Shown: piece by piece, positions 1 to 64,000 of the stretch
How the letters are laid out: the number at the start of each line of letters is the position of its first letter
How positions within the stretch are numbered: the first letter of the stretch is position 1
From: an uncultured Lachnospiraceae bacterium
GTDB taxonomy: Bacteria > Bacillota > Clostridia > Lachnospirales > Lachnospiraceae
Direction of reading: 5' to 3'
NCBI GenBank assembly: GCA_902779305.1
Contig: CACZBD010000011.1
Coordinates: 62,001 to 126,000, forward strand
DNA: 64,000 bases
Position numbers and translations under genes: made by a program
Notes under the pieces: model-generated
Seen by the model: the letters and a program-made list of their open reading frames with translations, nothing else
Told to the model about the DNA's origin: nothing
The model's database searches: none

Positions 1-1302
1 AAAGAAGAACTGGCAAAGAAATTCAAGGACAATAAAAGTGATCTTAAGATTGCCATTGTTGTCGATATGTGGCTGACAGGCTTTGATGTTCCTTCACTTG
101 CAACAATGTATGTTTATAAGCCTATGCAGGGCCATAACCTGATGCAGGCGATTGCCCGTGTTAACAGGGTGTTTGGTGACAAAGAGGGTGGACTGATCGT
201 CGACTATGTCGGGATTGCTTCAGCACTTAAGGAAGCAATGAACGATTATACTTCCAGAGACAAGAAGAATTATGGTGATACGGATGTCGCAAAAGTTGCG
301 TATCCGAAATTCCTGGAAAAACTGGCAATTTGCAGAGACCTCTTCCATGGATATGATTATTCGGGATTTATGTCCGGTTCTGATCTGGAGCGGTCCAGAA
401 CAATAAGTGGTGCTGTGAACTTTATCGTAGCGGTTGATAAAGAAAGGGAATGTGAAGATTTTCTCAAGGAAGCTTTGATGCTGCACCAGGCTCTGTCCCT
501 TTGCGCATCTCTTGTCGATGAACCCCAGCGTGTTGAGGCAGCGTTCCTAGAATCTGTGCGTGTGCTCGTGATGCGACTGAAGAATCAGGGCGGCGGACAA
601 AAAATATCGTTGCCGGAAATGAACGCAAGGATAAATGCGCTATTGGAACAGAGTATAAAAAGTAATGGTGTTATCAATTTGTTTTCGGATGTAAAGAGCG
701 ACTTTTCACTATTTGATCCAAAGTTTCTGGAAGAAATCGCTAAAATGAAGGAAAGAAACCTGGCGGTTGAATTATTAAAGAAGTTGATAGCCGAGCAGGT
801 AGTTGTATACAAGAAAACAAACGTTGTAAAGTCTGAAAAGTTCAGTGAGATTATACAACAGGCCATGAACAGATATTTGAATGGCATGCTGACAAATGAA
901 CAGGTGATAGAAGAGTTACTTAAACTTGCCAAACAGATTCAGATTGCACAGCAGGAAGGTGAGCAACTTGGTCTGACGGCAGATGAATTGGCATTTTATG
1001 ATGCGTTGACAAAACCGCAGGCTATTAAGGATTTCTATGAGAATGAAGAATTGATTGCGATAACAAAGGAACTGGCGGATGCATTGCGGAAAAACCAAAC
1101 CGTAGACTGGCAGAAACGTGATTCTGCAAGGGCAAAAATGCGAATGATGATCAAAAAACTGTTGAAACAGCATAAGTATCCGCCTGAAGGAATGGATGAT
1201 GCGGTTCAGACGGTTATGCTTCAGTGTGAGCTTTGGACCGACAATAATAATATGGAAGAGCGTGCCAGTGCTTATGTTGGGAGATTGTCACAAGTATATT
1301 GA
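1..1302 (+). CDS. hsdR: Type I restriction enzyme R subunit, C-terminal part (partial at window edge)
   Basis: The frame is open from base 1, so this is the 3' part (433 codons) of a longer gene. Residues near the start carry a superfamily-2 helicase signature: [14 protein letters not shown] followed by [10 protein letters not shown] (motif VI type) and LIVDYVGI. These are typical of the second RecA-like domain of HsdR, the ATP-dependent translocase/endonuclease subunit of type I restriction-modification. The rest is the helical C-terminal region, rich in K/E/L, that contacts HsdM/HsdS. The N-terminal nuclease domain, hsdM and hsdS must lie to the left if present. The stop (TGA 1300-1302) overlaps a TTG that opens the next reading frame. 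Confident as HsdR; intactness cannot be judged. Confidence 0.88.
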
Positions 1303-1577
1303 TACTGTTAATGATCCAAAAGAGGAGTAGCCATGGCTTTAAGGATAAAGAGGATGTTAAATTCGAAATCCAGTGCAAGTGCCACTCCAAAGATATAGGT
1401 AACAAGGCAGTTTGGGAAACTTATGCTGGAGCACAATTCTATAATTGTCATGTCCCGGTTGTATTGACAAATAGGGATTTTACGCCGGTGGCAAGAGAAG
1501 TTGCGGGAAAAACCAGTGTTGTATTATGGAACAGGCAAAAACTTGATAGTATGAAAAAACTTGACGGGAGGAACTGA
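1299..1577 (+). pseudogene. Fragment of an Mrr-type restriction endonuclease domain
   Basis: A 92-codon frame contains EIQCKCHSK, then GNKAVWETYAGAQFYNC and VPVVLTNRDFTPVAREVA, ending with LWNRQKL. This matches the C-terminal half of the Mrr_cat domain (Q-x-K catalytic motif, then the conserved TN..FTP segment) of type IV restriction enzymes. The upstream part, with the catalytic Asp strand and the recognition domain, is absent. The only available start is a TTG overlapping the hsdR stop, with no convincing ribosome site. Most likely it is the remnant of a longer gene or a domain stranded by recombination between two defence genes. A small translated protein is possible but would lack the full PD-(D/E)XK core. 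Confidence 0.6.
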
Positions 1578-1580
1578 ATT

Positions 1581-3422
1581 ATGAGTGAAATAATGCCATC
1601 AAAACAAAGCGTTATCATGTGTTTGAGAAACAAGACATATGCCATCGATTTTTATCAACGGGAATATGTTTGGAACAAAGAAACAGTTGAGATATTACTC
1701 GATGATATTATGTATTCGTTTAATACCACTTATAATGAGCATAAGGATGAAGATTTTTCGCCTGAACTTATAGATAAATTTAACTGGTATTACATGAATG
1801 TATTTATTACCAATTCGATTGCTGGTAAGACGTATATAGTTGATGGACAGCAGCGGTTATCGACGTTAACTCTTATTGCGGTGTATTTATATCGAAATAT
1901 CAAGAATGATGATCTGAAATCGATTTTGAGAGAATGTATAGCAAGCGTAGATGCTTTTGCTGGGAAGAAGTTTAATATAGATCATGATAAGAGAAAACGT
2001 GTAATGCAGGCTATATTTGATGGAACATCTTTTGAAGATGAGTATAACTGTCAGACGGAACAAACAATCATTGAGCGATACAATGATATATCAAACTACT
2101 TTAGTAAGCTGGAATATGACGATAATAAACTTACAGTGTTTACCGGTTATTTCTTGTATAGACTCGTTTTGGTAGAACTAACCATAGACAAAGATGATAC
2201 GCCAATGGTATTTGAGGTAATAAATGATAGAGGCGAAGCACTGAAACCGTTTGAAATACTTAAAGGCAAACTAATTGGAATTCTGCCTAAGCCTGATACA
2301 GAAAAATATAATGAAATATGGGAGGATTCTCTAAAGAAAATCCAGGGGATAGAAGACGTATTCTTTGCTGATTATATAAAAAGCCAATATATTTTCAAAA
2401 GAAACTCGGATATAGAGAATTCTATAAATAACGAATACCATAGATATCTCTTTGGAAACAATATGATAGCAGAATCAATGGGGTTTCTTAGAAGAAATGC
2501 TAATCAAATCGCAAATGTGAAGAAGTTTATTGAGACGAATCTCCGATACTATACAAGTTTGTATGGAAAAATTCGTTCAAATCCCAATAAATACCTTCTA
2601 TACAGTAACAAAATAAACAGTCTGGCTGGAATGTATGAAAATATAATGTCTGCTTGTATAGTGGATGATCCTCGTGAAGATGAAAAAATAGATGCAATAT
2701 CAAAAGAATATGACAGAATGTATGTTTTGTTACAGTTGAATCAGGCGTATGACAGTAATAAATTTCAAGAATTATCATACAATCTGAATGAAAGATTAAT
2801 GGATGCAGAGCCCTGTGACTATAGAAAAATATTTGATAATGTGATTACAGAACATCTTAAGGAAAAGAGAAACAAAGATAAATTACTCTCGTTACTGGAT
2901 TATGAAACTTTCTATAAGAATTCTTATATTTCTCTACCAATAACAGTTCTTAAATATATCTTGGCAAGAGTAGAAGAATATATCTGTAATAGCATTGGAC
3001 AGGAGATGCAGGCATCGGTTGTCGACTTGGCAACAAAGACAAGTGCGGTATATGGATACCATGTTGAGCATATATTGTCAGAAAATGAGACTAATCGAAG
3101 CTATTTCGAAAATGAGGAAGAGTTCGAAGAAATGAGAAATTATATAGGAGGGCTTCTAATACTGAAGGGTAGATCAAATATTAGTTCGGGAAATGAGAAG
3201 TATTCGGACAAACTAAAGACGTATGGTAACGGTTTGGTATGGGGACATACGTTATGTAGTGATTTTTATCATGCCAATCCAGATTTTTCGGACTTCAACA
3301 ATAAACTGGAAATAGAGACAGGTGTCAGCTTTAAATCGTTGGATGAATTTGATAAGGATGCATTGAAGTATAGAAGCGGACTTTTATTTGAACTTGTACG
3401 GAAAATATGGGAAATTGCTTAA
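1581..3422 (+). CDS. DUF262/DUF1524 protein, GmrSD-like type IV restriction nuclease
   Basis: 613 aa. The N-terminal DUF262 domain shows DFYQREYVW (about residues 23-31) and DGQQR (88-92), the ParB/Srx-like nucleotide-hydrolysing signature of GmrS. FEVINDRGEALKPFEILK follows. The C-terminal DUF1524 shows HVEH (494-497) and IGGLLIL...RSNISSGNEKYSDK, the His-Me finger (HNH) nuclease pattern of GmrD. Known: fused GmrSD enzymes cut glucosylated or otherwise modified phage DNA using NTP. Inferred: a modification-dependent restriction function that complements the adjacent type I system. The ATG at 1581 has GGGAGG 8-15 bases upstream. The gene is AT-rich with many ATA and AGA codons, unlike the housekeeping genes of the window, consistent with horizontal transfer. 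Confidence 0.85.
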   Translation: MSEIMPSKQSVIMCLRNKTYAIDFYQREYVWNKETVEILLDDIMYSFNTTYNEHKDEDFSPELIDKFNWYYMNVFITNSIAGKTYIVDGQQRLSTLTLIAVYLYRNIKNDDLKSILRECIASVDAFAGKKFNIDHDKRKRVMQAIFDGTSFEDEYNCQTEQTIIERYNDISNYFSKLEYDDNKLTVFTGYFLYRLVLVELTIDKDDTPMVFEVINDRGEALKPFEILKGKLIGILPKPDTEKYNEIWEDSLKKIQGIEDVFFADYIKSQYIFKRNSDIENSINNEYHRYLFGNNMIAESMGFLRRNANQIANVKKFIETNLRYYTSLYGKIRSNPNKYLLYSNKINSLAGMYENIMSACIVDDPREDEKIDAISKEYDRMYVLLQLNQAYDSNKFQELSYNLNERLMDAEPCDYRKIFDNVITEHLKEKRNKDKLLSLLDYETFYKNSYISLPITVLKYILARVEEYICNSIGQEMQASVVDLATKTSAVYGYHVEHILSENETNRSYFENEEEFEEMRNYIGGLLILKGRSNISSGNEKYSDKLKTYGNGLVWGHTLCSDFYHANPDFSDFNNKLEIETGVSFKSLDEFDKDALKYRSGLLFELVRKIWEIA

Positions 3423-3544
3423 AACGGGTAAATAAAATGCGACATATATTTTGTGAATAGAGATAGTATGTATCCGCTATATACGGGAGAAACTCAAGGT
3501 AACTATTAAACCGGCGTAATGACGTTATCATATGGAGGAAGCTT

Positions 3545-4435
3545 ATGGGGTTTTGTGATTATTGTGGAGTTCAATTGGATGATGCTGCGGAGTTTTGTCC
3601 TGTTTGTGGAACTGCTACATCAAAAGCGGAGGGCTATTCAGGCAGTTATACGATTACGGAACAACAAGAATCTATATCGAGAGATAATACCATGGCATGT
3701 CTGGAATTGCTACTCTATGTGGCTACGCTTGACGGTCAGATTGAAGAAGATGAGATGTCCTATTTCAAAGAGATTGCTGTAGCAAACGGCATGAGTGATG
3801 AAGAAATAGAAGAAATGCAGATCGATGTACTGGGTGGAATTGTTCCCGTAGAGGATATAGCAAAGAAAATAGTTAATCCAGCAGAAAAGGAATCTGTGCT
3901 GACCGACCTCGTATATTTATGCTATTCAGATGGAAACTATTCACAGGAGGAGAAGGAAGGTCTTCAATATATCAGTGAACTAATGGGTGTAAGTGCTGAC
4001 GAACTAAAGCGCATAGAGAGGAACTGTGCTGTCGGAAATGGAAAGAATAAAATCAAGTCCGGAATAGTTCTTGCGGGAAAAGGATTGGGGAAATTAGGCA
4101 AGAAAGGGCTTGCCGGAGGAATAATAGCTGGAAAAAGTGTGGCCAAGGGACTAGGCATCGCCGGATCCAAAGTATCAGATGCTTTAGCAAGCGCTAAAAA
4201 ATTGAAACAGGAGAACATGGAACTGCGGGAAATCTTAAAAAAAGTTACTATTTCCGATGCAGTAAAACAGAAGGTAATTCTTCAACTGAATTCTAAAGTC
4301 GCAAAACTGACAGAGGATTTGAGGAGAGAAAAAGAAAAGAACAAACAAAATGAGGAAATGATTAATCTTCTTCAGGCGCAGTTGGATGATTTGGCATTGA
4401 CACTGGAAGTGGCTGAAAGCTCAAAGACTGCATAG
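3545..4435 (+). CDS. Zinc-ribbon / TerB-like domain protein with C-terminal coiled coil
   Basis: 296 aa. The N-terminus is a CxxC-CxxC zinc ribbon (Cys4, 7, 18, 21). Residues about 45-145 form an all-helical acidic region with two TerB/DjlA-like motifs, VATLDGQIEEDE and CYSDGNYSQEEKEG, in which acidic residues follow a D-G pair. A Gly/Lys/Ala-rich stretch (about 170-215) that could insert into or coat a membrane follows, then a long coiled coil (about 220-290). TerB domains are thought to act as membrane-linked metal-sensing parts of stress and phage-defence assemblies. The GGAGGA ribosome site just before 3545 fixes the start. The next gene begins 10 bases downstream, so the two are almost certainly co-transcribed. 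Function unknown. Confidence 0.75.
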   Translation: MGFCDYCGVQLDDAAEFCPVCGTATSKAEGYSGSYTITEQQESISRDNTMACLELLLYVATLDGQIEEDEMSYFKEIAVANGMSDEEIEEMQIDVLGGIVPVEDIAKKIVNPAEKESVLTDLVYLCYSDGNYSQEEKEGLQYISELMGVSADELKRIERNCAVGNGKNKIKSGIVLAGKGLGKLGKKGLAGGIIAGKSVAKGLGIAGSKVSDALASAKKLKQENMELREILKKVTISDAVKQKVILQLNSKVAKLTEDLRREKEKNKQNEEMINLLQAQLDDLALTLEVAESSKTA

Positions 4436-4445
4436 GGGGCTTGGT

Positions 4446-5819
4446 ATGAATAAAGATCTTGTCATCTTAAAACATGAACAGTTTGAAGTGGATAAAGCAG
4501 ATCAGGATGTTCAAACGCTGGAAGAGAGCAATGATGAGCAGAGCGAGCGATTAAAGGAAATGCAGAAACGTATTGACGCGATGTATCAGCGTTTGGGAAA
4601 GACAAAGCTAGTCCCTGTTCCATCCATGGATGAGCGAAAGTCTGTTTCTGATGTAAAGGAAGAAGTTGGGGATACTATATCCTATGATGAATTATATGAT
4701 TTGGCAGAATCAAATCTTAAATCACGTGGGCTGGATGTTGATGCTATAGATTTTGATGATGTTTTGGATCCTAAAGAATTCTCGGATCTTCTTGAAGAAC
4801 TTGATGCGCCGCTTCCGCGGGAACAGAAATGGAGGAAGTCGGATTTTATCGTTGTATTTATTGCCGGCTTGATCGGTAGTGCTGTGGATCTTATTGTTGG
4901 AAACCGGGACAACGCTCTTACGGGGAAAGGTTCAAAATTCTCAGATAAACTTAATGAAATCCATACTACCAAGTTTAAACACAGTACTGGGGCACCTATA
5001 GATTTTCAAGGAATGAAAGATGGATTCAGTTTCGGAGGCGGAAATCATAGAGAATTGTCAAAAGGCCATGATTTACTACGGTTTGTTGATGGGATAAAAA
5101 TGTTTAAAAATGGCACTTTTGAAGCAGTGGCGTATGAGAACGGTGTAAAACATGTTGTGAAAACTGCCTTTAATCAAAATGGAAACCCATATACGGAACT
5201 GCCACTAATAACCGCTATCTTAGAGTATGCACATCATATGATTGCGGACCTGTTTTCTAACAATAGTCTTCCTTTTCCAGGCTATTCTTTTCTTCGGGAG
5301 AGTAAGATAAGAGATTTGAGAATATTTTCCGCTGATATGTATGCAAATGGTTTTAATTGTAAGAATGTATTAATTCAGTCTGTGACAGCTGCCATCGTTG
5401 AAATCATAATAAGATTATACTTTAGTATCCAATCTGTTAAGGAATACAAGGATAGTGTTGAGATATCCGAGGACTTTTCGAATTGGGAAGCAGTTAAAAA
5501 GTTCTTCAAACCAACCAGCCAGGATAAGCTGCATGAGATGCTTTTGGTATCGCATACGATAGTTCTTGCAGTAAATGTTGGAAAGATAGTTATTTCGGAA
5601 GGTACCGCAATTGCTGACATTAATGTGGCGGAAATATTATCCGTTGTGAAGTATGGGATAAAAGTTACAAAGGCAGCGGCAAGCAGAAATTTTGAATATG
5701 CAAAGCTAATGTACCACGCCAAAGAAATCAATCAGCAATGGGCCGAGCTTGAAGACAAGATCGATAGTTACGACGAGGCTCTTATTGCAGAAATGACAGA
5801 AACTCTGAGTATTGCCTAA
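4446..5819 (+). CDS. Uncharacterised membrane-associated protein with His/Asp motifs (YdjM/DUF457-like pattern)
   Basis: 457 aa, not recognised by sequence alone. An N-terminal coiled coil (about 10-50) and an acidic region come first, then a hydrophobic segment (FIVVFIAGLIGSAVDLIVG, about 138-156). A metal-site-like pattern follows: NHRELSKGHDLL (His201, His208), later YAHHMIADLFS (His263, His264, Asp267) and SLPFPG. The order H-R-x-L-x-x-x-H ... H-H-x-x-x-D ... PxPG resembles the LexA-regulated membrane hydrolase family YdjM/DUF457. That is inference from motif shape only. Two further hydrophobic helices (about 303-325 and 359-395) support membrane association. It is the partner of the TerB gene directly upstream and sits inside a defence cluster, so a phage-defence effector is plausible but unproven. 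Confidence 0.6.
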   Translation: MNKDLVILKHEQFEVDKADQDVQTLEESNDEQSERLKEMQKRIDAMYQRLGKTKLVPVPSMDERKSVSDVKEEVGDTISYDELYDLAESNLKSRGLDVDAIDFDDVLDPKEFSDLLEELDAPLPREQKWRKSDFIVVFIAGLIGSAVDLIVGNRDNALTGKGSKFSDKLNEIHTTKFKHSTGAPIDFQGMKDGFSFGGGNHRELSKGHDLLRFVDGIKMFKNGTFEAVAYENGVKHVVKTAFNQNGNPYTELPLITAILEYAHHMIADLFSNNSLPFPGYSFLRESKIRDLRIFSADMYANGFNCKNVLIQSVTAAIVEIIIRLYFSIQSVKEYKDSVEISEDFSNWEAVKKFFKPTSQDKLHEMLLVSHTIVLAVNVGKIVISEGTAIADINVAEILSVVKYGIKVTKAAASRNFEYAKLMYHAKEINQQWAELEDKIDSYDEALIAEMTETLSIA

Positions 5820-5840
5820 ATAAATAACGTGATTGTATCT

Positions 5841-5879
5841 AAAAAGATACGGCGGCCTATTCGGTCGCCGTGTCTTTTT
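5841..5879. terminator. Bidirectional terminator between convergent genes
   Basis: A 14-bp stem (5841-5854 with 5866-5879, one T-G pair) has a loop of 11 bases and an A5/T6 flank. It therefore works as an intrinsic terminator for the 4446 gene on + and for the XRE gene on -, whose last codons lie in the right arm. Confidence 0.85.
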
Positions 5880-6477
5880 TCTTCCTGGGTTTTCTTGGCT
5901 TTTTCGGCTGCATGATGCTTGACCCAAATAAAGGAGTATCCAGAAGTTCCTGGGCATCCGGCGCGGTTCGACCATCAGTCGATGCCGACTCTGGATATTT
6001 AAACATCCAAAGCAGGAACTGTTTTTCTACGTTATTTTCGTATTCTTTTCGTACCTCTTCGTCATTGATCAGCTTGGCATTTGCAAGAAGCTGCTGATAT
6101 TTCCGGTATTCCTGATACCAAGAGTACAGAAACGGTGCCAGTTTTTCAAATGATATATATATTTTCTCATCATTGCCTTTTCCGGCATCCAATTCCATTT
6201 TGATTTCAGCGCCCGATTTAAGCTCTCCGGCATATGTGGCATAAATGGCAAACAACCGCTGCATGGCGCGAGGGGTATTCAAAATGCTTTCTGTCAGAAT
6301 GGAAGGTTCGATTCCAAGTCCCCGTGCAATCTTTTCCAATGTGGCGGGCTTAGGATTTCTTTGTCCTGATTCATATTTCCTGAGAGTTGCGGAGTTTATG
6401 CCGATCTTTTCAGACAGTTCTGCCTGTGTTAATCCGAAAGCATGCCGTAATTCTCTTATCTTTTCACCGATCGTCAT
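5857..6477 (-). CDS. XRE-family helix-turn-helix repressor of the integrative element
   Basis: 206 aa. Residues 1-65 form a clear Cro/CI-type HTH: IGEKIRELRHAFGLTQAELS, then KIGINSATLRKYESGQRNPK. The C-terminal 140 residues are unrecognised, with a basic tail (KKPRKPRKKKD). The gene is transcribed divergently from the excisionase/integrase genes. Two 16-base inverted arms flank the -10 region of the xis promoter (6597-6612 and 6626-6641), which makes this protein the obvious candidate to bind there and keep excision off. An extended -10 (TGTTATACT, minus strand around 6540-6548) may serve this gene. There is no RecA-cleavable peptidase domain, so induction would need another signal. Confidence 0.85.
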   Translation of the reverse strand: MTIGEKIRELRHAFGLTQAELSEKIGINSATLRKYESGQRNPKPATLEKIARGLGIEPSILTESILNTPRAMQRLFAIYATYAGELKSGAEIKMELDAGKGNDEKIYISFEKLAPFLYSWYQEYRKYQQLLANAKLINDEEVRKEYENNVEKQFLLWMFKYPESASTDGRTAPDAQELLDTPLFGSSIMQPKKPRKPRKKKDTATE

Positions 6478-6587
6478 GTGTTATTTCCAACTTTTCCGTT
6501 TTGTTTTGTGCCTACTTTCCGTTTCTTATGGGCAGGAAAAGTATAACATGTTTTTCGCGTTTGAGAAACAACGGCTCTTAAAAATAA

Positions 6588-6616
6588 TTGACAGAAACAC
6601 ATACGCCTCTTAAAAT
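6588..6616 (+). promoter_or_regulatory. Promoter of the xis-int operon
   Basis: TTGACA (6588-6593), 17-base spacer, TAAAAT (6611-6616). This is one of the best sigma-A-type matches in the window. It lies 48 bases before the excisionase-like gene and partly overlaps the left operator arm. Confidence 0.75.
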
Positions 6617-6641
6617 ATTTTTATATAAGAGACATATGTGT
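6597..6641. promoter_or_regulatory. Probable operator: inverted 16-base arms flanking the xis -10
   Basis: ACACATACGCCTCTTA (6597-6612) and TAAGAGACATATGTGT (6626-6641) are inverted copies matching at 14 of 16 bases, with a 13-base AT-only spacer. The left arm covers the spacer and start of the -10; the right arm covers the transcript start. A related half-site (AGAGGCACATATG) runs into the xis start codon at 6654-6666. Placement suggests repression by the divergent XRE protein. Confidence 0.6.
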
Positions 6642-6663
6642 CACAAGAAAAAGAGAGGCACAT

Positions 6664-6912
6664 ATGAAAGTAAACGATTTTTTTTCGGACTATCCGGACG
6701 TATTAACACCGGAAGAAGTACAGAAAATCCTGCACACGGGACGTAACACGACTTATGCAATGCTGATGAACGGAGAAATCAGATCCATAAAGGTTGGCGG
6801 CAAGTATCGTATTCCGAAATTGTTTTTGATCGACTTTCTGTATCCGGAACATCATTTCTTTGAATCCGAAACAGAAGGACGGGATACGGATGAGGCGGGA
6901 CAGATGGAATAG
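6664..6912 (+). CDS. Excisionase-like MerR/HTH_17 DNA-binding protein
   Basis: 82 aa. The sequence VLTPEEVQKILHTGRNTTYA followed by MLMNGEIRSIKVGGKYRIPK is the winged-helix fold of the helix_turn_helix_17/excisionase family (recognition helix then a beta-wing). These small proteins bind the arms of att sites and direct the neighbouring integrase toward excision. It sits directly behind a strong promoter, has an AGAGAGG ribosome site, and is followed 21 bases later by the integrase. Tn916-type and phage-like elements use the same xis-int order. The acidic C-terminal 18 residues are not conserved in the family. Confidence 0.8.
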   Translation: MKVNDFFSDYPDVLTPEEVQKILHTGRNTTYAMLMNGEIRSIKVGGKYRIPKLFLIDFLYPEHHFFESETEGRDTDEAGQME

Positions 6913-6933
6913 AGCAGGCAGAGGAGACAGACG

Positions 6934-8151
6934 ATGGCAAGATCCAGAAAGAAGAGAGCAGAAGGATACCGTGCAGACGGGATTGTCGGGAAACATGGGA
7001 AATTATATGTAATCGTTCATCGGACAATACATGATGAAAACGGGAAAAAATATAAAACGGACTGGATTCCTACCGGACTGGACGATACACAGAAAAATGT
7101 GATCGCGGCAATCGAGATGCAGAAGAAACTTTTGTACAAGATGTCGCTCGAAAATCTGGATCTGGATAGTCCGATCGACCTTTACGTGGAGCGTTTTTTG
7201 AAGGCTAAGGAGCGTGTTGTCGCCGATACGACTTATGCGAAGTATGAGCAGTATTCGAACAGGATCAAGGATTATTTTGATGGATATACACTCCGTCAGA
7301 TCCGTACCGAACTGGTTGAAGAGTTCCTGGATGATCTTTTTAGGAGCAGAAATATGCAGAGGGAGACGGTCAAGTGTATCAAGAACGTTTTTGCTGCCAT
7401 TCTGGAAGAGGCCGTGCAGGACGGCCTGATCGGAGAAAACTATGCGCGTAAGGCGATCATCAATAAGCAGCTGGCTTCCAAACACAGCAAGGTGGTTGTG
7501 GAGGATGACAACTTCTTCTCGTATAAAGAAGCGTTGCGCTTTCTGAAGATAGTGGAGGACCATTCCCTGTATGAATTGTTCTATGTGTCTTTGTTTTTCG
7601 GATTAAGACGTGAAGAGGTGCTGGGGCTGAAGTGGTCAGCCATTGATTTTAACAAGAAAACATTAAAGATTATGCATACGGTCACCAAAGGAAAGCAGAT
7701 AAACCGTCTGGACATAACCAAATCTGCAAGCAGTGCACGTATGTATCCGCTGACAGATACGCAGATCGAAATGTTTCAGAATCTACGGAAAAAGGAAAAA
7801 GAGTATAAAAAACTCTTTCGGAAAGCAGAGTATACCGAAAACGATTATATCTTCAAGCATGAAGACGGAAAACTCTATCATCCCGATCATCCATCCAAAG
7901 CGTTTACGAAAGTCATCAAACGCAACCCCGATCTTCCGCAGCATGTCACGTTTCATGGACTCAGGTCTTCCTGCGTGTCGATCCTGATCCATAAGGGGTT
8001 TGATGTAAAGAGTATTCAGAAATGGGTGGGGCATGCAGATGTCGATACGACGCTTCGGATCTATGCAAAAGTGAAGGACAAAGAATCCAAACAGGAGCTG
8101 TCAACCGCGATGGAAAGTCTGTTTCAGCCAAAGATCAGGAAGGAAGAGTGA
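6934..8151 (+). CDS. int: Tyrosine site-specific integrase
   Basis: 405 aa. It has an N-terminal arm-binding region (about 1-60), a SAM-like core-binding domain (about 70-160: YVERFLKAKERVVADTTYAK) and a catalytic domain. The active-site set is visible: Arg225 (FFGLRREEVLGLKW), His341-x-x-Arg344 (HGLRSS), His367 (GHADVDTT) and nucleophile Tyr377 (LRIYAKV). It catalyses integration and excision of the element by strand exchange at att sites. It ends 82 bases before the tRNA-Pro 3' end, the likely attB. All catalytic residues are present and length is normal, so it should be active. Confidence 0.93.
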   Translation: MARSRKKRAEGYRADGIVGKHGKLYVIVHRTIHDENGKKYKTDWIPTGLDDTQKNVIAAIEMQKKLLYKMSLENLDLDSPIDLYVERFLKAKERVVADTTYAKYEQYSNRIKDYFDGYTLRQIRTELVEEFLDDLFRSRNMQRETVKCIKNVFAAILEEAVQDGLIGENYARKAIINKQLASKHSKVVVEDDNFFSYKEALRFLKIVEDHSLYELFYVSLFFGLRREEVLGLKWSAIDFNKKTLKIMHTVTKGKQINRLDITKSASSARMYPLTDTQIEMFQNLRKKEKEYKKLFRKAEYTENDYIFKHEDGKLYHPDHPSKAFTKVIKRNPDLPQHVTFHGLRSSCVSILIHKGFDVKSIQKWVGHADVDTTLRIYAKVKDKESKQELSTAMESLFQPKIRKEE

Positions 8152-8159
8152 AATGAACA

Positions 8160-8183
8160 TTCGTAGACAAATTCATAGACAAC
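8160..8183 (+). repeat. Tandem 12-base repeat, candidate integrase arm sites
   Basis: TTCGTAGACAAA (8160-8171) is followed directly by TTCATAGACAAC (8172-8183), 10 of 12 identical, between the int stop and the tRNA 3' end. Short tandem repeats at this position are typical of arm-type binding sites. Assignment is by position only. Confidence 0.45.
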
Positions 8184-8203
8184 GGTGTTTTTTTGAAAAA
8201 GAA

Positions 8204-8225
8204 AAAGAGCGGAAACCCGCTCTTT
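8204..8225 (-). terminator. Terminator of tRNA-Pro (also reads as terminator for int)
   Basis: Stem AAAGAGCGG / CCGCTCTTT (8204-8212 with 8217-8225), loop AAAC. On the minus strand the stem is followed by T5-C-T5, a good intrinsic terminator just past the tRNA. The plus strand has only a short T run. Confidence 0.7.
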
Positions 8226-8232
8226 ATCCGTA

Positions 8233-8260
8233 TCGGAGTGACAAGATTCGAACTTGCGGC
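8233..8260. other. Probable attachment site region (tRNA-Pro 3' end)
   Basis: The T-arm and acceptor 3' half of tRNA-Pro face the integrase gene, the usual attB location. The exact core cannot be defined because the other att copy lies outside the window. Confidence 0.4.
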
Positions 8261-8307
8261 CTCTACCTCCCTAAGGTAGCGCTCTAGCCAAACTGAGCCA
8301 CACCCCG
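8233..8307 (-). tRNA. tRNA-Pro (anticodon AGG)
   Basis: On the minus strand a complete cloverleaf can be drawn. The acceptor stem CGGGGTG/CACTCCG has one G-T pair and discriminator A, with T8 G9 after it. The anticodon stem CTACC/GGTAG has loop TTAGGGA, giving anticodon AGG (8270-8272). The T-loop is TTCGAAT. CCA is not encoded. The 3' end faces the integrase, so the element probably restores the gene's 3' end on insertion. Confidence 0.95.
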
Positions 8308-8318
8308 AAACATTGAGT

Positions 8319-8347
8319 ATTTTAAGGCAATCCGCTTGCGATGTCAA
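8319..8347 (-). promoter_or_regulatory. Promoter of tRNA-Pro overlapping a perfect 10-bp dyad
   Basis: Minus strand TTGACA (8347-8342), 17-base spacer, TAAAAT (8324-8319), a near-consensus promoter. AATCCGCTTG (8329-8338) and CAAGCGGATT (8345-8354) form a perfect inverted repeat with 6-base spacer covering the -35 and spacer. Confidence 0.75.
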
Positions 8348-8374
8348 GCGGATTTACTTATACACAAACAGGCG

Positions 8375-8403
8375 TATACACGATGCGTTAATCGTGGTAT
8401 AAT
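8375..8403 (+). promoter_or_regulatory. Promoter for the small hydrophobic peptide RNA
   Basis: TATACA (8375-8380), 17-base spacer, TATAAT (8398-8403) with extended TGG before the -10. The transcript would start near 8410, at the 5' arm GGTGCTAC. Confidence 0.6.
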
Positions 8404-8507
8404 TATTCAGGTGCTACTTAAACGGTGGCGGTTAGACCTCCACAGGGAGTAAAAGCCCTGATCATATAGAAACCCGGAAGGGAATCTGATGAGAGGAGGG
8501 ATTGCAT

Positions 8508-8594
8508 ATGGAGATGCTGACAGTTATTTGCCTGTGTATCACTTTCTTTTCCTTGGGTTATGTCTTGGGAAAAGACATCAATGCAAAACAATAA
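8508..8594 (+). CDS. 28-aa hydrophobic peptide, possible type I toxin
   Basis: It starts MEMLTVICLCITFFSLGY and ends VLGKDINAKQ: one transmembrane helix of about 18 residues and a short charged tail, the usual make-up of type I toxin peptides. The ribosome site GAGGAGGG (8493-8500) is ideal and 7 bases from the ATG. The ORF is too short for ordinary gene finders. It sits alone in the 486-base stretch between tRNA-Pro and the next gene, with its own promoter and RNA structure. Toxicity is inference. Confidence 0.55.
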   Translation: MEMLTVICLCITFFSLGYVLGKDINAKQ

Positions 8595-8615
8595 CCGCCC
8601 TGCCCGGCGGTTATT
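8590..8615. terminator. Hairpin after the small peptide, terminator on both strands
   Basis: AATAACCGCC (8590-8599) and GGCGGTTATT (8606-8615) form a 10-bp stem with a 6-base loop. On the minus strand it is followed by GTTTTG and would end the antisense RNA. On the plus strand the T run is poor, so read-through to 8664 is likely. Confidence 0.5.
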
Positions 8616-8674
8616 GCTGATAATATCCATTTCGGGCTAACCGTTGCTGTACGGGTAGCACCTTCCGTAAAGAA

Positions 8675-8703
8675 AGCATAGCACAGTTCAGGCGGTTTTG
8701 CAA
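8675..8703 (-). promoter_or_regulatory. Convergent antisense promoter opposite the peptide gene
   Basis: Minus strand TTGCAA (8703-8698), 17-base spacer, TGC-TATGCT (-10 at 8680-8675, extended -10). An RNA from here would run through the 3' part of the peptide transcript to the hairpin at 8590-8615, about 75 nt, a candidate antitoxin RNA. Confidence 0.45.
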
Positions 8704-8731
8704 TCCGGATTTGGGGCGATCTGCGCTTTCG

Positions 8732-8759
8732 TTGACAAACGCATACAATATGCTACCCT
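8732..8759 (+). promoter_or_regulatory. Promoter of the leucine-rich surface protein
   Basis: TTGACA (8732-8737), 16-base spacer ending TGC, then TACCCT (8754-8759). Perfect -35 with extended but weak -10. Lies 36 bases upstream of the ATG at 8795. Confidence 0.5.
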
Positions 8760-8794
8760 AATATTATTCATTAGTTTTTTCAGGAGGAATAATC

Positions 8795-11723
8795 ATGAAA
8801 AGATCAGTTAACATTTATCGCAGTCTTACTCAGTGTCATATTGGCCACAAACACTCTGCTGACACCTGTTTATTCTGTTTGTGCCGCAGAAACGACGGCT
8901 GTCGTTGAGGACGAAGGAAACACGGAAGACCTTGCGTCGTTGGCAGCTGCAGAGGAGAAAGAAGCAGATCCGGATGCTTTCGCAGATGCGGATCTTTCGG
9001 AGCCGGGCTATGTTTCCGACGACACTTTGGACGATAACGTGGAGGATGCTTTGACGGAAGATCCGGAAGAAGCATTTGAAGAGGAAACTGATCTTTCCGA
9101 TGCAGAAACGGACGTTTCTGATGAAGAAACGGAAATCGTTGAGGAAGAGCCGGTTGAAGAAGATGCCGGTTTGGAAGAGGAATTGTATGGTGCTACCCCC
9201 AGCTCCTATTTTGTGATCGAAGGAACCACGATCACGGGGCTGCAAAATGGCGGTAAGAATCTTAGTCGGATTGAGATTCCGGAAGACCTTGGGATCACGA
9301 AGATCGGTGGCGCGGCTTTTAAAGGCGCTGCGGCAACAGAGATCATCCTGCCGCAGACGCTGACAACCATTAGCAGTGAAGCGTTTGCGGAATGCTCAAA
9401 GCTGGAGGGCATTTCAATCCCTGCCAACGTGACACATATCTGGGATTCCGCATTTAAAAACTGTGAAAAGTTAAGCAGACTGGAGCTGCAGACCAAAAAA
9501 ATATCTTATGCGGGTCAGTGGATCTTTCAGGGCTGTGCGATCAGAGAAGTGATATTCCCGGAAGGGATCACTGTGATCCCGGAAAGACTGTTCCATCAGG
9601 CAAAATTCAGTGACTGTGATCTTATCATCCCCAAAAGTGTAACATCGATCAAGGCTTTGGCTTTTTGCAGTATAACCGGTCTGAAAAGCATCCGTTTCGA
9701 GGAAGGCAGCTGCCTGACAAGTATTGAAGAAAAAGCATTTTATAACTTCCCTCTTGCATCCGTCGAACTGCCGGAGAGCCTTAAAAAGATCGGTGTCGCT
9801 GCTTTTAACAATGGGATGCAGCTGACCGAGATCATACTCCCTGCCAATTTGGAAGAGATCGGGGTGTCAGCCTTTAACGAATGTGAAAAACTACACAAAG
9901 TCACACTGAAGAGCAGTAAGATCAAGAACAATGACGATCGTGAAAAAGTTTTCTATGGGTGCGCGATCGATACTTTCGTTGTTGCCGATGGGGTGACAAA
10001 TATCCCGCAGTCTCTGTTTAACAATGCCGGTTTTAGCAGTTGTGACATTGTTTTTCCGGCTTCTGTAACAACGATCAAAAGGGGAGCTTTCGCATACGCA
10101 TCAGGAATTCGTTCCGTAGCGTTTGCTCCGGGCAGTAAACTGAAAACCATCGAAGCGAATGCATTTCTCGATGCTCCTTCTTTTACGAAGATTGTTTTTC
10201 CGGCAGGATTGACAACCATTGGAGACTCCGCTTTTCGTTGGACAAAACTCTCGGATATTACTATTCCCAAGAGCGTGACAAAGATTGGAAACCTAGCCTT
10301 TGCCAATCTTCCGGCCGGGGCGCGCTTCCATGTAGACAAAGGTTCCTATGCGCAGAAATGGCTGGCGCAGAACGGTTTTGAAAATGTAATATATCCTTCT
10401 TTTGTCATACCCGCCATCACCTTGAATGTCGGGAGTCAGCTGACATTGGATTCTGCTGTCTTTGATGATGCCGGGATCGGCGGCGCTGTCTTTAATACTG
10501 CCAATTCTGCTATTGCGACGATTGTTGAAGGAAATAAGCTTCTTCCGCTTAAAGCCGGAAATACGACTTTGAGCGCAACGTTGAACGGAAGTACGCAATC
10601 CATAAAGGTTACAGTCTACGATCCGACTCCCGTGATCCCGGATGTGGTTTACCTGAACAACAGGACCGTGACTTTTACCATGAAAAACGGTGTTAAAACA
10701 ACTGTCTGGGAGTCAGGCGATCCGACGATCATGACGCTTACCAAAAAGGGTGTTGCAAAGGGTGTCAAAACCGGATTGGTTACGGTCACTGCCACCAACA
10801 ACGGAAAAATTATATCGAAACAGGTCTATGTATGCGCGGTTCCGCATTTTAGCGCCAGATCTGTTACCATCAATGCCGGTGATACGTTGACCTTATCCAA
10901 TTATTTTGATGATTCAGATATCCCGTCCGGTACAGCGTATTCGATCAGCAGCGCAAAGGTCCTTTCTCTGGACGGGACGCTTGGGAAAGTGACCGGCCTG
11001 GCAAAGGGCACCTGTAAGATCACGGCCGTATGCGATAACAAAAAATACACGATGACCGTGAATGTTTACGATCCGACGATATCCGGAACGGATACACTTT
11101 TGATGGATAATAAGAGCGCCACACTGAAAGTAACAAACGGTCTGGGGACGACCACATGGGAGTCATCTGCCCCGGATGTTGTGAGTGTAACGAATAAAGG
11201 CGTGATCAAAGGCCTGCAAACGGGAACGGCAGTGATCACGGCAGTCAACAACAATAAAACGCTTCAAAAAACGATCCATGTATATAACGTCCCGTCCTTT
11301 GACAAACTGTATGTGACCAATGTCGGCAAACCGGTCTCTGTTGCGCTTCAAAAAGATGACGAAATGCCGGCTCCGGTATATACGATCAGCAATAAGAAAA
11401 TCGCAACGATCAATGAAGACGGACTTGTGACTCCGATCAAGACGGGTACCGTTACGGTGAGTGCGGTTACATGCGGAAAAAAATACAACACGACCCTGAA
11501 GATATTTGATCCTGTCATCAACGGCGCTGCCACCGTCAAAGCCGGACGTACGATCAGTCTGTCGATCAAAAACGGTTATGGACCGACAACCTGGAGCGTG
11601 GATGATTCCGGCAATGCAAAGATCAGTGAAACCGGACGTCTCACCGGCATAAAAGCGGGACCGGTCACTGTGATGGCCGTCAACAACGGGAAAACCGTTA
11701 CAAAAGTCATCGAAGTACAGTAG
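8795..11723 (+). CDS. Secreted BspA-type leucine-rich repeat protein with Big2 domains (frameshifted signal peptide)
   Basis: The main frame is open from TTG 8841 (960 aa) but lacks a ribosome site there. The in-frame sequence upstream encodes the hydrophobic core of a signal peptide. ATG 8795, behind AGGAGG (8782-8787), is in another frame. Dropping one base near 8798-8810 joins them to MKRSVTFIAVLLSVILATN and an SVCAAE cleavage site. Then come an acidic region (about 10-115), LRR_5/BspA repeats (about 130-510, pattern ITKIGGAAFKG..., LTTISSEAFAECSKLEGISI) and three or four Big2 immunoglobulin-like domains (about 520-960: TTVWESGDPTIMTLTKKGVA). It is probably exported and attached to or released from the cell surface for adhesion. 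No LPxTG or transmembrane anchor is seen. The frameshift may be a base error or a real off-switch. Confidence 0.8.
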
Positions 11724-11746
11724 ATGCTGTTCGAAATCACTCCGAT

Positions 11747-11775
11747 TTGATAGAAGCGGGAGAGTTTGCTATACT
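11747..11775 (+). promoter_or_regulatory. Promoter of mrp
   Basis: TTGATA (11747-11752), 17-base spacer ending TGC, TATACT (11770-11775): good match with extended -10, 65 bases before the mrp ATG. Confidence 0.75.
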
Positions 11776-11840
11776 AGAGCGCGGAGCGTTGAGAATGGTC
11801 ATACGCCAACATTAGATTGATTTTTCGGAGGTAATTTATC

Positions 11841-12662
11841 ATGAGCGAATGTACACATGATTGTTCGAGCTGCGGCGAGAACTGCGGGGATAGAGATCCG
11901 AAGAGCTTTTTAAAGCCGGCGAACCAATATTCCACGATCAAAAAAGTGATCGCCGTTGTCAGCGGCAAGGGCGGTGTCGGCAAGTCCATGGTGACTGCGC
12001 TGATGGCACAGGCCATGAGCAGAAAAGGCTATAAGACCGCGATCCTTGACGCGGATGTTACGGGGCCTTCCATCCCGCAGATGTTTGGCATCCATGAGAA
12101 GGCAAAAGGAACGGAAGAGGGCATTCTTCCTGCGATCACCAAGGACGGGATCGAGCTGATGAGCGTGAACCTGCTTCTTCAGAACGAAGACGATCCGGTG
12201 GTCTGGAGAGGACCCGTGATCGCCGGGACCGTGGAGCAGTTCTGGACCGAAGTCATCTGGAATGATGTGGACTATATGTTTGTGGATATGCCGCCCGGTA
12301 CCGGAGATGTGCCGCTGACGGTATTCCAGAGCCTGCCTGTTGACGGGATCCTGGTGGTGGCTTCTCCGCAGGAACTGGTCGGCATGATCGTCGGCAAAGC
12401 AGTCAAAATGGCCGGCATGATGAACATTCCCGTTCTCGGCGTTGTTGAGAACATGGCTTATTTTGAATGCCCGAACTGCAAGGAAAAGCATTACATTTTC
12501 GGCAACAGCCGTGTGGAAGAGATCGCTAAGAAATTTGAGATCAAAAAGACCGCGCAGATCCCGATGGATCCGAACCTTTCCGCGCTTTCGGACAAAGGCG
12601 CCATAGAAGAAAACAGCGCTGAATGGCTTGCGGATCTTGCACAGATGATCGAGAGCCTGTAA
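11841..12662 (+). CDS. mrp: Mrp/NBP35-family iron-sulfur carrier P-loop ATPase
   Basis: 273 aa. An N-terminal Cys cluster (CTHDCSSCGENC, residues 4-15) of the NBP35 type precedes the deviant Walker A GKGGVGKS (42-49). It continues with ILDADVTGPSIPQMFG, the switch DMPPGTGDVPLT and a C-terminal CPNC pair (about 211-214) that bridges the 4Fe-4S cluster between subunits. Known role: holds and transfers Fe-S clusters to apo-enzymes in the cytoplasm. Start: ATG with GGAGG 10 bases upstream. The next gene starts 20 bases after the stop and probably shares the transcript, though no functional link is evident. Confidence 0.92.
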   Translation: MSECTHDCSSCGENCGDRDPKSFLKPANQYSTIKKVIAVVSGKGGVGKSMVTALMAQAMSRKGYKTAILDADVTGPSIPQMFGIHEKAKGTEEGILPAITKDGIELMSVNLLLQNEDDPVVWRGPVIAGTVEQFWTEVIWNDVDYMFVDMPPGTGDVPLTVFQSLPVDGILVVASPQELVGMIVGKAVKMAGMMNIPVLGVVENMAYFECPNCKEKHYIFGNSRVEEIAKKFEIKKTAQIPMDPNLSALSDKGAIEENSAEWLADLAQMIESL

Positions 12663-12682
12663 CGATACGGAAAGCAGAACCT

Positions 12683-13732
12683 ATGCAGAGAAAAGAGAGA
12701 GAAGCGGGTCTCGATCTGATCCGCGTCTTTGCCGCCCTGTTTGTGGTGGCAGTGCATTTTTACTTAAACTGCAATTATTATGAGACGCCGCTCATCGGCA
12801 GCAGGATGTTTGTCATGACGTTTTGCAGATGGTTTTTCATGATCTGTGTGCCGCTGTTCATGATGCTGACCGGGTATTTCAAGTGCCATAAATCATTCAC
12901 GAAAGAGCATTATCTGAGCCTTTGCCCGATCCTTATGACCTATGTCGTGATCGCGGTGCTCAAAGTCATTGTCAGCAACCTCTATTACGGAGCGGGCTAT
13001 TATACAGTCCTTTCTGCCATCAAGGCGATCGCAACCTATCAGATGGCCTGGTACGTGGGCATGTATGTGGCGCTGATGCTGCTGATCCCGTTCTTAAACA
13101 AACTCTGGGAAGCGCTGGACGCAAAACAGCATAAGTGGCTCATCCTTACATTAACCGTCATCGGGAGCCTTTATCCGCTGTTTCCGTATTTCATTCCGTC
13201 CTACTGGCAGCTCCTGTACCCGTTCGTGTTCTATTATCTTGGGGTATATATCAGGACCTACAGACCAAAGATCCGTGCAATATGGGCTGTGCTTGCGATC
13301 CTTGCGGCAACGGCGATCGAAGCGGCGGTTTCATATTTTGCGGCCCGGGGCGGCTTTTTCAGGACGGAAGTCCTGGCGCAGGTGGACAGCGGATATTCCG
13401 TTCTGACGGTCGTGATCGCAGCATCCGCTTTTTTTCTTTTGTTTTATGATGTCAAAATCAAGAGCCCGGCGTTAAGCGCCATCCTTGCAAGGATCTCGGA
13501 AGTATCATTGGAGATCTATCTGTTTACGGGAATCTATGATGTGATCATCTTTTCCTGCTTAAAACAGCAAAGGACGCAGGCGACGGAGTTCTTTTGGCTC
13601 TTCTTCCTGACGGTTCCGCTGAACTTTATCCTGTCGGCAGGATCCGGGATACTGCTGAAGCTGGTCCTCTCACCGCTGACAAAACTGATGAAACCCAAAA
13701 AGAATGAAGCAGGCTCCGAAAAGCAGGAGTGA
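12683..13732 (+). CDS. Acyltransferase-3 family integral membrane protein
   Basis: 349 aa from ATG 12683 (an in-frame ATG at 12623 lies inside mrp and lacks the family start). The N-terminus EAGLDLIRVFAALFVVAVHF is the classic acyltransferase-3 (Acyl_transf_3) helix 1 with the catalytic His, and about ten hydrophobic helices follow. Such proteins transfer acetyl or succinyl groups to sugars of exopolysaccharide, peptidoglycan or lipids on the outer face of the membrane. VPLFMMLTGYF is the conserved second-helix motif. The substrate cannot be inferred. The ribosome site is weak, and the C-terminal tail is short and charged. Confidence 0.85.
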   Translation: MQRKEREAGLDLIRVFAALFVVAVHFYLNCNYYETPLIGSRMFVMTFCRWFFMICVPLFMMLTGYFKCHKSFTKEHYLSLCPILMTYVVIAVLKVIVSNLYYGAGYYTVLSAIKAIATYQMAWYVGMYVALMLLIPFLNKLWEALDAKQHKWLILTLTVIGSLYPLFPYFIPSYWQLLYPFVFYYLGVYIRTYRPKIRAIWAVLAILAATAIEAAVSYFAARGGFFRTEVLAQVDSGYSVLTVVIAASAFFLLFYDVKIKSPALSAILARISEVSLEIYLFTGIYDVIIFSCLKQQRTQATEFFWLFFLTVPLNFILSAGSGILLKLVLSPLTKLMKPKKNEAGSEKQE

Positions 13733-13754
13733 TCGCTTCTATCAAGCAGAAAAG

Positions 13755-13850
13755 GTTAACATAATATCAACATGGTTTACATAAATTCAACAGGAAAAAT
13801 CAGAACAATATCGTTAAAACGAAGAAGATCGGGAAGCATAGTTTACATAA
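13755..13850 (+). repeat. Cluster of three RGTTDACATAAH motifs
   Basis: GTTAACATAA (13755-13764), GTTTACATAA (13775-13784) and GTTTACATAA (13841-13850), all on the plus strand. The first lies before, the second spans, and the third follows the amidase start codon. See the finding on the dispersed 12-base motif. Confidence 0.7.
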
Positions 13851-14905
13851 TCTTCTCTGCAATGCTTATTTTAAACGCCGTGATCTTCACCGGATGCAGT
13901 ATCTTTCCGTCTCTTGATCAGAACGAAAAGGAAGAAGCTGCAGAAAACGCGACGGAAGAAACGATCTCGGAAATGCCGGTGATCGTTGTAAAGTCAAAAG
14001 AAGAAACAACGGAGAATTTTGCGGAAGACGTGACGGAAGAGCAGCAGAGCGTGGCGGAAGTTACGGCGGAAGATCCGCAAGGCGGGACCGGCGAAGCAAC
14101 GGAAGAACCCCCTGCTGCGTCTGTGATCGACAAGCTGGTCTGTGAAGGCGGGCAGCAGGTTTCCCTGGATCCTTCGTGGGAATATGCATCCTTTTCCAAG
14201 ATCAATACCGGAAGCGCCACTTACTATTCGGCGGGGGAGAACCGTTGTGGACTGGTGGTCGGTGTCAATGCCGGACACGGAACAAAGGGCGGAGAAAGTG
14301 TGAAAACCTACTGTCATCCTGATATGACTCCGAAAGTCACGGGCGGTACGACCGGAGCCGGCGCGATCGAAGCTTATGCGGTTTCAAGCGGGATGTCGTT
14401 TAAGAGCGGAGAAAGTGAGGCGAGCGTCAACCTGCGGCTTGCGAAGTTTTTGCGCGATGAATTGCTTGCGGCAGGATATGATGTGCTGATGATCCGCGAT
14501 GGGGATGATGTACAGCTGGACAACGTGGCCCGCACGGTCATCTGCAATAACGTGGCCGACTGTCATATCGCGATCCATTTTGACGGGGACGGTCTCGACC
14601 ATGACAAGGGATGCTTTTTCATTTCGGTTCCGGATGGGATCAAGTCGATGCCGCCGGTGGAAAGCACCTGGCATATGAGTGAGGAACTGGGAACGCAGAT
14701 CGTGAAGGCATTAAGCGCAAACGGCCATAAACTGCACAGCGGCGGGAGCATGGCGATCGATCTGACACAGACGAGTTATTCGACGATCCCTTCCGTCGAC
14801 GTGGAATACGGCAACCAGTGCGCGGATACTTCCGATGAAAATCTGCAGTCCATGGCGGCCGCGACGGTGCAGGGGATCGAGGCGTTTTTCTCTGTTTCCA
14901 ACTAG
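13772..14905 (+). CDS. N-acetylmuramoyl-L-alanine amidase (Amidase_3), membrane-anchored
   Basis: 377 aa. An N-terminal hydrophobic segment ends in IFTGCSIF, an imperfect lipobox, so it is either a lipoprotein or membrane-tethered. Residues about 50-120 are a Glu/Thr-rich spacer. The catalytic domain has zinc ligands His169 (NAGHGTKGG), Glu216 (SEASVNLRLA) and His269 (HIAIHFDGD) plus general-acid Glu345 (VDVEYGN). It cleaves the MurNAc-L-Ala amide bond of peptidoglycan outside the cell, in growth, separation or lysis. Three copies of the dispersed motif crowd its 5' end, one lying on the start codon. A terminator on the plus strand follows inside the convergent gene. Confidence 0.88.
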   Translation: MVYINSTGKIRTISLKRRRSGSIVYIIFSAMLILNAVIFTGCSIFPSLDQNEKEEAAENATEETISEMPVIVVKSKEETTENFAEDVTEEQQSVAEVTAEDPQGGTGEATEEPPAASVIDKLVCEGGQQVSLDPSWEYASFSKINTGSATYYSAGENRCGLVVGVNAGHGTKGGESVKTYCHPDMTPKVTGGTTGAGAIEAYAVSSGMSFKSGESEASVNLRLAKFLRDELLAAGYDVLMIRDGDDVQLDNVARTVICNNVADCHIAIHFDGDGLDHDKGCFFISVPDGIKSMPPVESTWHMSEELGTQIVKALSANGHKLHSGGSMAIDLTQTSYSTIPSVDVEYGNQCADTSDENLQSMAAATVQGIEAFFSVSN

Positions 14906-14921
14906 GCCCGATCCGTAAAGA

Positions 14922-16109
14922 TCAATCAAACGGCTTTTCCTGAAAGAAGAATTCCAGTTCTTCTTTCTTTTTTTGCACTTTTCCTTGGATCATCTCGGCC
15001 GAGCCGCCGCCGTTTGCGTTAAGATGTGCACGCATCGTTTTGGCAAGCTCCCTTGAATCACGTTTCGGATTGCCGGCATAGAAGCGGTAGCCGTCTTCAT
15101 CGTTTCCCGAGAATACGGCGCACCAGGTATCAAATTTATCGCACAGGGCGTTGTAACAGATCTTCATAGAGTGGGGCGTTAAGTCAGATGCGAAAATACA
15201 GGGCGTATCGAGGGAGTCAAGGGAAGCGATCTCACTTAACAGCTGATCTTCCGTGATCCTTGCAAGTGTTTCTTTTGCCTTTTGCAGTTCGTCCCGCTGC
15301 GCACGGATCGCGTCCGGAAGTTTTTCCATAGAAGCAGAGTAGTCTCTGCCAAGTTCGGTGATCATCTCATGTTCTTTTGCAAGCAGTTCAAAAGCGCGAA
15401 AGCCGCAGAGAATGTTGAGCTGGGTGCCGCCGTTTTTGTAAGAGGCATGGGAAACGACCTTCAAGAGACCGATTCGACCGGTGGTCGGAAGATGGGGCGC
15501 GCAGCAGGCACAGGTGTCAACGCCTTCCACGGTCACGATCCGCACCTGTCCTTCGAGTTCTTTCTTGCTACGGTAATCCATGCGGTCAAGTTCTTCTTTG
15601 GAGGGAAACGATACCCGGATCGGAAGGTCATCCCGGATCGCCTCGTTGGCCATAAGTTCCATTCTTGCAATGTCTTCGTCTGCTAAGGTTCCGCTGAAGC
15701 AGACGATGACAGGTTCCTCATCGCTTAAGTGAAAGCTCACGTTGTCATAGCCGAAATGCTGATTGACAAGTCCGCTTAAAATGTGCTCGCCGCTGTGCTG
15801 CTGCATCCGGCTGAGCCGCTTTTCCCAATCAAGTTTACATAACGCAGATTCTCCGACAGATAACGGGGCACTGACTTCATAGACAGGACCCTGCAGGGAA
15901 CATCCTTTGATCCTTTCGTGTCCGTCAAGAACGCGTACGGAATTTCCGATGGTCCCGGTATCGGCTTTCTGCCCGCCGCCTTCGGGGAAAAATACGGTCT
16001 GATCGAGCGTGATATAGTGTCTGTTACCGATCTGCTCGTAGCCGGTCACAACACTTTCACATTCCTTAAGCATGCCGTCTGTCTCATAAAGTTTCTTTGT
16101 TTCTGCCAT
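14922..16109 (-). CDS. Alanyl-tRNA editing protein with DHHA1 domain (AlaX-like)
   Basis: 395 aa. The N-terminal part resembles the beta-barrel of AlaRS/AlaX (FFPEGGGQKADTGTI). The editing site is HSGEH (His105, His109) with CxxxH (Cys202, His206), which binds zinc. The C-terminal DHHA1 domain (GGGSAEMIQGKV) is the tRNA-binding half. It hydrolyses Ser- or Gly-mischarged tRNA-Ala in trans. It is far larger than the minimal AlaX because it keeps coiled coil plus DHHA1, as in the AlaX-L type. One dispersed motif (15833-15842) lies in its coding region, encoding ALCK. Transcribed toward the amidase, ending 16 bases from it. Confidence 0.88.
   Translation of the reverse strand: MAETKKLYETDGMLKECESVVTGYEQIGNRHYITLDQTVFFPEGGGQKADTGTIGNSVRVLDGHERIKGCSLQGPVYEVSAPLSVGESALCKLDWEKRLSRMQQHSGEHILSGLVNQHFGYDNVSFHLSDEEPVIVCFSGTLADEDIARMELMANEAIRDDLPIRVSFPSKEELDRMDYRSKKELEGQVRIVTVEGVDTCACCAPHLPTTGRIGLLKVVSHASYKNGGTQLNILCGFRAFELLAKEHEMITELGRDYSASMEKLPDAIRAQRDELQKAKETLARITEDQLLSEIASLDSLDTPCIFASDLTPHSMKICYNALCDKFDTWCAVFSGNDEDGYRFYAGNPKRDSRELAKTMRAHLNANGGGSAEMIQGKVQKKKEELEFFFQEKPFD
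14943..14974 (+). terminator. Amidase terminator located inside the convergent editing-protein gene
   Basis: AAAGAAGAA (14943-14951), loop TTCCAG, TTCTTCTTT (14958-14966), then C and T7. It is a good intrinsic terminator on the plus strand, using the Lys/Glu-rich C-terminal codons of the opposite gene. Confidence 0.75.
15833..15842 (+). repeat. RGTTDACATAAH motif copy
   Basis: GTTTACATAA preceded by A and followed by C, inside the minus-strand alanyl-tRNA editing gene. Confidence 0.6.
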
Positions 16110-16266
16110 TTGCGTGGATCCTTCCGTTATCTTTATTTCTTTATGGAGTTCTCTTTCGGATTTCTGTTTGCTTCTTCGATTTTATAAAGAATCCACGGAA
16201 AAATCAATTGCCGTACAGGTAACCTGAAATGACAGCTTCAAGATATTGCAGGGCCTGTTTCGAATC

Positions 16267-16295
16267 TTGACGAAATCACGGATTTCTTATATTCT
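16267..16295 (+). promoter_or_regulatory. Promoter of the EIIC-like permease gene
   Basis: TTGACG (16267-16272), 17-base spacer, TATTCT (16290-16295) in the 276-base divergent intergenic region, about 90 bases before the ATG at 16386. The rest of this region (16110-16260) shows nothing distinctive. Confidence 0.55.
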
Positions 16296-16385
16296 TATGA
16301 AAATTGCCCGACCCGGGAGAAAACTTACGCGGTAGATCTTCACAAAAAGGCCGGACGGAATAAAGGAAAGAGAGCAAAAGAGAAA

Positions 16386-17453
16386 ATGGGTAAGATCAAA
16401 GGACTTCTTCATGAAATTTTTATTGACGGCCTTGGCGGCATGGCGATCGGCCTGTTTGCCACGCTGATCATCGGAACGATCATCAACCAGATCGCGGGCT
16501 GGATCCCGGGTGTTGTCGGAGACTCCATGCTGATGATGGGCAAGGTGGCATCGGCCGTGACCGGTGCAGGGATCGGGATCGGCTGCGCGGTAAAACTGAA
16601 AGCAAAACCGCTCACAACGGTTTCTTCCGCAGTCGCCGGCATGGTCGGCGCGTTTGCATCGAAACTTCTTGCAGGAAGCGTTTTGGTGGAAGGTACCGTG
16701 ACGCTTGCGGGACCGGGAGAACCGCTTGGCGCGTTTCTTGCAGCCATGACGGCGATCTATATCGGAAGACTCGTTGCAGGAAGAACAAAAGTGGACATCC
16801 TGATCACCCCGTTTTGCTGTATCTTATCGGGCTCTGCCGTCGGTCTGCTGCTCGGACCTCCGATCAGCTCGTTTATGGCATGGCTTGGAAGCCTCATCAA
16901 CTGGGGCACCGAGCAGGCACCGTTTGTCATGGGGATCGTCGTGTCCGTCCTGATGGGTATGATCCTGACTTTGCCGATCAGCTCTGCTGCGATCGGTGTC
17001 ATTTTGGGACTGAGCGGCCTGGCTTCTGGCGCAGCTACCGTCGGCTGCTGTGCCAACATGATCGGCTTTGCAGTGGCATCTTTCAGGGAAAATAAAGTCA
17101 ACGGTCTTCTGGCGCAGGGCCTTGGGACAAGCATGCTGCAGATCGGAAATATCGTGAAGAAACCGATCATCTGGCTGCCTGCGATCCTGACGAGCGCCGT
17201 CCTCGGACCGGTTTCCACCATGGTCTTTAAAATGACGAACAACGCGACGGGTTCCGGCATGGGAACGGCGGGCCTTGTGGGACCGATCAATGCCTACCAG
17301 ACCATGACGGAAGCAGGAACATCTCCCGCGGTTGCCCTGATCGAGATCATTTTGATGCATGTGGTATTCCCGGCTGTGCTGTCGCTTCTGATCTCGGAAT
17401 TTATGCGCAAGAAGGAATGGATCAAAAAAGGCGACATGAAACTCGACGTATGA
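16386..17453 (+). CDS. PTS EIIC-like membrane permease (EIIC_2 family)
   Basis: 355 aa, almost entirely hydrophobic, with about eight to ten membrane helices and Gly-rich turns (GLGGMAIGLFATLIIGTIIN; AVTGAGIGIGCAVKLKAKP; LGPPISSFMAWLGSLINWG). This pattern matches the PTS_EIIC_2 family of stand-alone IIC-like proteins. No IIA, IIB, HPr or sugar-metabolism gene is nearby, so it is an orphan whose substrate and coupling are unknown; it may act as a regulator or non-PTS transporter. The ribosome site is AAGGAAAGAG upstream. The C-terminus ends in a charged tail (KKGDMKLDV). Confidence 0.75.
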   Translation: MGKIKGLLHEIFIDGLGGMAIGLFATLIIGTIINQIAGWIPGVVGDSMLMMGKVASAVTGAGIGIGCAVKLKAKPLTTVSSAVAGMVGAFASKLLAGSVLVEGTVTLAGPGEPLGAFLAAMTAIYIGRLVAGRTKVDILITPFCCILSGSAVGLLLGPPISSFMAWLGSLINWGTEQAPFVMGIVVSVLMGMILTLPISSAAIGVILGLSGLASGAATVGCCANMIGFAVASFRENKVNGLLAQGLGTSMLQIGNIVKKPIIWLPAILTSAVLGPVSTMVFKMTNNATGSGMGTAGLVGPINAYQTMTEAGTSPAVALIEIILMHVVFPAVLSLLISEFMRKKEWIKKGDMKLDV

Positions 17454-17535
17454 TGTTGAGATTTGGCGTGATCCTGCCGATATATATTTATAGGGTTTTT
17501 CAGGGCACTTGACCACAGATATATCGGAGAACGGT

Positions 17536-20500
17536 ATGAACATGAAACGCTTGATGGCAATGCTGCTTACACTCATCCTGCTCCTGCAGGGCTTTCTGCT
17601 TCAGGGAGAGACACTTGTGTTTGCGGCGGAACCGAAACAGGATGAGCTTCAGGTTGTGGAAACCTACGGTGAAGAAATCTCCGGCGGAGAGATCCTCGGG
17701 GAAGAGGTTGACATAACACAACATGACAACTGCGCCGAAGAGGTTAACATAACTGATATACCGGGAACCCTGGAGGAACAATCGGGACAGGATCCGTTAT
17801 CTGAAACTGATGATCTTGACATATCTAATACAACAGATCAAGTTGACATAAACAATCAATCCGACACGGAAAACAACACAGAATTTTTAGCGGAGCAGGA
17901 AGGGGCGTCTGACGAAACCCTTCGGATCTCACTTTCCGGATCACAGATGGAAGAAAAGGAACTGCTCCGTGCACACCTGGATGAGATCAGGGATGCAGTG
18001 GCAGGCCTTGATTTTGCCGAAGGCGAGATCCTCGTCAGCGCAGAAAGCGAAGAAGAAGCGCTGCGCTATGCCGAAGCGTTCCGGGGGGAACTGTTAAGTT
18101 TTTGCGATCAGCTGGCAACGATCCTGGTAGAGGATGTGAAAGCTGCCGTGACCGAATCTGCAGACCCCGAAAGCTGTCTGCCGCCGGCCTGGCCGAATTA
18201 TCTGTCGTCTCGGCCGGAAACAGACGTGGATGAAGCGGCCATTCTGGAAGAGAGCGCGGAGAAGGAAGAACTGCTTGGCACTGAGGCACCGGAAGAAGTG
18301 GCGGGATCCGATCCTGCAGGAAGCGAACGGCTCGGCATGGTCATGACCTATTCCGATCCCTATCTGCAGGTAAGCAACGATCATTACCAGTGGCACCATG
18401 AGCTGCTTGATTCCAATTCTGCCTGGCATGAAGGATATACGGGAAGCAATGTCAAGGTGGCGATCCTCGACACCGGGATCACGGCGCATACGGAACTGAC
18501 AGCCAAGATCAAGGGAAAAGCATACTATCAGGTCAACGGCACCAACAAGGGGATGACCAAGACAAATAATCTTTCCGATATCGTTGACAAGAATGGAAGC
18601 GGAACGCATATGGCAGGGATCATTGCTGCCGTAGCGGGAAACAATCAGGGCGGCTGCGGGATCGCGCCGGGAGCGGAACTCTATATCGGGAACATCTGTG
18701 ACCCGAAGACCAAAGAGGCTTCCACGGAATCCCTGTATTATGCCCTGCAGTTTGCGAGAAAAGACTGGTACGCGGACATCATTGTCGTTGGCTGCACATT
18801 TTACGGATATAACAAACAGATCGATGAACAGGTCAGAGAACTCTATAACGACGGTTGTCTGATCGTCTGCGCCGCAGGAGACGACGGCTCGAACCAGCTC
18901 GTCTATCCGGCCGGCTATGCTAAGGCGGTTTCCGTTGGGGCTGTTGCGATGGATAACCGTCCGACCGATACCACAAACAATAACGAAAAAGTCAGATACA
19001 GCGCACCCGGCTACAACGTGGTGGCAACCTCGAAGGCTTCGTCCTCAGCGCATGAGATGCGTTCCGGAACGCCCCAGGCGGCTGCCTGTGTGGCAGGTGT
19101 CGCGGCGGTTCTGTTAAGCTCCGGAAAAGTCACGGGAACAGGATCTGAAAAAGTCGATCATCTTTTGGCGCTGATCGACAGGGGCTGTAAGAAATCCGCC
19201 ATGGGAAGAGGCACGCCAAACCTTGCGGCTTCCCTGAACATTCCGGCAAGCACGCTGCCGCCCGAACCGCCCGTTTCCACACAGCCGTCCCAAACCGTAA
19301 ATGCACCGTCTCTGACCATGAAACTCCAGTCTGAGACCGGAACCGTGATCTATTACACACTTGACGGCAGCACGCCGGCCTATAAAGCGGACGGTACGAT
19401 CGTCGGCAATCTGTGGACGACAAAGAGCGCGAATTTTATCATCAATGAGGAGCAGAAAAAGGTTCTGCTGAAGATGATCGCGGTGGATACCAAGAACGGG
19501 CAGGCCTCCAAGGTCGCAACCTATACCTACGAATTCAAGCCGCCGGTAACCGGGATAACGATCACGGCGGAAAACGATATCAGAAAAGTTGTCAAAGGCG
19601 GAAGCCTTCAGCTTACCGGAACCGTGAAACCTGCCAATGCAGGCAATCCGAAACTGCGCTGGGATGTAGTGAGCAATCAGATAAATCCCGCCGTCGGTGT
19701 CAGCGTCGATAAAAACGGAAAAGTCACGGTCTCCAAAATCTGCAATACAAGCATAGTAAAAAGCGTTACGATCAGGGCGACGGCAACGGACGGCAGCAAT
19801 AAACAGGCCGAGATCCAGCTGGCCATTACGGATCCGGCGCTGAAGCCCATTGTGAAGTCGATCACGCCTTCTGCCAAAAACATTACCGTAACGGCGGGAG
19901 ACGGCACGACCTGCGTAAAGAACCTGACGGTTGCGGTCACACTCTCCGACGGAAGTGTGGCAGGATCTCCGGCAAAATATGTTACCTGGTATGTTAAGGA
20001 TCCGGCGGTTGCGGCAGTTACACAATCCGGAGACGCGCTGACGGTCACCGGAAAATCACTCGGGAAGACAACGCTTGTCGGCATTGCCTCGGATGGAAGC
20101 AAAAAGCGGACACAGATCGGGGTAACGGTGAAGCAGTATGTGACCAAAGTCACGGTCAGCGGTCCGAAGGGAAATGTGCTGCAGGCAGGGAAGAAGGTTA
20201 CGCTTTCCGCGGCGCTCGAGCCCGGGGGAAAAGTTTCAAGCAAGGCCTTGCTCTGGCGTGTTTCGGACTGGCCGGGGAAAAATCAGGGAGCTGCATTGAA
20301 TACAACGGGTGTATCCGTTACGCCAAAGGGCGGCACTGTCAGCACATCCAAAAAAGCGGTTCCGGGTGTCTATAAGTTTGCGGCAACGGCAGCAGACCGC
20401 GGCACGGTTTCCTCGATGGACTATGCCCTGACGGTAACGGACAAGGCGGTTACGAAACTGGAACTGGTAAAGGACGGCGTGGTGCGCTACGAGGACAGGA

Positions 20501-21378
20501 TCTTCCGTGTGACCAACATCAAGAACGCGAAGACCCAAACGGCTTTCGACATCCGTCTTACGGGCGGAACCGCAAGCCAGGTCGCGCCTCTTTCCTGTGT
20601 GAAAGTAACCAACAGCAATCCGAAACTGGTAACGGTCACGGCTAAGGATACTTCCAAAACCGTAACAGTGGAAGCAGTCGGCACCGGGACGGGCTATGCC
20701 GATATCACGGTTGCCACAACGGACGGCTCGGCGCTGAAAAAAACGTTCCGTGTCTATGTCTCCAATCCGGCAACCAGGCTCTATCTGTCGCTTCCAAACG
20801 CAAGGAGCAAATATCTGGCCTACGGTTCCTCCATGAAACTGGTGCCGTCGCTGGTGGCGGAAAACGGGGTACTGGATGCGAGCGCCAAAAAGTTCAGATG
20901 GACCTCTTCAAGACCGGATCTGCTCCGCGTGCATGAAACTTCGGGACAGTTGACCGGGATGTCCGAGATGGGGAGCATGCCAAGCGCGCAGGGCGTAACG
21001 ATCACCTGCGAGACCACGGACGGCAGTAATCTTTCCGCAAGTTATGTGCTGGTACCGGTCGGGAAAACGGTCAAATTCGAAACGGAAAAACTGGAGAATG
21101 ACGGGTATCTGATCACATCCGTCTGTAAGGAAGCCGGCAGTTATGTCGGTTCGGATTATAAGGTAAAAGTCAGCGCCGCGGGGCTCGGTGCCGTGGTGAA
21201 AGCAGAAAGCGATCCGACGAGAGCAAAGCTGTATCTGTACGGACAGAAAAAGGGACATTACCTGGTCACGGTGAGCAAGATGGACGGGAGTTCCGCGACC
21301 GTTACCAGGAAAGTCACGGTGGAAGAGTCCGTCGATCCGGTGACGCTTGAGACGGTATTCACGCTGAAACTGCAGTAA
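17536..21378 (+). CDS. Secreted subtilase-fold protein with Big2 domains, probably catalytically dead
   Basis: 1280 aa from ATG 17536 (GGAG upstream; an in-frame TTG at 17509 is less likely). The signal peptide is MNMKRLMAMLLTLILLLQG with cleavage near VFAAE. An acidic pro-region (35-270) holds several VDI/VNI repeats. The S8 domain (about 295-545) has Asp312 (ILDTGI) and His358 (SGTHMAG). The serine motif reads SGTPQAAACVAG, with Pro513 where GTS-Met has the nucleophile Ser, and the oxyanion Asn region reads CAAGDD (Asp449). A chitobiase-C-like domain (about 580-670: YYTLDGSTPAY) and about five Big2-type repeats follow. Likely a surface-binding or scaffold pseudoprotease. No cell-wall anchor is seen. 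Confidence 0.82.
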   Translation: MNMKRLMAMLLTLILLLQGFLLQGETLVFAAEPKQDELQVVETYGEEISGGEILGEEVDITQHDNCAEEVNITDIPGTLEEQSGQDPLSETDDLDISNTTDQVDINNQSDTENNTEFLAEQEGASDETLRISLSGSQMEEKELLRAHLDEIRDAVAGLDFAEGEILVSAESEEEALRYAEAFRGELLSFCDQLATILVEDVKAAVTESADPESCLPPAWPNYLSSRPETDVDEAAILEESAEKEELLGTEAPEEVAGSDPAGSERLGMVMTYSDPYLQVSNDHYQWHHELLDSNSAWHEGYTGSNVKVAILDTGITAHTELTAKIKGKAYYQVNGTNKGMTKTNNLSDIVDKNGSGTHMAGIIAAVAGNNQGGCGIAPGAELYIGNICDPKTKEASTESLYYALQFARKDWYADIIVVGCTFYGYNKQIDEQVRELYNDGCLIVCAAGDDGSNQLVYPAGYAKAVSVGAVAMDNRPTDTTNNNEKVRYSAPGYNVVATSKASSSAHEMRSGTPQAAACVAGVAAVLLSSGKVTGTGSEKVDHLLALIDRGCKKSAMGRGTPNLAASLNIPASTLPPEPPVSTQPSQTVNAPSLTMKLQSETGTVIYYTLDGSTPAYKADGTIVGNLWTTKSANFIINEEQKKVLLKMIAVDTKNGQASKVATYTYEFKPPVTGITITAENDIRKVVKGGSLQLTGTVKPANAGNPKLRWDVVSNQINPAVGVSVDKNGKVTVSKICNTSIVKSVTIRATATDGSNKQAEIQLAITDPALKPIVKSITPSAKNITVTAGDGTTCVKNLTVAVTLSDGSVAGSPAKYVTWYVKDPAVAAVTQSGDALTVTGKSLGKTTLVGIASDGSKKRTQIGVTVKQYVTKVTVSGPKGNVLQAGKKVTLSAALEPGGKVSSKALLWRVSDWPGKNQGAALNTTGVSVTPKGGTVSTSKKAVPGVYKFAATAADRGTVSSMDYALTVTDKAVTKLELVKDGVVRYEDRIFRVTNIKNAKTQTAFDIRLTGGTASQVAPLSCVKVTNSNPKLVTVTAKDTSKTVTVEAVGTGTGYADITVATTDGSALKKTFRVYVSNPATRLYLSLPNARSKYLAYGSSMKLVPSLVAENGVLDASAKKFRWTSSRPDLLRVHETSGQLTGMSEMGSMPSAQGVTITCETTDGSNLSASYVLVPVGKTVKFETEKLENDGYLITSVCKEAGSYVGSDYKVKVSAAGLGAVVKAESDPTRAKLYLYGQKKGHYLVTVSKMDGSSATVTRKVTVEESVDPVTLETVFTLKLQ
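17707..17851 (+). repeat. Cluster of three RGTTDACATAAH motifs plus one near-match
   Basis: GTTGACATAA (17707-17716), GTTAACATAA (17743-17752) and GTTGACATAA (17842-17851), with a degenerate CTTGACATAT at 17815-17824. All are in the same codon frame, encoding VDI, VNI, LDI, VDI in the acidic pro-region of the subtilase-like protein. Confidence 0.7.
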
Positions 21379-21415
21379 GACAGCAATAAAACAGCATAAA
21401 AAGGGCAAAAAAGGC

Positions 21416-21444
21416 TTGTATTTTGCCTTCTGATATGCTATTTT
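21416..21444 (+). promoter_or_regulatory. Promoter of rpsB-tsf
   Basis: TTGTAT (21416-21421), 17-base spacer ending TGC, TATTTT (21439-21444), extended -10 type. It gives a 5' leader of about 118 nt. Confidence 0.65.
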
Positions 21445-21482
21445 ATAAAAGTTGCGGGGCGAAAGCCCAATAAACACGCATG

Positions 21483-21512
21483 CGGACTTATGATCCGGGT
21501 CCGTATTTTTTT
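21483..21512 (+). terminator. Attenuator-like hairpin in the rpsB leader
   Basis: CGGAC (21483-21487) pairs with GTCCG (21499-21503), followed by TATTTTTTT. It lies between promoter and rpsB start. A GGGCGAAAGCCC hairpin (about 21456-21468) precedes it. Candidate transcription attenuator or S2-responsive leader. Confidence 0.45.
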
Positions 21513-21568
21513 GCGGCGGTCAAAGGCGGAAGCATGCGGAAGCATAAACCAAACGGAGGAAAAGAAAA

Positions 21569-22360
21569 ATGAGCGTAATTTCCATGAAACAGTTGCTCGA
21601 AGCAGGTGTGCATTTCGGGCATCAGACACGCAGATGGAACCCCAAGATGGCACCGTACATCTACACGGAGAGAAACGGGATCTATATCATCGATCTCCAG
21701 AAATCCGTAGGCATGGTGGACACTGCGTACAATGCGGTAGCTGATATCGCATCCCAGGGCGGGATCATCCTGTTCGTGGGCACCAAGAAACAGGCACAGG
21801 ATGCCATCAAGACGGAAGCGGAACGCTGCGGCATGTTCTATGTAAATGAGAGATGGCTCGGCGGCATGCTGACCAACTTCAAGACCATCCAGAGCCGTAT
21901 CAAGAGGCTTAAAGAGATCGAAAGAATGTCCGAGGACGGCACATTTGATGTTCTGCCCAAGAAGGAAGTCATCGGTCTGAAGAAGGAATGGGAGAAGCTG
22001 GAGAAGAACCTTGGCGGCATTAAGAATATGAAGAGGATCCCGGATGCGATCTTCGTAGTAGATCCCAAGAAGGAGCGCATCTGTGTACAGGAAGCGCATG
22101 CATTAAGCATTCCCCTGATCGGTATCGCCGATACCAACTGCGATCCGGAAGAACTGGATTTCGTGATCCCGGGTAATGATGATGCGATCCGTGCGGTAAA
22201 ACTGATCGTCGGAAAGATGGCAGATGCCGTGATCGAAGCAAAGCAGGGTGAAGCAGAAGATGCCGGTGAGGCGGAAGCACCCGCTGTTGAAGGAGAAGCA
22301 GTTGCAGATGCTGAGCCGACCGATATCGAAGAGGTCGCAGCAGCAGAAGAGGAGGCATAA
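21569..22360 (+). CDS. rpsB: 30S ribosomal protein S2
   Basis: 263 aa with the full S2 signature: [40 protein letters not shown] and [14 protein letters not shown]. It assembles late in the 30S subunit next to S1/bS21. The core ends around residue 225. The remainder is an acidic Ala/Glu/Val tail ([16 protein letters not shown]), longer than in most Firmicutes and probably disordered. ATG 21569 has GGAGGA 10 bases upstream. It is followed one base later by tsf, the universal rpsB-tsf pair. Confidence 0.97.
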
Positions 22361-22361
22361 T

Positions 22362-23273
22362 ATGGCAGCGATTACAGCGGCAATGGTAAAAGAATTAAGA
22401 GAAATGACCGGCGCGGGCATGATGGATTGCAAGAAGGCTCTGAGTGAGACGGACGGCAACATGGACGAAGCCGTTGAGGTATTAAGAAAGAGCGGCGCAG
22501 CTAAGGCCGAGAAGAAGGCAAGCAGGATCGCAGCAGAGGGGATCTGCCGCATCGCCTGCGACGGCAACACGGCGGTTGTTGCGGAAGTCAATTCCGAAAC
22601 AGACTTTGTTGCCAAGAATGAAGTATTCCAGGAGTTCGTACAGAAGGTTGCGGATACCGCACTTGCATCCGGCTTAAAGGGCGGCAAGGACGGCGAAGAT
22701 GTGGAAGCCCTTCTTGAGAAGGACGGTCTGAAGGATCTCGTGGTTGAGAAGACCGCAAAGATCGGTGAGAAGTTATCCGTAAGACGTTTCCAGCGTGTCG
22801 AGGATGAGTGCATTGCAACTTATATCCACGGCGGCGGAAGGATCGGCGTGATCGTTGCCGGCAGCGGCGCAAGCGATGATGCTGCCAAAGAAGCGCTGAC
22901 CAACCTTGCGATGCAGGTGGCTGCACTTTCTCCGAAGTTCATTTCCCAGAAGGATGTGGACCAGGCGTTCTTAGACCATGAGAAAGAGATCATCAAGGCG
23001 CAGATCGAGAACGACCCGAAGGAAGCTGCAAAGCCCGACAAGGTAAAAGAGGGCATGATCATGGGCCGTATCAACAAGGAAATGAAAGAGTTCTGCCTGC
23101 TCGATCAGGTCTATGTCAAAGCGGAAGACGGCAAGCAGTCCGTTGCAAAATATCTCGAATCCGTAAACAAGGATCTGAAGGTAGACTGCTTCGTTCGTTT
23201 CGAAGTCGGCGAAGGCATGGAAAAGAAGAACGAGGATTTTGCTGCGGAAGTTGCGGCACAGATGAACGCATAA
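22362..23273 (+). CDS. tsf: Elongation factor Ts
   Basis: 303 aa from ATG 22362, one base after the rpsB stop and behind GAGGAGG inside its last codons. The N-terminal UBA-like domain (AAMVKELREMTGAGMMDCKK) and EF-Tu contact motif SETDFVAKNEVFQEF are present, followed by two EF-Ts core repeats. It is the nucleotide exchange factor for EF-Tu. The common downstream pyrH-frr genes are absent; a terminator closes the operon instead. Longer in-frame starts inside rpsB are rejected because the family begins here. Confidence 0.97.
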   Translation: MAAITAAMVKELREMTGAGMMDCKKALSETDGNMDEAVEVLRKSGAAKAEKKASRIAAEGICRIACDGNTAVVAEVNSETDFVAKNEVFQEFVQKVADTALASGLKGGKDGEDVEALLEKDGLKDLVVEKTAKIGEKLSVRRFQRVEDECIATYIHGGGRIGVIVAGSGASDDAAKEALTNLAMQVAALSPKFISQKDVDQAFLDHEKEIIKAQIENDPKEAAKPDKVKEGMIMGRINKEMKEFCLLDQVYVKAEDGKQSVAKYLESVNKDLKVDCFVRFEVGEGMEKKNEDFAAEVAAQMNA

Positions 23274-23334
23274 TTCTCAAGGCAAAGTTCTTCCTTACAG
23301 CAAGATCTAAAGGATCGATAAAGATCAGACAGAA

Positions 23335-23363
23335 AGACCGTCACAACTGTGGCGGTCTTTTTT
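23335..23363 (+). terminator. Terminator of rpsB-tsf
   Basis: AGACCG(T)CACA ... TGTG(G)CGGTCT (23335-23358) followed by a T run to 23363; clear intrinsic terminator 60 bases after tsf. Confidence 0.9.
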
Positions 23364-23412
23364 GCGGTTTATGACGTTTGATCTTTATTATGATCCTGTG
23401 CGGATCCTGCAC

Positions 23413-24783
23413 TTATTTAGGCTGCGATCCCGGCATGCTTTGTCCTGTGCGCAGGGAAGTCCTGACTTTTTTCAGGCAATGCCGGAGCGTCGGGAAGAGA
23501 TAAAGACAGGCGGCTGCCCAGGCACTCTGATCCGCCCAGCAGATCCCGGTATACCCGAAAAGCGGAACGAAGATGAGACTGACGCCGATCCGGGCGATCA
23601 TTTCCGAAACACCGGAGAAGACCGCGCGTCCCGAGAACCCCAAGCCCTGTACGGAAAGCCTGAAGATCGCAAGGCATCCCAAAAGCCAGTAACAGGATCC
23701 GAGACAGGCGAGGTATTTTGCGCTCGCATCAAGCACCGCGCTTTCCGAGGCTTTCATGAACAGCATGGACATGTTCCTTCCGAAGAAGATGAGAGCGATC
23801 CCGGAAAGGATCCCGTAAAAGATGTTGATCGCAAATCCGGTGCGGATCCCTTTTTTGATCCGCTCATACAGCCCTGCCCCGTAATTCTGTCCGCAGAAGA
23901 CGGAGACGGCCGTCGCGATCGCATCAAAGGGACACATCACAAACTGTTTGATCCTGTTTCCCGCTGTGAAGCCGGACACATAGATGCTCCCGAGACCATT
24001 GTTTGCGGTCTGCATGAACATGCTGCCGATGGCGGTGATGGAGAACTGCAGTCCCATCGGCGCGCCCATCATCAGCATGGTCCCGGTATCCGAACGGCTG
24101 ATCCTGCAGTTTTCTTTGGAAATATGAAGGATCTTGCTTTTCTTAACGATCACGATCAGGCAGAGGATGCCGCTTAGAAACTGGGAAAAGATCGTTGCGA
24201 TCGCGGCCCCTGCCACACCCCAGTGAAAGACGGCGATGCAGAGAAAATCAAAGCCGATGTTTAAGACGGTTGAGATCGCAAGGAAAATAAAGGGCGTCCT
24301 GCTGTCGCCGACTGCCCGCAGATACCCGGAGAGCAGGTTATAGAGGATCGTGAACGGGATCCCCAAAAAGATGATCAGCAGGTATGTGTAGGCATCCGAA
24401 AAGATCTCTTCGGGTGTGGAGAGCATTCTTAAGATATCTGCACATAAAAGGGAGCAGGTAAGCGTTAAGATTACGGCGAACAGCACGGAGAGCAGATAGC
24501 CGTGAAAGAGCAGATTTTTCAGATGTTTGTAGTCCTTGGCGCCGAAACTCTGCGCGATGGGGATGCCGAATCCCGAACAGGTTCCGAAACAGAATCCGAG
24601 GATCAGAAACTGAACGGAAGAGGACGCGCCGACGCCGGCAAGCGCATTTGTTCCTAAGATCCTTCCGACGATGGCGGCATCGACGACATTATAGGTCTGC
24701 TGCAGCAGATTTCCCATCAGAAGCGGCAGCGCGAATTTTAAGATCAGTAACAGGGGGTTTCCCTGTGTCATATCCTTTTGCAT
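23413..24783 (-). CDS. MATE-family multidrug/Na+ antiporter
   Basis: 456 aa with twelve predicted helices and the two-fold MatE repeat. The N-terminal motif is FALPLLMGNLLQQTYNVVDAAIVG and the matching region of the second half is GAPMGLQFSITAIGSMFMQ. It exports cationic drugs or metabolites using a Na+ or H+ gradient; the substrate is unknown. Its closest look is to the DinF/NorM-like group common in Lachnospiraceae. It is transcribed away from the anti-sigma gene and converges on tsf, sharing no operon. ATG 24783; a second ATG four codons in (MTQGN) is also possible. Confidence 0.92.
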   Translation of the reverse strand: MQKDMTQGNPLLLILKFALPLLMGNLLQQTYNVVDAAIVGRILGTNALAGVGASSSVQFLILGFCFGTCSGFGIPIAQSFGAKDYKHLKNLLFHGYLLSVLFAVILTLTCSLLCADILRMLSTPEEIFSDAYTYLLIIFLGIPFTILYNLLSGYLRAVGDSRTPFIFLAISTVLNIGFDFLCIAVFHWGVAGAAIATIFSQFLSGILCLIVIVKKSKILHISKENCRISRSDTGTMLMMGAPMGLQFSITAIGSMFMQTANNGLGSIYVSGFTAGNRIKQFVMCPFDAIATAVSVFCGQNYGAGLYERIKKGIRTGFAINIFYGILSGIALIFFGRNMSMLFMKASESAVLDASAKYLACLGSCYWLLGCLAIFRLSVQGLGFSGRAVFSGVSEMIARIGVSLIFVPLFGYTGICWADQSAWAAACLYLFPTLRHCLKKVRTSLRTGQSMPGSQPK

Positions 24784-24811
24784 ATCAGAATTATAAAACC
24801 ATCACTAACAA

Positions 24812-24839
24812 TTTACAACGGCATGTGTTATGATATAAT
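24812..24839 (+). promoter_or_regulatory. Promoter of the RsbW/RsbV-like pair
   Basis: TTTACA (24812-24817), 16-base spacer, TATAAT (24834-24839); housekeeping sigma type, so the pair itself does not look sigma-B dependent. Confidence 0.7.
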
Positions 24840-24876
24840 AAACAAAAAGAAACCGCTTTGAAAGGAGGGCATCAGG

Positions 24877-25278
24877 ATGGAGGTCGTATTTCCGGCAACG
24901 GATGAATCCCTGCAGAAGGCCATGCAGACAGTGGAAGAACAGCTTGAAGCGGCAGGATGCTCCCCGAAAAACCAGATGAAGATCATGGTCGCGCTCGAAG
25001 AACTGTTTGTCAACGTGGCGCACTATGCTTATGATGGGAAAGAAGGACAGGTCATCTTAAATCTTGACATTGAGGATGATACCATGGTGCTGAAGCTGAA
25101 AGACTCCGGCAAACCCTTTAATCCTTTGGCCAAAGAGGATCCGGACATCACACTGGGTGCCGGAGAACGCCAGATCGGCGGACTCGGGATCTTTATGGTC
25201 AAAAAGACGATGGACGATTTTACTTACAACTATGAAGACGGACAGAATGTCGTGACGATCACGCATAAGATCAAATAA
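24877..25278 (+). CDS. Anti-sigma factor type serine kinase (RsbW/SpoIIAB-like HATPase)
   Basis: 133 aa, a minimal GHKL ATPase. The N-box is VALEELFVNVAHYAYDG, the G1 box LKDSGKPFNP, and the G2-like segment ERQIGGLGIFMVKKTMDD. Such proteins bind and silence a sigma factor or other target and phosphorylate an anti-anti-sigma protein. The STAS protein encoded 39 bases downstream is the evident partner. No sigma gene is in the pair, so the target is unknown; it could be a PP2C-linked partner-switch. GGAGG ribosome site; own promoter at 24812-24839. Confidence 0.85.
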   Translation: MEVVFPATDESLQKAMQTVEEQLEAAGCSPKNQMKIMVALEELFVNVAHYAYDGKEGQVILNLDIEDDTMVLKLKDSGKPFNPLAKEDPDITLGAGERQIGGLGIFMVKKTMDDFTYNYEDGQNVVTITHKIK

Positions 25279-25316
25279 TTACCGACGGGAATACATTATT
25301 TACAAGGAGGAACCAC

Positions 25317-25613
25317 ATGAAGATCAATAAGAATCAGGAAGGAAACGTATTACATCTTGCCATCGAGGGAAGACTCGATACCACAACGGCACCGACGCTT
25401 GAAGAGGATCTGCAGTCTTCGCTGAACGGGATCGAAGAGCTTGATTTTGATTTTTCCGACCTGGAATACATCTCCTCTGCAGGACTGCGTGTGCTGCTCT
25501 CTGCACAGAAAGTGATGAACAAGCAGGGTAAGATGCAGATCAGAAATGTCAATGCGGACATTATGGATGTATTTGATATCACGGGATTCACGGATATCCT
25601 GACGATCGTATAG
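25317..25613 (+). CDS. STAS-domain anti-anti-sigma factor
   Basis: 98 aa single STAS domain. IEGRLDTTTAPTLEEDL is the N-terminal strand-helix, and LEYISSAGLRVLLSAQK carries the conserved phosphorylatable Ser in the SSAGLR loop. The C-terminus DVFDITGFTDILTI is the usual end. It competes for the upstream RsbW-like kinase when unphosphorylated. The order kinase-then-STAS is the reverse of rsbV-rsbW. The AAGGAGG ribosome site is excellent. Confidence 0.9.
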   Translation: MKINKNQEGNVLHLAIEGRLDTTTAPTLEEDLQSSLNGIEELDFDFSDLEYISSAGLRVLLSAQKVMNKQGKMQIRNVNADIMDVFDITGFTDILTIV

Positions 25614-25668
25614 GATCTTTGCAAAGCCGTTTACAGAGTCTTAAATACGTTATTTTTGCGAGGAAATC

Positions 25669-26931
25669 ATGTCTTATACAGAAGATCTGATCCGCTATAT
25701 CAGCGCGTCTCCCACTGCGTTCCAGGCTGTGGAGGAACAGAAGGAGATGCTCCTGTCGGCGGGCTTTACGGAATTGAAAGAAGAGGAAAAGTGGAACCTG
25801 CGTTTGTCAGGTTCTTACTTTGTTACGAGAAATTCATCGGCGCTGATCGCTTTCAGGATCCCGAAGAAGATGCCTGAAAAGACCATGATCGTGGCAACGC
25901 ATGCCGATTCTCCTGCGTTTAAGGTAAAAACCGATCCGGAAATGACGGTTGCGCAGTCCTATGTCAAGCTGAACGTGGAAGCTTACGGCGGCGCCGTCTA
26001 TTCGTCCTGGTTTGACCGGCCGCTTTCGGTGGCGGGAAGGGTTTTTGTAAAAGATGGAGACAATGTCACAGAGATCCCGGTCGATCTTAAGAAAGACCTC
26101 TGCATGATCCCGAGTCTTGCCATTCATATGGACAGAGACACCAACAAGGGACATGAGATCAAAGTGCAGGAAGAACTGCTGCCGTTGCTATCCTCGGACA
26201 AAGATGTCCTGCTGTATGATCTGATCGCAAAGAAGTTGAAGAGAAAGCGTGAAGAGATCTTAAGCGCGGATCTTTTTGTTTACAACAGACAGGAAGCGGT
26301 GATCTGGGGCGCAAAGAAGGAATTCTTATCTTCGCCGAGACTCGATGACCTCTCCTGTGCCTATGCATCTGTCAGGGGTCTGATCGAGACGAAGAAGCCG
26401 GAGGCGCTTGCCCTGCATGTGATGTTCAATCACGAGGAAGTCGGTTCTTCCTCTACGGAAGGCGCCTGCTCCACATTTTTAAAGGATACGCTTGAGAGGA
26501 TCGCGGAAGCGATTTTTAAAGACAGGGAGAGTTATCTTACGTTTCTTGCCAAAAGCCTGCTGCTCAGCGCCGACAACGGTCATGCGCTGCATCCGAACTA
26601 TCCGGAAAAATGTGATCCGACCAACCGTCCCGTGATGGGAAAGGGTGTACTTTTGAAATTTTCCGGGAATCAGAAATACACGACGGATGCATCTTCTGCA
26701 GCAAAGGTGAAACTGCTCGCAGAAAAGGCAGGGATCAGCCTGCAGACCTATCACAATCATTCCGATCTTCCGGGAGGATCCACGCTCGGCAACCTGTGCG
26801 TGCACCAGATGGCAATACAAGCTGCGGATATCGGGATCGCGCAGCTTGCCATGCATTCTTCTTATGAGACCTGTGCCGTTTCGGATCTGTCGGATCTTTA
26901 CCGGCTGCTTTCCGTATTCTTTGTGAGCTGA
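25669..26931 (+). CDS. apeB: M18-family aminopeptidase
   Basis: 420 aa. Motifs of the dodecameric dinuclear-zinc M18 peptidases are present: ATHADSPAFKVK (first zinc His), SPRLDDLSCAYA (bridging Asp), FNHEEVGSSSTEGA (catalytic Glu-Glu) and YHNHSDLPGGSTLG near the end. It removes N-terminal, often acidic, residues from peptides in the cytoplasm. It starts at ATG 25669 behind GAGGA, 55 bases after the STAS gene and possibly on its transcript. Its stop is two bases from the stop of the convergent zinc-ribbon gene, with no separate terminator visible. Confidence 0.92.
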   Translation: MSYTEDLIRYISASPTAFQAVEEQKEMLLSAGFTELKEEEKWNLRLSGSYFVTRNSSALIAFRIPKKMPEKTMIVATHADSPAFKVKTDPEMTVAQSYVKLNVEAYGGAVYSSWFDRPLSVAGRVFVKDGDNVTEIPVDLKKDLCMIPSLAIHMDRDTNKGHEIKVQEELLPLLSSDKDVLLYDLIAKKLKRKREEILSADLFVYNRQEAVIWGAKKEFLSSPRLDDLSCAYASVRGLIETKKPEALALHVMFNHEEVGSSSTEGACSTFLKDTLERIAEAIFKDRESYLTFLAKSLLLSADNGHALHPNYPEKCDPTNRPVMGKGVLLKFSGNQKYTTDASSAAKVKLLAEKAGISLQTYHNHSDLPGGSTLGNLCVHQMAIQAADIGIAQLAMHSSYETCAVSDLSDLYRLLSVFFVS

Positions 26932-26933
26932 TC

Positions 26934-27668
26934 TTACCAGTTGCTGTTCCAGTTAGAACCGCCGGAATTCCAGCTGTTGGAGGAATCCCAGTTCCAGTCG
27001 GAAGAGTTCCAGTTATCATTCCAGGAACTACCGCTGTTGTTGTCACTGTTCCACCAGGAGCTGCCGCTGTCGTCACTGTCTCCCCACCAGGAACTGTCAT
27101 CATCGGATGAGTCATAATATCCCGGAGCATAAACTGTGCCGGGACTTGATGTGGAAGGACCGCAGGAACGTCCGCAGGATCGCCCGAACAGAATGACGAG
27201 GATCACGATCGCGATCATGATATAGAGGATGACCTTTACCATGCCGCCGCCACCGGAACCGTTCGAAGAGGGAGTGCTGTTTTTCGGGCGGTTTCCCGAT
27301 GAAACCTTGTGGTTGTTCATGTCAGTCTTCATTTTCTGATAGACTTCGTTTACGGCGTAGGCCTCGTCCTTGCCTTCATACCTGACGGCACGCGTGCCGT
27401 CGGCTTTGTTTTTATAGACGATGAAGTTCTCTTTTTCCTCATCATAATAGATGCCGATCGCTTTGGCGCCGGTATAGTTCTCACCGAGAAAATAGCGCAT
27501 CTTCTCAAGCGGAAGGTTGTGCTGCTTTGCAAACGCCTTCAGCTGTTCGATCGTCTCGGGGATGCCGGTTGCCTTGCGGACAAGGTGCGCATTGGTGGCA
27601 CCGCAAAATTCACATTTTTCATCGGTATCACTGATAAAGGAACCGCAGTATTCGCATTTGATCTTCAT
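26934..27668 (-). CDS. Zinc-ribbon membrane protein with Trp/Ser/Asn/Asp low-complexity tail
   Basis: 244 aa from ATG 27668 (AAAGGAG upstream; a longer frame to 27728 lacks this). An N-terminal zinc ribbon (CEYCGSF ... CEFCGAT) is followed by a helical domain with EKMRYFLGENYTGAKAIGIYY (about 55-110). Next comes a Gly/Ser linker and one transmembrane segment (VKVILYIMIAIVILVILFG, about 145-163), then Cys-rich RSCGRSCG. The last 75 residues are only S, N, D, W and G with at least ten Trp, in repeated SSWW/NSDW units. The architecture suggests a cytoplasmic ribbon and an external, possibly surface-binding or phase-separating tail. Function unknown. Confidence 0.7.
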   Translation of the reverse strand: MKIKCEYCGSFISDTDEKCEFCGATNAHLVRKATGIPETIEQLKAFAKQHNLPLEKMRYFLGENYTGAKAIGIYYDEEKENFIVYKNKADGTRAVRYEGKDEAYAVNEVYQKMKTDMNNHKVSSGNRPKNSTPSSNGSGGGGMVKVILYIMIAIVILVILFGRSCGRSCGPSTSSPGTVYAPGYYDSSDDDSSWWGDSDDSGSSWWNSDNNSGSSWNDNWNSSDWNWDSSNSWNSGGSNWNSNW

Positions 27669-27762
27669 GTGAGATCTCCTTTTTTTGTTCTGTTTCCAAG
27701 TATACCATATCCAAGCGGCGAATTCCAAATGCGATCAAAGCTTATCTGATCATGATCCGGGA

Positions 27763-27791
27763 TTGTGATTTTTACAACGTGATGATATAAT
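27763..27791 (+). promoter_or_regulatory. Upstream promoter P1 before lysA
   Basis: TTGTGA (27763-27768), 17-base spacer, TATAAT (27786-27791). The start site near 27798 runs straight into the hairpin at 27802. Confidence 0.6.
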
Positions 27792-27801
27792 GACCCGGTA
27801 C

Positions 27802-27836
27802 AAAGGCGTACATGGTTCTCCATGTGCGCCTTTTTT
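27802..27836 (+). terminator. Strong terminator between the two lysA promoters
   Basis: AAAGGCG-T-ACATGG, loop TTCT, CCATGT-G-CGCCTTT (27802-27833) with six T (27831-27836). It would end P1 transcripts after about 35-40 nt, making a tiny RNA or insulating lysA. Confidence 0.8.
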
Positions 27837-27863
27837 GACAGAAAACGGCGCTGCCTGTATACT
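27835..27863 (+). promoter_or_regulatory. Promoter P2 of lysA
   Basis: TTGACA (27835-27840, sharing the terminator T run), 17-base spacer, TATACT (27858-27863). Near-consensus, 27 bases before the ATG. Confidence 0.8.
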
Positions 27864-27889
27864 ATACCCATTCAAAGAGGAGAAATAAG

Positions 27890-29149
27890 ATGAGATCGTT
27901 TACCGAAGAGAGCAACTTTTTTGCTTCCGTTGATCCGGAAGAACTGGCGGAGAGATTCGGAACCCCGCTTTATGTGTATAATGAGTCGATCCTTCGCGAC
28001 CGGATGCGTTCGGTCATGGGGATGATCACGAAATATCCCTATACCGTCAACTATTCCATGAAGGCCAATTCCAACCTGGCGCTTCTTAAGATCGCAAAGG
28101 AAGAGGGCTTGAACTGTGATGCGATGAGCGAAGGAGAATTAAGACTCCTGCAGCTGGCCGGCTTCCCTGCGGAACGGATCTTTTTCGTGCCGAACAATGT
28201 TTCCGATGAGGAAATGAAATTTGCGGCAGACAGCGGGATCATGGTCAGCCTGGACAGTCTGGACCAGTTAGACCGCTACGGCACACTGTTTCCGGGAACC
28301 GAGTGCTGCGTCAGGATCAATCCCGGTATCGGCGCGGGACACCATAAGAAGGTCATTACCGCCGGGAAACACACGAAATTTGCGGTGGCGCTGGACGATG
28401 TAGAGACGGTGCATGAGATCGCCAAAAAACATGATCTGAAGATCGTCGGCCTGAACCAGCATGTCGGCTCTCTTTTCATGCAGATCGATCCTTACGTTGC
28501 GGCGGTCAAAAGCATTCTGGATGTTGCGTTAGAATTTCCGGATCTGAAACTGATCGATTTTGGCGGCGGGATCGGAACGCCTTACCATAAACTTACCGGG
28601 GAAGAGGCTTTTCCGATGCAGGATCTGCATGATGCTTTGGAACCGGTGCTGGATGAGTTTGTATCAGCGTACGGTTATGCGCCGTTATTCAAGAGTGAGC
28701 CGGGACGGTACTGCGTCGCGGAGTCCGCGGTGATCCTCGGCCGTGTCTATGCGAGAAAATCAAACGCCGGGGTCAGATATCTCGGTACGGATGTGGGCAT
28801 GAACGTGCTGGCAAGACCTTCGCTTTATGATTCCTGGCATGACATCGAGATCTTAAGGAACGGAAAAAGCATTACAACCGGTGAAACGGAAGAGATCACG
28901 GTGACCGGAAATATCTGTGAATCCGGAGATGTGCTGGCAAAAGACCGCACACTTCCCGTAGCAAAAGACGGAGACCTGATCTGTGTGCTGGATGCCGGCG
29001 CCTACGGTTACAGCATGGCTTATACCTATAATACGCGCGTCAGACCCGCGGAAGTGCTGCTCTCAACGAACGGCAGTGTCCGCCTCATCCGCAGAAGGGA
29101 GACTTTTGAGGATCTGATCGCGCTCCAGTGCGATACGACGGAGTTCTAA
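27890..29149 (+). CDS. lysA: Diaminopimelate decarboxylase
   Basis: 419 aa alanine-racemase-fold PLP enzyme. Lys58 in NYSMKANSN is the PLP Schiff-base lysine. GGGIGTPYHKLTGEE binds the phosphate, EPGRYCVAESAV is the substrate/PLP region and CESGDVLAKDR is the intersubunit cysteine motif. It makes lysine from meso-diaminopimelate. No other lysine gene is nearby and no lysine riboswitch is seen in the 60-base leader. It is followed immediately, with no gap, by the GGDEF gene, suggesting co-transcription. Confidence 0.93.
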   Translation: MRSFTEESNFFASVDPEELAERFGTPLYVYNESILRDRMRSVMGMITKYPYTVNYSMKANSNLALLKIAKEEGLNCDAMSEGELRLLQLAGFPAERIFFVPNNVSDEEMKFAADSGIMVSLDSLDQLDRYGTLFPGTECCVRINPGIGAGHHKKVITAGKHTKFAVALDDVETVHEIAKKHDLKIVGLNQHVGSLFMQIDPYVAAVKSILDVALEFPDLKLIDFGGGIGTPYHKLTGEEAFPMQDLHDALEPVLDEFVSAYGYAPLFKSEPGRYCVAESAVILGRVYARKSNAGVRYLGTDVGMNVLARPSLYDSWHDIEILRNGKSITTGETEEITVTGNICESGDVLAKDRTLPVAKDGDLICVLDAGAYGYSMAYTYNTRVRPAEVLLSTNGSVRLIRRRETFEDLIALQCDTTEF

Positions 29150-30838
29150 ATGCAGGATATTCTTGAAAAGCGCGATCTGCCGCTTTTTAGATTCGCAAAA
29201 CCTTTTACTGTCATAGCCTTTTTATTCGTGATGGGCGTGATCCTGTTCTGCGCATTTTCCGCTGACAGCGAAAAGACCGTTTTTGATCCGTCCGGGGAAC
29301 CGGTCCGTTTGAAAGCGTATCTGGACAGCGCGGAAAAGGTGGAAGCAGGGGATTCCTTCCGCGGCTCCCCGGATCATACGGAAGTGTTCTATGCAACGCT
29401 TCCTGCCGTGATCGAGAATGACAGCGCACTGATGTTAAAGAGCGCATACTGCAAAACGCAGGTGTATGCGAAAGAAGAACTGCTCGGCAGTTACGGCACC
29501 GTTTTGCCGCTTCCGTTCGGGGAGATGATCGGAAACATCCGTGTAATCGTTCCCATCGACCCGGCTTATGCCGGTGCGCAGCTGAAGATCAACTATACTT
29601 CCTATTATGATGCGGATGTGGACTATCCGGAGCTGCTCTTTGCACCGGAGGGAAACCTGCTGCTTCATGTTCTGTATGCAAACATGCCGCGGATCATCAT
29701 CTGCATCGTTCTTCTGACGATGGCACTGATCGCGCTTGCCATGAGCATCTATTCCACATTCAGCGGTTCCAAAGAAGTGGTGATGATGCTGTTAAGTTTC
29801 ATTTCCTTTGTCTTTTTTGTCCTGACCTGGATCATCTGCAGTTCGGACATTCCGCAGTTTTTCACCAATAACAATGAAACCGTGAGTCTGATCAGTTTTC
29901 TGACGCTGTCGGCGCTTGCGATCCCGTTTTCTGCTTTTTGCGCAAGGATCTTAACGGTGGGCAGAGAGATTTTTAAAGTCAATGCCGTGATCGGCTGGCT
30001 GCTTCCCGTGACGATCTGCATCTGTTTTGTCACGAATGTCTGCGATCCTTATCACCTTCTGATCCTGACGCACCTCTATATTGCCTTTACGCTGATCACT
30101 GCCATCATCTGCGCATTCAGACAGTGGAAAAATGACAGGGTCGTCATCATTCTGGCGCTCTCTCTGATCTTTTTGTTTGTGTTTGCGCTGATCGGCCTGA
30201 TCCTCTTTTACATTTCCAAGACCGACGGCTATGATGCCGTATTTTTCGGCGCGGGGCTTGCGCTGTTCATTCTGATGCTGTTTGCGCTGATCTTGAACAG
30301 ACAGATGGGATATTATGAGCAGAGGAGAGCGGCGCAGATCTACAAGGAACTGGCCTACACCGATTTTCTGACAAAGATCCCGAACCGGACGGCATTTGAA
30401 AGCTATCAGGAAGAACTGAAGGCATCGAAGACGCAACACCACGTTACGTTTTATGTGCTTGACCTGAATGATCTGAAAAAGATCAATGACAGACAGGGAC
30501 ACCAGGAGGGCGACAAAGCTATCCGCGCAACAGCGGTCTGCGTGGAAAAAGCATTCCGTTCGAAAGGAAAATATTTCAGGGTCGGCGGCGACGAATTCTG
30601 CGTGATCGTTCTGGACCGGAAAGAGGAAGCGCATCTTTACCGGAATGAATTCATAGAGCAGGTGGAACATTATAACAAAACAGCGGAAAATCCGATCCGG
30701 GTGGCTGTCGGCTATGCCGGGGCGGAGCTTGTCGGGGACGCTTCGTTCTTCAGAGAGCTGTTTGCAAAAGCGGATCAGGAGATGTACATCGACAAACAGC
30801 GGATGAAAAAAGAGCGAAAAAATAAAGAAACTATGTGA
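29150..30838 (+). CDS. Membrane diguanylate cyclase (GGDEF) with 7-helix sensor
   Basis: 562 aa. A first membrane helix (about 16-37), then an extracytoplasmic beta-rich domain (about 40-180, 7TMR-DISM-like), then seven hydrophobic helices (about 185-390). The GGDEF domain follows: AYTDFLTKIPNRTAFESYQ at its start, DLNDLKKINDRQGHQEGD, and the intact signature GGDEF at 479-483. Predicted to synthesise cyclic di-GMP in response to an external ligand. No clear RxxD inhibitory site is seen at the usual place. The ATG follows the lysA stop directly. Confidence 0.9.
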   Translation: MQDILEKRDLPLFRFAKPFTVIAFLFVMGVILFCAFSADSEKTVFDPSGEPVRLKAYLDSAEKVEAGDSFRGSPDHTEVFYATLPAVIENDSALMLKSAYCKTQVYAKEELLGSYGTVLPLPFGEMIGNIRVIVPIDPAYAGAQLKINYTSYYDADVDYPELLFAPEGNLLLHVLYANMPRIIICIVLLTMALIALAMSIYSTFSGSKEVVMMLLSFISFVFFVLTWIICSSDIPQFFTNNNETVSLISFLTLSALAIPFSAFCARILTVGREIFKVNAVIGWLLPVTICICFVTNVCDPYHLLILTHLYIAFTLITAIICAFRQWKNDRVVIILALSLIFLFVFALIGLILFYISKTDGYDAVFFGAGLALFILMLFALILNRQMGYYEQRRAAQIYKELAYTDFLTKIPNRTAFESYQEELKASKTQHHVTFYVLDLNDLKKINDRQGHQEGDKAIRATAVCVEKAFRSKGKYFRVGGDEFCVIVLDRKEEAHLYRNEFIEQVEHYNKTAENPIRVAVGYAGAELVGDASFFRELFAKADQEMYIDKQRMKKERKNKETM

Positions 30839-30862
30839 CATTTGGCTCAAATGTGATATAAT
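30835..30862 (+). promoter_or_regulatory. Promoter with embedded palindrome before the surface-protein gene
   Basis: GTGACA (30835-30840), 16-base spacer, TATAAT (30857-30862). ACATTTG-GCT-CAAATGT (30838-30854) is a perfect 7-bp palindrome with 3-base centre that fills the spacer and overlaps the stop of the GGDEF gene. It is likely an operator. Confidence 0.6.
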
Positions 30863-30948
30863 TACAACCATAATTGACCCGAATGGCTTTTATTTCGTAT
30901 ATAAGGGTGGAAAAAGTTCACAATGATCAAAAATCAGGAGGAAAGAGT

Positions 30949-33801
30949 ATGAAGAAAAGAATGATCAAGCGATTTTTCATGATGTTCATGGTCATGGTGC
31001 TGATCATGCCGACACTGTTCTCTTCACTGGCGGTCAGGGTAAACGCTGATGAAGAAGACAGCCCGTATGTAGACGTTTACGGAGATGATGAGGACGAACC
31101 GACACCGGACCCGCAGCCGCAACCGGATCCGGATCCGGTCATTCCGCCGGCTCCCGAACCGCAGCCGGATCCTGACCCGGTCATCCCGCCGGCACCGGAA
31201 CCGACACCGGAACCGACACCGGAGCCGTACATCGATCCGGTCCTTCCGCCGGAACCGACACCGACACCGGAACCGACACCGGAACCCATCATCAAAGCAC
31301 AGATGAAGATCGCGGCTTCTCCGACGACTGCAAGTTTCGGCACGGTGGAGCCCGGTGACAGCGCAACACTTTCCGTTACGGTCAGTGAGAGCGGAAATGA
31401 AGGCGCAAACCTTGCCTGGTATGAAGTAGACAATGACGACTTTTTCTCGGTTACGGCACCGTCTCAGACGCTGCTGATGCCGGGCGATGCGGTGAATTTT
31501 ATCCTCACACTGAAATCCGACAAGGACCCCGGTAATTATTCCGGTTCTCTTTCCTTTGTCGGATCGGATGCTGCAGGAAACCAGTCCACCGCAGCGGTAA
31601 CCGTTACCGCAACGATCAAGGGAAACACCCCGCACGTTGACTCCGTTGTTGTTTCTCCGGGATCCGCTTCCGTTAAAACGGGCGGAAGCATCAGATTCAG
31701 CGCAACGGTGAACGGTTCTTATCTGCCGAGCACCGCAGTGACCTGGAGAGTTCGCGGATGCGGCGGCAATACCAATGTGGATGAAAACGGATTCTTAACC
31801 GTAGGCACGGATGAAACCGCAGGTACCATTGCAGTGGTCGCAAGTTCCGTCGTGGATCCCGACGTACAGGGCAGTGCGGACGTCAGGATCGTGCAGGATA
31901 AGAGAACACACTATGTATCCGTTACCGCAGGAGACGGCGGAACCGTCAGCGGCGGCGGAACCGTGGAAGAAGGAAAATCCGTAACGGTTTACGCATCGCC
32001 GAATGCCGGCTATACCTTCAAGGGCTGGTATGATGATGCGGGATCCTTCCTTTCCAACAAGAAGAACTGGACGATCGCTTCCGTTATGGACGATCTGTCC
32101 CTGAATGCGAAGTTTGTCAGAGCCGGTGTCCGTGTCGTTACTTATTCTTCACCGGATAACGGCGGCGTGACGAGCGGTGACGGAACCTACAACGTAGGAA
32201 CCACGGTAACCGTTAAGGCATCCGCAAACAGCGGCTACTACTTCAAATACTGGAAGTCCAACAATAAAGTGGTCAGCAAGGACAAAGTCTTTAAGATCAC
32301 GAATGTAAATAATGACCTGAAGCTGACCGCGGTCTTTGAGAGAAACCGCTTTACGGTCACAACAGGTGTTTCTCCTGCAGGCGCAGGCGCCGTTGACGGC
32401 GCGGGAACATATGATCCCGGCAGCAACGTTACGTTGAAGGCTTATGCGGAAAGCAGTTACAATTTCAAAGGCTGGTATTCCAACTATCAGCTGCTCAGTG
32501 AATCGACGACGTTCACTATCAACAATATCAATTCCGACGTGAACATCACGGCGGTATTTGAAAAACGCGGTACGGCGGCATTCCTGATGACCAGCACGGC
32601 AGGGTCCGGTGGTAAGATCACACCGGCAGTCAGCGCACCGGTTCCCGCGGGAAGCAATGTTTCCTACACGATCACACCGGATGCGGGCTACTATATTTCC
32701 GATGTTAAGATCGACGGCCAGTCCATCGGCGCGGTTGCGATCTACGGATTTACCAATGTGCAGGCCAACCATACGATCGAGGCGTTTTTTGCCAAGAAAG
32801 ATGAGAACAAAGGTTCCAAGTCTTCTGCAGACAGCGATGTAACGACCGGCAAGACGATGGATGAAGCCAAGAAGGATATCGGAAACGCCAGCAAGAGCGA
32901 ACTGGATGAGACGAAAGAAGACATCGTCGAAACGAAACTGAACACGGATATGGATCAGCTGACAGGCGTGCTGCAGAAATACAACATGACGCCGGAAGAA
33001 GCTTATCTGCATATCAATGACGAGATCGGCGCGGAAATGTTCTTAGATGCGTTTAAGGACGGTTACATCACCTTTACGCTGAACAACGATTATTCCTTCG
33101 ACGGTGTGAAGAATACTTCCAATGACGAAGTGATCTATGCGGCGAAACCTACGATCGCCAACATGGAAGAGGTTTACGATTCCATCGTAACGGATACCGA
33201 AGCGATCGGAACACTTGCGGGATATCCGCTTGAGATGAACATCGATGTCACCGATATGACCGGGATTACCGACGAGGTGGATCTGAAAGCCATCGAGAAG
33301 ATCGCAAAAGAGAATAACTTGGCGATCGACAACATCTTTGACATCACCGTTTTAAAGACCTATGAAGGCGTGACCAACCACATTACCGAGTTCGGCGCGC
33401 CGGCAGAATTCACGCTGAAGGTTCCCGCAACCTTAAGGGCAACCGGCAGCAACTACAAGATCATTCATGTACACAACGGTGAGGCGGAGATCCTCGATAA
33501 CCTTTCCACCGACCCGGACGAGATCGTATTCAGAACGGACAGGCTTTCCAGCTTCGCAATGGCCTATGATGCACCGAACAGCTTTGAAGCGGGAAAGATC
33601 ACCGGAGAACCGAATCAGATCTATGTCGATAAGGTCAATGACTCGATTCCGGGAGCAAGAACACCGGGTTCTTCGAAAGTGTTTGTGATCGTGCTTCTCA
33701 TCGTGATCGTGCTCTGTCTTGCGGCAGTCGTCGTAGTACTTGTGATCAACAACAGGGGCAGAAAGAGCGGACCGAAGCCGCCTGCGGCGAAAACGACTTG
33801 A
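30949..33801 (+). CDS. Large anchored surface protein: Pro-rich stalk, Big2, InlB-type B-repeats
   Basis: 950 aa from ATG 30949 (CAGGAGG upstream; the longer frame from 30874 lacks a signal at its start). The signal peptide runs to SSLAVRVNADE. A Pro/Glu/Asp/Thr repeat stalk (about 47-115) is followed by a beta-sandwich domain (about 120-225), a Big2-like domain (about 226-320) and four divergent InlB B-repeats (about 320-640, each with GYTFKGWY or similar). A helical/mixed region (about 655-900) and a C-terminal membrane helix (VFVIVLLIVIVLCLAAVVVV, about 913-936) with a basic tail complete it. The C-terminal helix anchors it in the membrane; probable adhesin or sensor. Its promoter carries an operator-like palindrome beside the upstream GGDEF gene. 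Confidence 0.85.
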   Translation: MKKRMIKRFFMMFMVMVLIMPTLFSSLAVRVNADEEDSPYVDVYGDDEDEPTPDPQPQPDPDPVIPPAPEPQPDPDPVIPPAPEPTPEPTPEPYIDPVLPPEPTPTPEPTPEPIIKAQMKIAASPTTASFGTVEPGDSATLSVTVSESGNEGANLAWYEVDNDDFFSVTAPSQTLLMPGDAVNFILTLKSDKDPGNYSGSLSFVGSDAAGNQSTAAVTVTATIKGNTPHVDSVVVSPGSASVKTGGSIRFSATVNGSYLPSTAVTWRVRGCGGNTNVDENGFLTVGTDETAGTIAVVASSVVDPDVQGSADVRIVQDKRTHYVSVTAGDGGTVSGGGTVEEGKSVTVYASPNAGYTFKGWYDDAGSFLSNKKNWTIASVMDDLSLNAKFVRAGVRVVTYSSPDNGGVTSGDGTYNVGTTVTVKASANSGYYFKYWKSNNKVVSKDKVFKITNVNNDLKLTAVFERNRFTVTTGVSPAGAGAVDGAGTYDPGSNVTLKAYAESSYNFKGWYSNYQLLSESTTFTINNINSDVNITAVFEKRGTAAFLMTSTAGSGGKITPAVSAPVPAGSNVSYTITPDAGYYISDVKIDGQSIGAVAIYGFTNVQANHTIEAFFAKKDENKGSKSSADSDVTTGKTMDEAKKDIGNASKSELDETKEDIVETKLNTDMDQLTGVLQKYNMTPEEAYLHINDEIGAEMFLDAFKDGYITFTLNNDYSFDGVKNTSNDEVIYAAKPTIANMEEVYDSIVTDTEAIGTLAGYPLEMNIDVTDMTGITDEVDLKAIEKIAKENNLAIDNIFDITVLKTYEGVTNHITEFGAPAEFTLKVPATLRATGSNYKIIHVHNGEAEILDNLSTDPDEIVFRTDRLSSFAMAYDAPNSFEAGKITGEPNQIYVDKVNDSIPGARTPGSSKVFVIVLLIVIVLCLAAVVVVLVINNRGRKSGPKPPAAKTT
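31090..31290 (+). repeat. Pro-Glu-Thr/Asp tandem repeats in the surface-protein stalk
   Basis: Repeated units of CCGACACCGGAA and related 12-mers encode PEPTPEP and PDPDPVIPPAPEP. They are prone to length variation by slippage. Confidence 0.8.
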
Positions 33802-33826
33802 TTTTTTAAGAAACACATGCTAAAAT
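33798..33826 (+). promoter_or_regulatory. Promoter of the rimP-nusA-infB operon
   Basis: TTGATT (33798-33803), 17-base spacer ending TGC, TAAAAT (33821-33826), extended -10 type, 70 bases before rimP. The -35 overlaps the stop of the preceding gene. Confidence 0.65.
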
Positions 33827-33845
33827 GCATATCGTAGCATTGATT

Positions 33846-33872
33846 GAAAGTGGACCGAGGAGGTCCACTTTC
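33846..33872 (+). other. Perfect 11-bp leader hairpin of the rimP-nusA operon
   Basis: GAAAGTGGACC (33846-33856), loop GAGGA, GGTCCACTTTC (33862-33872). There is no T run, so it is not a terminator. It lies in the leader between promoter and rimP, placing AGGAGG-like bases in its loop; possible RNase processing or translation control element. Confidence 0.55.
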
Positions 33873-33895
33873 GTTGTGTATGCAGGATTTTTACA

Positions 33896-34357
33896 ATGTC
33901 AAAAAAAGAATCATACGAGAAAAAAACAGAGGAACTGCTGGATCCGATCCTGAAAAGGTTTGATTTTGACCTCTGGGATGTGGAATATGTCAAGGAAGGC
34001 GGAGAGTATTATCTCAGGGCCTTTATTGACAAGGAAGGCGGCATCACGATCGATGACTGTGTGGATGTCAGCAGGGAACTCTCGGATCTGCTCGATGAGG
34101 CGGATTTCATCGAGGAAGCCTACACGCTGGAAGTCAGCTCTCCGGGACTGACCAGAACGCTGAAGAAGGACAGGGAGTTTGAAAAGAGCATCGGAAGGGC
34201 AGTGGAACTGAAAACCTACCGGCCCGTTGACGGGACGAAAGAATTTACGGGGACGCTTGCTTCATTTGATGCAGAGCAGATCACGATCGAACAGGAGTCA
34301 TGCAGCAGAAGTTTTCAAAGAGCGGATGTGGCCGTTGTGAAACTCGCGCTCGACTGA
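33896..34357 (+). CDS. rimP: Ribosome maturation factor RimP
   Basis: 153 aa. The N-terminal alpha/beta domain (LLDPILKRFDFDLWDVEYVK, FIDKEGGITIDDCVDVSREL) and the EVSSPGLTRTLKKDREFEK motif identify the family, followed by the C-terminal SH3-like barrel. It is needed for 30S maturation. First gene of the conserved transcription/translation operon rimP-nusA-ylxR-ylxQ-infB-rbfA. There is no strong Shine-Dalgarno directly before ATG 33896; the nearest is the AGGAGG in the leader hairpin loop about 35 bases upstream. Confidence 0.95.
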   Translation: MSKKESYEKKTEELLDPILKRFDFDLWDVEYVKEGGEYYLRAFIDKEGGITIDDCVDVSRELSDLLDEADFIEEAYTLEVSSPGLTRTLKKDREFEKSIGRAVELKTYRPVDGTKEFTGTLASFDAEQITIEQESCSRSFQRADVAVVKLALD

Positions 34358-34409
34358 ATAAAGAAGCAATTGCATTGAATACAATTGAAATAAACAAAGG
34401 AGATAAGTT

Positions 34410-35645
34410 ATGAACGAGGGATTGATGGAAGCGCTGAACACTCTTGAGAAAGAGAAAGACATCAGCAAGGAAAAGCTTTTCGAAGCGATCGAGAATTCGC
34501 TGCTGACAGCCTGCAAAAACCATTTCGGCAAGGCTGACAACATGAAAGTCGAGATCGACCGTGAGACCGGTGAGTTCCATGTCTATGCGGAAAAAGAGGT
34601 CGTCAAGGAAGTTGAGGATCCCGTTTTGCAGATCAGCGTGGAGGACGCGAAAAAGATCAACAGCAAGGCAAAAGCCGGCGAGACGGTCGAAGTGGAGATC
34701 CAGAGCAAGGATTTCGGCCGGATCGCAACGCAGAACGCAAAGAACGTGATCCTGCAGAAGATCCGTGAAGAAGAGCGCAATGCCATCTTTAACCAGTATA
34801 ACGATAAGGCCAAGAAGGTTGTCACAGGCGTTGTACAGCGCTATGTGGGCAGAAACTTAAGCATCGATCTGGGAAAAGCGGATGCGCTGCTGTCCGAAAA
34901 CGAACAGGTCAGATCCGAACACTTAAAGCCGAATGACCGCGTGAAGGTTTATGTGCTTGAAGTGCGTATGACACCCAAGGGCCCCAGGATCTTAGTCAGC
35001 CGTACCCATCCGGAGCTTGTCAGGCTCCTGTTTGAAGAGGAGGTGACGGAAGTGCGTGACGGCACGGTTGAGATCATGGCCATTGCAAGAGAAGCCGGCA
35101 GCAGGACCAAGATCGCTGTCTGGTCCAACGACCCGGATGTGGATCCGGTCGGTGCCTGCGTCGGTATGAACGGAAGCCGTGTCAATGCCATCGTGGATGA
35201 ACTGCACGGTGAGAAGATCGATATCATCAACTGGGATGATAATCCGGGCTTTTTGATCGAAAACGCCCTGTCTCCCGCGAAAGTCGTATTCGTGATCGCG
35301 GACGGAGACGAAAAAACTGCCAAAGTTGTTGTTCCCGATTCGCAGCTGTCCCTTGCCATCGGTAAAGAAGGACAGAACGCAAGGCTTGCCGCAAAGCTGA
35401 CCGGGTTTAAGATCGATATCAAATCCGAGACCCAGGCCAAGGATGCGCCCGGATTCCGTCTTGAGGACTACTATGACGAGGAAGCCGAGTATGAGGATGA
35501 GTATGAAGAAGGCGCATACGAAGGCGGCGAGTACGAAGAAGGAGAATATGTGGACGGCGAGTATGACGATTCCTATGAAGACGGTGATGAGGACGCAGCA
35601 GAAGATGCGGAAACCGTCGTGGAAACGGAAGCCGATGATGAATAA
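34410..35645 (+). CDS. nusA: Transcription termination/antitermination factor NusA
   Basis: 411 aa. The N-terminal RNA polymerase-binding domain (1-125) is followed by S1 (KKVVTGVVQRYVGRNLSIDL) and two KH domains (VGACVGMNGSRVNAIVDEL and LAIGKEGQNARLAAKLTG). There is no second acidic-repeat pair as in gamma-proteobacteria. Instead a 60-residue tail of Glu, Asp, Tyr and Gly (YEDEYEEGAYEGGEYEEG) ends the protein, an unusual highly acidic extension. ATG 34410 follows AAAGGAGA. Confidence 0.96.
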   Translation: MNEGLMEALNTLEKEKDISKEKLFEAIENSLLTACKNHFGKADNMKVEIDRETGEFHVYAEKEVVKEVEDPVLQISVEDAKKINSKAKAGETVEVEIQSKDFGRIATQNAKNVILQKIREEERNAIFNQYNDKAKKVVTGVVQRYVGRNLSIDLGKADALLSENEQVRSEHLKPNDRVKVYVLEVRMTPKGPRILVSRTHPELVRLLFEEEVTEVRDGTVEIMAIAREAGSRTKIAVWSNDPDVDPVGACVGMNGSRVNAIVDELHGEKIDIINWDDNPGFLIENALSPAKVVFVIADGDEKTAKVVVPDSQLSLAIGKEGQNARLAAKLTGFKIDIKSETQAKDAPGFRLEDYYDEEAEYEDEYEEGAYEGGEYEEGEYVDGEYDDSYEDGDEDAAEDAETVVETEADDE

Positions 35646-35660
35646 AGAGAGTCAGTGCTT

Positions 35661-35942
35661 ATGGTCAGAGCTGTAAAAACGCGTCAGTGCGCAGGATGCG
35701 GTGAATACCGCGATGCAAAGGAAATGTTCAGGATCGTCAGGACCCCCGAAAAAGAGATCGTATTCGATCCTTCGGGACGTATGAACGGCAGAGGAGTTTA
35801 TCTTTGCAGGAACAATTCGTGCATTGAGAAAGCGTTTTCAAGAAAAGGGATCGCAAGGTCCTTGCACCTGAATCTGCAGCCGCAGACCGAGTCAGACCTG
35901 AAACAGCTGATATCAAAGGAGATGGATGGTATTGAAGAATGA
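35661..35942 (+). CDS. ylxR: YlxR/RnpM family RNA-binding protein
   Basis: 93 aa from ATG 35661; a GTG two codons earlier is also possible. Motifs KTRQCAGCGE, EMFRIVRTPE and GRMNGRGVYLC define the YlxR (DUF448) family, now known as RnpM, a modulator that binds RNase P RNA. Standard position between nusA and the L7Ae-like gene. Its last 17 bases overlap the next gene. Confidence 0.93.
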   Translation: MVRAVKTRQCAGCGEYRDAKEMFRIVRTPEKEIVFDPSGRMNGRGVYLCRNNSCIEKAFSRKGIARSLHLNLQPQTESDLKQLISKEMDGIEE

Positions 35943-36243
35943 CCGTGCCATGCAGATGCTGTCCCTTGCACAACGTGCGGGAAAAGTTGCCAGCGGTGAG
36001 TTCATGACGGAAACATCCGTAAAGGAAGGAAAATCGTTTCTGGTGATCATCGCGCAGGATGCATCTGACAATACGAAAAAGAAGTTTACCGACATGTGCG
36101 CATTCCATCAGGTGCCGCTGCTTGTGCTTCGGGACAAGGATGCGCTGGGACATGCGATCGGTAAGGAATTCAGGGCATCGGTAAGTGTAAACGATGCGGG
36201 TCTGGCTGAAGAAATACGAAAAAGAGCAACGGAGGTAGTGTAG
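35926..36243 (+). CDS. ylxQ: L7Ae-family ribosomal protein-like YlxQ
   Basis: 105 aa. [22 protein letters not shown] and [16 protein letters not shown] are the L7Ae/L30e RNA-binding fold of the YlxQ (YbxF-like) group, which recognise kink-turns. ATG 35926 has AAGGAGA 5 bases upstream within ylxR; a TTG two codons on is the alternative. Precise RNA target unknown. Confidence 0.93.
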
Positions 36244-36244
36244 T

Positions 36245-39076
36245 ATGGCGAAGATGAGAGTACACGAACTGGCAAAAGAGATAGAGATACAGAGTAAAGA
36301 TCTGGTCGCTGCGCTTTCAGAGGCAGGGATCGAAGGGAAAACACCCTCCTCATCCTTAGAAGAAGACCAGATCGAACTGATCCGCAAGAAGTTTGCGAAA
36401 AAGGCCGAAAAGAAGGAACCGGCGAAAAAGGAAGCTGCCAAAGCGGAACCTGAGAAAAAAGAAGCGGAAAAGAAGGAATCGGTAAAGAAAGAACCGGAGA
36501 AGAAAGAGGCAGAAAAGAAAGAAGCGGAAAAGAAGGAAGTCGAAAAGGCACCCGAGGCCGCGAAATCTGCCCCGCAGAATCCGCCGAAAAAGAAAAAATC
36601 CAACATTATTTTTGTAAGCAATCCTTATAACAGCCAGGACAGACGCGGCGGGTACAACCCGAATCCACAGCGTGGCGCACAGGGAGGAAATGCGGCAAGA
36701 CCGCAAAAGAGCGGCGACACGCAGAGAAAACCGCAGGGCAGGATCACCACCAATGTCAAGCCGCTTTCTCCGGGCGAGAGCAGACTCCTGCAGCAGAGAG
36801 AGCAGGAAGCGGCAAACCGGAAAGCTGTAGTCACCAGCCGTCAGGCGGAAAAGAGCGAGAAGAATGTTGAAGAAGTTACAAAAACTGAGCAAAAAGATCA
36901 AACTCCTGTACAAAGGAACGATCATCCTGTCCGTCCTGATAGCGGCAAGCCTGATCGCGTGGGGAGAGTACCGGAACATAAACCTGCGGAACGACCTGTA
37001 AGAAGAGAAGGCGGACTGAATATCCAGAGCCAGGGTGAAAGACGCGGTCCGGGCGGGATCCGTGTGCAGAGCCAGGGCGAAAGACGCGGTCCCGGAAACA
37101 GACCCGCGCCCGGCGCAAGAGGCGGCATTACCATTACCCAGAGCCAGCCGGATGCCAAGCGTCCGGATCAGGGCAGACGCCATGACAATGACAAGCGCAA
37201 TAAGGAAAAGACCTATCAGACAGAGGACGGCTTCAGAGGAGGAAAGAACAGCAAGGGCAAGCAGGTAAAACAGCTCGAACGTCCTTCGGAAAGAAAAGCC
37301 GAGGTCAAGGAAGAAGAAAAGATCAAAGTGATCACGCTTCCCGAAGTTTTGACGATCAAGGAACTGGCGGACAAGATGAAGATCCAGCCTGCTGTGATCA
37401 TCAAAAAGCTGTTCATGCAGGGGAAAGTCGTTACGGTCAATCAGGAGATTACCTATGAACAGGCCGAAGAGATCGCGGTGGAATTTGATATCCTCTGCGA
37501 GAAGGAAGTGGTCGTTGATGTGATCGAGGAACTGCTGAAGGAGGAAGAGGAGGACGAATCCTTAATGACGAGACGTCCGCCCGTCATCTGTGTCATGGGT
37601 CATGTCGATCATGGTAAAACCTCTCTTCTGGATGCCATCAGAAAGACACATGTGATCGATAAGGAAGCCGGCGGGATCACGCAGGCCATTGGTGCCTATG
37701 TGGTCAACACCAAAGGACAGAAGATCACATTTCTGGATACACCCGGTCATGAAGCATTCACGGCGATGCGTATGCGTGGCGCGAATTCCACGGATATCGC
37801 GATCTTGGTCGTTGCAGCCGATGACGGTGTCATGCCGCAGACCGTGGAAGCGATCAATCATGCAAAGGCAGCAGGGATCGAGATCGTTGTTGCGGTCAAC
37901 AAGATCGATAAGCCCGGCGCCAATATCGAACGCGTCAAACAGGAACTGTCGGAGTACGATCTGGTACCCGAAGACTGGGGCGGTTCGACTGTATTTGCGC
38001 CCGTTTCCGCAAAGACCGGTGAAGGGATCGATAACCTTCTGGATATGATCCTTCTGACCAGTGAGATCATGGAACTCAAAGCCAACGCCAAGAGACGCGC
38101 GAGAGGTATCGTCATCGAGGCGGAACTGGATAAGGGCAGAGGCCCGGTTGCCACGGTCCTGGTACAGAAAGGAACGCTTCATGTGGGTGATTTTATCGCC
38201 GCAGGCGCCTGCCACGGAAAAGTCAGGGCGATGATCAATGATGTCGGAAAGCGTGTCAAAGAAGCAGGACCTTCCACGCCGATCGAGATCCTTGGTCTTA
38301 ATGATGTGCCGAATGCGGGCGAGATCTTTGTATCGCCCGAAAACGATAAGGAAGCAAAGAACTTTGCGCAGACCTTCATTTCGCAGAACAAGGTGAAACT
38401 GATCGACGATACGAAGAACAAGATGTCCCTGGACGATTTGTTCTCGCAGATCCAGGCCGGCAATCTGAAGGAACTGAACGTGATCATCAAAGCGGATGTA
38501 CAGGGTTCCGTCGAAGCGGTCAAGGAAAGTCTGCTGAAGCTTTCCAACGACGAAGTTGTCGTCAAGTGCATCCACAGCGGTGTCGGCGCGATCAACGAAT
38601 CGGATGTGATCTTGGCCAGCGCCAGCAACGCCATCATCATCGGCTTCAATGTCCGTCCCGATGCCACGGCCAAGGCGACGGCTGAGTTGGAAGGCGTTGA
38701 CGTCCGTCTGTACGATGTCATCTATAAAGCGATCGAGGATGTGGAAGCTGCCATGAAGGGCATGCTGGATCCGATCTTCGAGGAAAAGGTGATCGGGCAT
38801 GCGGAGATCAGACAGATCTTCAAGGCGTCCGGCATCGGAAACATTGCAGGTGCTTACGTTCTGGACGGTATGTTCCAGAGAAACTGTCAGGTCAGGATCA
38901 CCCACGAGGGCGAGCAGATCTACGAAGGAAAACTGGCCAGCTTAAAGCGTTTCAAGGACGATGTGAAGGAAGTGAAGTCCGGATTCGAATGCGGTCTTGT
39001 CTTCGAGGATTTCCAGAACTTTACGGAACTGGATATCGTGGAAGCCTACATTATGGTTGAGGTGCCCAGAACATGA
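36245..39076 (+). CDS. infB: Translation initiation factor IF-2
   Basis: 943 aa. The IF2_N domain ([20 protein letters not shown]) comes first. A Lys/Glu/Ala repeat region (about 55-105) and an Arg/Gly/Gln-rich linker (about 130-345) follow. A second IF2_N-like domain ([20 protein letters not shown]) precedes the G domain: [11 protein letters not shown] (G1), DTPGHEAF (G3), NKID (G4). Domains II-IV then bind fMet-tRNA. It positions initiator tRNA on the 30S and drives subunit joining. ATG 36245 lies one base after the ylxQ stop. An overlapping ORF in another frame occurs in the linker (36864-37001). Confidence 0.97.
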
Positions 39077-39426
39077 GAAAGAACAGTATTAAAAATACAA
39101 GGATCAATTCCGAGGTCATGAAAGACCTTGCGGATATCATCCGCTCTCAGATCAAGGATCCCAGGATCGCGCCCATGACCTGTGTGACAGGCGTGGAAGT
39201 CGCACCGGACTTAAAGACCTGCAAGGCGTTCATCAGCGTACTCGGAGATGATGAGGCGCGTAACAAAACGCTTGAGGGCTTGAGAAGTGCGGAAGGCTAT
39301 ATCAGAAGGCAGCTGGCGCAGGATCTGAACCTGCGCAATACGCCGGAGATCACCTTCATACCGGATACTTCGATCGAATACGGCATGCATATGTCAGAGA
39401 TCATTGACAGCCTGCATACGGATTGA
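39073..39426 (+). CDS. rbfA: Ribosome-binding factor A
   Basis: 117 aa KH-fold protein: [20 protein letters not shown] at the N-terminus and [20 protein letters not shown] at the C-terminus are diagnostic. It binds immature 30S near the 16S 5' helix in cold adaptation. Its ATG overlaps the infB stop by four bases (ATGA), indicating translational coupling. Confidence 0.96.
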
Positions 39427-39450
39427 GAGAAACATCGAAAGGCTATTTTT

Positions 39451-40398
39451 ATGGATATCTTAAAAGAATTGGAAAATGCGGAGAGGATCGGCATCGCCGG
39501 CCATGTGCGGCCGGACGGGGACTGCGTCGGTGCTTGTCTCGGGTTGTGGAACTATCTGAAGAACGCGTGCCCCGAAAAGACCGTTTGCGTTTATCTGGAG
39601 CAGCCGCCGCAGACCTTTTCATTCCTGAAAGGGTATGATCAGATCGACAGCACGTTTCAGCCGGTGGATCCCTTTGACGTGTTCATCGCGCTTGACAGCG
39701 GGGATTCGGAACGCTTAGGGGGAGCCAGAGATCTGTTTTTTGCCGCGAAGAAGAAACTTTGCTTTGATCATCATTTAAGCAATACCGGGTATGCGGATAT
39801 CAACGTGATCCGGTCGGATGCAAGCTCCACCTGCGAGGTGCTGTTTGAACTTTTCGACAGAAAATACGTGGATGATGCCGTAGCGGAGGCGATCTATACC
39901 GGCATCGTGCATGATACGGGTGTTTTTCAGTATTCCTGCATGTCGAGGGATACGTTCGGGATCGTCGGCGAACTGATCGGTTACGGGTTCGATGCGGCCG
40001 CGATCATCAGCAAGACGTTCTATGAAAAAACTTATGTCCAGAACCAGATCCTCGGCAGGGCGCTTCTGGAAAGCATTCTGCTCATGGACGGTAAGATCAT
40101 CGCAAGCTGCGTGGACAAAAGGATGATGGACTTCTACGGCGTTACGAGTGAAGACCTTGACGGGATCGTCAACCAGCTTCTGGTCACGAAGGGCTGTGAG
40201 GTCGCGATCTTCCTTTACCAGACCGGAAATCTGGAATTCAAGGTCAGCATGCGCTCCAAAGGGAAAGTCAATGTTTCCGAGGTTGCGACATACTTCGGAG
40301 GCGGCGGACATGCAAGGGCTGCAGGCTGCAATCTGACGGGAACCTACAGGGATGTTCTGAACAACCTGTCCGGACATATTGAAAAACAACTGTTATGA
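39451..40398 (+). CDS. nrnA: DHH-family nanoRNase / pAp phosphatase
   Basis: 315 aa. The DHH phosphoesterase core has GHVRPDGDCVGA, ALDSGD, the signature DHH (106-108, FDHHLSN) and YTGIVHDTGVFQ. The C-terminal DHHA1 domain has FGGGGHARAAGC. It degrades 2-5 nt RNAs and dephosphorylates 3'-phosphoadenosine 5'-phosphate. Usual Firmicutes position between rbfA and truB. The next gene starts within its stop (ATGA-type overlap). Confidence 0.94.
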   Translation: MDILKELENAERIGIAGHVRPDGDCVGACLGLWNYLKNACPEKTVCVYLEQPPQTFSFLKGYDQIDSTFQPVDPFDVFIALDSGDSERLGGARDLFFAAKKKLCFDHHLSNTGYADINVIRSDASSTCEVLFELFDRKYVDDAVAEAIYTGIVHDTGVFQYSCMSRDTFGIVGELIGYGFDAAAIISKTFYEKTYVQNQILGRALLESILLMDGKIIASCVDKRMMDFYGVTSEDLDGIVNQLLVTKGCEVAIFLYQTGNLEFKVSMRSKGKVNVSEVATYFGGGGHARAAGCNLTGTYRDVLNNLSGHIEKQLL

Positions 40399-41291
40399 AT
40401 GGCGTATTGAATGTCTGCAAGGAAAAAGGATATACCAGTCATGATGTGGTGGCGCGCCTTCGGGGGATCTGTCACCAGAAAAAGATCGGTCACACAGGGA
40501 CTTTGGATCCCGATGCGACGGGCGTGCTGCCCGTCTGTTTCGGGAATGCAACGAAACTGTGTGATTTTTTAACGGACTGCTTCAAGACTTACGAGGCAAA
40601 GATGCTGCTCGGCATGGAAACGGACACCTACGACACATCCGGCGTTATGTTAACCAACAAGGGCGCTGCCGGGGTAAAAGAAGAAGCGGTCCGGGAAGCC
40701 GTCTTATCTTTTTTACCGGGCTATGACCAGATCCCGCCGATGTGGTCGGCCAAAAAGGTCGGCGGCAAAAAGCTGTATGAACTGGCAAGAGCCGGGATCG
40801 AAGTGGAGAGAAAGAGCGTGCCTGTAAAGATCACGGAGCTTACGATCCTTGCCATGGATCTTCCGCATGTTGATTTTGCCGTCACCTGTTCGAAAGGGAC
40901 CTATATCCGTTCCCTGATCCATGATATCGGAGAAAAACTCGGGTGCGGCGCCGTGATGGAAGAACTGAAGCGGACAAGCGCCTCGGGATTTGCTATTGCA
41001 GACGCTCTGAAGCTGGATGAGATCAGCGATCTGATGGAGGAAGGAAAGCTGGAGGAACGCCTGATCCCTACCGACAAAGTGCTTTCTGCCTATCCTGCGC
41101 TGCATGCAAAAGAAGAAGCGGACAGGCTCTTAAGAAACGGGAATCCGCTCGAGCCTTCTTTTGTGACGGAAAGCCTGAAGCCTGAACAGGCAGGACTGTT
41201 CCGTATATATGATTCCACGGGCCGCTTTATCGGCCTTTACCGGCTCACAAACGGCGGAAAACGGCTGAAACCCGACAAAATGTTTCTTTAG
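40395..41291 (+). CDS. truB: tRNA pseudouridine-55 synthase
   Basis: 298 aa. GHTGTLDPDATGVLPVCFG carries the catalytic Asp (GTLDP). VSCSKGTYIRS-type motif (VTCSKGTYIRSLIHD) and a C-terminal PUA-like part are present. It forms pseudouridine 55 in the T-loop of tRNAs. A copy of the dispersed motif (40645-40654, minus orientation) is in the coding sequence, in a family-variable loop encoding VMLTN. Confidence 0.96.
   Translation: MNGVLNVCKEKGYTSHDVVARLRGICHQKKIGHTGTLDPDATGVLPVCFGNATKLCDFLTDCFKTYEAKMLLGMETDTYDTSGVMLTNKGAAGVKEEAVREAVLSFLPGYDQIPPMWSAKKVGGKKLYELARAGIEVERKSVPVKITELTILAMDLPHVDFAVTCSKGTYIRSLIHDIGEKLGCGAVMEELKRTSASGFAIADALKLDEISDLMEEGKLEERLIPTDKVLSAYPALHAKEEADRLLRNGNPLEPSFVTESLKPEQAGLFRIYDSTGRFIGLYRLTNGGKRLKPDKMFL
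40645..40654 (-). repeat. RGTTDACATAAH motif copy
   Basis: TTATGTTAAC on the plus strand, i.e. GTTAACATAA on the minus strand, preceded by G and followed by C, inside truB. Confidence 0.6.
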
Positions 41292-41307
41292 AAAACGGGA
41301 GACCGCA

Positions 41308-42261
41308 ATGATCATCATAGAACATACACTGCATTTTCATACCACGCAACCGACGGTTGTTGCGATCGGCAAGTTTGACGGCATCCATAAGGGACATATG
41401 GAGATCTTAAAGGAAATGGCCGCATACAAAAAACAGGGCCTTGCGACTTTGATCCTGACCTTTGACAATCCGCCGAAACAGGTGATCGGGCACGTGGGAA
41501 ACGAACGTGAGCAGACGGATGACGGCCTTGTCCTTACGACCAACCGGGAAAAACGCAAGATCTTCTCGGAGCTTGGGATCGATTACTATGTGGAACTTCC
41601 TTTTACGGAAGAAGTCATGCGGATCAGTCCCGAACAGTTTGTAAAACAGATCCTTCTGGAACGGCTGAACATGCGCACGATCGTCTGCGGAAAGGACTGC
41701 AGATTTGGCTATCTGGGCGCGGGAGATGTCGATCTTCTGCATAGACTCGGCAGCGAACTGCAATTTGACGTGAAGGTTGTGGATGATGTTTTTATGGATG
41801 GGGTAAAGATCAGTTCGAGCAAGATCCGGAGCGAGCTTCTAGCGGGACAGATCGAAAAGGCCAATGCGATGCTGATGCGCCCGTATCTGTTCTACGGAGA
41901 AGTCGTGCACGGAAGAAGACTCGGAAGAACGCTCGGGATGCCCACCGTGAACCTGCTTCCCGAGCCGGAAAAACTGATCCCGCCGAAAGGTGTTTATTAT
42001 TCCAGAGTTCTGCATATGGGGCAGGAATACCGCGCGGTCACGAACCTCGGGTACAAGCCGACCGTGAGCGGGGACCGGATGCAGATGGGGATCGAAAGTT
42101 ATCTTTATCATTTTGATGAAGAAATCTATGGTGATTTTCTTTACGTTTCGTTGTATCATTTTGTAAGGGAAGAAATGAAATTCGAAAGCATCGAAGAACT
42201 GAAGGCACAGATGCTTGCCGATATCCGTTCGGGTGAAGAATGGCATCGGGAGAATTTATGA
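41308..42261 (+). CDS. ribF: Bifunctional riboflavin kinase / FAD synthetase
   Basis: 317 aa. The N-terminal nucleotidyltransferase (AIGKFDGIHKGHMEIL, VCGKDCRFGYLGAGD, ISSSKIRSELLAGQ) makes FAD. The C-terminal flavokinase (VHGRRLGRTLGMPTVNL, GVYYSRV, NLGYKPTV) makes FMN. Length and motifs are complete. 16 bases after truB, closing the nusA operon's usual gene order; the transporter gene follows 22 bases later. Confidence 0.95.
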   Translation: MIIIEHTLHFHTTQPTVVAIGKFDGIHKGHMEILKEMAAYKKQGLATLILTFDNPPKQVIGHVGNEREQTDDGLVLTTNREKRKIFSELGIDYYVELPFTEEVMRISPEQFVKQILLERLNMRTIVCGKDCRFGYLGAGDVDLLHRLGSELQFDVKVVDDVFMDGVKISSSKIRSELLAGQIEKANAMLMRPYLFYGEVVHGRRLGRTLGMPTVNLLPEPEKLIPPKGVYYSRVLHMGQEYRAVTNLGYKPTVSGDRMQMGIESYLYHFDEEIYGDFLYVSLYHFVREEMKFESIEELKAQMLADIRSGEEWHRENL

Positions 42262-42283
42262 AAAAATCAAGCCGGAGGAAGTT

Positions 42284-43912
42284 ATGTTAGCAGGAATACT
42301 GATGCCGCTTTTCGGAGGGCTCGCGCTGTTTTTGTTTGGCATGCATGTAATGAGCGAGGGGATTGAAAAAGCGGCCGGTGCGAAAATGAGATCGATCCTG
42401 GAGTTTTTTACGACGAACCGTTTTACGGGGATGCTCGTCGGTCTGTTCTTTACCGCAGTGATCCAGTCATCATCCGCATGTACGGCGCTTGTCGTCGCAT
42501 TCGTTAATTCCAATCTGATGACGCTGTCGCAGGCTGTCGGCGTGATCTTCGGTTCCAATATCGGTACGACGGTCACCTCACAGCTGGTTTCGTTCAATCT
42601 GTCGGCCTACGCGCCGGCGATCTCGCTGCTGGGTGTGATCTGCCTGCTGTTCATCAAGAAACCCTTTGTCAAGAAGATCGGTGAAGTACTGATCGGCTTC
42701 GGCGTACTCTTTATGGGACTGACCAATATGAAGGATGCGATGGGCGGGATCAAGGAGATGCCGGTCATTTCCGAGGCGTTTACCTCTCTGACCAGTCCGG
42801 TGCTGGCGATCCTTTTGGGGCTTGTGATCACGACCATCGTGCAGAGTTCCTCCGTTACCGTTTCGATCACGCTGTTAATGGCATCCCAGGGACTGTTGGG
42901 ACTGCCGATCTGTTTATATATCATCCTCGGCTGTAATATCGGCGCCTGCTCAACAGCGATGCTTGCAAGTCTTTCGGGAAACAAGATGGCAAAAAGAGCT
43001 GCGCTGATCCACCTGCTGTTTAACGTGATCGGCACGATCATCATGTTTATCATCCTGCAGTTTTCGATGCCGCTGGTCGTAAAGGGGATCGAAGCGATCT
43101 CCGGAAACGACATGGGCAGATGCGTCGCGAACGCGCATACGATCTTTAAGATCTTCCAGGTAGTGATCCTGTTCCCGTTTGGCGGGCTTTTGGTGAAACT
43201 TACTTACCTTCTCGTGCCCGGTGAGGATGAGAAGATCGGATACCGCGCAAACATGCAGCTGAAATACATCGGCGGCAAGAACATCTTCTCTCCGGCGACG
43301 GCGGTCGTCGAGGTCATCAAGGAGCTGGACCGTATGGCCACGCTTGCGAGTGAGAACCTGAACCGCGCGATGAATGCGCTGATCACGCTGGATGATGATG
43401 ACATCAACGAAGCTTATGAGGTTGAGAAGAACATCAACTATCTGAATAAGGAGATCACGCATTATCTGGTCAAGATCTCGCAGACAAACCTGCCTGTAGA
43501 GGATGCCAAGAGCATCGGTTCCCTGTTCCATGTGGTGAATGATATCGAACGGATCGGTGATCATGCGGAGAATGCCGTGGATGCGGCCGTGCAGCGTAAG
43601 AAGGACGGCAGCAGTTTCTCGCCGGCGGCGATGAAAGAACTCGGCGAGCTGTTGGATATGGTCAACAATATCATCCATCTGGCGCAGGAAACTTTTGAAA
43701 AGACCGATGAAACCAAGATGCAGGAGATCAGCCTCTTAGAGGATCAGATCGACCTTAAAGAGCGTGAGATCCAGCAGAATCACGTGGAGAGAATGGCGAA
43801 CGGAACCTGCAGCGCGGAAGCGGGCATGATCTTCTCGGATATCATCTCCGGCCTCGAAAGAGTTGCGGACCATGCGGTCAACATCGCATTTTGCATGTAT
43901 GATAATGCGTAA
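42284..43912 (+). CDS. Na+/phosphate cotransporter with C-terminal PhoU-like domain
   Basis: 542 aa from ATG 42284, behind GGAGGA (an upstream in-frame start at 42215 inside ribF is rejected). Two inverted Na_Pi_cotrans repeats carry the QSSS motifs (FTAVIQSSSACTAL and TIVQSSSVTVSI) in about eight helices. The cytoplasmic C-terminus (about 345-540) is a PhoU-like helical bundle (MNALITLDDDDINEAYEVEK, VNDIERIGDHAENAVD). It imports phosphate, or regulates uptake through the PhoU part. The sequence around the start codon is a 9/10 match to the dispersed motif. Confidence 0.92.
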   Translation: MLAGILMPLFGGLALFLFGMHVMSEGIEKAAGAKMRSILEFFTTNRFTGMLVGLFFTAVIQSSSACTALVVAFVNSNLMTLSQAVGVIFGSNIGTTVTSQLVSFNLSAYAPAISLLGVICLLFIKKPFVKKIGEVLIGFGVLFMGLTNMKDAMGGIKEMPVISEAFTSLTSPVLAILLGLVITTIVQSSSVTVSITLLMASQGLLGLPICLYIILGCNIGACSTAMLASLSGNKMAKRAALIHLLFNVIGTIIMFIILQFSMPLVVKGIEAISGNDMGRCVANAHTIFKIFQVVILFPFGGLLVKLTYLLVPGEDEKIGYRANMQLKYIGGKNIFSPATAVVEVIKELDRMATLASENLNRAMNALITLDDDDINEAYEVEKNINYLNKEITHYLVKISQTNLPVEDAKSIGSLFHVVNDIERIGDHAENAVDAAVQRKKDGSSFSPAAMKELGELLDMVNNIIHLAQETFEKTDETKMQEISLLEDQIDLKEREIQQNHVERMANGTCSAEAGMIFSDIISGLERVADHAVNIAFCMYDNA

Positions 43913-43930
43913 AAATCAACAAACTGCATC

Positions 43931-43959
43931 TTTACAAGCAGTTGCACTTGTGTTAAAAT
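43931..43959 (+). promoter_or_regulatory. Promoter of rpsO
   Basis: TTTACA (43931-43936), 17-base spacer ending TGT, TAAAAT (43954-43959), extended -10 type. Confidence 0.75.
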
Positions 43960-43965
43960 ATCATC

Positions 43966-44057
43966 TGTTGTACGCCGATACTTCAGTTGCGGCTGCTCCG
44001 GCCCGGCTTTGGTATCCGGTAGGATCATAAAAGCTTAAAAGCGAAGGAGAAAAGAAA
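43966..44057 (+). promoter_or_regulatory. Structured rpsO leader, candidate S15 autoregulation site
   Basis: About 92 nt of leader. CCGATAC (43975-43981) can pair with GTATC-CGG (44012-44019, one bulge) enclosing a GC-rich segment (GCGGCTGCTCCGGCCCGGC). S15 represses its own mRNA through leader structures in many bacteria; this one is not matched to a named class. Confidence 0.4.
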
Positions 44058-44324
44058 ATGATCGCAAAAGAGAAAAAGACTGCAATCATGGCAGAGTATG
44101 CTACCAAAGAGGGTGACACGGGTTCACCGGAAGTTCAGGTAGCGGTATTAACGGAACGGATCAGAGAGCTGACCGAGCACTTGAAAGTAAATCCCAAGGA
44201 TCATCACTCGGCAAGAGGTCTTCACAAGATGATCGGTAAGAGACGCGGACTGCTCAACTATCTGAAGAAAGTGGATATCGAAAGATATCGTTCTCTGATC
44301 GAAAGATTAGGACTTAGAAAATAG
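44058..44324 (+). CDS. rpsO: 30S ribosomal protein S15
   Basis: 88 aa. It has the [40 protein letters not shown] and [16 protein letters not shown] motifs, full length. It binds the 16S three-way junction h20-21-22. Start has GAAGGAG upstream. It has its own promoter, leader and terminator. The rpsO-pnp pairing is conserved across bacteria. Confidence 0.98.
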
Positions 44325-44336
44325 TTTTGGTCACAG

Positions 44337-44362
44337 AGGGTGGAATTGTTTCCACCCTTTTT
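44337..44362 (+). terminator. Terminator after rpsO
   Basis: AGGGTGGAA (44337-44345), loop TTGT, TTCCACCCT (44350-44358), T run to 44362. Partial read-through would feed pnp, since no separate promoter is evident before it. Confidence 0.9.
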
Positions 44363-44364
44363 GC

Positions 44365-44401
44365 AATTTGTCACACATTTCGTAGAAATGTGCGACAAAT
44401 T
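44365..44401 (+). promoter_or_regulatory. Long pnp leader hairpin (RNase III-type)
   Basis: AATTTGTC-A-CACATTTC (44365-44381), loop GTA, GAAATGTG-C-GACAAATT (44385-44401): 16 base pairs with a single A/C mismatch, just after the rpsO terminator and 43 bases before pnp. A stable double-stranded leader at this place is the known control element of pnp in enteric bacteria, where RNase III cleaves it and PNPase then degrades the leader. Confidence 0.6.
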
Positions 44402-44443
44402 TGCGCATACCGCGCGAGAAGAGAAGAAGAAAAGGAGAGAAAA

Positions 44444-46525
44444 ATGTACAAGAGTTATTCGATCGAAATCGGAGGACGTACGCTTACCGTTGATGTCGGT
44501 AGAGTGGCGAAACAGGCAAACGGCGCAGCCCTGATGCATTACGGTGATACGACCGTTCTGTCTACGGCGACCGCGTCCGAAAAGCCGAGGGAGGGAATCG
44601 ATTTCTTCCCGTTAAGTGTGGAATTTGAGGAGAAAATGTATGCTGTCGGAAAGATTCCCGGCGGTTTCAACAAGAGAGAGGGAAAGGCGAGCGAAAATGC
44701 CGTTCTGACCGCGCGCGTCATTGACAGACCGATGCGTCCCCTGTTCCCGAAGGACTACAGAAATGACTGCACGCTGAACAATCTGGTGCTTTCCGTGGAT
44801 CCTGCCTGCAGACCGGAACTTGTGGCCATGCTCGGCAGCGCCATCGCTACAAGCATTTCGGACATCCCGTTCTGCGGTCCCTGCGCTACAACACAGATCG
44901 GCATGATCAACGGCGAGTTTATTGTCAATCCTTCCCAGGAACAGTGGAAGACAGGCGATCTGAACTTAACGGTCGCATCCACCTCCGAGAAGGTGATCAT
45001 GATCGAAGCAGGTGCCAATGAGATCCCGGAAGACAAGATGATCGAAGCGATCTATATGGCACACGGCATCAACCAGGAGATCATCGCGTTCATCAACAAG
45101 ATCGTTGCGGAAGTCGGCAAGCCGAAACATGAGTATGTCAGCTGCGCGATCCCTGAAGAGATGTTTGCGGCGATCAAAGAGATCGTTCCGCCTGCCGAGA
45201 TGGAAGTAGCCGTGTTTACGGATGAGAAGCAGGTTCGCGAAGAGAATATCAGACAGATCACCGAAAAACTGGAAGAGGCATTTGCCGACAAGGAAGACTG
45301 GCTGGCTGTTCTTAGTGAGGCGATCTATCAGTACGAGAAGAAGACCGTGCGCAAGATGATCTTAAAGGATCACAAGCGTCCCGACGGACGTGAGATCACA
45401 CAGATCAGACCGCTTGCGGCTGAAGTGGATCTGATCCCGAGAGTACACGGTTCCGCGATGTTTACCAGAGGCCAGACACAGATCTGCGACATCTGTACAC
45501 TGGCACCGCTTTCCGATATGCAGAAAGTGGACGGGCTGGATTCCAATGAGGTTTCCAAGCGTTATATGCATCACTACAATTTCCCGAGCTATTCGGTTGG
45601 CGAGACCAAACCGAGCAGAGGACCGGGACGTCGTGAGATCGGACATGGCGCGCTTGCGGAACGCGCACTGATCCCCGTGCTTCCTTCGGAAGAGGAATTC
45701 CCGTATGCGATCCGCTGCGTATCCGAAACCTTTGAAAGTAACGGATCTACCTCCATGGCCAGCACCTGTGCGTCCTGTATGTCCTTAATGGCGGCAGGCG
45801 TGCCCATCAAAAAGATGGTAGCCGGCATTTCCTGCGGTTTGGTAACAGGTGATACGGATGATGATTATGTGCTCCTGACGGATATTCAGGGTCTTGAAGA
45901 CTTCTTCGGCGATATGGACTTCAAAGTAACCGGTACGACGGAAGGCATCACGGCAATCCAGATGGATATCAAGATCCACGGCCTGACACGTCCGATCGTG
46001 GAAGGCGCGATCGCGCGCTGCCGCGAGGCAAGACTGTTCATCATGGACAACTGCATGAAACCGGCGATCTCCGAGCCCAGACCGACCGTTAACGAGTATG
46101 CGCCCAAGATCATCCAGATCAAGATCGATCCCGAGAAGATCGGCGATGTTGTCGGACAGCGCGGTAAGACGATCAATGCGATCATTGATCAGACCGGTGT
46201 CAGGATCGATATCACGGATGACGGTGCTGTCAGCATCTGCGGCACGGATCAGGCAATGATGGATAAGGCTGTGGAACTCATCAAGATCATCGTGACAGAG
46301 TTCGAGGCCGGACAGATCTTTACCGGAAAAGTCGTCAGCATCAAAGAATTCGGCGCATTTGTAGAGTTTGCGCCCGGCAAAGAAGGTATGGTGCACATTT
46401 CCAAGATCGCCAAAGAGCGGATCAACCGCGTGGAAGACGTTCTGACACTTGGCGATGTGGTTACCGTAAAATGTCTGGGTAAGGACAAAATGGGTCGCAT
46501 GAGCTTCTCCATTAAGGATGTCTAA
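44444..46525 (+). CDS. pnp: Polyribonucleotide nucleotidyltransferase (PNPase)
   Basis: 693 aa from ATG 44444 (AAAGGAGA upstream; an earlier frame start at 44327 runs through the terminator and hairpin and is rejected). Two RNase PH domains (YGDTTVLSTATASEKPREG, FNKREGKASENAVLTARVIDRP; later RVHGSAMFTRGQTQ and GAGRREIGHG-like GPGRREIGHGALAERAL) form the trimeric core. KH (KIGDVVGQRGKTINAII) and S1 (GQIFTGKVVSIKEFGAFVEF) follow. 3'-5' phosphorolytic RNA decay. The leader suggests autoregulation. Confidence 0.97.
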   Translation: MYKSYSIEIGGRTLTVDVGRVAKQANGAALMHYGDTTVLSTATASEKPREGIDFFPLSVEFEEKMYAVGKIPGGFNKREGKASENAVLTARVIDRPMRPLFPKDYRNDCTLNNLVLSVDPACRPELVAMLGSAIATSISDIPFCGPCATTQIGMINGEFIVNPSQEQWKTGDLNLTVASTSEKVIMIEAGANEIPEDKMIEAIYMAHGINQEIIAFINKIVAEVGKPKHEYVSCAIPEEMFAAIKEIVPPAEMEVAVFTDEKQVREENIRQITEKLEEAFADKEDWLAVLSEAIYQYEKKTVRKMILKDHKRPDGREITQIRPLAAEVDLIPRVHGSAMFTRGQTQICDICTLAPLSDMQKVDGLDSNEVSKRYMHHYNFPSYSVGETKPSRGPGRREIGHGALAERALIPVLPSEEEFPYAIRCVSETFESNGSTSMASTCASCMSLMAAGVPIKKMVAGISCGLVTGDTDDDYVLLTDIQGLEDFFGDMDFKVTGTTEGITAIQMDIKIHGLTRPIVEGAIARCREARLFIMDNCMKPAISEPRPTVNEYAPKIIQIKIDPEKIGDVVGQRGKTINAIIDQTGVRIDITDDGAVSICGTDQAMMDKAVELIKIIVTEFEAGQIFTGKVVSIKEFGAFVEFAPGKEGMVHISKIAKERINRVEDVLTLGDVVTVKCLGKDKMGRMSFSIKDV

Positions 46526-46543
46526 ATTACCGGCATAAACTGA

Positions 46544-46582
46544 AAAACAGTATCGGAGGCCCTGCTTCTGATACTGTTTTTT
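46544..46582 (+). terminator. Terminator of pnp
   Basis: AAAACAGTATC (46544-46554) pairs with GATACTGTTTT (46570-46580), 15-base loop, T run to 46582. Confidence 0.85.
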
Positions 46583-46863
46583 GATGATTTTCCACTTTTT
46601 TCCACAACACCCGGCACGAATTAAAACAAGATTTAATAATTGAAAAATGACGGCTGTTGTTATGCTAAAAAGCCCGTAAATACGGCATTCTATGATAAAA
46701 TTGTATTTTTTTAGATACAACGCATTTTGTTACCAAATTATGTAAAACGAATAAAATGTGGATAAATCGGCTGACTAATTCACATTGCAAGTTAATTGTC
46801 AGAATATGATATCATTATGCGACAATATTACGATGTAACGGTACTGCGGAGAGGAGGTCATAT
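46583..46863. other. AT-rich non-coding stretch with DnaA-box-like sites before deoB
   Basis: No ORF of note. TGTGGATAA (46757-46765) is a perfect DnaA box (TTATCCACA on the minus strand). TTTTCCACA (46598-46606) matches 8 of 9 and TTTTCCACT (46588-46596) 7 of 9. A near copy of the dispersed motif (GTTTTACATAA, minus strand) lies at 46738-46748. No clear consensus promoter for deoB is seen. With no dnaA or dnaN nearby this is not expected to be oriC. Confidence 0.4.
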
Positions 46864-48045
46864 ATGAGCAAACGTGTGATTTTGATCGTGATGGACAGTT
46901 TTGGTATCGGACAGTTGCCGGATGCGGCTTCGTTTGGAGACTATGATGTCAATACCATCCGTTCCTGCATGAGCAGCCCCTGTTTTCAGGCGGATCATCT
47001 GGCCGAACTCGGCCTTTTGTCGATCGAGGGTGTGAAAGACCTCCCTTATTCGCAGGAATACAGAAAGCAGCATGATCTGAAGGTGAGAGGCGCCTATGCG
47101 AGACTTGCTGAGGCTTCGATGGGAAAAGATACGACAACGGGGCATTGGGAGATCGCGGGTCTTCCCTGCCCGAGGCCGTTTCCGACCTATCCGCAGGGCT
47201 TTCCCGAGGAGATCCTTGCCGAATTCAGAAAGCGCACGGGCAGAGGCGTACTCTGCAATCTTCCGTATTCGGGAACGAAGGTGATCGCAGATTACGGTGA
47301 CGAGCATGTGAAGACCGGGGATCTGATCGTATATACTTCTGCCGATTCCGTCTTTCAGATCGCCGCGCACGAAGAGATCGTGCCCTGCGAAACGCTTTAC
47401 GAATATTGCAGGATAGCACGTGATATTTTACAGGGCGAGCACGGGGTCGGGCGTGTGATCGCAAGACCTTTTGTCGGTACGAGCGGTCAGTATGTCAGGA
47501 CCAGCAACCGCCATGATTTTTCCCTGCTTCCGACCGGTGATACGATGCTCGACCTGATCAGTGCTGCGGGACTTGATACGATCGGGGTCGGCAAGATCCA
47601 TGATATCTATGCGGGCCGCGGGCTGACGGAATACGTCTATACATCCGGCAATGCGGATGGCATCGATAAAACATCGGAATTCATGGACCGTGATTTTCAT
47701 GGACTGTTATTTGTCAATCTGGTCGATTACGACATGCTCTATGGGCACCGCAGGGATATCGACGGTTATGCGAAGGCCGTGGCTTATTTTGACGAAAGAC
47801 TGCCCGAACTTTTTGCGAAGATGGGGGAGGAAGACATTCTGATGATCACGGCGGACCACGGCTGCGATCCGGCTTATCAGGCAACGACAGACCACACCAG
47901 AGAGTATATCCCGCTTTTGATCTGCGGGAAGAATGTGCATCCCGGAGACCGCGGCACGAGAAAGACGTTTTCGGACATCAGCGCAACGATCTTAGAGTAT
48001 CTCGGGGTAGAGAATACGCTTGCGGGAAGCCCCATTGAACTGTAG
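46864..48045 (+). CDS. deoB: Phosphopentomutase
   Basis: 393 aa alkaline-phosphatase-fold enzyme. The metal site is VMDSFGIGQLPDA, the phospho-accepting Thr sits in GKDTTTGHWEIAG (about 88-100), and DHGCDPA and DHTREYIPLL are the C-terminal metal ligands. It interconverts ribose/deoxyribose 1- and 5-phosphate in nucleoside salvage. Strong GAGGAGG before ATG 46864. Other deo genes are absent. A downstream gap of 45 bases to prfC suggests possible co-transcription. Confidence 0.96.
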   Translation: MSKRVILIVMDSFGIGQLPDAASFGDYDVNTIRSCMSSPCFQADHLAELGLLSIEGVKDLPYSQEYRKQHDLKVRGAYARLAEASMGKDTTTGHWEIAGLPCPRPFPTYPQGFPEEILAEFRKRTGRGVLCNLPYSGTKVIADYGDEHVKTGDLIVYTSADSVFQIAAHEEIVPCETLYEYCRIARDILQGEHGVGRVIARPFVGTSGQYVRTSNRHDFSLLPTGDTMLDLISAAGLDTIGVGKIHDIYAGRGLTEYVYTSGNADGIDKTSEFMDRDFHGLLFVNLVDYDMLYGHRRDIDGYAKAVAYFDERLPELFAKMGEEDILMITADHGCDPAYQATTDHTREYIPLLICGKNVHPGDRGTRKTFSDISATILEYLGVENTLAGSPIEL

Positions 48046-48090
48046 CTGCAGATATTTACAAGTATTTTTTGAAAAACAGGAAATAAGACC

Positions 48091-49683
48091 ATGTATGATC
48101 AGGAAATAAAGAAACGGCGGACGTTTGCGATCATCTCGCATCCGGACGCCGGTAAGACAACTCTGACGGAGAAATTCCTTCTGTACGGCGGCGCCATCAA
48201 TCTGGCCGGTTCCGTAAAGGGAAAAGCAACGGCCAGACATGCGGTATCCGACTGGATGGAGATCGAAAAGGAAAGGGGAATTTCGGTCACTTCTTCGGTG
48301 CTGCAGTTCCACTATGATGATTTCTGCATCAATATCCTGGACACGCCGGGACATCAGGACTTCTCCGAGGATACCTACAGAACGCTGATGGCAGCGGATT
48401 CCGCAGTCATGGTGATCGATGCGTCAAAGGGTGTCGAGGCGCAGACCAGAAAACTGTTTAAGGTCTGCGGCATGCGGCATATTCCCGTGTTCACGTTCAT
48501 CAACAAACTCGACCGTGACGCGAATGATACCTTTGAACTGCTCGACGAGATCGAAAAGGAGCTTGGGATCGCGACGTGCCCGATCAACTGGCCTATCGGC
48601 TCCGGAAAGCGTTTTAAAGGCGTCTACGACAGGCAGAAGAGGGAAGTCATCACCTATTCCGATACCGAAAAGGGGACAAAGGAAGGCCACAGCGAACAGA
48701 TCCCGTTCGATGATGATGAGGCACTTCTTGCCCATATCGGGGAAGAGGCGATGACCACACTGAAGGATGAGATCGAGCTTTTGGACGGGGCGAGTGCCGG
48801 ATTTGATCTTGATGCGGTGCAGAAAGGCGAACTGTCTCCCGTCTTCTTCGGATCGGCTTTGACCAATTTCGGTGTCGAGATCTTTCTGCATTATTTTCTG
48901 CAGATGACCATGGAACCTTTCGGGCGGATGTCCGATCAGGGACTGATCGATCCGCTGCAGAATGATTTTTCCGCATTTGTATTCAAGATCCAGGCGAACA
49001 TGAACAAGGCACACCGCGACAGGATCGCATTCATGCGCATCTGCTCCGGTAAATTCACTTCGGGCATGGAAGTCAGGCACATGCAGCAGGATAAGGTGAT
49101 CCGGCTGTCCCAGCCGCAGCAGATGATGGCCAGTGAGCGTCATATCGTGGAAGAAGCCTATGCCGGTGATATCATCGGTGTATTCGATCCCGGTATTTTT
49201 TCGATCGGTGATACGATCTGCATGCCTGCGGATCATTTTGCCTACGAAGGGATCCCGACTTTTGCGCCGGAACATTTCGCCAGAGTCAGGCAGATGGATA
49301 CGATGAAGCGCAAGCAGTTTGTCAAAGGGATCACGCAGATCGCTCAGGAAGGCGCGATCCAGATCTTTCAGGAGTTCAACACCGGCATGGAGGAGATCAT
49401 TGTCGGGGTTGTCGGAGTTTTGCAGTTTGAGGTATTGAAATACCGTCTCGAAAACGAATATAATGTAGATATCAAGTTGGAAAATCTGCCGTTCGAACAT
49501 ATCCGCTGGATCGAGAACAAAGACAGTGTCGACGTGGAGAAGATCGTCGGCACATCGGATATGAAGCGGATCAAGGACATGAAGGGGAATCCGCTGCTGC
49601 TGTTTGTCAACAGCTGGAGTGTCGGCATGGTGCTTGAACGCAACGAAGGGCTTCAGTTATCAGAATTTGGAAGAAATACATGA
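48091..49683 (+). CDS. prfC: Peptide chain release factor 3
   Basis: 530 aa translational GTPase. G1 is SHPDAGKTTLTEK, the switch region ERGISVTSSVLQF, G3 DTPGHQDF and G4 INKLDRD. Domains II and III follow (LPFEHIRWIENK near the end). It recycles RF1/RF2 after peptide release and can aid post-peptidyl quality control. GGAAATAAG is a weak ribosome site. It overlaps the next gene by four bases (ATGA). Confidence 0.95.
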   Translation: MYDQEIKKRRTFAIISHPDAGKTTLTEKFLLYGGAINLAGSVKGKATARHAVSDWMEIEKERGISVTSSVLQFHYDDFCINILDTPGHQDFSEDTYRTLMAADSAVMVIDASKGVEAQTRKLFKVCGMRHIPVFTFINKLDRDANDTFELLDEIEKELGIATCPINWPIGSGKRFKGVYDRQKREVITYSDTEKGTKEGHSEQIPFDDDEALLAHIGEEAMTTLKDEIELLDGASAGFDLDAVQKGELSPVFFGSALTNFGVEIFLHYFLQMTMEPFGRMSDQGLIDPLQNDFSAFVFKIQANMNKAHRDRIAFMRICSGKFTSGMEVRHMQQDKVIRLSQPQQMMASERHIVEEAYAGDIIGVFDPGIFSIGDTICMPADHFAYEGIPTFAPEHFARVRQMDTMKRKQFVKGITQIAQEGAIQIFQEFNTGMEEIIVGVVGVLQFEVLKYRLENEYNVDIKLENLPFEHIRWIENKDSVDVEKIVGTSDMKRIKDMKGNPLLLFVNSWSVGMVLERNEGLQLSEFGRNT

Positions 49684-50981
49684 GCAGGCGTAAGAAAAAC
49701 AGTTACAATACGATCCTGACCGTTCTTGGCATCCTGGCTTTCCTAAGTGTGGGAAGCGCGGTGCTCTATATCGTATACGGGGACCGTCTTCTGCCAGTAA
49801 GAAGCGAGTCCTCCTATGATCATGTCCCGGGAGACTATCAGGCGTCCTCTCCCAGCGAGGTTCTGGTCGAATCCCTGCTGGAGCCGGAAGTGACGATCCA
49901 TGTGGAAGAATCCGCGGATCCTGACGGAAAATCACTTCGCGAGGATGACATTTCCGTCTGTCAGGCAGAGATCCTGAAAGGACCCAATCATTACTGCTAT
50001 GACCATCTGTCGCAGGAAGAACAGCATCTTTATGCGGAAGTCTACAGTGTGCTGAAGACGTTCGGCTCTGATGCGCTCCTGACCACGCAGGACCCTGAGC
50101 AGCTCAAAAAAGTTTTTTCCTGTGTGATGCTCGACCATCCGGAGATCTTCTACGTGACCGGATATTCTCTGACGAAATATACCCGGAGCAATGTGATCGA
50201 AGAGATCTCTTTTTCCGGTAAATATACCATGAGCGAGCCCGAGGCCAAAGCTGCCATGAAGCAGGTGGAAGCCGTTGCCGATGCCTGCGTGCAGAGAGCG
50301 GAAGGGCTCGATGAATACGGAAAAGTCAAATATGTCTATGAGTGGCTGATCCGAAGATGTAATTATGTCCTTGGGGCTGAAAACAACCAGAACATCTTAA
50401 GTGTCTTCCTGACCACCGATACGGTCTGCCAGGGCTATGCAAAGGCGGCCCAGTATCTGCTCAATAAAATGGGCCTGTTCTGTATCCTCTGCGAAGGGGA
50501 AGCCATGGGAAGGGAAGCGCATGTCTGGAACATCGTCAAGGTCGACGGAGATTACTATTTTCTGGATGTGACCTGGGGCGATGCCTCCTATACCTTCAAT
50601 GAGGCGCAGGAAGGCGCGCCGATGCCGCCGGAGATCAATTATGAGTACATGTGCGTTCCTTATGATGAGATCGCCGGTACCCATGTGATCCAGGAAACCG
50701 TGACGCTTCCGGTCTGCAATTCGATGCGGGATAATTATTACGTGCGCGAAGGCGTTTATTTCACGGAAGTCAACAGCGACCAGCTTCGGGAAGCGTTTGC
50801 CAATGCCTATGACAATGTGCAGGATACGGTTTCGATCAAATGCGCGGACAGCCTTGTCTTTGCGGATATGGAACGGTACCTGATCGACGAAGAACACATT
50901 TTTGACTTTCTGCGCGGAAACAGTAAAGTCAATTATATCAAAATGGAAGAGCGGAATTTGCTTCTCGTCTATTTGAATTAA
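49680..50981 (+). CDS. Membrane-anchored transglutaminase-like protein
   Basis: 433 aa. One N-terminal membrane helix (about 12-33) and a long extracytoplasmic part. The transglutaminase-like fold is evident: Cys250 (TVCQGYAKAAQYLLNKMG), His281 (EAHVWNIVKVDG) and Asp296 (YYFLDVTWGD) form an intact Cys-His-Asp triad. Such secreted bacterial proteins usually act as proteases or peptide-linking enzymes at the envelope; the substrate is unknown. Translationally coupled to prfC by the ATGA overlap, an odd pairing of a translation factor with an exported enzyme. Confidence 0.85.
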   Translation: MSRRKKNSYNTILTVLGILAFLSVGSAVLYIVYGDRLLPVRSESSYDHVPGDYQASSPSEVLVESLLEPEVTIHVEESADPDGKSLREDDISVCQAEILKGPNHYCYDHLSQEEQHLYAEVYSVLKTFGSDALLTTQDPEQLKKVFSCVMLDHPEIFYVTGYSLTKYTRSNVIEEISFSGKYTMSEPEAKAAMKQVEAVADACVQRAEGLDEYGKVKYVYEWLIRRCNYVLGAENNQNILSVFLTTDTVCQGYAKAAQYLLNKMGLFCILCEGEAMGREAHVWNIVKVDGDYYFLDVTWGDASYTFNEAQEGAPMPPEINYEYMCVPYDEIAGTHVIQETVTLPVCNSMRDNYYVREGVYFTEVNSDQLREAFANAYDNVQDTVSIKCADSLVFADMERYLIDEEHIFDFLRGNSKVNYIKMEERNLLLVYLN

Positions 50982-51000
50982 AGCCGCTTTATGATATACT
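50973..51000 (+). promoter_or_regulatory. Promoter of the asp23-nusB-...-recN operon
   Basis: TTGAAT (50973-50978), 16-base spacer, TATACT (50995-51000), 39 bases before the Asp23 start; it overlaps the end of the transglutaminase gene. Confidence 0.6.
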
Positions 51001-51038
51001 TATAAAAATCGATGAGATCGGATTGATGGAGGATGAAG

Positions 51039-51419
51039 ATGGCTAAGGATTTTGAAAAAGAGACCGTTATGCAGGGAGATACGATCGGCGAGATCCGCAT
51101 CGCGGGCGATGTGGTTGCCAATATCGCAGGAATTGCCGCTACGGAAGTGGAAGGTGTGGCTTCAACGGTCGGAAATATCACGAATGAGCTGATGTGCCGT
51201 GTCGGGATCAGAACGCTGAGCAAAGCGATCAAAGTGCAGATGAACGAGAGAACCTGCAGGGTTTCCATCGCGCTGATCATGAAATACGGTTATCATATCC
51301 CCTCCACCTGTAAGAAGGTGCAGGACAGAGTCAAAACATCCATTGAGAATATGACAGGCCTTACCGTTTCGGATGTTGAGATCCGCGTGGAAGGCATCGA
51401 TATGGCGGGACAGGCATGA
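51039..51419 (+). CDS. Asp23/Gls24 family envelope stress protein
   Basis: 126 aa from ATG 51039; an ATG at 51033 is too close to the GGAGG (51028-51032). GEIRIAGDVVANIAGIAATEVEGVAS and RVSIALIMKYGYHIPSTCKKVQ define the family, which in staphylococci forms membrane-associated scaffolds and is linked to cell-wall stress. In clostridia an Asp23 gene commonly precedes nusB, as here, with a four-base overlap. Confidence 0.92.
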   Translation: MAKDFEKETVMQGDTIGEIRIAGDVVANIAGIAATEVEGVASTVGNITNELMCRVGIRTLSKAIKVQMNERTCRVSIALIMKYGYHIPSTCKKVQDRVKTSIENMTGLTVSDVEIRVEGIDMAGQA

Positions 51420-51868
51420 AACGATCAAGGATCCGCGAAGAGATCTTCAAACTGCTGTTTCGTGTCGAATTCAATGACATAGAAGATATGCCGGCGCAGA
51501 TCGCGCACTTTTTTGAAGATCCGTGTTTGGAAAATGAAGAGGACGATGCATCTTCGGATCAGGAAGTGATCGAGGAAAAAGATGCCCTCTATATCACGCA
51601 GAAATATGAACGGATCGTGAAGCTGATCCCGGAACTGGATGCGCAGATCGGGTCAAATGCAAAGGGATGGAAAGTAAGCCGTTTAAGCAAAGTCGATCTG
51701 ACGATCCTCAGGCTGGCGCTTTACGAAATGAAATATGATGAGGACATTCCGGTTGGCGTTGCCATTAATGAAGCGGTAGAACTGGCAAAGAAGTTCGGCC
51801 AGGATGAATCACCATCCTTTATCAATGGGATCCTTGCCAAGCTGGCGAAGTCAACGGACAATGGCTAA
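51416..51868 (+). CDS. nusB: Transcription antitermination factor NusB
   Basis: 150 aa all-helical. SRIREEIFKLLFRVEF (boxA-binding N-terminus), LRLALYEMKYDEDIPVGVAINEAVELAKKFG and FINGILAKLAK are diagnostic. It binds boxA of rRNA leaders with NusE(S10). Overlaps asp23 by 4 and xseA by 8 bases. Confidence 0.96.
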   Translation: MKRSRIREEIFKLLFRVEFNDIEDMPAQIAHFFEDPCLENEEDDASSDQEVIEEKDALYITQKYERIVKLIPELDAQIGSNAKGWKVSRLSKVDLTILRLALYEMKYDEDIPVGVAINEAVELAKKFGQDESPSFINGILAKLAKSTDNG

Positions 51869-53078
51869 CGTATATTCCGTAGGACAGGTTAATACATATA
51901 TCAAGAACATATTTTCGCAGGATTATATGCTGCGTTCTATTTCTGTCAAAGGAGAGGTCAGTAACGTTAAATACCACTCCTCAGGTCATATATATTTCAC
52001 GATGAAAGATCAAACCGCAACCCTTCAGTGCGTGATGTTTGCGTCCTCCAGAAAAGGTCTTGCCTTTGTTATGGAGGAGGGGATGCAGATCGTTGCCACC
52101 GGCAGTGTCGAGGTCTACGAACGGGACGGAAAATACCAGCTATATGCCAGAAAGATCGTTCAGGACGGCGCGGGAGATCTGTATGTCAGACTCGAGCAAC
52201 TGAAAAAAGAGCTGCAGGAAATGGGGATGTTTGATCGATCCTACAAAAAGCCCATTCCGCGCTATGCGAAAACGATCGGGATCGTCACCGCACCGACAGG
52301 CGCGGCAGTGCAGGACATCATCAATATCGCCACAAGAAGAAATCCCTATGTGCAGCTGATCCTGTATCCTGCAACGGTACAGGGAGACGGCGCCGCAGAG
52401 AGTATTGTCCGCGGGATCGAGGCACTGGAAGCATATGGGGTTGACGTGATCATCGCAGGCCGCGGCGGCGGGTCCATCGAGGATCTGTGGGCATTTAACG
52501 AGGAGATCGTGGCAAAGGCGATCTTTGCCTGTTCCGTACCCGTGGTGTCTGCCGTGGGGCATGAAACGGACACGACCATATCGGATCTTGTGGCGGATCT
52601 TCGTGCGCCTACCCCGTCTGCAGCAGCGGAGCTGACGGTTTTTGACTATGAGGAATTTGAGCAGACCATTCTGGGACTCCGGGATCAGCTGACACAGCAG
52701 ATCACGCATACGCTCCGGCTGGATCAGGAAAAACGGAAGAATCTGGAATTAAGGCTGCGTTCTGCCGGTCCGGAAGCAAAGATCCGGGAGCAGAAAATGC
52801 ATTATGTAAACCTCATAGACCGGATCGAAGCTGTTATGAAAGAAAAGATCCTGCAAAACAGGCACCGGCTGGATACGCAGATCAAGCAGCTGGAATCCCT
52901 TTCGCCGCTGTTCAGACTGCAGGGCGGCTATGTATATGCATCCTCTGCCGGGAAGCCCCTGGTGAAAACAGAACAGGTTCAGGAAGGGGATGAGATCCGT
53001 CTGCGTCTGTTGGACGGTGAGATCCATACGAAAGTAAGCAAAATTGTTCCCGACAATGCGGAAAGGAAGAAAAAATGA
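51861..53078 (+). CDS. xseA: Exodeoxyribonuclease VII large subunit
   Basis: 405 aa from ATG 51861 (the frame extends to 51804 inside nusB but the family begins MANVYSVGQVNTYIKNIF). The OB-fold is ISVKGEVSNVKYHSSGHIYF. The catalytic region has KTIGIVTAPTGAAVQDI, IIAGRGGGSIEDLWAFNEE, and SAVGHETDTTISDLVADLRAPTP in two parts, followed by coiled coil. With XseB it degrades single-stranded DNA. One dispersed-motif copy (52802-52811) lies in the coiled-coil segment. Confidence 0.96.
   Translation: MANVYSVGQVNTYIKNIFSQDYMLRSISVKGEVSNVKYHSSGHIYFTMKDQTATLQCVMFASSRKGLAFVMEEGMQIVATGSVEVYERDGKYQLYARKIVQDGAGDLYVRLEQLKKELQEMGMFDRSYKKPIPRYAKTIGIVTAPTGAAVQDIINIATRRNPYVQLILYPATVQGDGAAESIVRGIEALEAYGVDVIIAGRGGGSIEDLWAFNEEIVAKAIFACSVPVVSAVGHETDTTISDLVADLRAPTPSAAAELTVFDYEEFEQTILGLRDQLTQQITHTLRLDQEKRKNLELRLRSAGPEAKIREQKMHYVNLIDRIEAVMKEKILQNRHRLDTQIKQLESLSPLFRLQGGYVYASSAGKPLVKTEQVQEGDEIRLRLLDGEIHTKVSKIVPDNAERKKK
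52802..52811 (-). repeat. RGTTDACATAAH motif copy
   Basis: Minus-strand GTTTACATAA preceded by G, within GGTTTACATAATGCATT. That 17-base string is shared exactly with the copy at 60013. Confidence 0.6.
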
Positions 53079-53293
53079 AAAAAGAGGAGATCGAAAAACT
53101 GTCGATCGAAGAATCATTTGACAGTGTTGAGTTAACTCTGGAGAAACTGCGCAGTGACGAGCTTCCCCTCGAAGAATCATTCCAGTTATATCAGGACGGC
53201 ATGCAGATATTAAAAAGCTGCGCAGCCAAGATCGACAAGGTCGAAAAACAGGTGCAAAAACTCAGTGAGGATGGTGAAACCGTTGCGTTTTGA
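53075..53293 (+). CDS. xseB: Exodeoxyribonuclease VII small subunit
   Basis: 72 aa helical hairpin: LSIEESFDSVELTLEKL then LPLEESFQLYQDGMQILKSC. It binds the coiled coil of XseA. Overlaps xseA by four bases and the next gene by about 20. Confidence 0.96.
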   Translation: MKKEEIEKLSIEESFDSVELTLEKLRSDELPLEESFQLYQDGMQILKSCAAKIDKVEKQVQKLSEDGETVAF

Positions 53294-54188
53294 GGAAGAG
53301 CTGAAGAACAGGAAGGATCACGCGGAAGCGGTTCTGAAAGAATACGGAACCATGGCGGATCCGGCTTATCAGAAGATCGTCATGGAAGCCATGGAATACA
53401 ATCTGTTCGCCGGCGGAAAACGGCTTCGTCCGATCCTGATGGAAGAAACATTCCGGATGTTTTGCGGCACGGGAAAAGCGATCGAATCCTTTATGGCTGC
53501 CATCGAGATGATCCATACCTATTCGCTGATCCACGATGACCTTCCGGCAATGGATAATGATGATTACAGACGCGGCCGGAAGACCACGCATGTGGTCTAC
53601 GGTGAGGACATGGCGATCCTGACGGGGGATGCGCTGTTAAACTATGCGTTTGAGACGGCTGCGAAAGCTTTTGATCTTGCAGCTACGGAAGAGGAGATGA
53701 AACGGATCGCCTCCGCACTGCAGATCCTTTCCAAAAAGGCCGGGATCTACGGTATGGTCGGCGGGCAGACTTTTGACGTAGAAGCGGAAGATCAAAACTT
53801 ACCATTAAACGAAGAACAGATGTTATTTATTTTCAAGCTCAAGACAGCTGCTCTGATCGAGGCTTCCCTGATGATCGGTGCCGTGCTGGCAGGCGCGGAT
53901 GCGGAACAGGTCCGGCTCCTGGAAGAAGCCGGAGAGAATGTCGGGATCGCTTTTCAGATCCGTGATGACATCCTGGATGTGACCGGAACACAGGAAGTTC
54001 TCGGGAAGCCGATCGGTTCCGATGCGAAGAACAATAAGACAACATATGTTACTTTAAAAGGGTTGGAACAGGCAGAAGCGGATGTGAGGTCCTATACGGA
54101 CAGGGCGAGAGAATGCCTGAAACGGCTGCCAAACGGCAGCGCGTTTTTGGACAGCCTGTTGACTTATCTGACAGATCGAATAAAATAA
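53271..54188 (+). CDS. ispA: Farnesyl/geranylgeranyl diphosphate synthase
   Basis: 305 aa from ATG 53271; GTG 53265 and GTG 53274 are alternatives. First aspartate-rich motif LIHDDLPAMDNDDYRRGR, GGKRLRP for diphosphate binding, and second motif FQIRDDILDVTGT. It condenses IPP with allylic diphosphates for undecaprenyl and quinone precursors. It sits with dxs, as in most Firmicutes. Residues just before the first DD motif (MIHTYS) are the usual farnesyl type. Confidence 0.94.
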   Translation: MVKPLRFEEELKNRKDHAEAVLKEYGTMADPAYQKIVMEAMEYNLFAGGKRLRPILMEETFRMFCGTGKAIESFMAAIEMIHTYSLIHDDLPAMDNDDYRRGRKTTHVVYGEDMAILTGDALLNYAFETAAKAFDLAATEEEMKRIASALQILSKKAGIYGMVGGQTFDVEAEDQNLPLNEEQMLFIFKLKTAALIEASLMIGAVLAGADAEQVRLLEEAGENVGIAFQIRDDILDVTGTQEVLGKPIGSDAKNNKTTYVTLKGLEQAEADVRSYTDRARECLKRLPNGSAFLDSLLTYLTDRIK

Positions 54189-54201
54189 CGGGTGATTTAT
54201 A

Positions 54202-56070
54202 ATGATTCTTGACCGGATCAAAAAACCAAATGATATCCAGCAGATCGATCCGAGGGATTACGGACAGCTTGCGCAGGAGATCCGTGATTTTCTCGTGCAG
54301 AAGATCAGTGTGACCGGCGGGCATTTAGGCTCAAATCTCGGGGCCGTGGAACTGACCATGGCGCTGCATCTTTGCATGCACTTTCCGGAAGACCAGGTGG
54401 TCTGGGATGTCGGACACCAGTCTTACACGCATAAACTCCTGACCGGGAGAAGAGACGGTTTTGATGAACTCAGAAAATACGGTGGCATGAGCGGCTTCCC
54501 GAAACGAAAGGAATCGCCCTGTGATGCTTTTGACACCGGACACAGTTCCACTTCCGTTTCGGCAGGACTCGGTCTTGTGAAAGCAAGAGACCTTGCGGGC
54601 AAGCAGCATGCGGTCTTTGCCGTGATCGGAGACGGCGCCCTGACAGGCGGCATGGCTTATGAGGCGCTGAATAACGCTTCCAGACTGAAGACCAATTATA
54701 TCGTGATCTTAAACGATAACAATATGTCCATTGCCGAGAATGTCGGCGGTGTTTCGAAATACTTAAGAAGCATCCGGACGGCGGAGCCTTACCGTGATCT
54801 GAAAGTGAACATGGAGAACACGCTTTTGAAGTTTCCGAAGGGCGAAGCGGTCGTGGATGCCCTGAAACGCTATAAGAGCGGGATCAAGCAGCTCCTGGTA
54901 CCCGGCATGTTTTTTGAAGACATGGGGATCACCTATTTAGGGCCGATCGACGGCCACGATATTTCCGCCATGACAAAAATGATCCAGGAAGCCAGAAAGA
55001 TCCCGAAATGCGTCATGATCCATGTGATCACAAAAAAGGGAAAGGGATTCTTGCCGGCGGAACGTCATCCGGCCAGATTCCACGGGACCGACCCTTTCGA
55101 TATCGAAACGGGGCTGCCGACCGTGAACCGGACGAAGTCCAATTATACGGATGTATTTTCCACGATCATGTGTAAACTCGGCGCAAGAAACGAGAAAGTC
55201 TGCGCCATTACGGCCGCGATGCCGGACGGCACCGGCTTAAAGCGTTTTTCCAACATGTATCCGGACCGGTTTTTTGATGTGGGGATCGCGGAAGAACACG
55301 CCGTGACTTTTGCGGCAGGCCTTGCCGCAGGCGGCTTCAGACCGATCGTTGCCGTCTATTCCTCGTTCCTGCAAAGAGCATATGATCAGATCCTGCATGA
55401 TGTCTGCATCCAGAATCTTCCCGTGATCTTTGCGATCGACAGGGCGGGGCTTGTCGGAAGCGACGGAGAAACGCATCAGGGCCTGTTTGATTTTTCCTAC
55501 CTGTCTTCGATCCCCAATATGACGCTGATGGCACCGAAGAACAAGTGGGAACTGTCGGATATGCTGAAATACGCCCTGACGCTTGTGAGTCCTGTTGCGA
55601 TCCGTTATCCGCGGGGACTTGCCTATGACGGACTCGAAGAATTCAGAGCACCGGTATCCTATGGGAAGGCGGAAATACTCTATGAGGAAGAGGATATCGC
55701 GCTCTTTGCCATCGGCAGCATGGTCAAAACGGCCGAGGCTGTCAGACATTCCCTGAAAGAGAAGGGCTTTTCCTGCTCCCTGATCAATGCCAGATTCTGC
55801 AAACCGATCGATGAGGAGACCATTACGGAACTCAGTGAAAATCATAAGCTGATCGTAACACTCGAAGAAAACGTCAAGAGCGGCGGCTTCGGGGAGAAAG
55901 TGCTGGATTATGCGTCGGTGCATGAACTGAATACCAGAGTGCTTGTCATCGCGCTTCCGGATGATTATATCGAGCACGGAAATGTAGATCTTCTGAAACA
56001 TGAGACGGGGATCGACGAAGAATCAGTCACAAAACGGATCATCACCGAGTATGCGGGGCTGTGCCAATGA
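54202..56070 (+). CDS. dxs: 1-deoxy-D-xylulose-5-phosphate synthase
   Basis: 622 aa thiamine-diphosphate enzyme. HLGSNLGAVELTMALH, VGHQSYTHKLLTGR, the TPP motif GDGALTGGMAYEALNNA ... LNDNNMSI and the transketolase pyrimidine region FDVGIAEEHAVTFAAGLA are present. First step of the MEP isoprenoid pathway, feeding the adjacent IspA. Full length. The tlyA start overlaps its stop. Confidence 0.97.
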   Translation: MILDRIKKPNDIQQIDPRDYGQLAQEIRDFLVQKISVTGGHLGSNLGAVELTMALHLCMHFPEDQVVWDVGHQSYTHKLLTGRRDGFDELRKYGGMSGFPKRKESPCDAFDTGHSSTSVSAGLGLVKARDLAGKQHAVFAVIGDGALTGGMAYEALNNASRLKTNYIVILNDNNMSIAENVGGVSKYLRSIRTAEPYRDLKVNMENTLLKFPKGEAVVDALKRYKSGIKQLLVPGMFFEDMGITYLGPIDGHDISAMTKMIQEARKIPKCVMIHVITKKGKGFLPAERHPARFHGTDPFDIETGLPTVNRTKSNYTDVFSTIMCKLGARNEKVCAITAAMPDGTGLKRFSNMYPDRFFDVGIAEEHAVTFAAGLAAGGFRPIVAVYSSFLQRAYDQILHDVCIQNLPVIFAIDRAGLVGSDGETHQGLFDFSYLSSIPNMTLMAPKNKWELSDMLKYALTLVSPVAIRYPRGLAYDGLEEFRAPVSYGKAEILYEEEDIALFAIGSMVKTAEAVRHSLKEKGFSCSLINARFCKPIDEETITELSENHKLIVTLEENVKSGGFGEKVLDYASVHELNTRVLVIALPDDYIEHGNVDLLKHETGIDEESVTKRIITEYAGLCQ

Positions 56071-56939
56071 AGGAACGTCTGGATGTCATTCTCGTAAAGC
56101 TTGGTTACGCAAGCAGCCGTGAAAAGGCCAAAGCCATCATCATGTCCGGAAATGTTTTTGTCAAAGGGCAGAGAGAGGACAAGGCCGGTGCGGTCTTTGA
56201 TCCGGAAGGGCTGGACCTGACGGTGAAGGACACCGCGCAAAAATACGTGAGCAGGGGCGGCCTGAAACTGGAAAAGGCCATGCAGGAATTTCCGATCACG
56301 TTAAAGGACTGCGTCTGCATGGACATCGGGGCCTCAACCGGCGGATTCACGGACTGCATGCTGCAAAACGGCGCCGCAAAGGTCTATGCGATCGATGTCG
56401 GACATGGACAACTGGACTGGAAACTTCGGAATGACGAACGCGTTGTCTGCATGGAAAAGACCAATTTCCGCTATGTAACACACGAGCAGATCGAAGAACC
56501 GATCGATTTTGCCTCTGCGGATGTGTCATTCATTTCCCTGACGAAGATCCTCCCGGCAGCATATCCGCTGTTAAAAGAGGATGCGAAGATGGTCTGCCTG
56601 ATCAAACCACAGTTTGAAGCAGGCAGGGAGAAGGTCGGCAAGAAGGGTGTCGTCAGGGACCCGAAGGTGCACGAGGAAGTGCTGCATGCGATCTTGTCGT
56701 TTTGTAAAAATCACGGCTTTGCGGTTCTGGGGCTGACATATTCCCCGATCAAAGGGCCGGAGGGCAATATTGAATATCTGGCCTATTTAGAAAAGGTTGA
56801 CATAAAACAAGGTCAAGTTAACATAACAGAAAAAGCGGTTGACATAAATTCGGAATTAGTTAACATAATCGATCCGGATGCGGAAATAAAGCAGACGGTG
56901 CATGCCCTGGTGGAGCGGGCCCATTCGGAGTTGGAGTAG
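56067..56939 (+). CDS. tlyA: TlyA-family rRNA 2'-O-methyltransferase with repeat-bearing linker
   Basis: 290 aa from ATG 56067, overlapping the dxs stop as ATGA. The S4 domain (RLDVILVKLGYASSREKAKA) is followed by an FtsJ/RrmJ-like Rossmann domain: MDIGASTGGFTDCML for SAM, AIDVGHGQLDWKL, LIKPQFEAGREKVGKKGVV. It methylates rRNA riboses. After residue about 240, where the family usually ends, comes an extension VDIKQGQVNITEKA / VDINSELVNIIDPD. It has a 7-residue period because it encodes four copies of the dispersed DNA motif at exact 21-base spacing. A charged helix follows. Confidence 0.92.
   Translation: MKERLDVILVKLGYASSREKAKAIIMSGNVFVKGQREDKAGAVFDPEGLDLTVKDTAQKYVSRGGLKLEKAMQEFPITLKDCVCMDIGASTGGFTDCMLQNGAAKVYAIDVGHGQLDWKLRNDERVVCMEKTNFRYVTHEQIEEPIDFASADVSFISLTKILPAAYPLLKEDAKMVCLIKPQFEAGREKVGKKGVVRDPKVHEEVLHAILSFCKNHGFAVLGLTYSPIKGPEGNIEYLAYLEKVDIKQGQVNITEKAVDINSELVNIIDPDAEIKQTVHALVERAHSELE
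56796..56868 (+). repeat. Four RGTTDACATAAH motifs at exact 21-bp period
   Basis: GTTGACATAA 56796-56805, GTTAACATAA 56817-56826, GTTGACATAA 56838-56847, GTTAACATAA 56859-56868, alternating G and A at the variable base, with unrelated 11-base spacers. 21 bp equals two helical turns and seven codons. It lies 75 bases before the nadK start. Confidence 0.85.
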
Positions 56940-56942
56940 TCT

Positions 56943-57785
56943 ATGCGTAATTTTCATGTCATGACAAATGCGGATAAGGATCAGGATCTTCTCGTTACGA
57001 AACGGATCCGTGATTATCTGACGAGAAACGGCTGCAGGTGCGGATATGAGATCGTTGACCGTACCCCTGCTGAAAAATCCCTGCATCTTCCTGAAGATAC
57101 CGAATGCGTGATCGTATCGGGCGGAGACGGCACGATGATCCGTGTGGCGGATCTTGTTGCGGGGAGCGTGCCGATCATCGGTGTGAACTTAGGACGCCTT
57201 GGCTTTCTCGAAGAGATCGAGGTCGACAGGCTCGAGGAAATGCTAAAAAGGCTTATCGCGGATGATTTTGAGATCGAGGAACGCATGATGCTGACCGGGA
57301 CCGGATCCCGTCTGCAGGAGGAAAAACTGCACGCTTTGAATGATATCGTCATTTCCGGCAGCGGTTCCATGCAGATCCTGACGCTTAAGATCTTTGTCAA
57401 CGACCTGCTTCTGGCAACGTATTCCGCGGACGGCATGATCGTATGCACGCCGACGGGATCGACTGCCTATAATCTGTCCGCCGGCGGACCGATCGTGGAG
57501 CCTGATGCCAAATCGATCCTTCTGACGCCGATCTGCCCGCACAACCTGAATTCAAGATCGATCGTGCTTTCTGCGGATGATGAGATCACCATCCGTGTGG
57601 GAGAATCCAGATACGAAGGGGAACAGCATGCGGAGGCTTCTTTTGACGGCGGCAGGAAGGTTGAACTGTTACCGCTTGACGCGATCACGATCCGGCGATC
57701 GCGCATCAGCACTTCTTTGATCAAACTGAACAGGGAAAGCTTCTTAAAAACACTTTCCGCAAAGTTTACGGGGTATATGGCATGA
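56943..57785 (+). CDS. nadK: NAD kinase
   Basis: 280 aa. VSGGDGTMIRVADLVAG (GGDG catalytic motif), GVNLGRLGFLEEI, NDIVISGSG and TPTGSTAYNLSAGGPIVEP are complete. It makes NADP from NAD. Three bases after tlyA, and just downstream of its motif array. Overlaps argR by four bases. Confidence 0.96.
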   Translation: MRNFHVMTNADKDQDLLVTKRIRDYLTRNGCRCGYEIVDRTPAEKSLHLPEDTECVIVSGGDGTMIRVADLVAGSVPIIGVNLGRLGFLEEIEVDRLEEMLKRLIADDFEIEERMMLTGTGSRLQEEKLHALNDIVISGSGSMQILTLKIFVNDLLLATYSADGMIVCTPTGSTAYNLSAGGPIVEPDAKSILLTPICPHNLNSRSIVLSADDEITIRVGESRYEGEQHAEASFDGGRKVELLPLDAITIRRSRISTSLIKLNRESFLKTLSAKFTGYMA

Positions 57786-58237
57786 AGAACAGCAGACAGA
57801 AGAAGATCCTGGAACTGATCGCGGACCGTCCGGTGGAGACACAGGATGAGCTTGCGCGTCTTCTGCAGGAGGCCGGCTTTCATGTGACGCAGGCAACGGT
57901 TTCGAGAGACATCAAACAGATGCAGCTGGTCAAGATCGTGGACGCCAAAAGCGGCAGACAGCGTTATGCCTCCCGTAAGGAGATCCCGAAGGATTTCGGC
58001 GGAACCTATATCCGCGTCTTCAAAGAGGGTGTGATCTCCATGGATCTTGCCATGAACATTCTTGTTGTCAAGACGGTTTCCGGCATGGCGATGGCGGTTG
58101 CCGCGGCCATGGATGCGATGGATATTGACAGCATTGTCGGAACCATTGCGGGGGATGACACGATCATGTGCGCGATCCGGACGATCGAAGATGCAAAGGA
58201 CGTTCTTGACAGACTGAATGCAGTCTGGAAAATCTGA
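57782..58237 (+). CDS. argR: Arginine repressor ArgR/AhrC
   Basis: 151 aa. The winged HTH is QKKILELIADRPVETQDELA with QATVSRDIKQMQLVK as recognition helix. The C-terminal arginine-binding hexamerisation domain contains GTIAGDDTIMCAIRT. It controls arginine biosynthesis and catabolism, and in this conserved cluster it is housekeeping-located. Start overlaps the nadK stop (ATGA). Confidence 0.95.
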   Translation: MKNSRQKKILELIADRPVETQDELARLLQEAGFHVTQATVSRDIKQMQLVKIVDAKSGRQRYASRKEIPKDFGGTYIRVFKEGVISMDLAMNILVVKTVSGMAMAVAAAMDAMDIDSIVGTIAGDDTIMCAIRTIEDAKDVLDRLNAVWKI

Positions 58238-58262
58238 ACATTCACATAAGAAACGGGGGACC

Positions 58263-59960
58263 ATGTTACAGAGTATTCATGTAAAAAACATCGCATTGAT
58301 CGACGATGTGGAAATAGAACTGGGAAAAGGCCTGCATGTATTGAGCGGGGAGACCGGGGCCGGTAAATCGATCATCATCGACGCCGTGAATTTCACGCTC
58401 GGGAAACGCATGCCCAAAGAAGTCGTCAGGGAAGATGCCGATTATGCGCTTTGCGAGCTCGTATTTACGATCGAAACGCCGCAGCAGGAGCAGGTGCTGG
58501 CCGATCTGGATCTGCCTGATGAGGACGGCCTGATCGTCATGCAGAGAAAGATCACGAACGGCCGGAGCCTGTGCCGCGTCAATGGTGAAAATGTCTCGGC
58601 GTCTGCCTTAAAGGAACTGGCGGGCGTTCTGATCGACATTCACGGACAGCATGAGCATCAGTCCCTGCTGTATGAGAAGAAACACAGGGAGATCCTGGAC
58701 GCTTTTTGCGGAAAGGACTGCAGTGACCTTTTGGAACAACTGAAAACGGAATACGGAAATTATACGGCGCTGAAGAAGGAATACGAGGACGCCGCCACGC
58801 TGCAGAAAAACCGCGTCAGGGAACTGGAACTGGCCGAGTTTGAGGCGCATGAGATCGAAGAGGCTTCCCTGAAAGCGGGAGAAGATGAGGAACTGGAAGA
58901 AGCCTACCGCAAGATGGTCAATGCAAGAAAGATCGCGGAAGCGGTGCAGACGGCGCATTACAGTACCGGGTACGATTCGCAGGAGAGTGCCGGCAGCATG
59001 ATCGGCCGCAGTATTTCCGAACTGAGAAACGTGGCGGACTGCGATAAGGAACTTGAAGGACTGCTTGCCCTGCTTACGGACATTGACGGGCTTTTGAATG
59101 ATTTTAACAGATCGATCGCGGACTACGAGAAGAGCCTGCAGTTTGAGGAAGAGACATTCCGGGAAACGGAGGAACGTCTGAATCTGGTAAACCGTCTGAA
59201 GAGTAAATACGGGCAGACGATCGAAGAAGTTCTTGCCTACTATGAGGAACTGCAGGAAAAGATCGCAAAACTGAACGATTTTGATGCCTATCTTTCGGAT
59301 CTGTCTGCAAGGATGAAACAGGCGGAGAGTCTGTGCCTGAAGCTTTGTTCAGAACTGTCGGCGGTTCGGAAAAAGGGTGCTTTGCTTCTTGCAAAAGAAC
59401 TGCAGAAAGGCCTGCTCGATCTGAATTTTTTGGATGCGCGTTTTGAGATCCCGGTGGAAGAAGATCCTTCGCATATGAGTGCGGAGGGCTATGATCATGT
59501 GCAGTTTCTGATCAGCACCAATCCGGGTGAGAAAGTCAAACCCCTTGTCAATGTTGCATCGGGCGGCGAACTGTCCAGGATCATGCTGGCACTCAAAGCG
59601 GTACTGTCCGAAAAGGATCAGGTCAGTACGCTGATCTTTGACGAGATCGATACCGGGATCAGCGGGATCACGGCCGGAAAGGTATCCGAGAAACTCTCCG
59701 ATCTTGCAAGAGAGCACCAGGTACTGTGCGTAACGCATCTGCCGCAGATCGCCGCGATGGCAGATATGCATTATGAGATCAGCAAGTCGGTGACAGACGG
59801 CAGGACGGTTACAAAAGTAAAGAAACTGACAAAAGAAGAAAGCGCAAGGGAACTTGCACGTATGCTTTCCGGCGCGCAGGTGAGCGAAGCTGTACTGAAG
59901 AACGCGGAAGAAATGCTGCAAAGGGCAGCTGAGCATAAAGCGAAACATGCAGAGGGATGA
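58263..59960 (+). CDS. recN: DNA repair protein RecN
   Basis: 565 aa from ATG 58263 (GGGGGA upstream; an earlier in-frame start at 58218 overlaps argR). SMC-like ATPase: Walker A SGETGAGKSIIIDAVNF, coiled-coil arms (about 160-370), signature VASGGELSRIMLALKAVL and Walker B LIFDEIDTGISGITA. It organises broken DNA ends for recombination repair. spoIVB-spo0A do not follow it here. Confidence 0.96.
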   Translation: MLQSIHVKNIALIDDVEIELGKGLHVLSGETGAGKSIIIDAVNFTLGKRMPKEVVREDADYALCELVFTIETPQQEQVLADLDLPDEDGLIVMQRKITNGRSLCRVNGENVSASALKELAGVLIDIHGQHEHQSLLYEKKHREILDAFCGKDCSDLLEQLKTEYGNYTALKKEYEDAATLQKNRVRELELAEFEAHEIEEASLKAGEDEELEEAYRKMVNARKIAEAVQTAHYSTGYDSQESAGSMIGRSISELRNVADCDKELEGLLALLTDIDGLLNDFNRSIADYEKSLQFEEETFRETEERLNLVNRLKSKYGQTIEEVLAYYEELQEKIAKLNDFDAYLSDLSARMKQAESLCLKLCSELSAVRKKGALLLAKELQKGLLDLNFLDARFEIPVEEDPSHMSAEGYDHVQFLISTNPGEKVKPLVNVASGGELSRIMLALKAVLSEKDQVSTLIFDEIDTGISGITAGKVSEKLSDLAREHQVLCVTHLPQIAAMADMHYEISKSVTDGRTVTKVKKLTKEESARELARMLSGAQVSEAVLKNAEEMLQRAAEHKAKHAEG

Positions 59961-59961
59961 C

Positions 59962-62274
59962 ATGTCGAAGAGAAGAGCTGACAGATCGCTGAACAGATCG
60001 CACAACAATGCATTATGTAAACCAAAATGGTATTTTGTTGCTTTGAGCGTATTGGCAGTTGTATTTTCCGTATCTTTTTTCTGTCATCAGGCCAATGCCG
60101 CATCCGATCCCGAAAAGTCTAAAGAGGTGGATATCCTCTTTACACATGATCTGCATTCCTGCCTTGAGAGTTATGTGACGACACGCGGCATGCAGAACGG
60201 AACGGAACCTGTCGAAGCGGGCGGATTTGCAAGGCTGAAAACGGTGATCGATGAAGCAAGAGCGGTGAATCCCGACACCCTTGTCGTGGATGCCGGTGAT
60301 TTCCCGATGGGAACGCTTTATCAGGTGCTGTTCGACACCGATGCGCCGGAACTCAGGATGATGGGAAGGCTTGGATTTGATGCGACAACCTTCGGAAATC
60401 ATGATTTTGACTACGGCTCCGAAGCGCTTGCCAAAATGTTCCTTGCCGCAGCAGGATCAGGAGACCCGAAGCCGGCCTTTGTCATCAATAATTTTGATTT
60501 TTCCTCCTATAACACAGGTTCCAAGATGATCTACGATGCGCTGAACGAGTACGGATTCAGCGAGTATGTCGTGCTGCAAAAAGGTGATGTAAAGATCGCG
60601 GTATTCGGGACGCTCGGCTACGATGCGATCGACTGTGCGCCGCGCTGTGAACTGACATGGCTCGACCCCATCGAATGCAGTAAGAAAACGGTTGAAAAGA
60701 TCAAGGCCAATGAGGATGTGGACATGATCGTCTGCCTGTCGCATTGCGGGATCAGCTCGAATCCGAAGAAGTCGGAGGATGAGATCCTTGCCAAAAAAGT
60801 GCCGGATATCGATGTGATCATCAGCGGACACAGCCACAGTGTGCTTGAAGAGCCGATCATTGTGAAGAATACGATCATCATGTGTTCCGGCTGCTACGGC
60901 TATTATACGGGAAGCGCACATCTGAAGCAGAACAAAAAAGGACGTTGGGAAGTTTCTGACTATAAACTGATCGAAATGGATTCATCGATCGAAGAAGACC
61001 CGGAGACGCTGAAGGAGATCGCTGTTTTCGCGGCCAAGATCGATGACAGGTACTTAAAGGATTTCGGCTATACGGCGGAGCAGGTTGTCGCAACGAACGC
61101 TTATTCCTTTGAGAGCGTTGACGATATGTATTTTGACCATCGGGAGCACCGTCTGGGGAATCTGATCACGGACGCTTACCGGTATGCGGTCAATGCGACG
61201 CCTTCGGGAATGGAACATCTGGTGGATGTTGCCGTAACGCCTGCCGGAACGGTCAGAGACACCTATTATCCCGGGGATATCACCATAGCCGATGTATTCG
61301 GATCTTTTTCCCTAGGATCCGGGGCCGACGGGACGGTCGGCTATCCGCTGATCAGCTTCTATCTGACCGGACAGGAACTGAAAACGGTAGCAGAGATCGA
61401 TGCATCCGTATCCGATCTGATGGAATCGGCAAGGCTTTATATGAGCGGGCTCGGATTCTCCTTTAATCCGCACAGGATGATCCTGAACAGGATGAATGAC
61501 ATCTGGCTGAACGAAGCCCTGATGTCCTCTTCGAAGACGAAGATCTCCAATAAAAAGATGTACCGTGTGGTCACGGACATGTATTCGGGAATGATGCTGC
61601 AGTCCGTAACGGATGTCAGCAAGGGGCTTCTGCATGTGGAACCGAAATTTGCCGATGGTACGCCGGTCACGGATTTCAATGATGTGATCGTCTATCAGGC
61701 GGACGGCAGGGAACTGAAAGCCTGGGATGCCATTGCGCAGTATATGCAGTCCTTTGAAAAGGATGAAAACGGGATCAGCAGGATCCCGGAGTATTACTCG
61801 GTCACGCATGAGCGTAAGATCGTTGATGATTCCAGAAATCCCATTTCCCTGTTCAAGCGCCCCAACCGCTTCGGCATGGCAGCGTTCGGGATCGTGGTCC
61901 TGCTTCTTTTGATCATCGTGCTCATTGTGAGAGCCCTTATCAGAAGGAGACGCAGGAAGAAGCAGGAACTGGCCGTTCCGGTCGAGAAGTTTATCGATGT
62001 CGAGGTGATCGAGTCGGAAAGAAAGGTCGCAAAGACGCCTGAAAAGACGGAAGAAAAGAAAGAAGAGCCTGCAGAAGAGAAGAGGGAAGAGAAACAGGAA
62101 GAGTCTGCAGAAGAGAAGAAAGAGGAGAAAGAAGACAAACAGGAAGAGTCTGCAGAAGAAGAGAAAGAGGAAAAGCAGGAAGAAACGGAAAAAGAGAAGA
62201 TAGAAGAAAAACAGGAACAGAAAAAAGAGGAAACACCAGAAACAAAAGAAGAAAGCGAGGACAAAGATGTATGA
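59962..62274 (+). CDS. Membrane-anchored 5'-nucleotidase / UDP-sugar hydrolase family protein
   Basis: 770 aa from ATG 59962. The signal peptide (about 22-47) ends HQANAAS. The metallophosphatase domain has Asp63/His65 in FTHDLHSCLE (Ser where DxHG has Gly), VVDAGDFPMG, TFGNHDFDYG, SHCGI and SGHSHSVLEEP. The 5_nucleotid_C domain starts near ENLITDAYRYA-like HRLGNLITDAYRYAVN (about 395-620). A membrane helix (about 630-658) and a cytoplasmic basic/acidic tail of KEEKQEESAEE-type repeats close the protein. It cleaves extracellular nucleotides or UDP-sugars for salvage. The next gene starts inside its tail. Confidence 0.9.
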   Translation: MSKRRADRSLNRSHNNALCKPKWYFVALSVLAVVFSVSFFCHQANAASDPEKSKEVDILFTHDLHSCLESYVTTRGMQNGTEPVEAGGFARLKTVIDEARAVNPDTLVVDAGDFPMGTLYQVLFDTDAPELRMMGRLGFDATTFGNHDFDYGSEALAKMFLAAAGSGDPKPAFVINNFDFSSYNTGSKMIYDALNEYGFSEYVVLQKGDVKIAVFGTLGYDAIDCAPRCELTWLDPIECSKKTVEKIKANEDVDMIVCLSHCGISSNPKKSEDEILAKKVPDIDVIISGHSHSVLEEPIIVKNTIIMCSGCYGYYTGSAHLKQNKKGRWEVSDYKLIEMDSSIEEDPETLKEIAVFAAKIDDRYLKDFGYTAEQVVATNAYSFESVDDMYFDHREHRLGNLITDAYRYAVNATPSGMEHLVDVAVTPAGTVRDTYYPGDITIADVFGSFSLGSGADGTVGYPLISFYLTGQELKTVAEIDASVSDLMESARLYMSGLGFSFNPHRMILNRMNDIWLNEALMSSSKTKISNKKMYRVVTDMYSGMMLQSVTDVSKGLLHVEPKFADGTPVTDFNDVIVYQADGRELKAWDAIAQYMQSFEKDENGISRIPEYYSVTHERKIVDDSRNPISLFKRPNRFGMAAFGIVVLLLLIIVLIVRALIRRRRRKKQELAVPVEKFIDVEVIESERKVAKTPEKTEEKKEEPAEEKREEKQEESAEEKKEEKEDKQEESAEEEKEEKQEETEKEKIEEKQEQKKEETPETKEESEDKDV
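60013..60022 (-). repeat. RGTTDACATAAH motif copy
   Basis: Minus-strand GTTTACATAA preceded by G, near the 5' end of the nucleotidase gene, encoding ALCK on the plus strand. Shares 17 identical bases with the copy at 52802. Confidence 0.6.
62020..62265 (+). repeat. Glu/Lys-rich low-complexity repeat in the nucleotidase tail
   Basis: Purine-only repeats such as GAAGAGTCTGCAGAAGAG encode KQEESAEEKKEEK units. Likely slippage-prone; long shadow frames on the minus strand come from this bias. Confidence 0.75.
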
Positions 62275-63658
62275 TCTTGTGATCCATAACGCAAAGGTCG
62301 TTACGGAAAAAGGAATCGTGGAAGCCAATCTGGCAATTCTTGACGGAAAGATCGCGAATATCCTTCCGGTCATGGCAGAGTGCGAAGAACCGTCACAGCT
62401 TCCGGAGAGCAAAGAAGTGATCGATGCAAAAGGCTGCTATCTTCTGCCGGGCGGCGTGGATGCGCATACGCACCTGGATATGCCGCTTTCAAACGGGTTA
62501 AAGAGCGCGGATGATTTTGTGAGCGGGACCATCGCGGCAGCAGTCGGCGGAACGACAACGGTGATCGATTACGCCTGCCAGGATGCAAACGGAACGCTCA
62601 TGGAGGCGCTTACGGAGTGGAAGAAGAAAGCGAAGGGCGCCTGCGTGGATTACGGCATGCACATGAGCATCGTACGCGCGGACGATCAGACGCTTTCGGA
62701 AATGGCCGACATGGTTTCCCAGGGTGTGACGAGTTTTAAGACCTATCTGGTTTATGACATGCGTCTGTCGGATGAGGAACTCTACCGGGTTCTTGAAAGG
62801 TCCGCAAATCTTGGGACCATCGTGACGGTTCACTGCGAGAATTATGGTGTTTTGCAGTACAGGACGAAAAAACTGCTTGCCGAAGGAAAATGCGAACCGA
62901 AATACCATGCGGTCTCCCGCCCCGACAGATGCGAAGGAGAGGCCGTCAACCGTGTGCTGCAGATCTCTGCCATGGCGGATATGGCGCCGGTCTACATCGT
63001 TCACAATACCTGCAGGGAAAGCATCAAATGCATTGAAGAATCCAGATCCATGGGGCATCCCGTATTTGCCGAGACCTGTCCGCAGTATCTGCTGCTGGAT
63101 GATTCCAAATACGAACTGGAGCCGGAAGAATGCGTCAAGTATGTCATGTCCCCGCCGCTGCGTTCGAAGGCTGACCAGCATTATCTCTGGGAAGCATTAA
63201 AGAACGGAACCGTCAAAGTCGTGGCAACGGACCACTGTCCATTCTCTTTGGCGGAAAAGAAGAGAGGTTTACATAATTTTACAGAGATCCCGAATGGCGG
63301 AACCGGGGTTGAAGAACGCATTCCGCTGATGTATTCTGAAGGAAGGAAACACGGCTTAAGCTACGTGGAGATCGCGAAGCTGACGGCCACGAATCCTGCT
63401 AAGCTCTTTGGAATGTATCCGAGAAAGGGAACGATCCGGATCGGTTCCGATGCGGACCTGGTACTTTATGATCCGGATAAAACAGTTACAATAACGCACG
63501 ATATTTTACATGAGAATGTAGATTACACCTGTTATGAAGGAATGACGGTCGAAGGGTATCCCGTCATGACGCTTCTGAGGGGACAGATTCTTGCCAAAGA
63601 TGGTTCGTTTACCGGCAAGATGGGACAAGGCCAATATGTAAGGAGAGATTTACCATGA
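62267..63658 (+). CDS. hydA: Dihydropyrimidinase / hydantoinase-type amidohydrolase
   Basis: 463 aa. Metal ligands His67 and His69 ([12 protein letters not shown]), carboxylated Lys158 ([11 protein letters not shown]), [15 protein letters not shown] and the Asp of [11 protein letters not shown] are all present; [17 protein letters not shown] follows as in the family. It opens dihydropyrimidine or hydantoin rings, in pyrimidine breakdown. Beside an extracellular nucleotidase this suggests nucleotide scavenging. Start overlaps the nucleotidase end by 8 bases, stop overlaps glgA. A dispersed-motif copy lies at 63267-63276. Confidence 0.93.
63267..63276 (+). repeat. RGTTDACATAAH motif copy
   Basis: GTTTACATAA preceded by G and followed by T, inside the dihydropyrimidinase gene, encoding GLHNF. 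Confidence 0.6.
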
Positions 63659-64000
63659 GAAAAATTCTGTATGCCGCATCCGAATGTGTACCGTTCATCA
63701 AAACAGGCGGACTTGCCGATGTTGTGGGGTCCCTGCCCAAGAACTTTGACAAACGCTATTTTGATGTGCGCGTGATCCTGCCAAAGTATATGTGCATCCC
63801 CTGGGAATACCGGGAGAAGATGAACTATCTGACGCACTTTTATATGGATATCGGATCAAGAAAGCAGTATGTCGGTCTGTTTGAGATGGAATATGACGGG
63901 GTCCAGTTCTATTTCATCGATAACGAGTATTATTTTAACGGATTCACTCCTTACGGCGATGTAAAATGGGACATCGAGAAGTTCTGCTACTTCTGTAAGG
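63655..64000 (+). CDS. glgA: Glycogen synthase (ADP-glucose type), N-terminal part
   Basis: 115 codons to the window edge. [20 protein letters not shown] and VVGSLPKNF carry the Lys-x-Gly-Gly ADP-glucose-binding motif of GT5 starch/glycogen synthases. It elongates alpha-1,4-glucan. ATG 63655 overlaps the preceding stop (ATGA), behind AAGGAGAG. No other glg gene is in view. Confidence 0.94.

Follow-up and report, generated by a model that had tools for sequence, protein, structure and literature searches.

XerD, SMC and dispersed sites in bacterial chromosomes

The XerD-binding sites (XDS) of Bacillus subtilis are defined in sequence by the XerD arm of dif and are proposed to act on SMC without recombination. 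According to Karaboja et al. (2021), these sites reportedly unload SMC in this bacterium. In the same organism, SMC is loaded at parS and travels along both chromosome arms until XerD unloads it close to the terminus (PMC8357415), and an obstacle on one side of parS reduces SMC to either side of it, an effect likened to the unloading by XerD (PMC12322038). The dif site of B. subtilis is printed as ACTTCCTAGAATATATATTATGTAAACT, that of E. coli ends in TTATGTTAAAT and the one predicted for F. alni ends in TTATGTCAAGT (PMC3025954). RipX, the XerD of B. subtilis, prefers the 11-bp right arm of its dif, and the streptococcal recombinase XerS acts alone beside its own site (PMC5357621). A different use of dispersed short sites is made by the matS/MatP system of E. 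coli, which marks a region without detected condensin MukBEF (PMC10945525). In the literature consulted, unloading of SMC by XerD is described for B. subtilis only, and in the open-access literature searched we found no report of XerD sites in Lachnospiraceae.

An exact dispersed motif in a Lachnospiraceae genome

The window analysed here is a stretch of 64,000 nucleotides from the genome of an uncultured Lachnospiraceae bacterium (G000; 3.25-Mb assembly in 32 contigs), and other G-numbers denote relatives. A first-pass annotation had listed in it 15 copies of a 12-base motif, all of which were confirmed at their positions. These 15 exact copies of GTTNACATAA compare with an average of 0.32, and never more than 3, in 100 dinucleotide shuffles, and the RGTTDACATAAH 12-mer has an expectation of 0.09 under a third-order Markov model (0.07–0.16 across orders 2–5), in agreement with the earlier estimate of less than one copy by chance. 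The flanking rules also hold for the full set: each copy has A or G just before it, no copy has G just after it, and C never occurs as the fourth base. The genome-wide count had been set beforehand as the test by which the motif could be refuted, and it gave 95 copies of RGTTDACATAAH in G000 against 6 for a reversed control pattern. This is a fairer figure than the 44 copies observed versus 0.5 expected (Markov) in 400 kb of other G000 stretches, because most of the latter were picked from contigs already known to be rich. One-mismatch variants stay at background level in the window and in the sampled stretches, and GTTCACATAA is absent from the stretches of G000, G004 and G180 that were examined, which indicates that the sequence requirement is exact.

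On the plus strand, the first copy (13754–13765) falls between an acyltransferase gene (12623–13732) and an amidase gene (13772–14905), the next two take up the first codons (13774–13785) and the N-terminal part (13840–13851) of the amidase ORF, a fourth (15832–15843) lies within a minus-strand tRNA_SAD gene (14922–16109), and three more are found in a subtilase ORF (17509–21378), one near its N-terminus (17706–17717) and two further on (17742–17753 and 17841–17852). After a motif-free interval at 17.9–40.6 kb, minus-strand copies occur within truB (40644–40655; gene at 40395–41291) and within the gene of the exonuclease VII large subunit (52801–52812; gene at 51804–53078). Four plus-strand copies with a 21-bp period (56795–56806, 56816–56827, 56837–56848 and 56858–56869) occupy the tail of a TlyA-type methyltransferase gene (56061–56939). 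The last two are a minus-strand copy near the start of a 5'-nucleotidase ORF (60012–60023; ORF at 59947–62274), just past a recN-like gene (58218–59960), and a plus-strand copy within an amidohydrolase gene (63266–63277; gene at 62267–63658). Altogether, 14 of the 15 copies overlap ORFs of at least 100 aa. The window also brings together a translation gene cluster (nusA, infB, truB and pnp; 34410–46525) and the genes xseA, dxs, TlyA-type, nadK, argR and recN-like at 51804–59960.

Local arrays do exist in G000, as in the window at 56795–56869 and on contig C1 at 59021–59070, although the copies are not one duplicated repeat: their flanks are unrelated and both strands are used. No helical period common to the arrays could be seen by eye among spacings of 14, 18–21, 25, 32, 36, 42, 66 and 99 bp. 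Among the roles originally guessed for the motif, a chromosome-organising site selected as DNA is the best supported, and neither an uptake sequence (discussed below) nor a response-regulator site fared well. PhoP-type sites consist of direct repeats spaced by about 11 bp and located upstream of genes. In the window, the smallest distance between copies is 20 bp, and a response-regulator site is a poor fit because the copies are dispersed on both strands and nearly all overlap ORFs.

As to its presence in related genomes, all 37 members of the genus that were searched carry copies above twice the control. In 24 genomes of other families of the order, the counts range from 1 to 29 and mostly do not exceed the control, the highest ratios being 7 versus 2 (G058) and 8 versus 3 (G054).

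Identity with the XerD arm of dif

Read on the opposite strand, RGTTDACATAA becomes TTATGTHAACY, and in this form it agrees at all 11 positions with the arm of B. subtilis dif that belongs to XerD (PMC3025954). The first-pass annotation had known of no described Firmicutes system that uses this motif, a statement that has to be withdrawn in view of this match. The degenerate D position takes in the T, A and G that occur in the dif sites of B. subtilis, E. coli and F. alni, and the E. coli and F. alni arms depart from the motif at its second base (PMC3025954). The copies are very probably XerD sites. An information profile built from the sites of G000, G004 and G180 is limited to 11 positions, apart from a weak flanking signal, and shows nothing of an opposite arm; since it covers one 11-bp arm and the second is absent, the sites are to be regarded as half-dif rather than dif. 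A loose dif pattern allowing up to two mismatches gave a single match in G000, at window position 15832, where the XerC arm is poor. One match was likewise obtained with the reversed control, and this candidate for a full dif was discarded; there was no convincing dif among the sites examined.

Association with xerD across the family

We surveyed 348 genomes of the family, calling enriched those with at least 12 copies and at least twice the control plus one, and distinguishing genomes with a strong XerD (E-value of at most 1e-80) from those without a match at 1e-55. Enrichment was found in 68 of the 167 genomes with a strong XerD, in 3 of 34 intermediate ones and in 2 of 147 without a match (Fisher 9.6e-20; 5e-21 to 2e-11 with alternative thresholds), and the 348 genomes span 333 genera, which reduces the effect of shared ancestry and does not remove it. 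Exact copies number between 12 and 175 in the 68 enriched strong-XerD genomes. A previous comparison covered 40 genomes picked by their motif count (22 rich, 2 weakly rich and 16 poor); here a XerD above the curated cut-off occurs in 21 of the rich genomes, in both weakly rich ones (G341 and G353) and in one of the poor ones; in two further poor genomes, G141 and G214, with 0–1 copies, XerD scores slightly below that cut-off (312–315 bits). XerD is thus near-necessary for enrichment and not sufficient, as 99 of the 167 strong-XerD genomes are unenriched. Genome G121 combines a full-length XerD (355.7 bits) with zero copies of the motif.

The protein itself looks intact. In G000, xerD lies on C1 at 110280–111140 and scores 354.6 bits against a cut-off of 329.6, and the proteins of G004 (347.2 bits), encoded on C21 at 22626–23486, and of G341 (345.1 bits) likewise pass this NCBIfam XerD equivalog threshold. 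The latter two retain the catalytic R, K, HxxR, H and Y where these are expected, as read by eye, and the best solved relative of the G004 protein is XerD 1a0p. A second protein of the XerC/D class is often not evident: among the 21 rich XerD-bearing genomes of the 40-genome set, 16 have no second XerC/D-class match of at least 200 bits, G000 being one of the five that do (221 bits, on C4), and in the 348-genome survey, which scored up to six candidates per genome, 52 of the 68 enriched genomes have a single match at E 1e-55. Absence of XerC was rejected as the feature that sets enriched XerD genomes apart from the others, the frequency of single matches being similar in enriched (52 of 68) and unenriched (82 of 99) genomes (p 0.33).

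A weaker Xer-like match of about 120 to 175 bits is present in 39 of the 40 genomes, the exception being G390, which is 68% complete. In G341, a gene of this kind (1922081–1922974) sits where the GC skew turns from plus to minus (1.922 Mb), and in G180 it lies on C10 at 326057–326965, within the 300–400 kb interval of the skew flip. The G341 protein scores best as XerS (192.8 bits, below the family cut-off of 267). By eye, the stretch upstream of its gene resembles part of difSL (arms taken from PMC5357621). This arrangement suggests that dimer resolution may no longer need XerD here, and it is probably carried out by a separate XerS-like recombinase.

Among the alternatives, the one that survives best is that the sites belong to another, undescribed nucleoid or domain-marking protein, the target of which resembles the XerD arm by chance, with xerD merely following the same lineages. 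It would account for the two enriched genomes without a XerD match (G093, 90% complete, and G188, 69% complete) and for the many XerD genomes devoid of enrichment. Moreover, nothing dif-like that would independently fix the specificity of XerD in this family rose above background in the 70 kb scanned around the G341 terminus. Against it stand the match at 11 of 11 positions with the B. subtilis arm and a tie to xerD that extends over 333 genera, and we consider this explanation unlikely.

Distribution along the chromosomes

The sites are unevenly spread, both over all 12 contigs of G180 (chi-square p 4e-30) and over the 9 of 32 contigs that hold 76 of the 95 sites in G000 (chi-square p 2e-14). 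In G180, 36 of 54 sites are concentrated in the 180-kb contig C4 and 11 in C7, nine of these at 345–380 kb, and 2 of the 54 are on C10, the 544-kb contig that contains the terminus, the dense C4 lying elsewhere. In G000, the counts go from 1 in C3 (296 kb) and 0 in C9 (217 kb) to 28 in C11 and 15 in C15 (75 kb). The contigs bearing dnaA are site-free in the three genomes where they were located (G180 C1, G004 C14 and G029 C5). The densest focus seen is that of G004 C1:260387–276184, with 14 exact sites in about 16 kb. On a smaller scale, G180 C4:58144–58275 gathers six exact and several near copies (of the CATTTACATAA type) in about 130 bp.

G341 offers a complete chromosome, which is weakly enriched (50 sites versus 38 in the control) and has 17 of the 50 around the origin, at 421–690 kb, in an interval that makes up about 9% of its length. 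Sampled stretches gave 15 sites versus 1.1 expected in the nine located at 400–720 kb and 14 versus 6.5 in the other 51, the sampling being denser at 400–720 kb since sites were already known there. Sites are found within about 2 kb on either side of four perfect parS copies (525.4–525.8 kb), and the same region shows a palindromic 11-6-11 pair of XerD arms set 6 bp apart. The parS copies detected on G180 C1 and G004 C14 have no site nearby.

That the sites form a classical terminus domain, as in B. subtilis, is a quite improbable alternative. Besides the matching motif, it can draw on the site-free dnaA contigs of G180, G004 and G029 and on several dense G000 stretches that map to the terminus half of G341, at 0.78–0.91 of the origin-terminus distance; however, the sparse contig C8 also maps near that terminus (0.92), the terminus contig of G180 is at background and the dense stretch of G341 is at the origin. 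Synteny of the dense stretches with G341 is suggestive at gene level in G004 and G180 (p 0.09 in G000), and at stretch level the correlation with G341 position is not significant in G000, G004 or G180. A domain restricted to the terminus is contradicted in two genomes, G180 and G341, and where the sites lie with respect to origin and terminus varies from genus to genus, an argument against an unchanged B. subtilis terminus model.

Indications of selection on the DNA

In the genus, sites occur in the tails of TlyA-type genes at 9 of the 30 loci examined, out of 37 matches in 35 genomes. The tails with sites are longer (a median of 199 versus 176 residues from a fixed point, p 3e-4), and the sites fall in the variable part of the protein that follows the catalytic domain and precedes the last helix. 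Both orientations are used, being read as VDI or VNI on the coding strand and as YVN from the opposite one. In three other species (L098, L111 and L116), two sites 218 bp apart lie in one frame of 559–568 aa, probably recN, and the pair persists though neighbouring residues differ. A comparable case outside genes is a diverged intergenic repeat of about 250 bp in G341, where three sites remain intact in three aligned copies. These copies (at about 273, 293 and 2767 kb; L175, L181 and L204) combine the three half-sites with GTACCNCAAAA...TTTTGNGGTAC inverted repeats, and a further trio of sites occurs at 1043 kb.

A possible role for the half-sites

Sequence identity, enrichment, regional confinement, the tie to xerD and an intact XerD in two genomes are all direct observations. 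From them we infer that XerD would bind stand-alone half-sites, singly and in small arrays, within a delimited chromosomal region, acting by its presence on the DNA rather than by recombination, and that by removing or limiting SMC over the marked domain it would shape the travel of SMC-ScpAB, dimer resolution having been handed to the XerS-like recombinase. Taken as a whole, this reading has somewhat the better of the argument. It is favoured, among other things, by the sites beside parS in G341, since parS is where SMC is loaded in B. subtilis (PMC8357415). The step from half-sites to SMC, drawn by analogy with B. subtilis, is a serious though tentative possibility when considered separately. 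A domain on one arm could suffice for it, as the block on one side of parS lowers SMC on both sides (PMC12322038). A bolder version, which we put forward more hesitantly still, is that in part of the family XerD has turned from a recombinase into a dedicated domain protein. A XerS-like enzyme at the terminus would have taken over dimer resolution, many lineages would have lost XerC, and exact half-dif sites would have multiplied to dozens, up to 175 in one genome, across a domain able to shift its place, lying in the middle of an arm in one genus and surrounding parS in another. A gene tail would even have been lengthened to accommodate arrays.

Other explanations fare worse. Many exact half-sites could in principle sequester XerD, and such a titration might guard against mobile elements that exploit Xer recombination; we regard this as very improbable, as it leaves the regional confinement unexplained and the XerD arm is considerably degenerate in the dif-like sequences of phages (PMC3025954). 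A DNA uptake sequence kept by biased transformation would also be abundant, short, exact, present on both strands and mostly in ORFs, yet it is hardly credible here because the copies are regionally confined and track XerD, and no halo of one-mismatch copies surrounds them. IS21-type elements carry multiple end repeats. The sites might accordingly be thought relics of such mobile elements, given the look of the arrays and the diverged G341 repeat with its three motif copies, but the unrelated flanks make this equally far-fetched, and for G000 it is largely refuted by the two PF01695 matches (C8 and C9), both at motif-free loci.

If XerD does act on SMC from half-sites in this way, a widespread and much expanded form of chromosome organisation would exist in a large family of the gut and rumen, with an organising role of XerD separate from dimer resolution and away from the terminus. 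These genomes would then make it possible to test directly if zones of SMC unloading can change their chromosomal position, and would provide an example of coding sequence shaped by chromosome-organising sites.

Comparison with known systems

The resemblance to matS/MatP lies in the dispersed short sites, whereas the protein and the sequence are different and matS marks the terminus. As for XerS/difSL of streptococci, the likeness is that of the G341 terminus protein, which scores best against XerS; it remains below the cut-off and is not proposed as the binder of the motif. With dif, which combines two 11-bp arms around a 6-bp centre and occurs once per chromosome at the terminus, the sites share an identical XerD arm, that of B. 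subtilis, but they lack the XerC arm and the centre, occur in many copies and lie off the terminus in the two genomes where this could be tested. The closest comparison is with XDS, with which the Lachnospiraceae sites have in common the XerD site sequence, the occurrence of several sites per chromosome and the presence of xerD, in G000 among others. They differ from XDS in their number, 12 to 175 copies per enriched genome with a strong XerD and 95 in G000, and in their placement, mid-replichore in G180 and around parS in G341 instead of at the terminus. We do not class the motif as a B. subtilis XDS, since the terminus location was tested in these two genomes and the sites proved to lie elsewhere in both. 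The system is probably a variant of the XerD-SMC one, set apart by a far larger number of sites, by their unusual placement and, for the majority of enriched genomes examined, by a XerD that has no evident XerC beside it.
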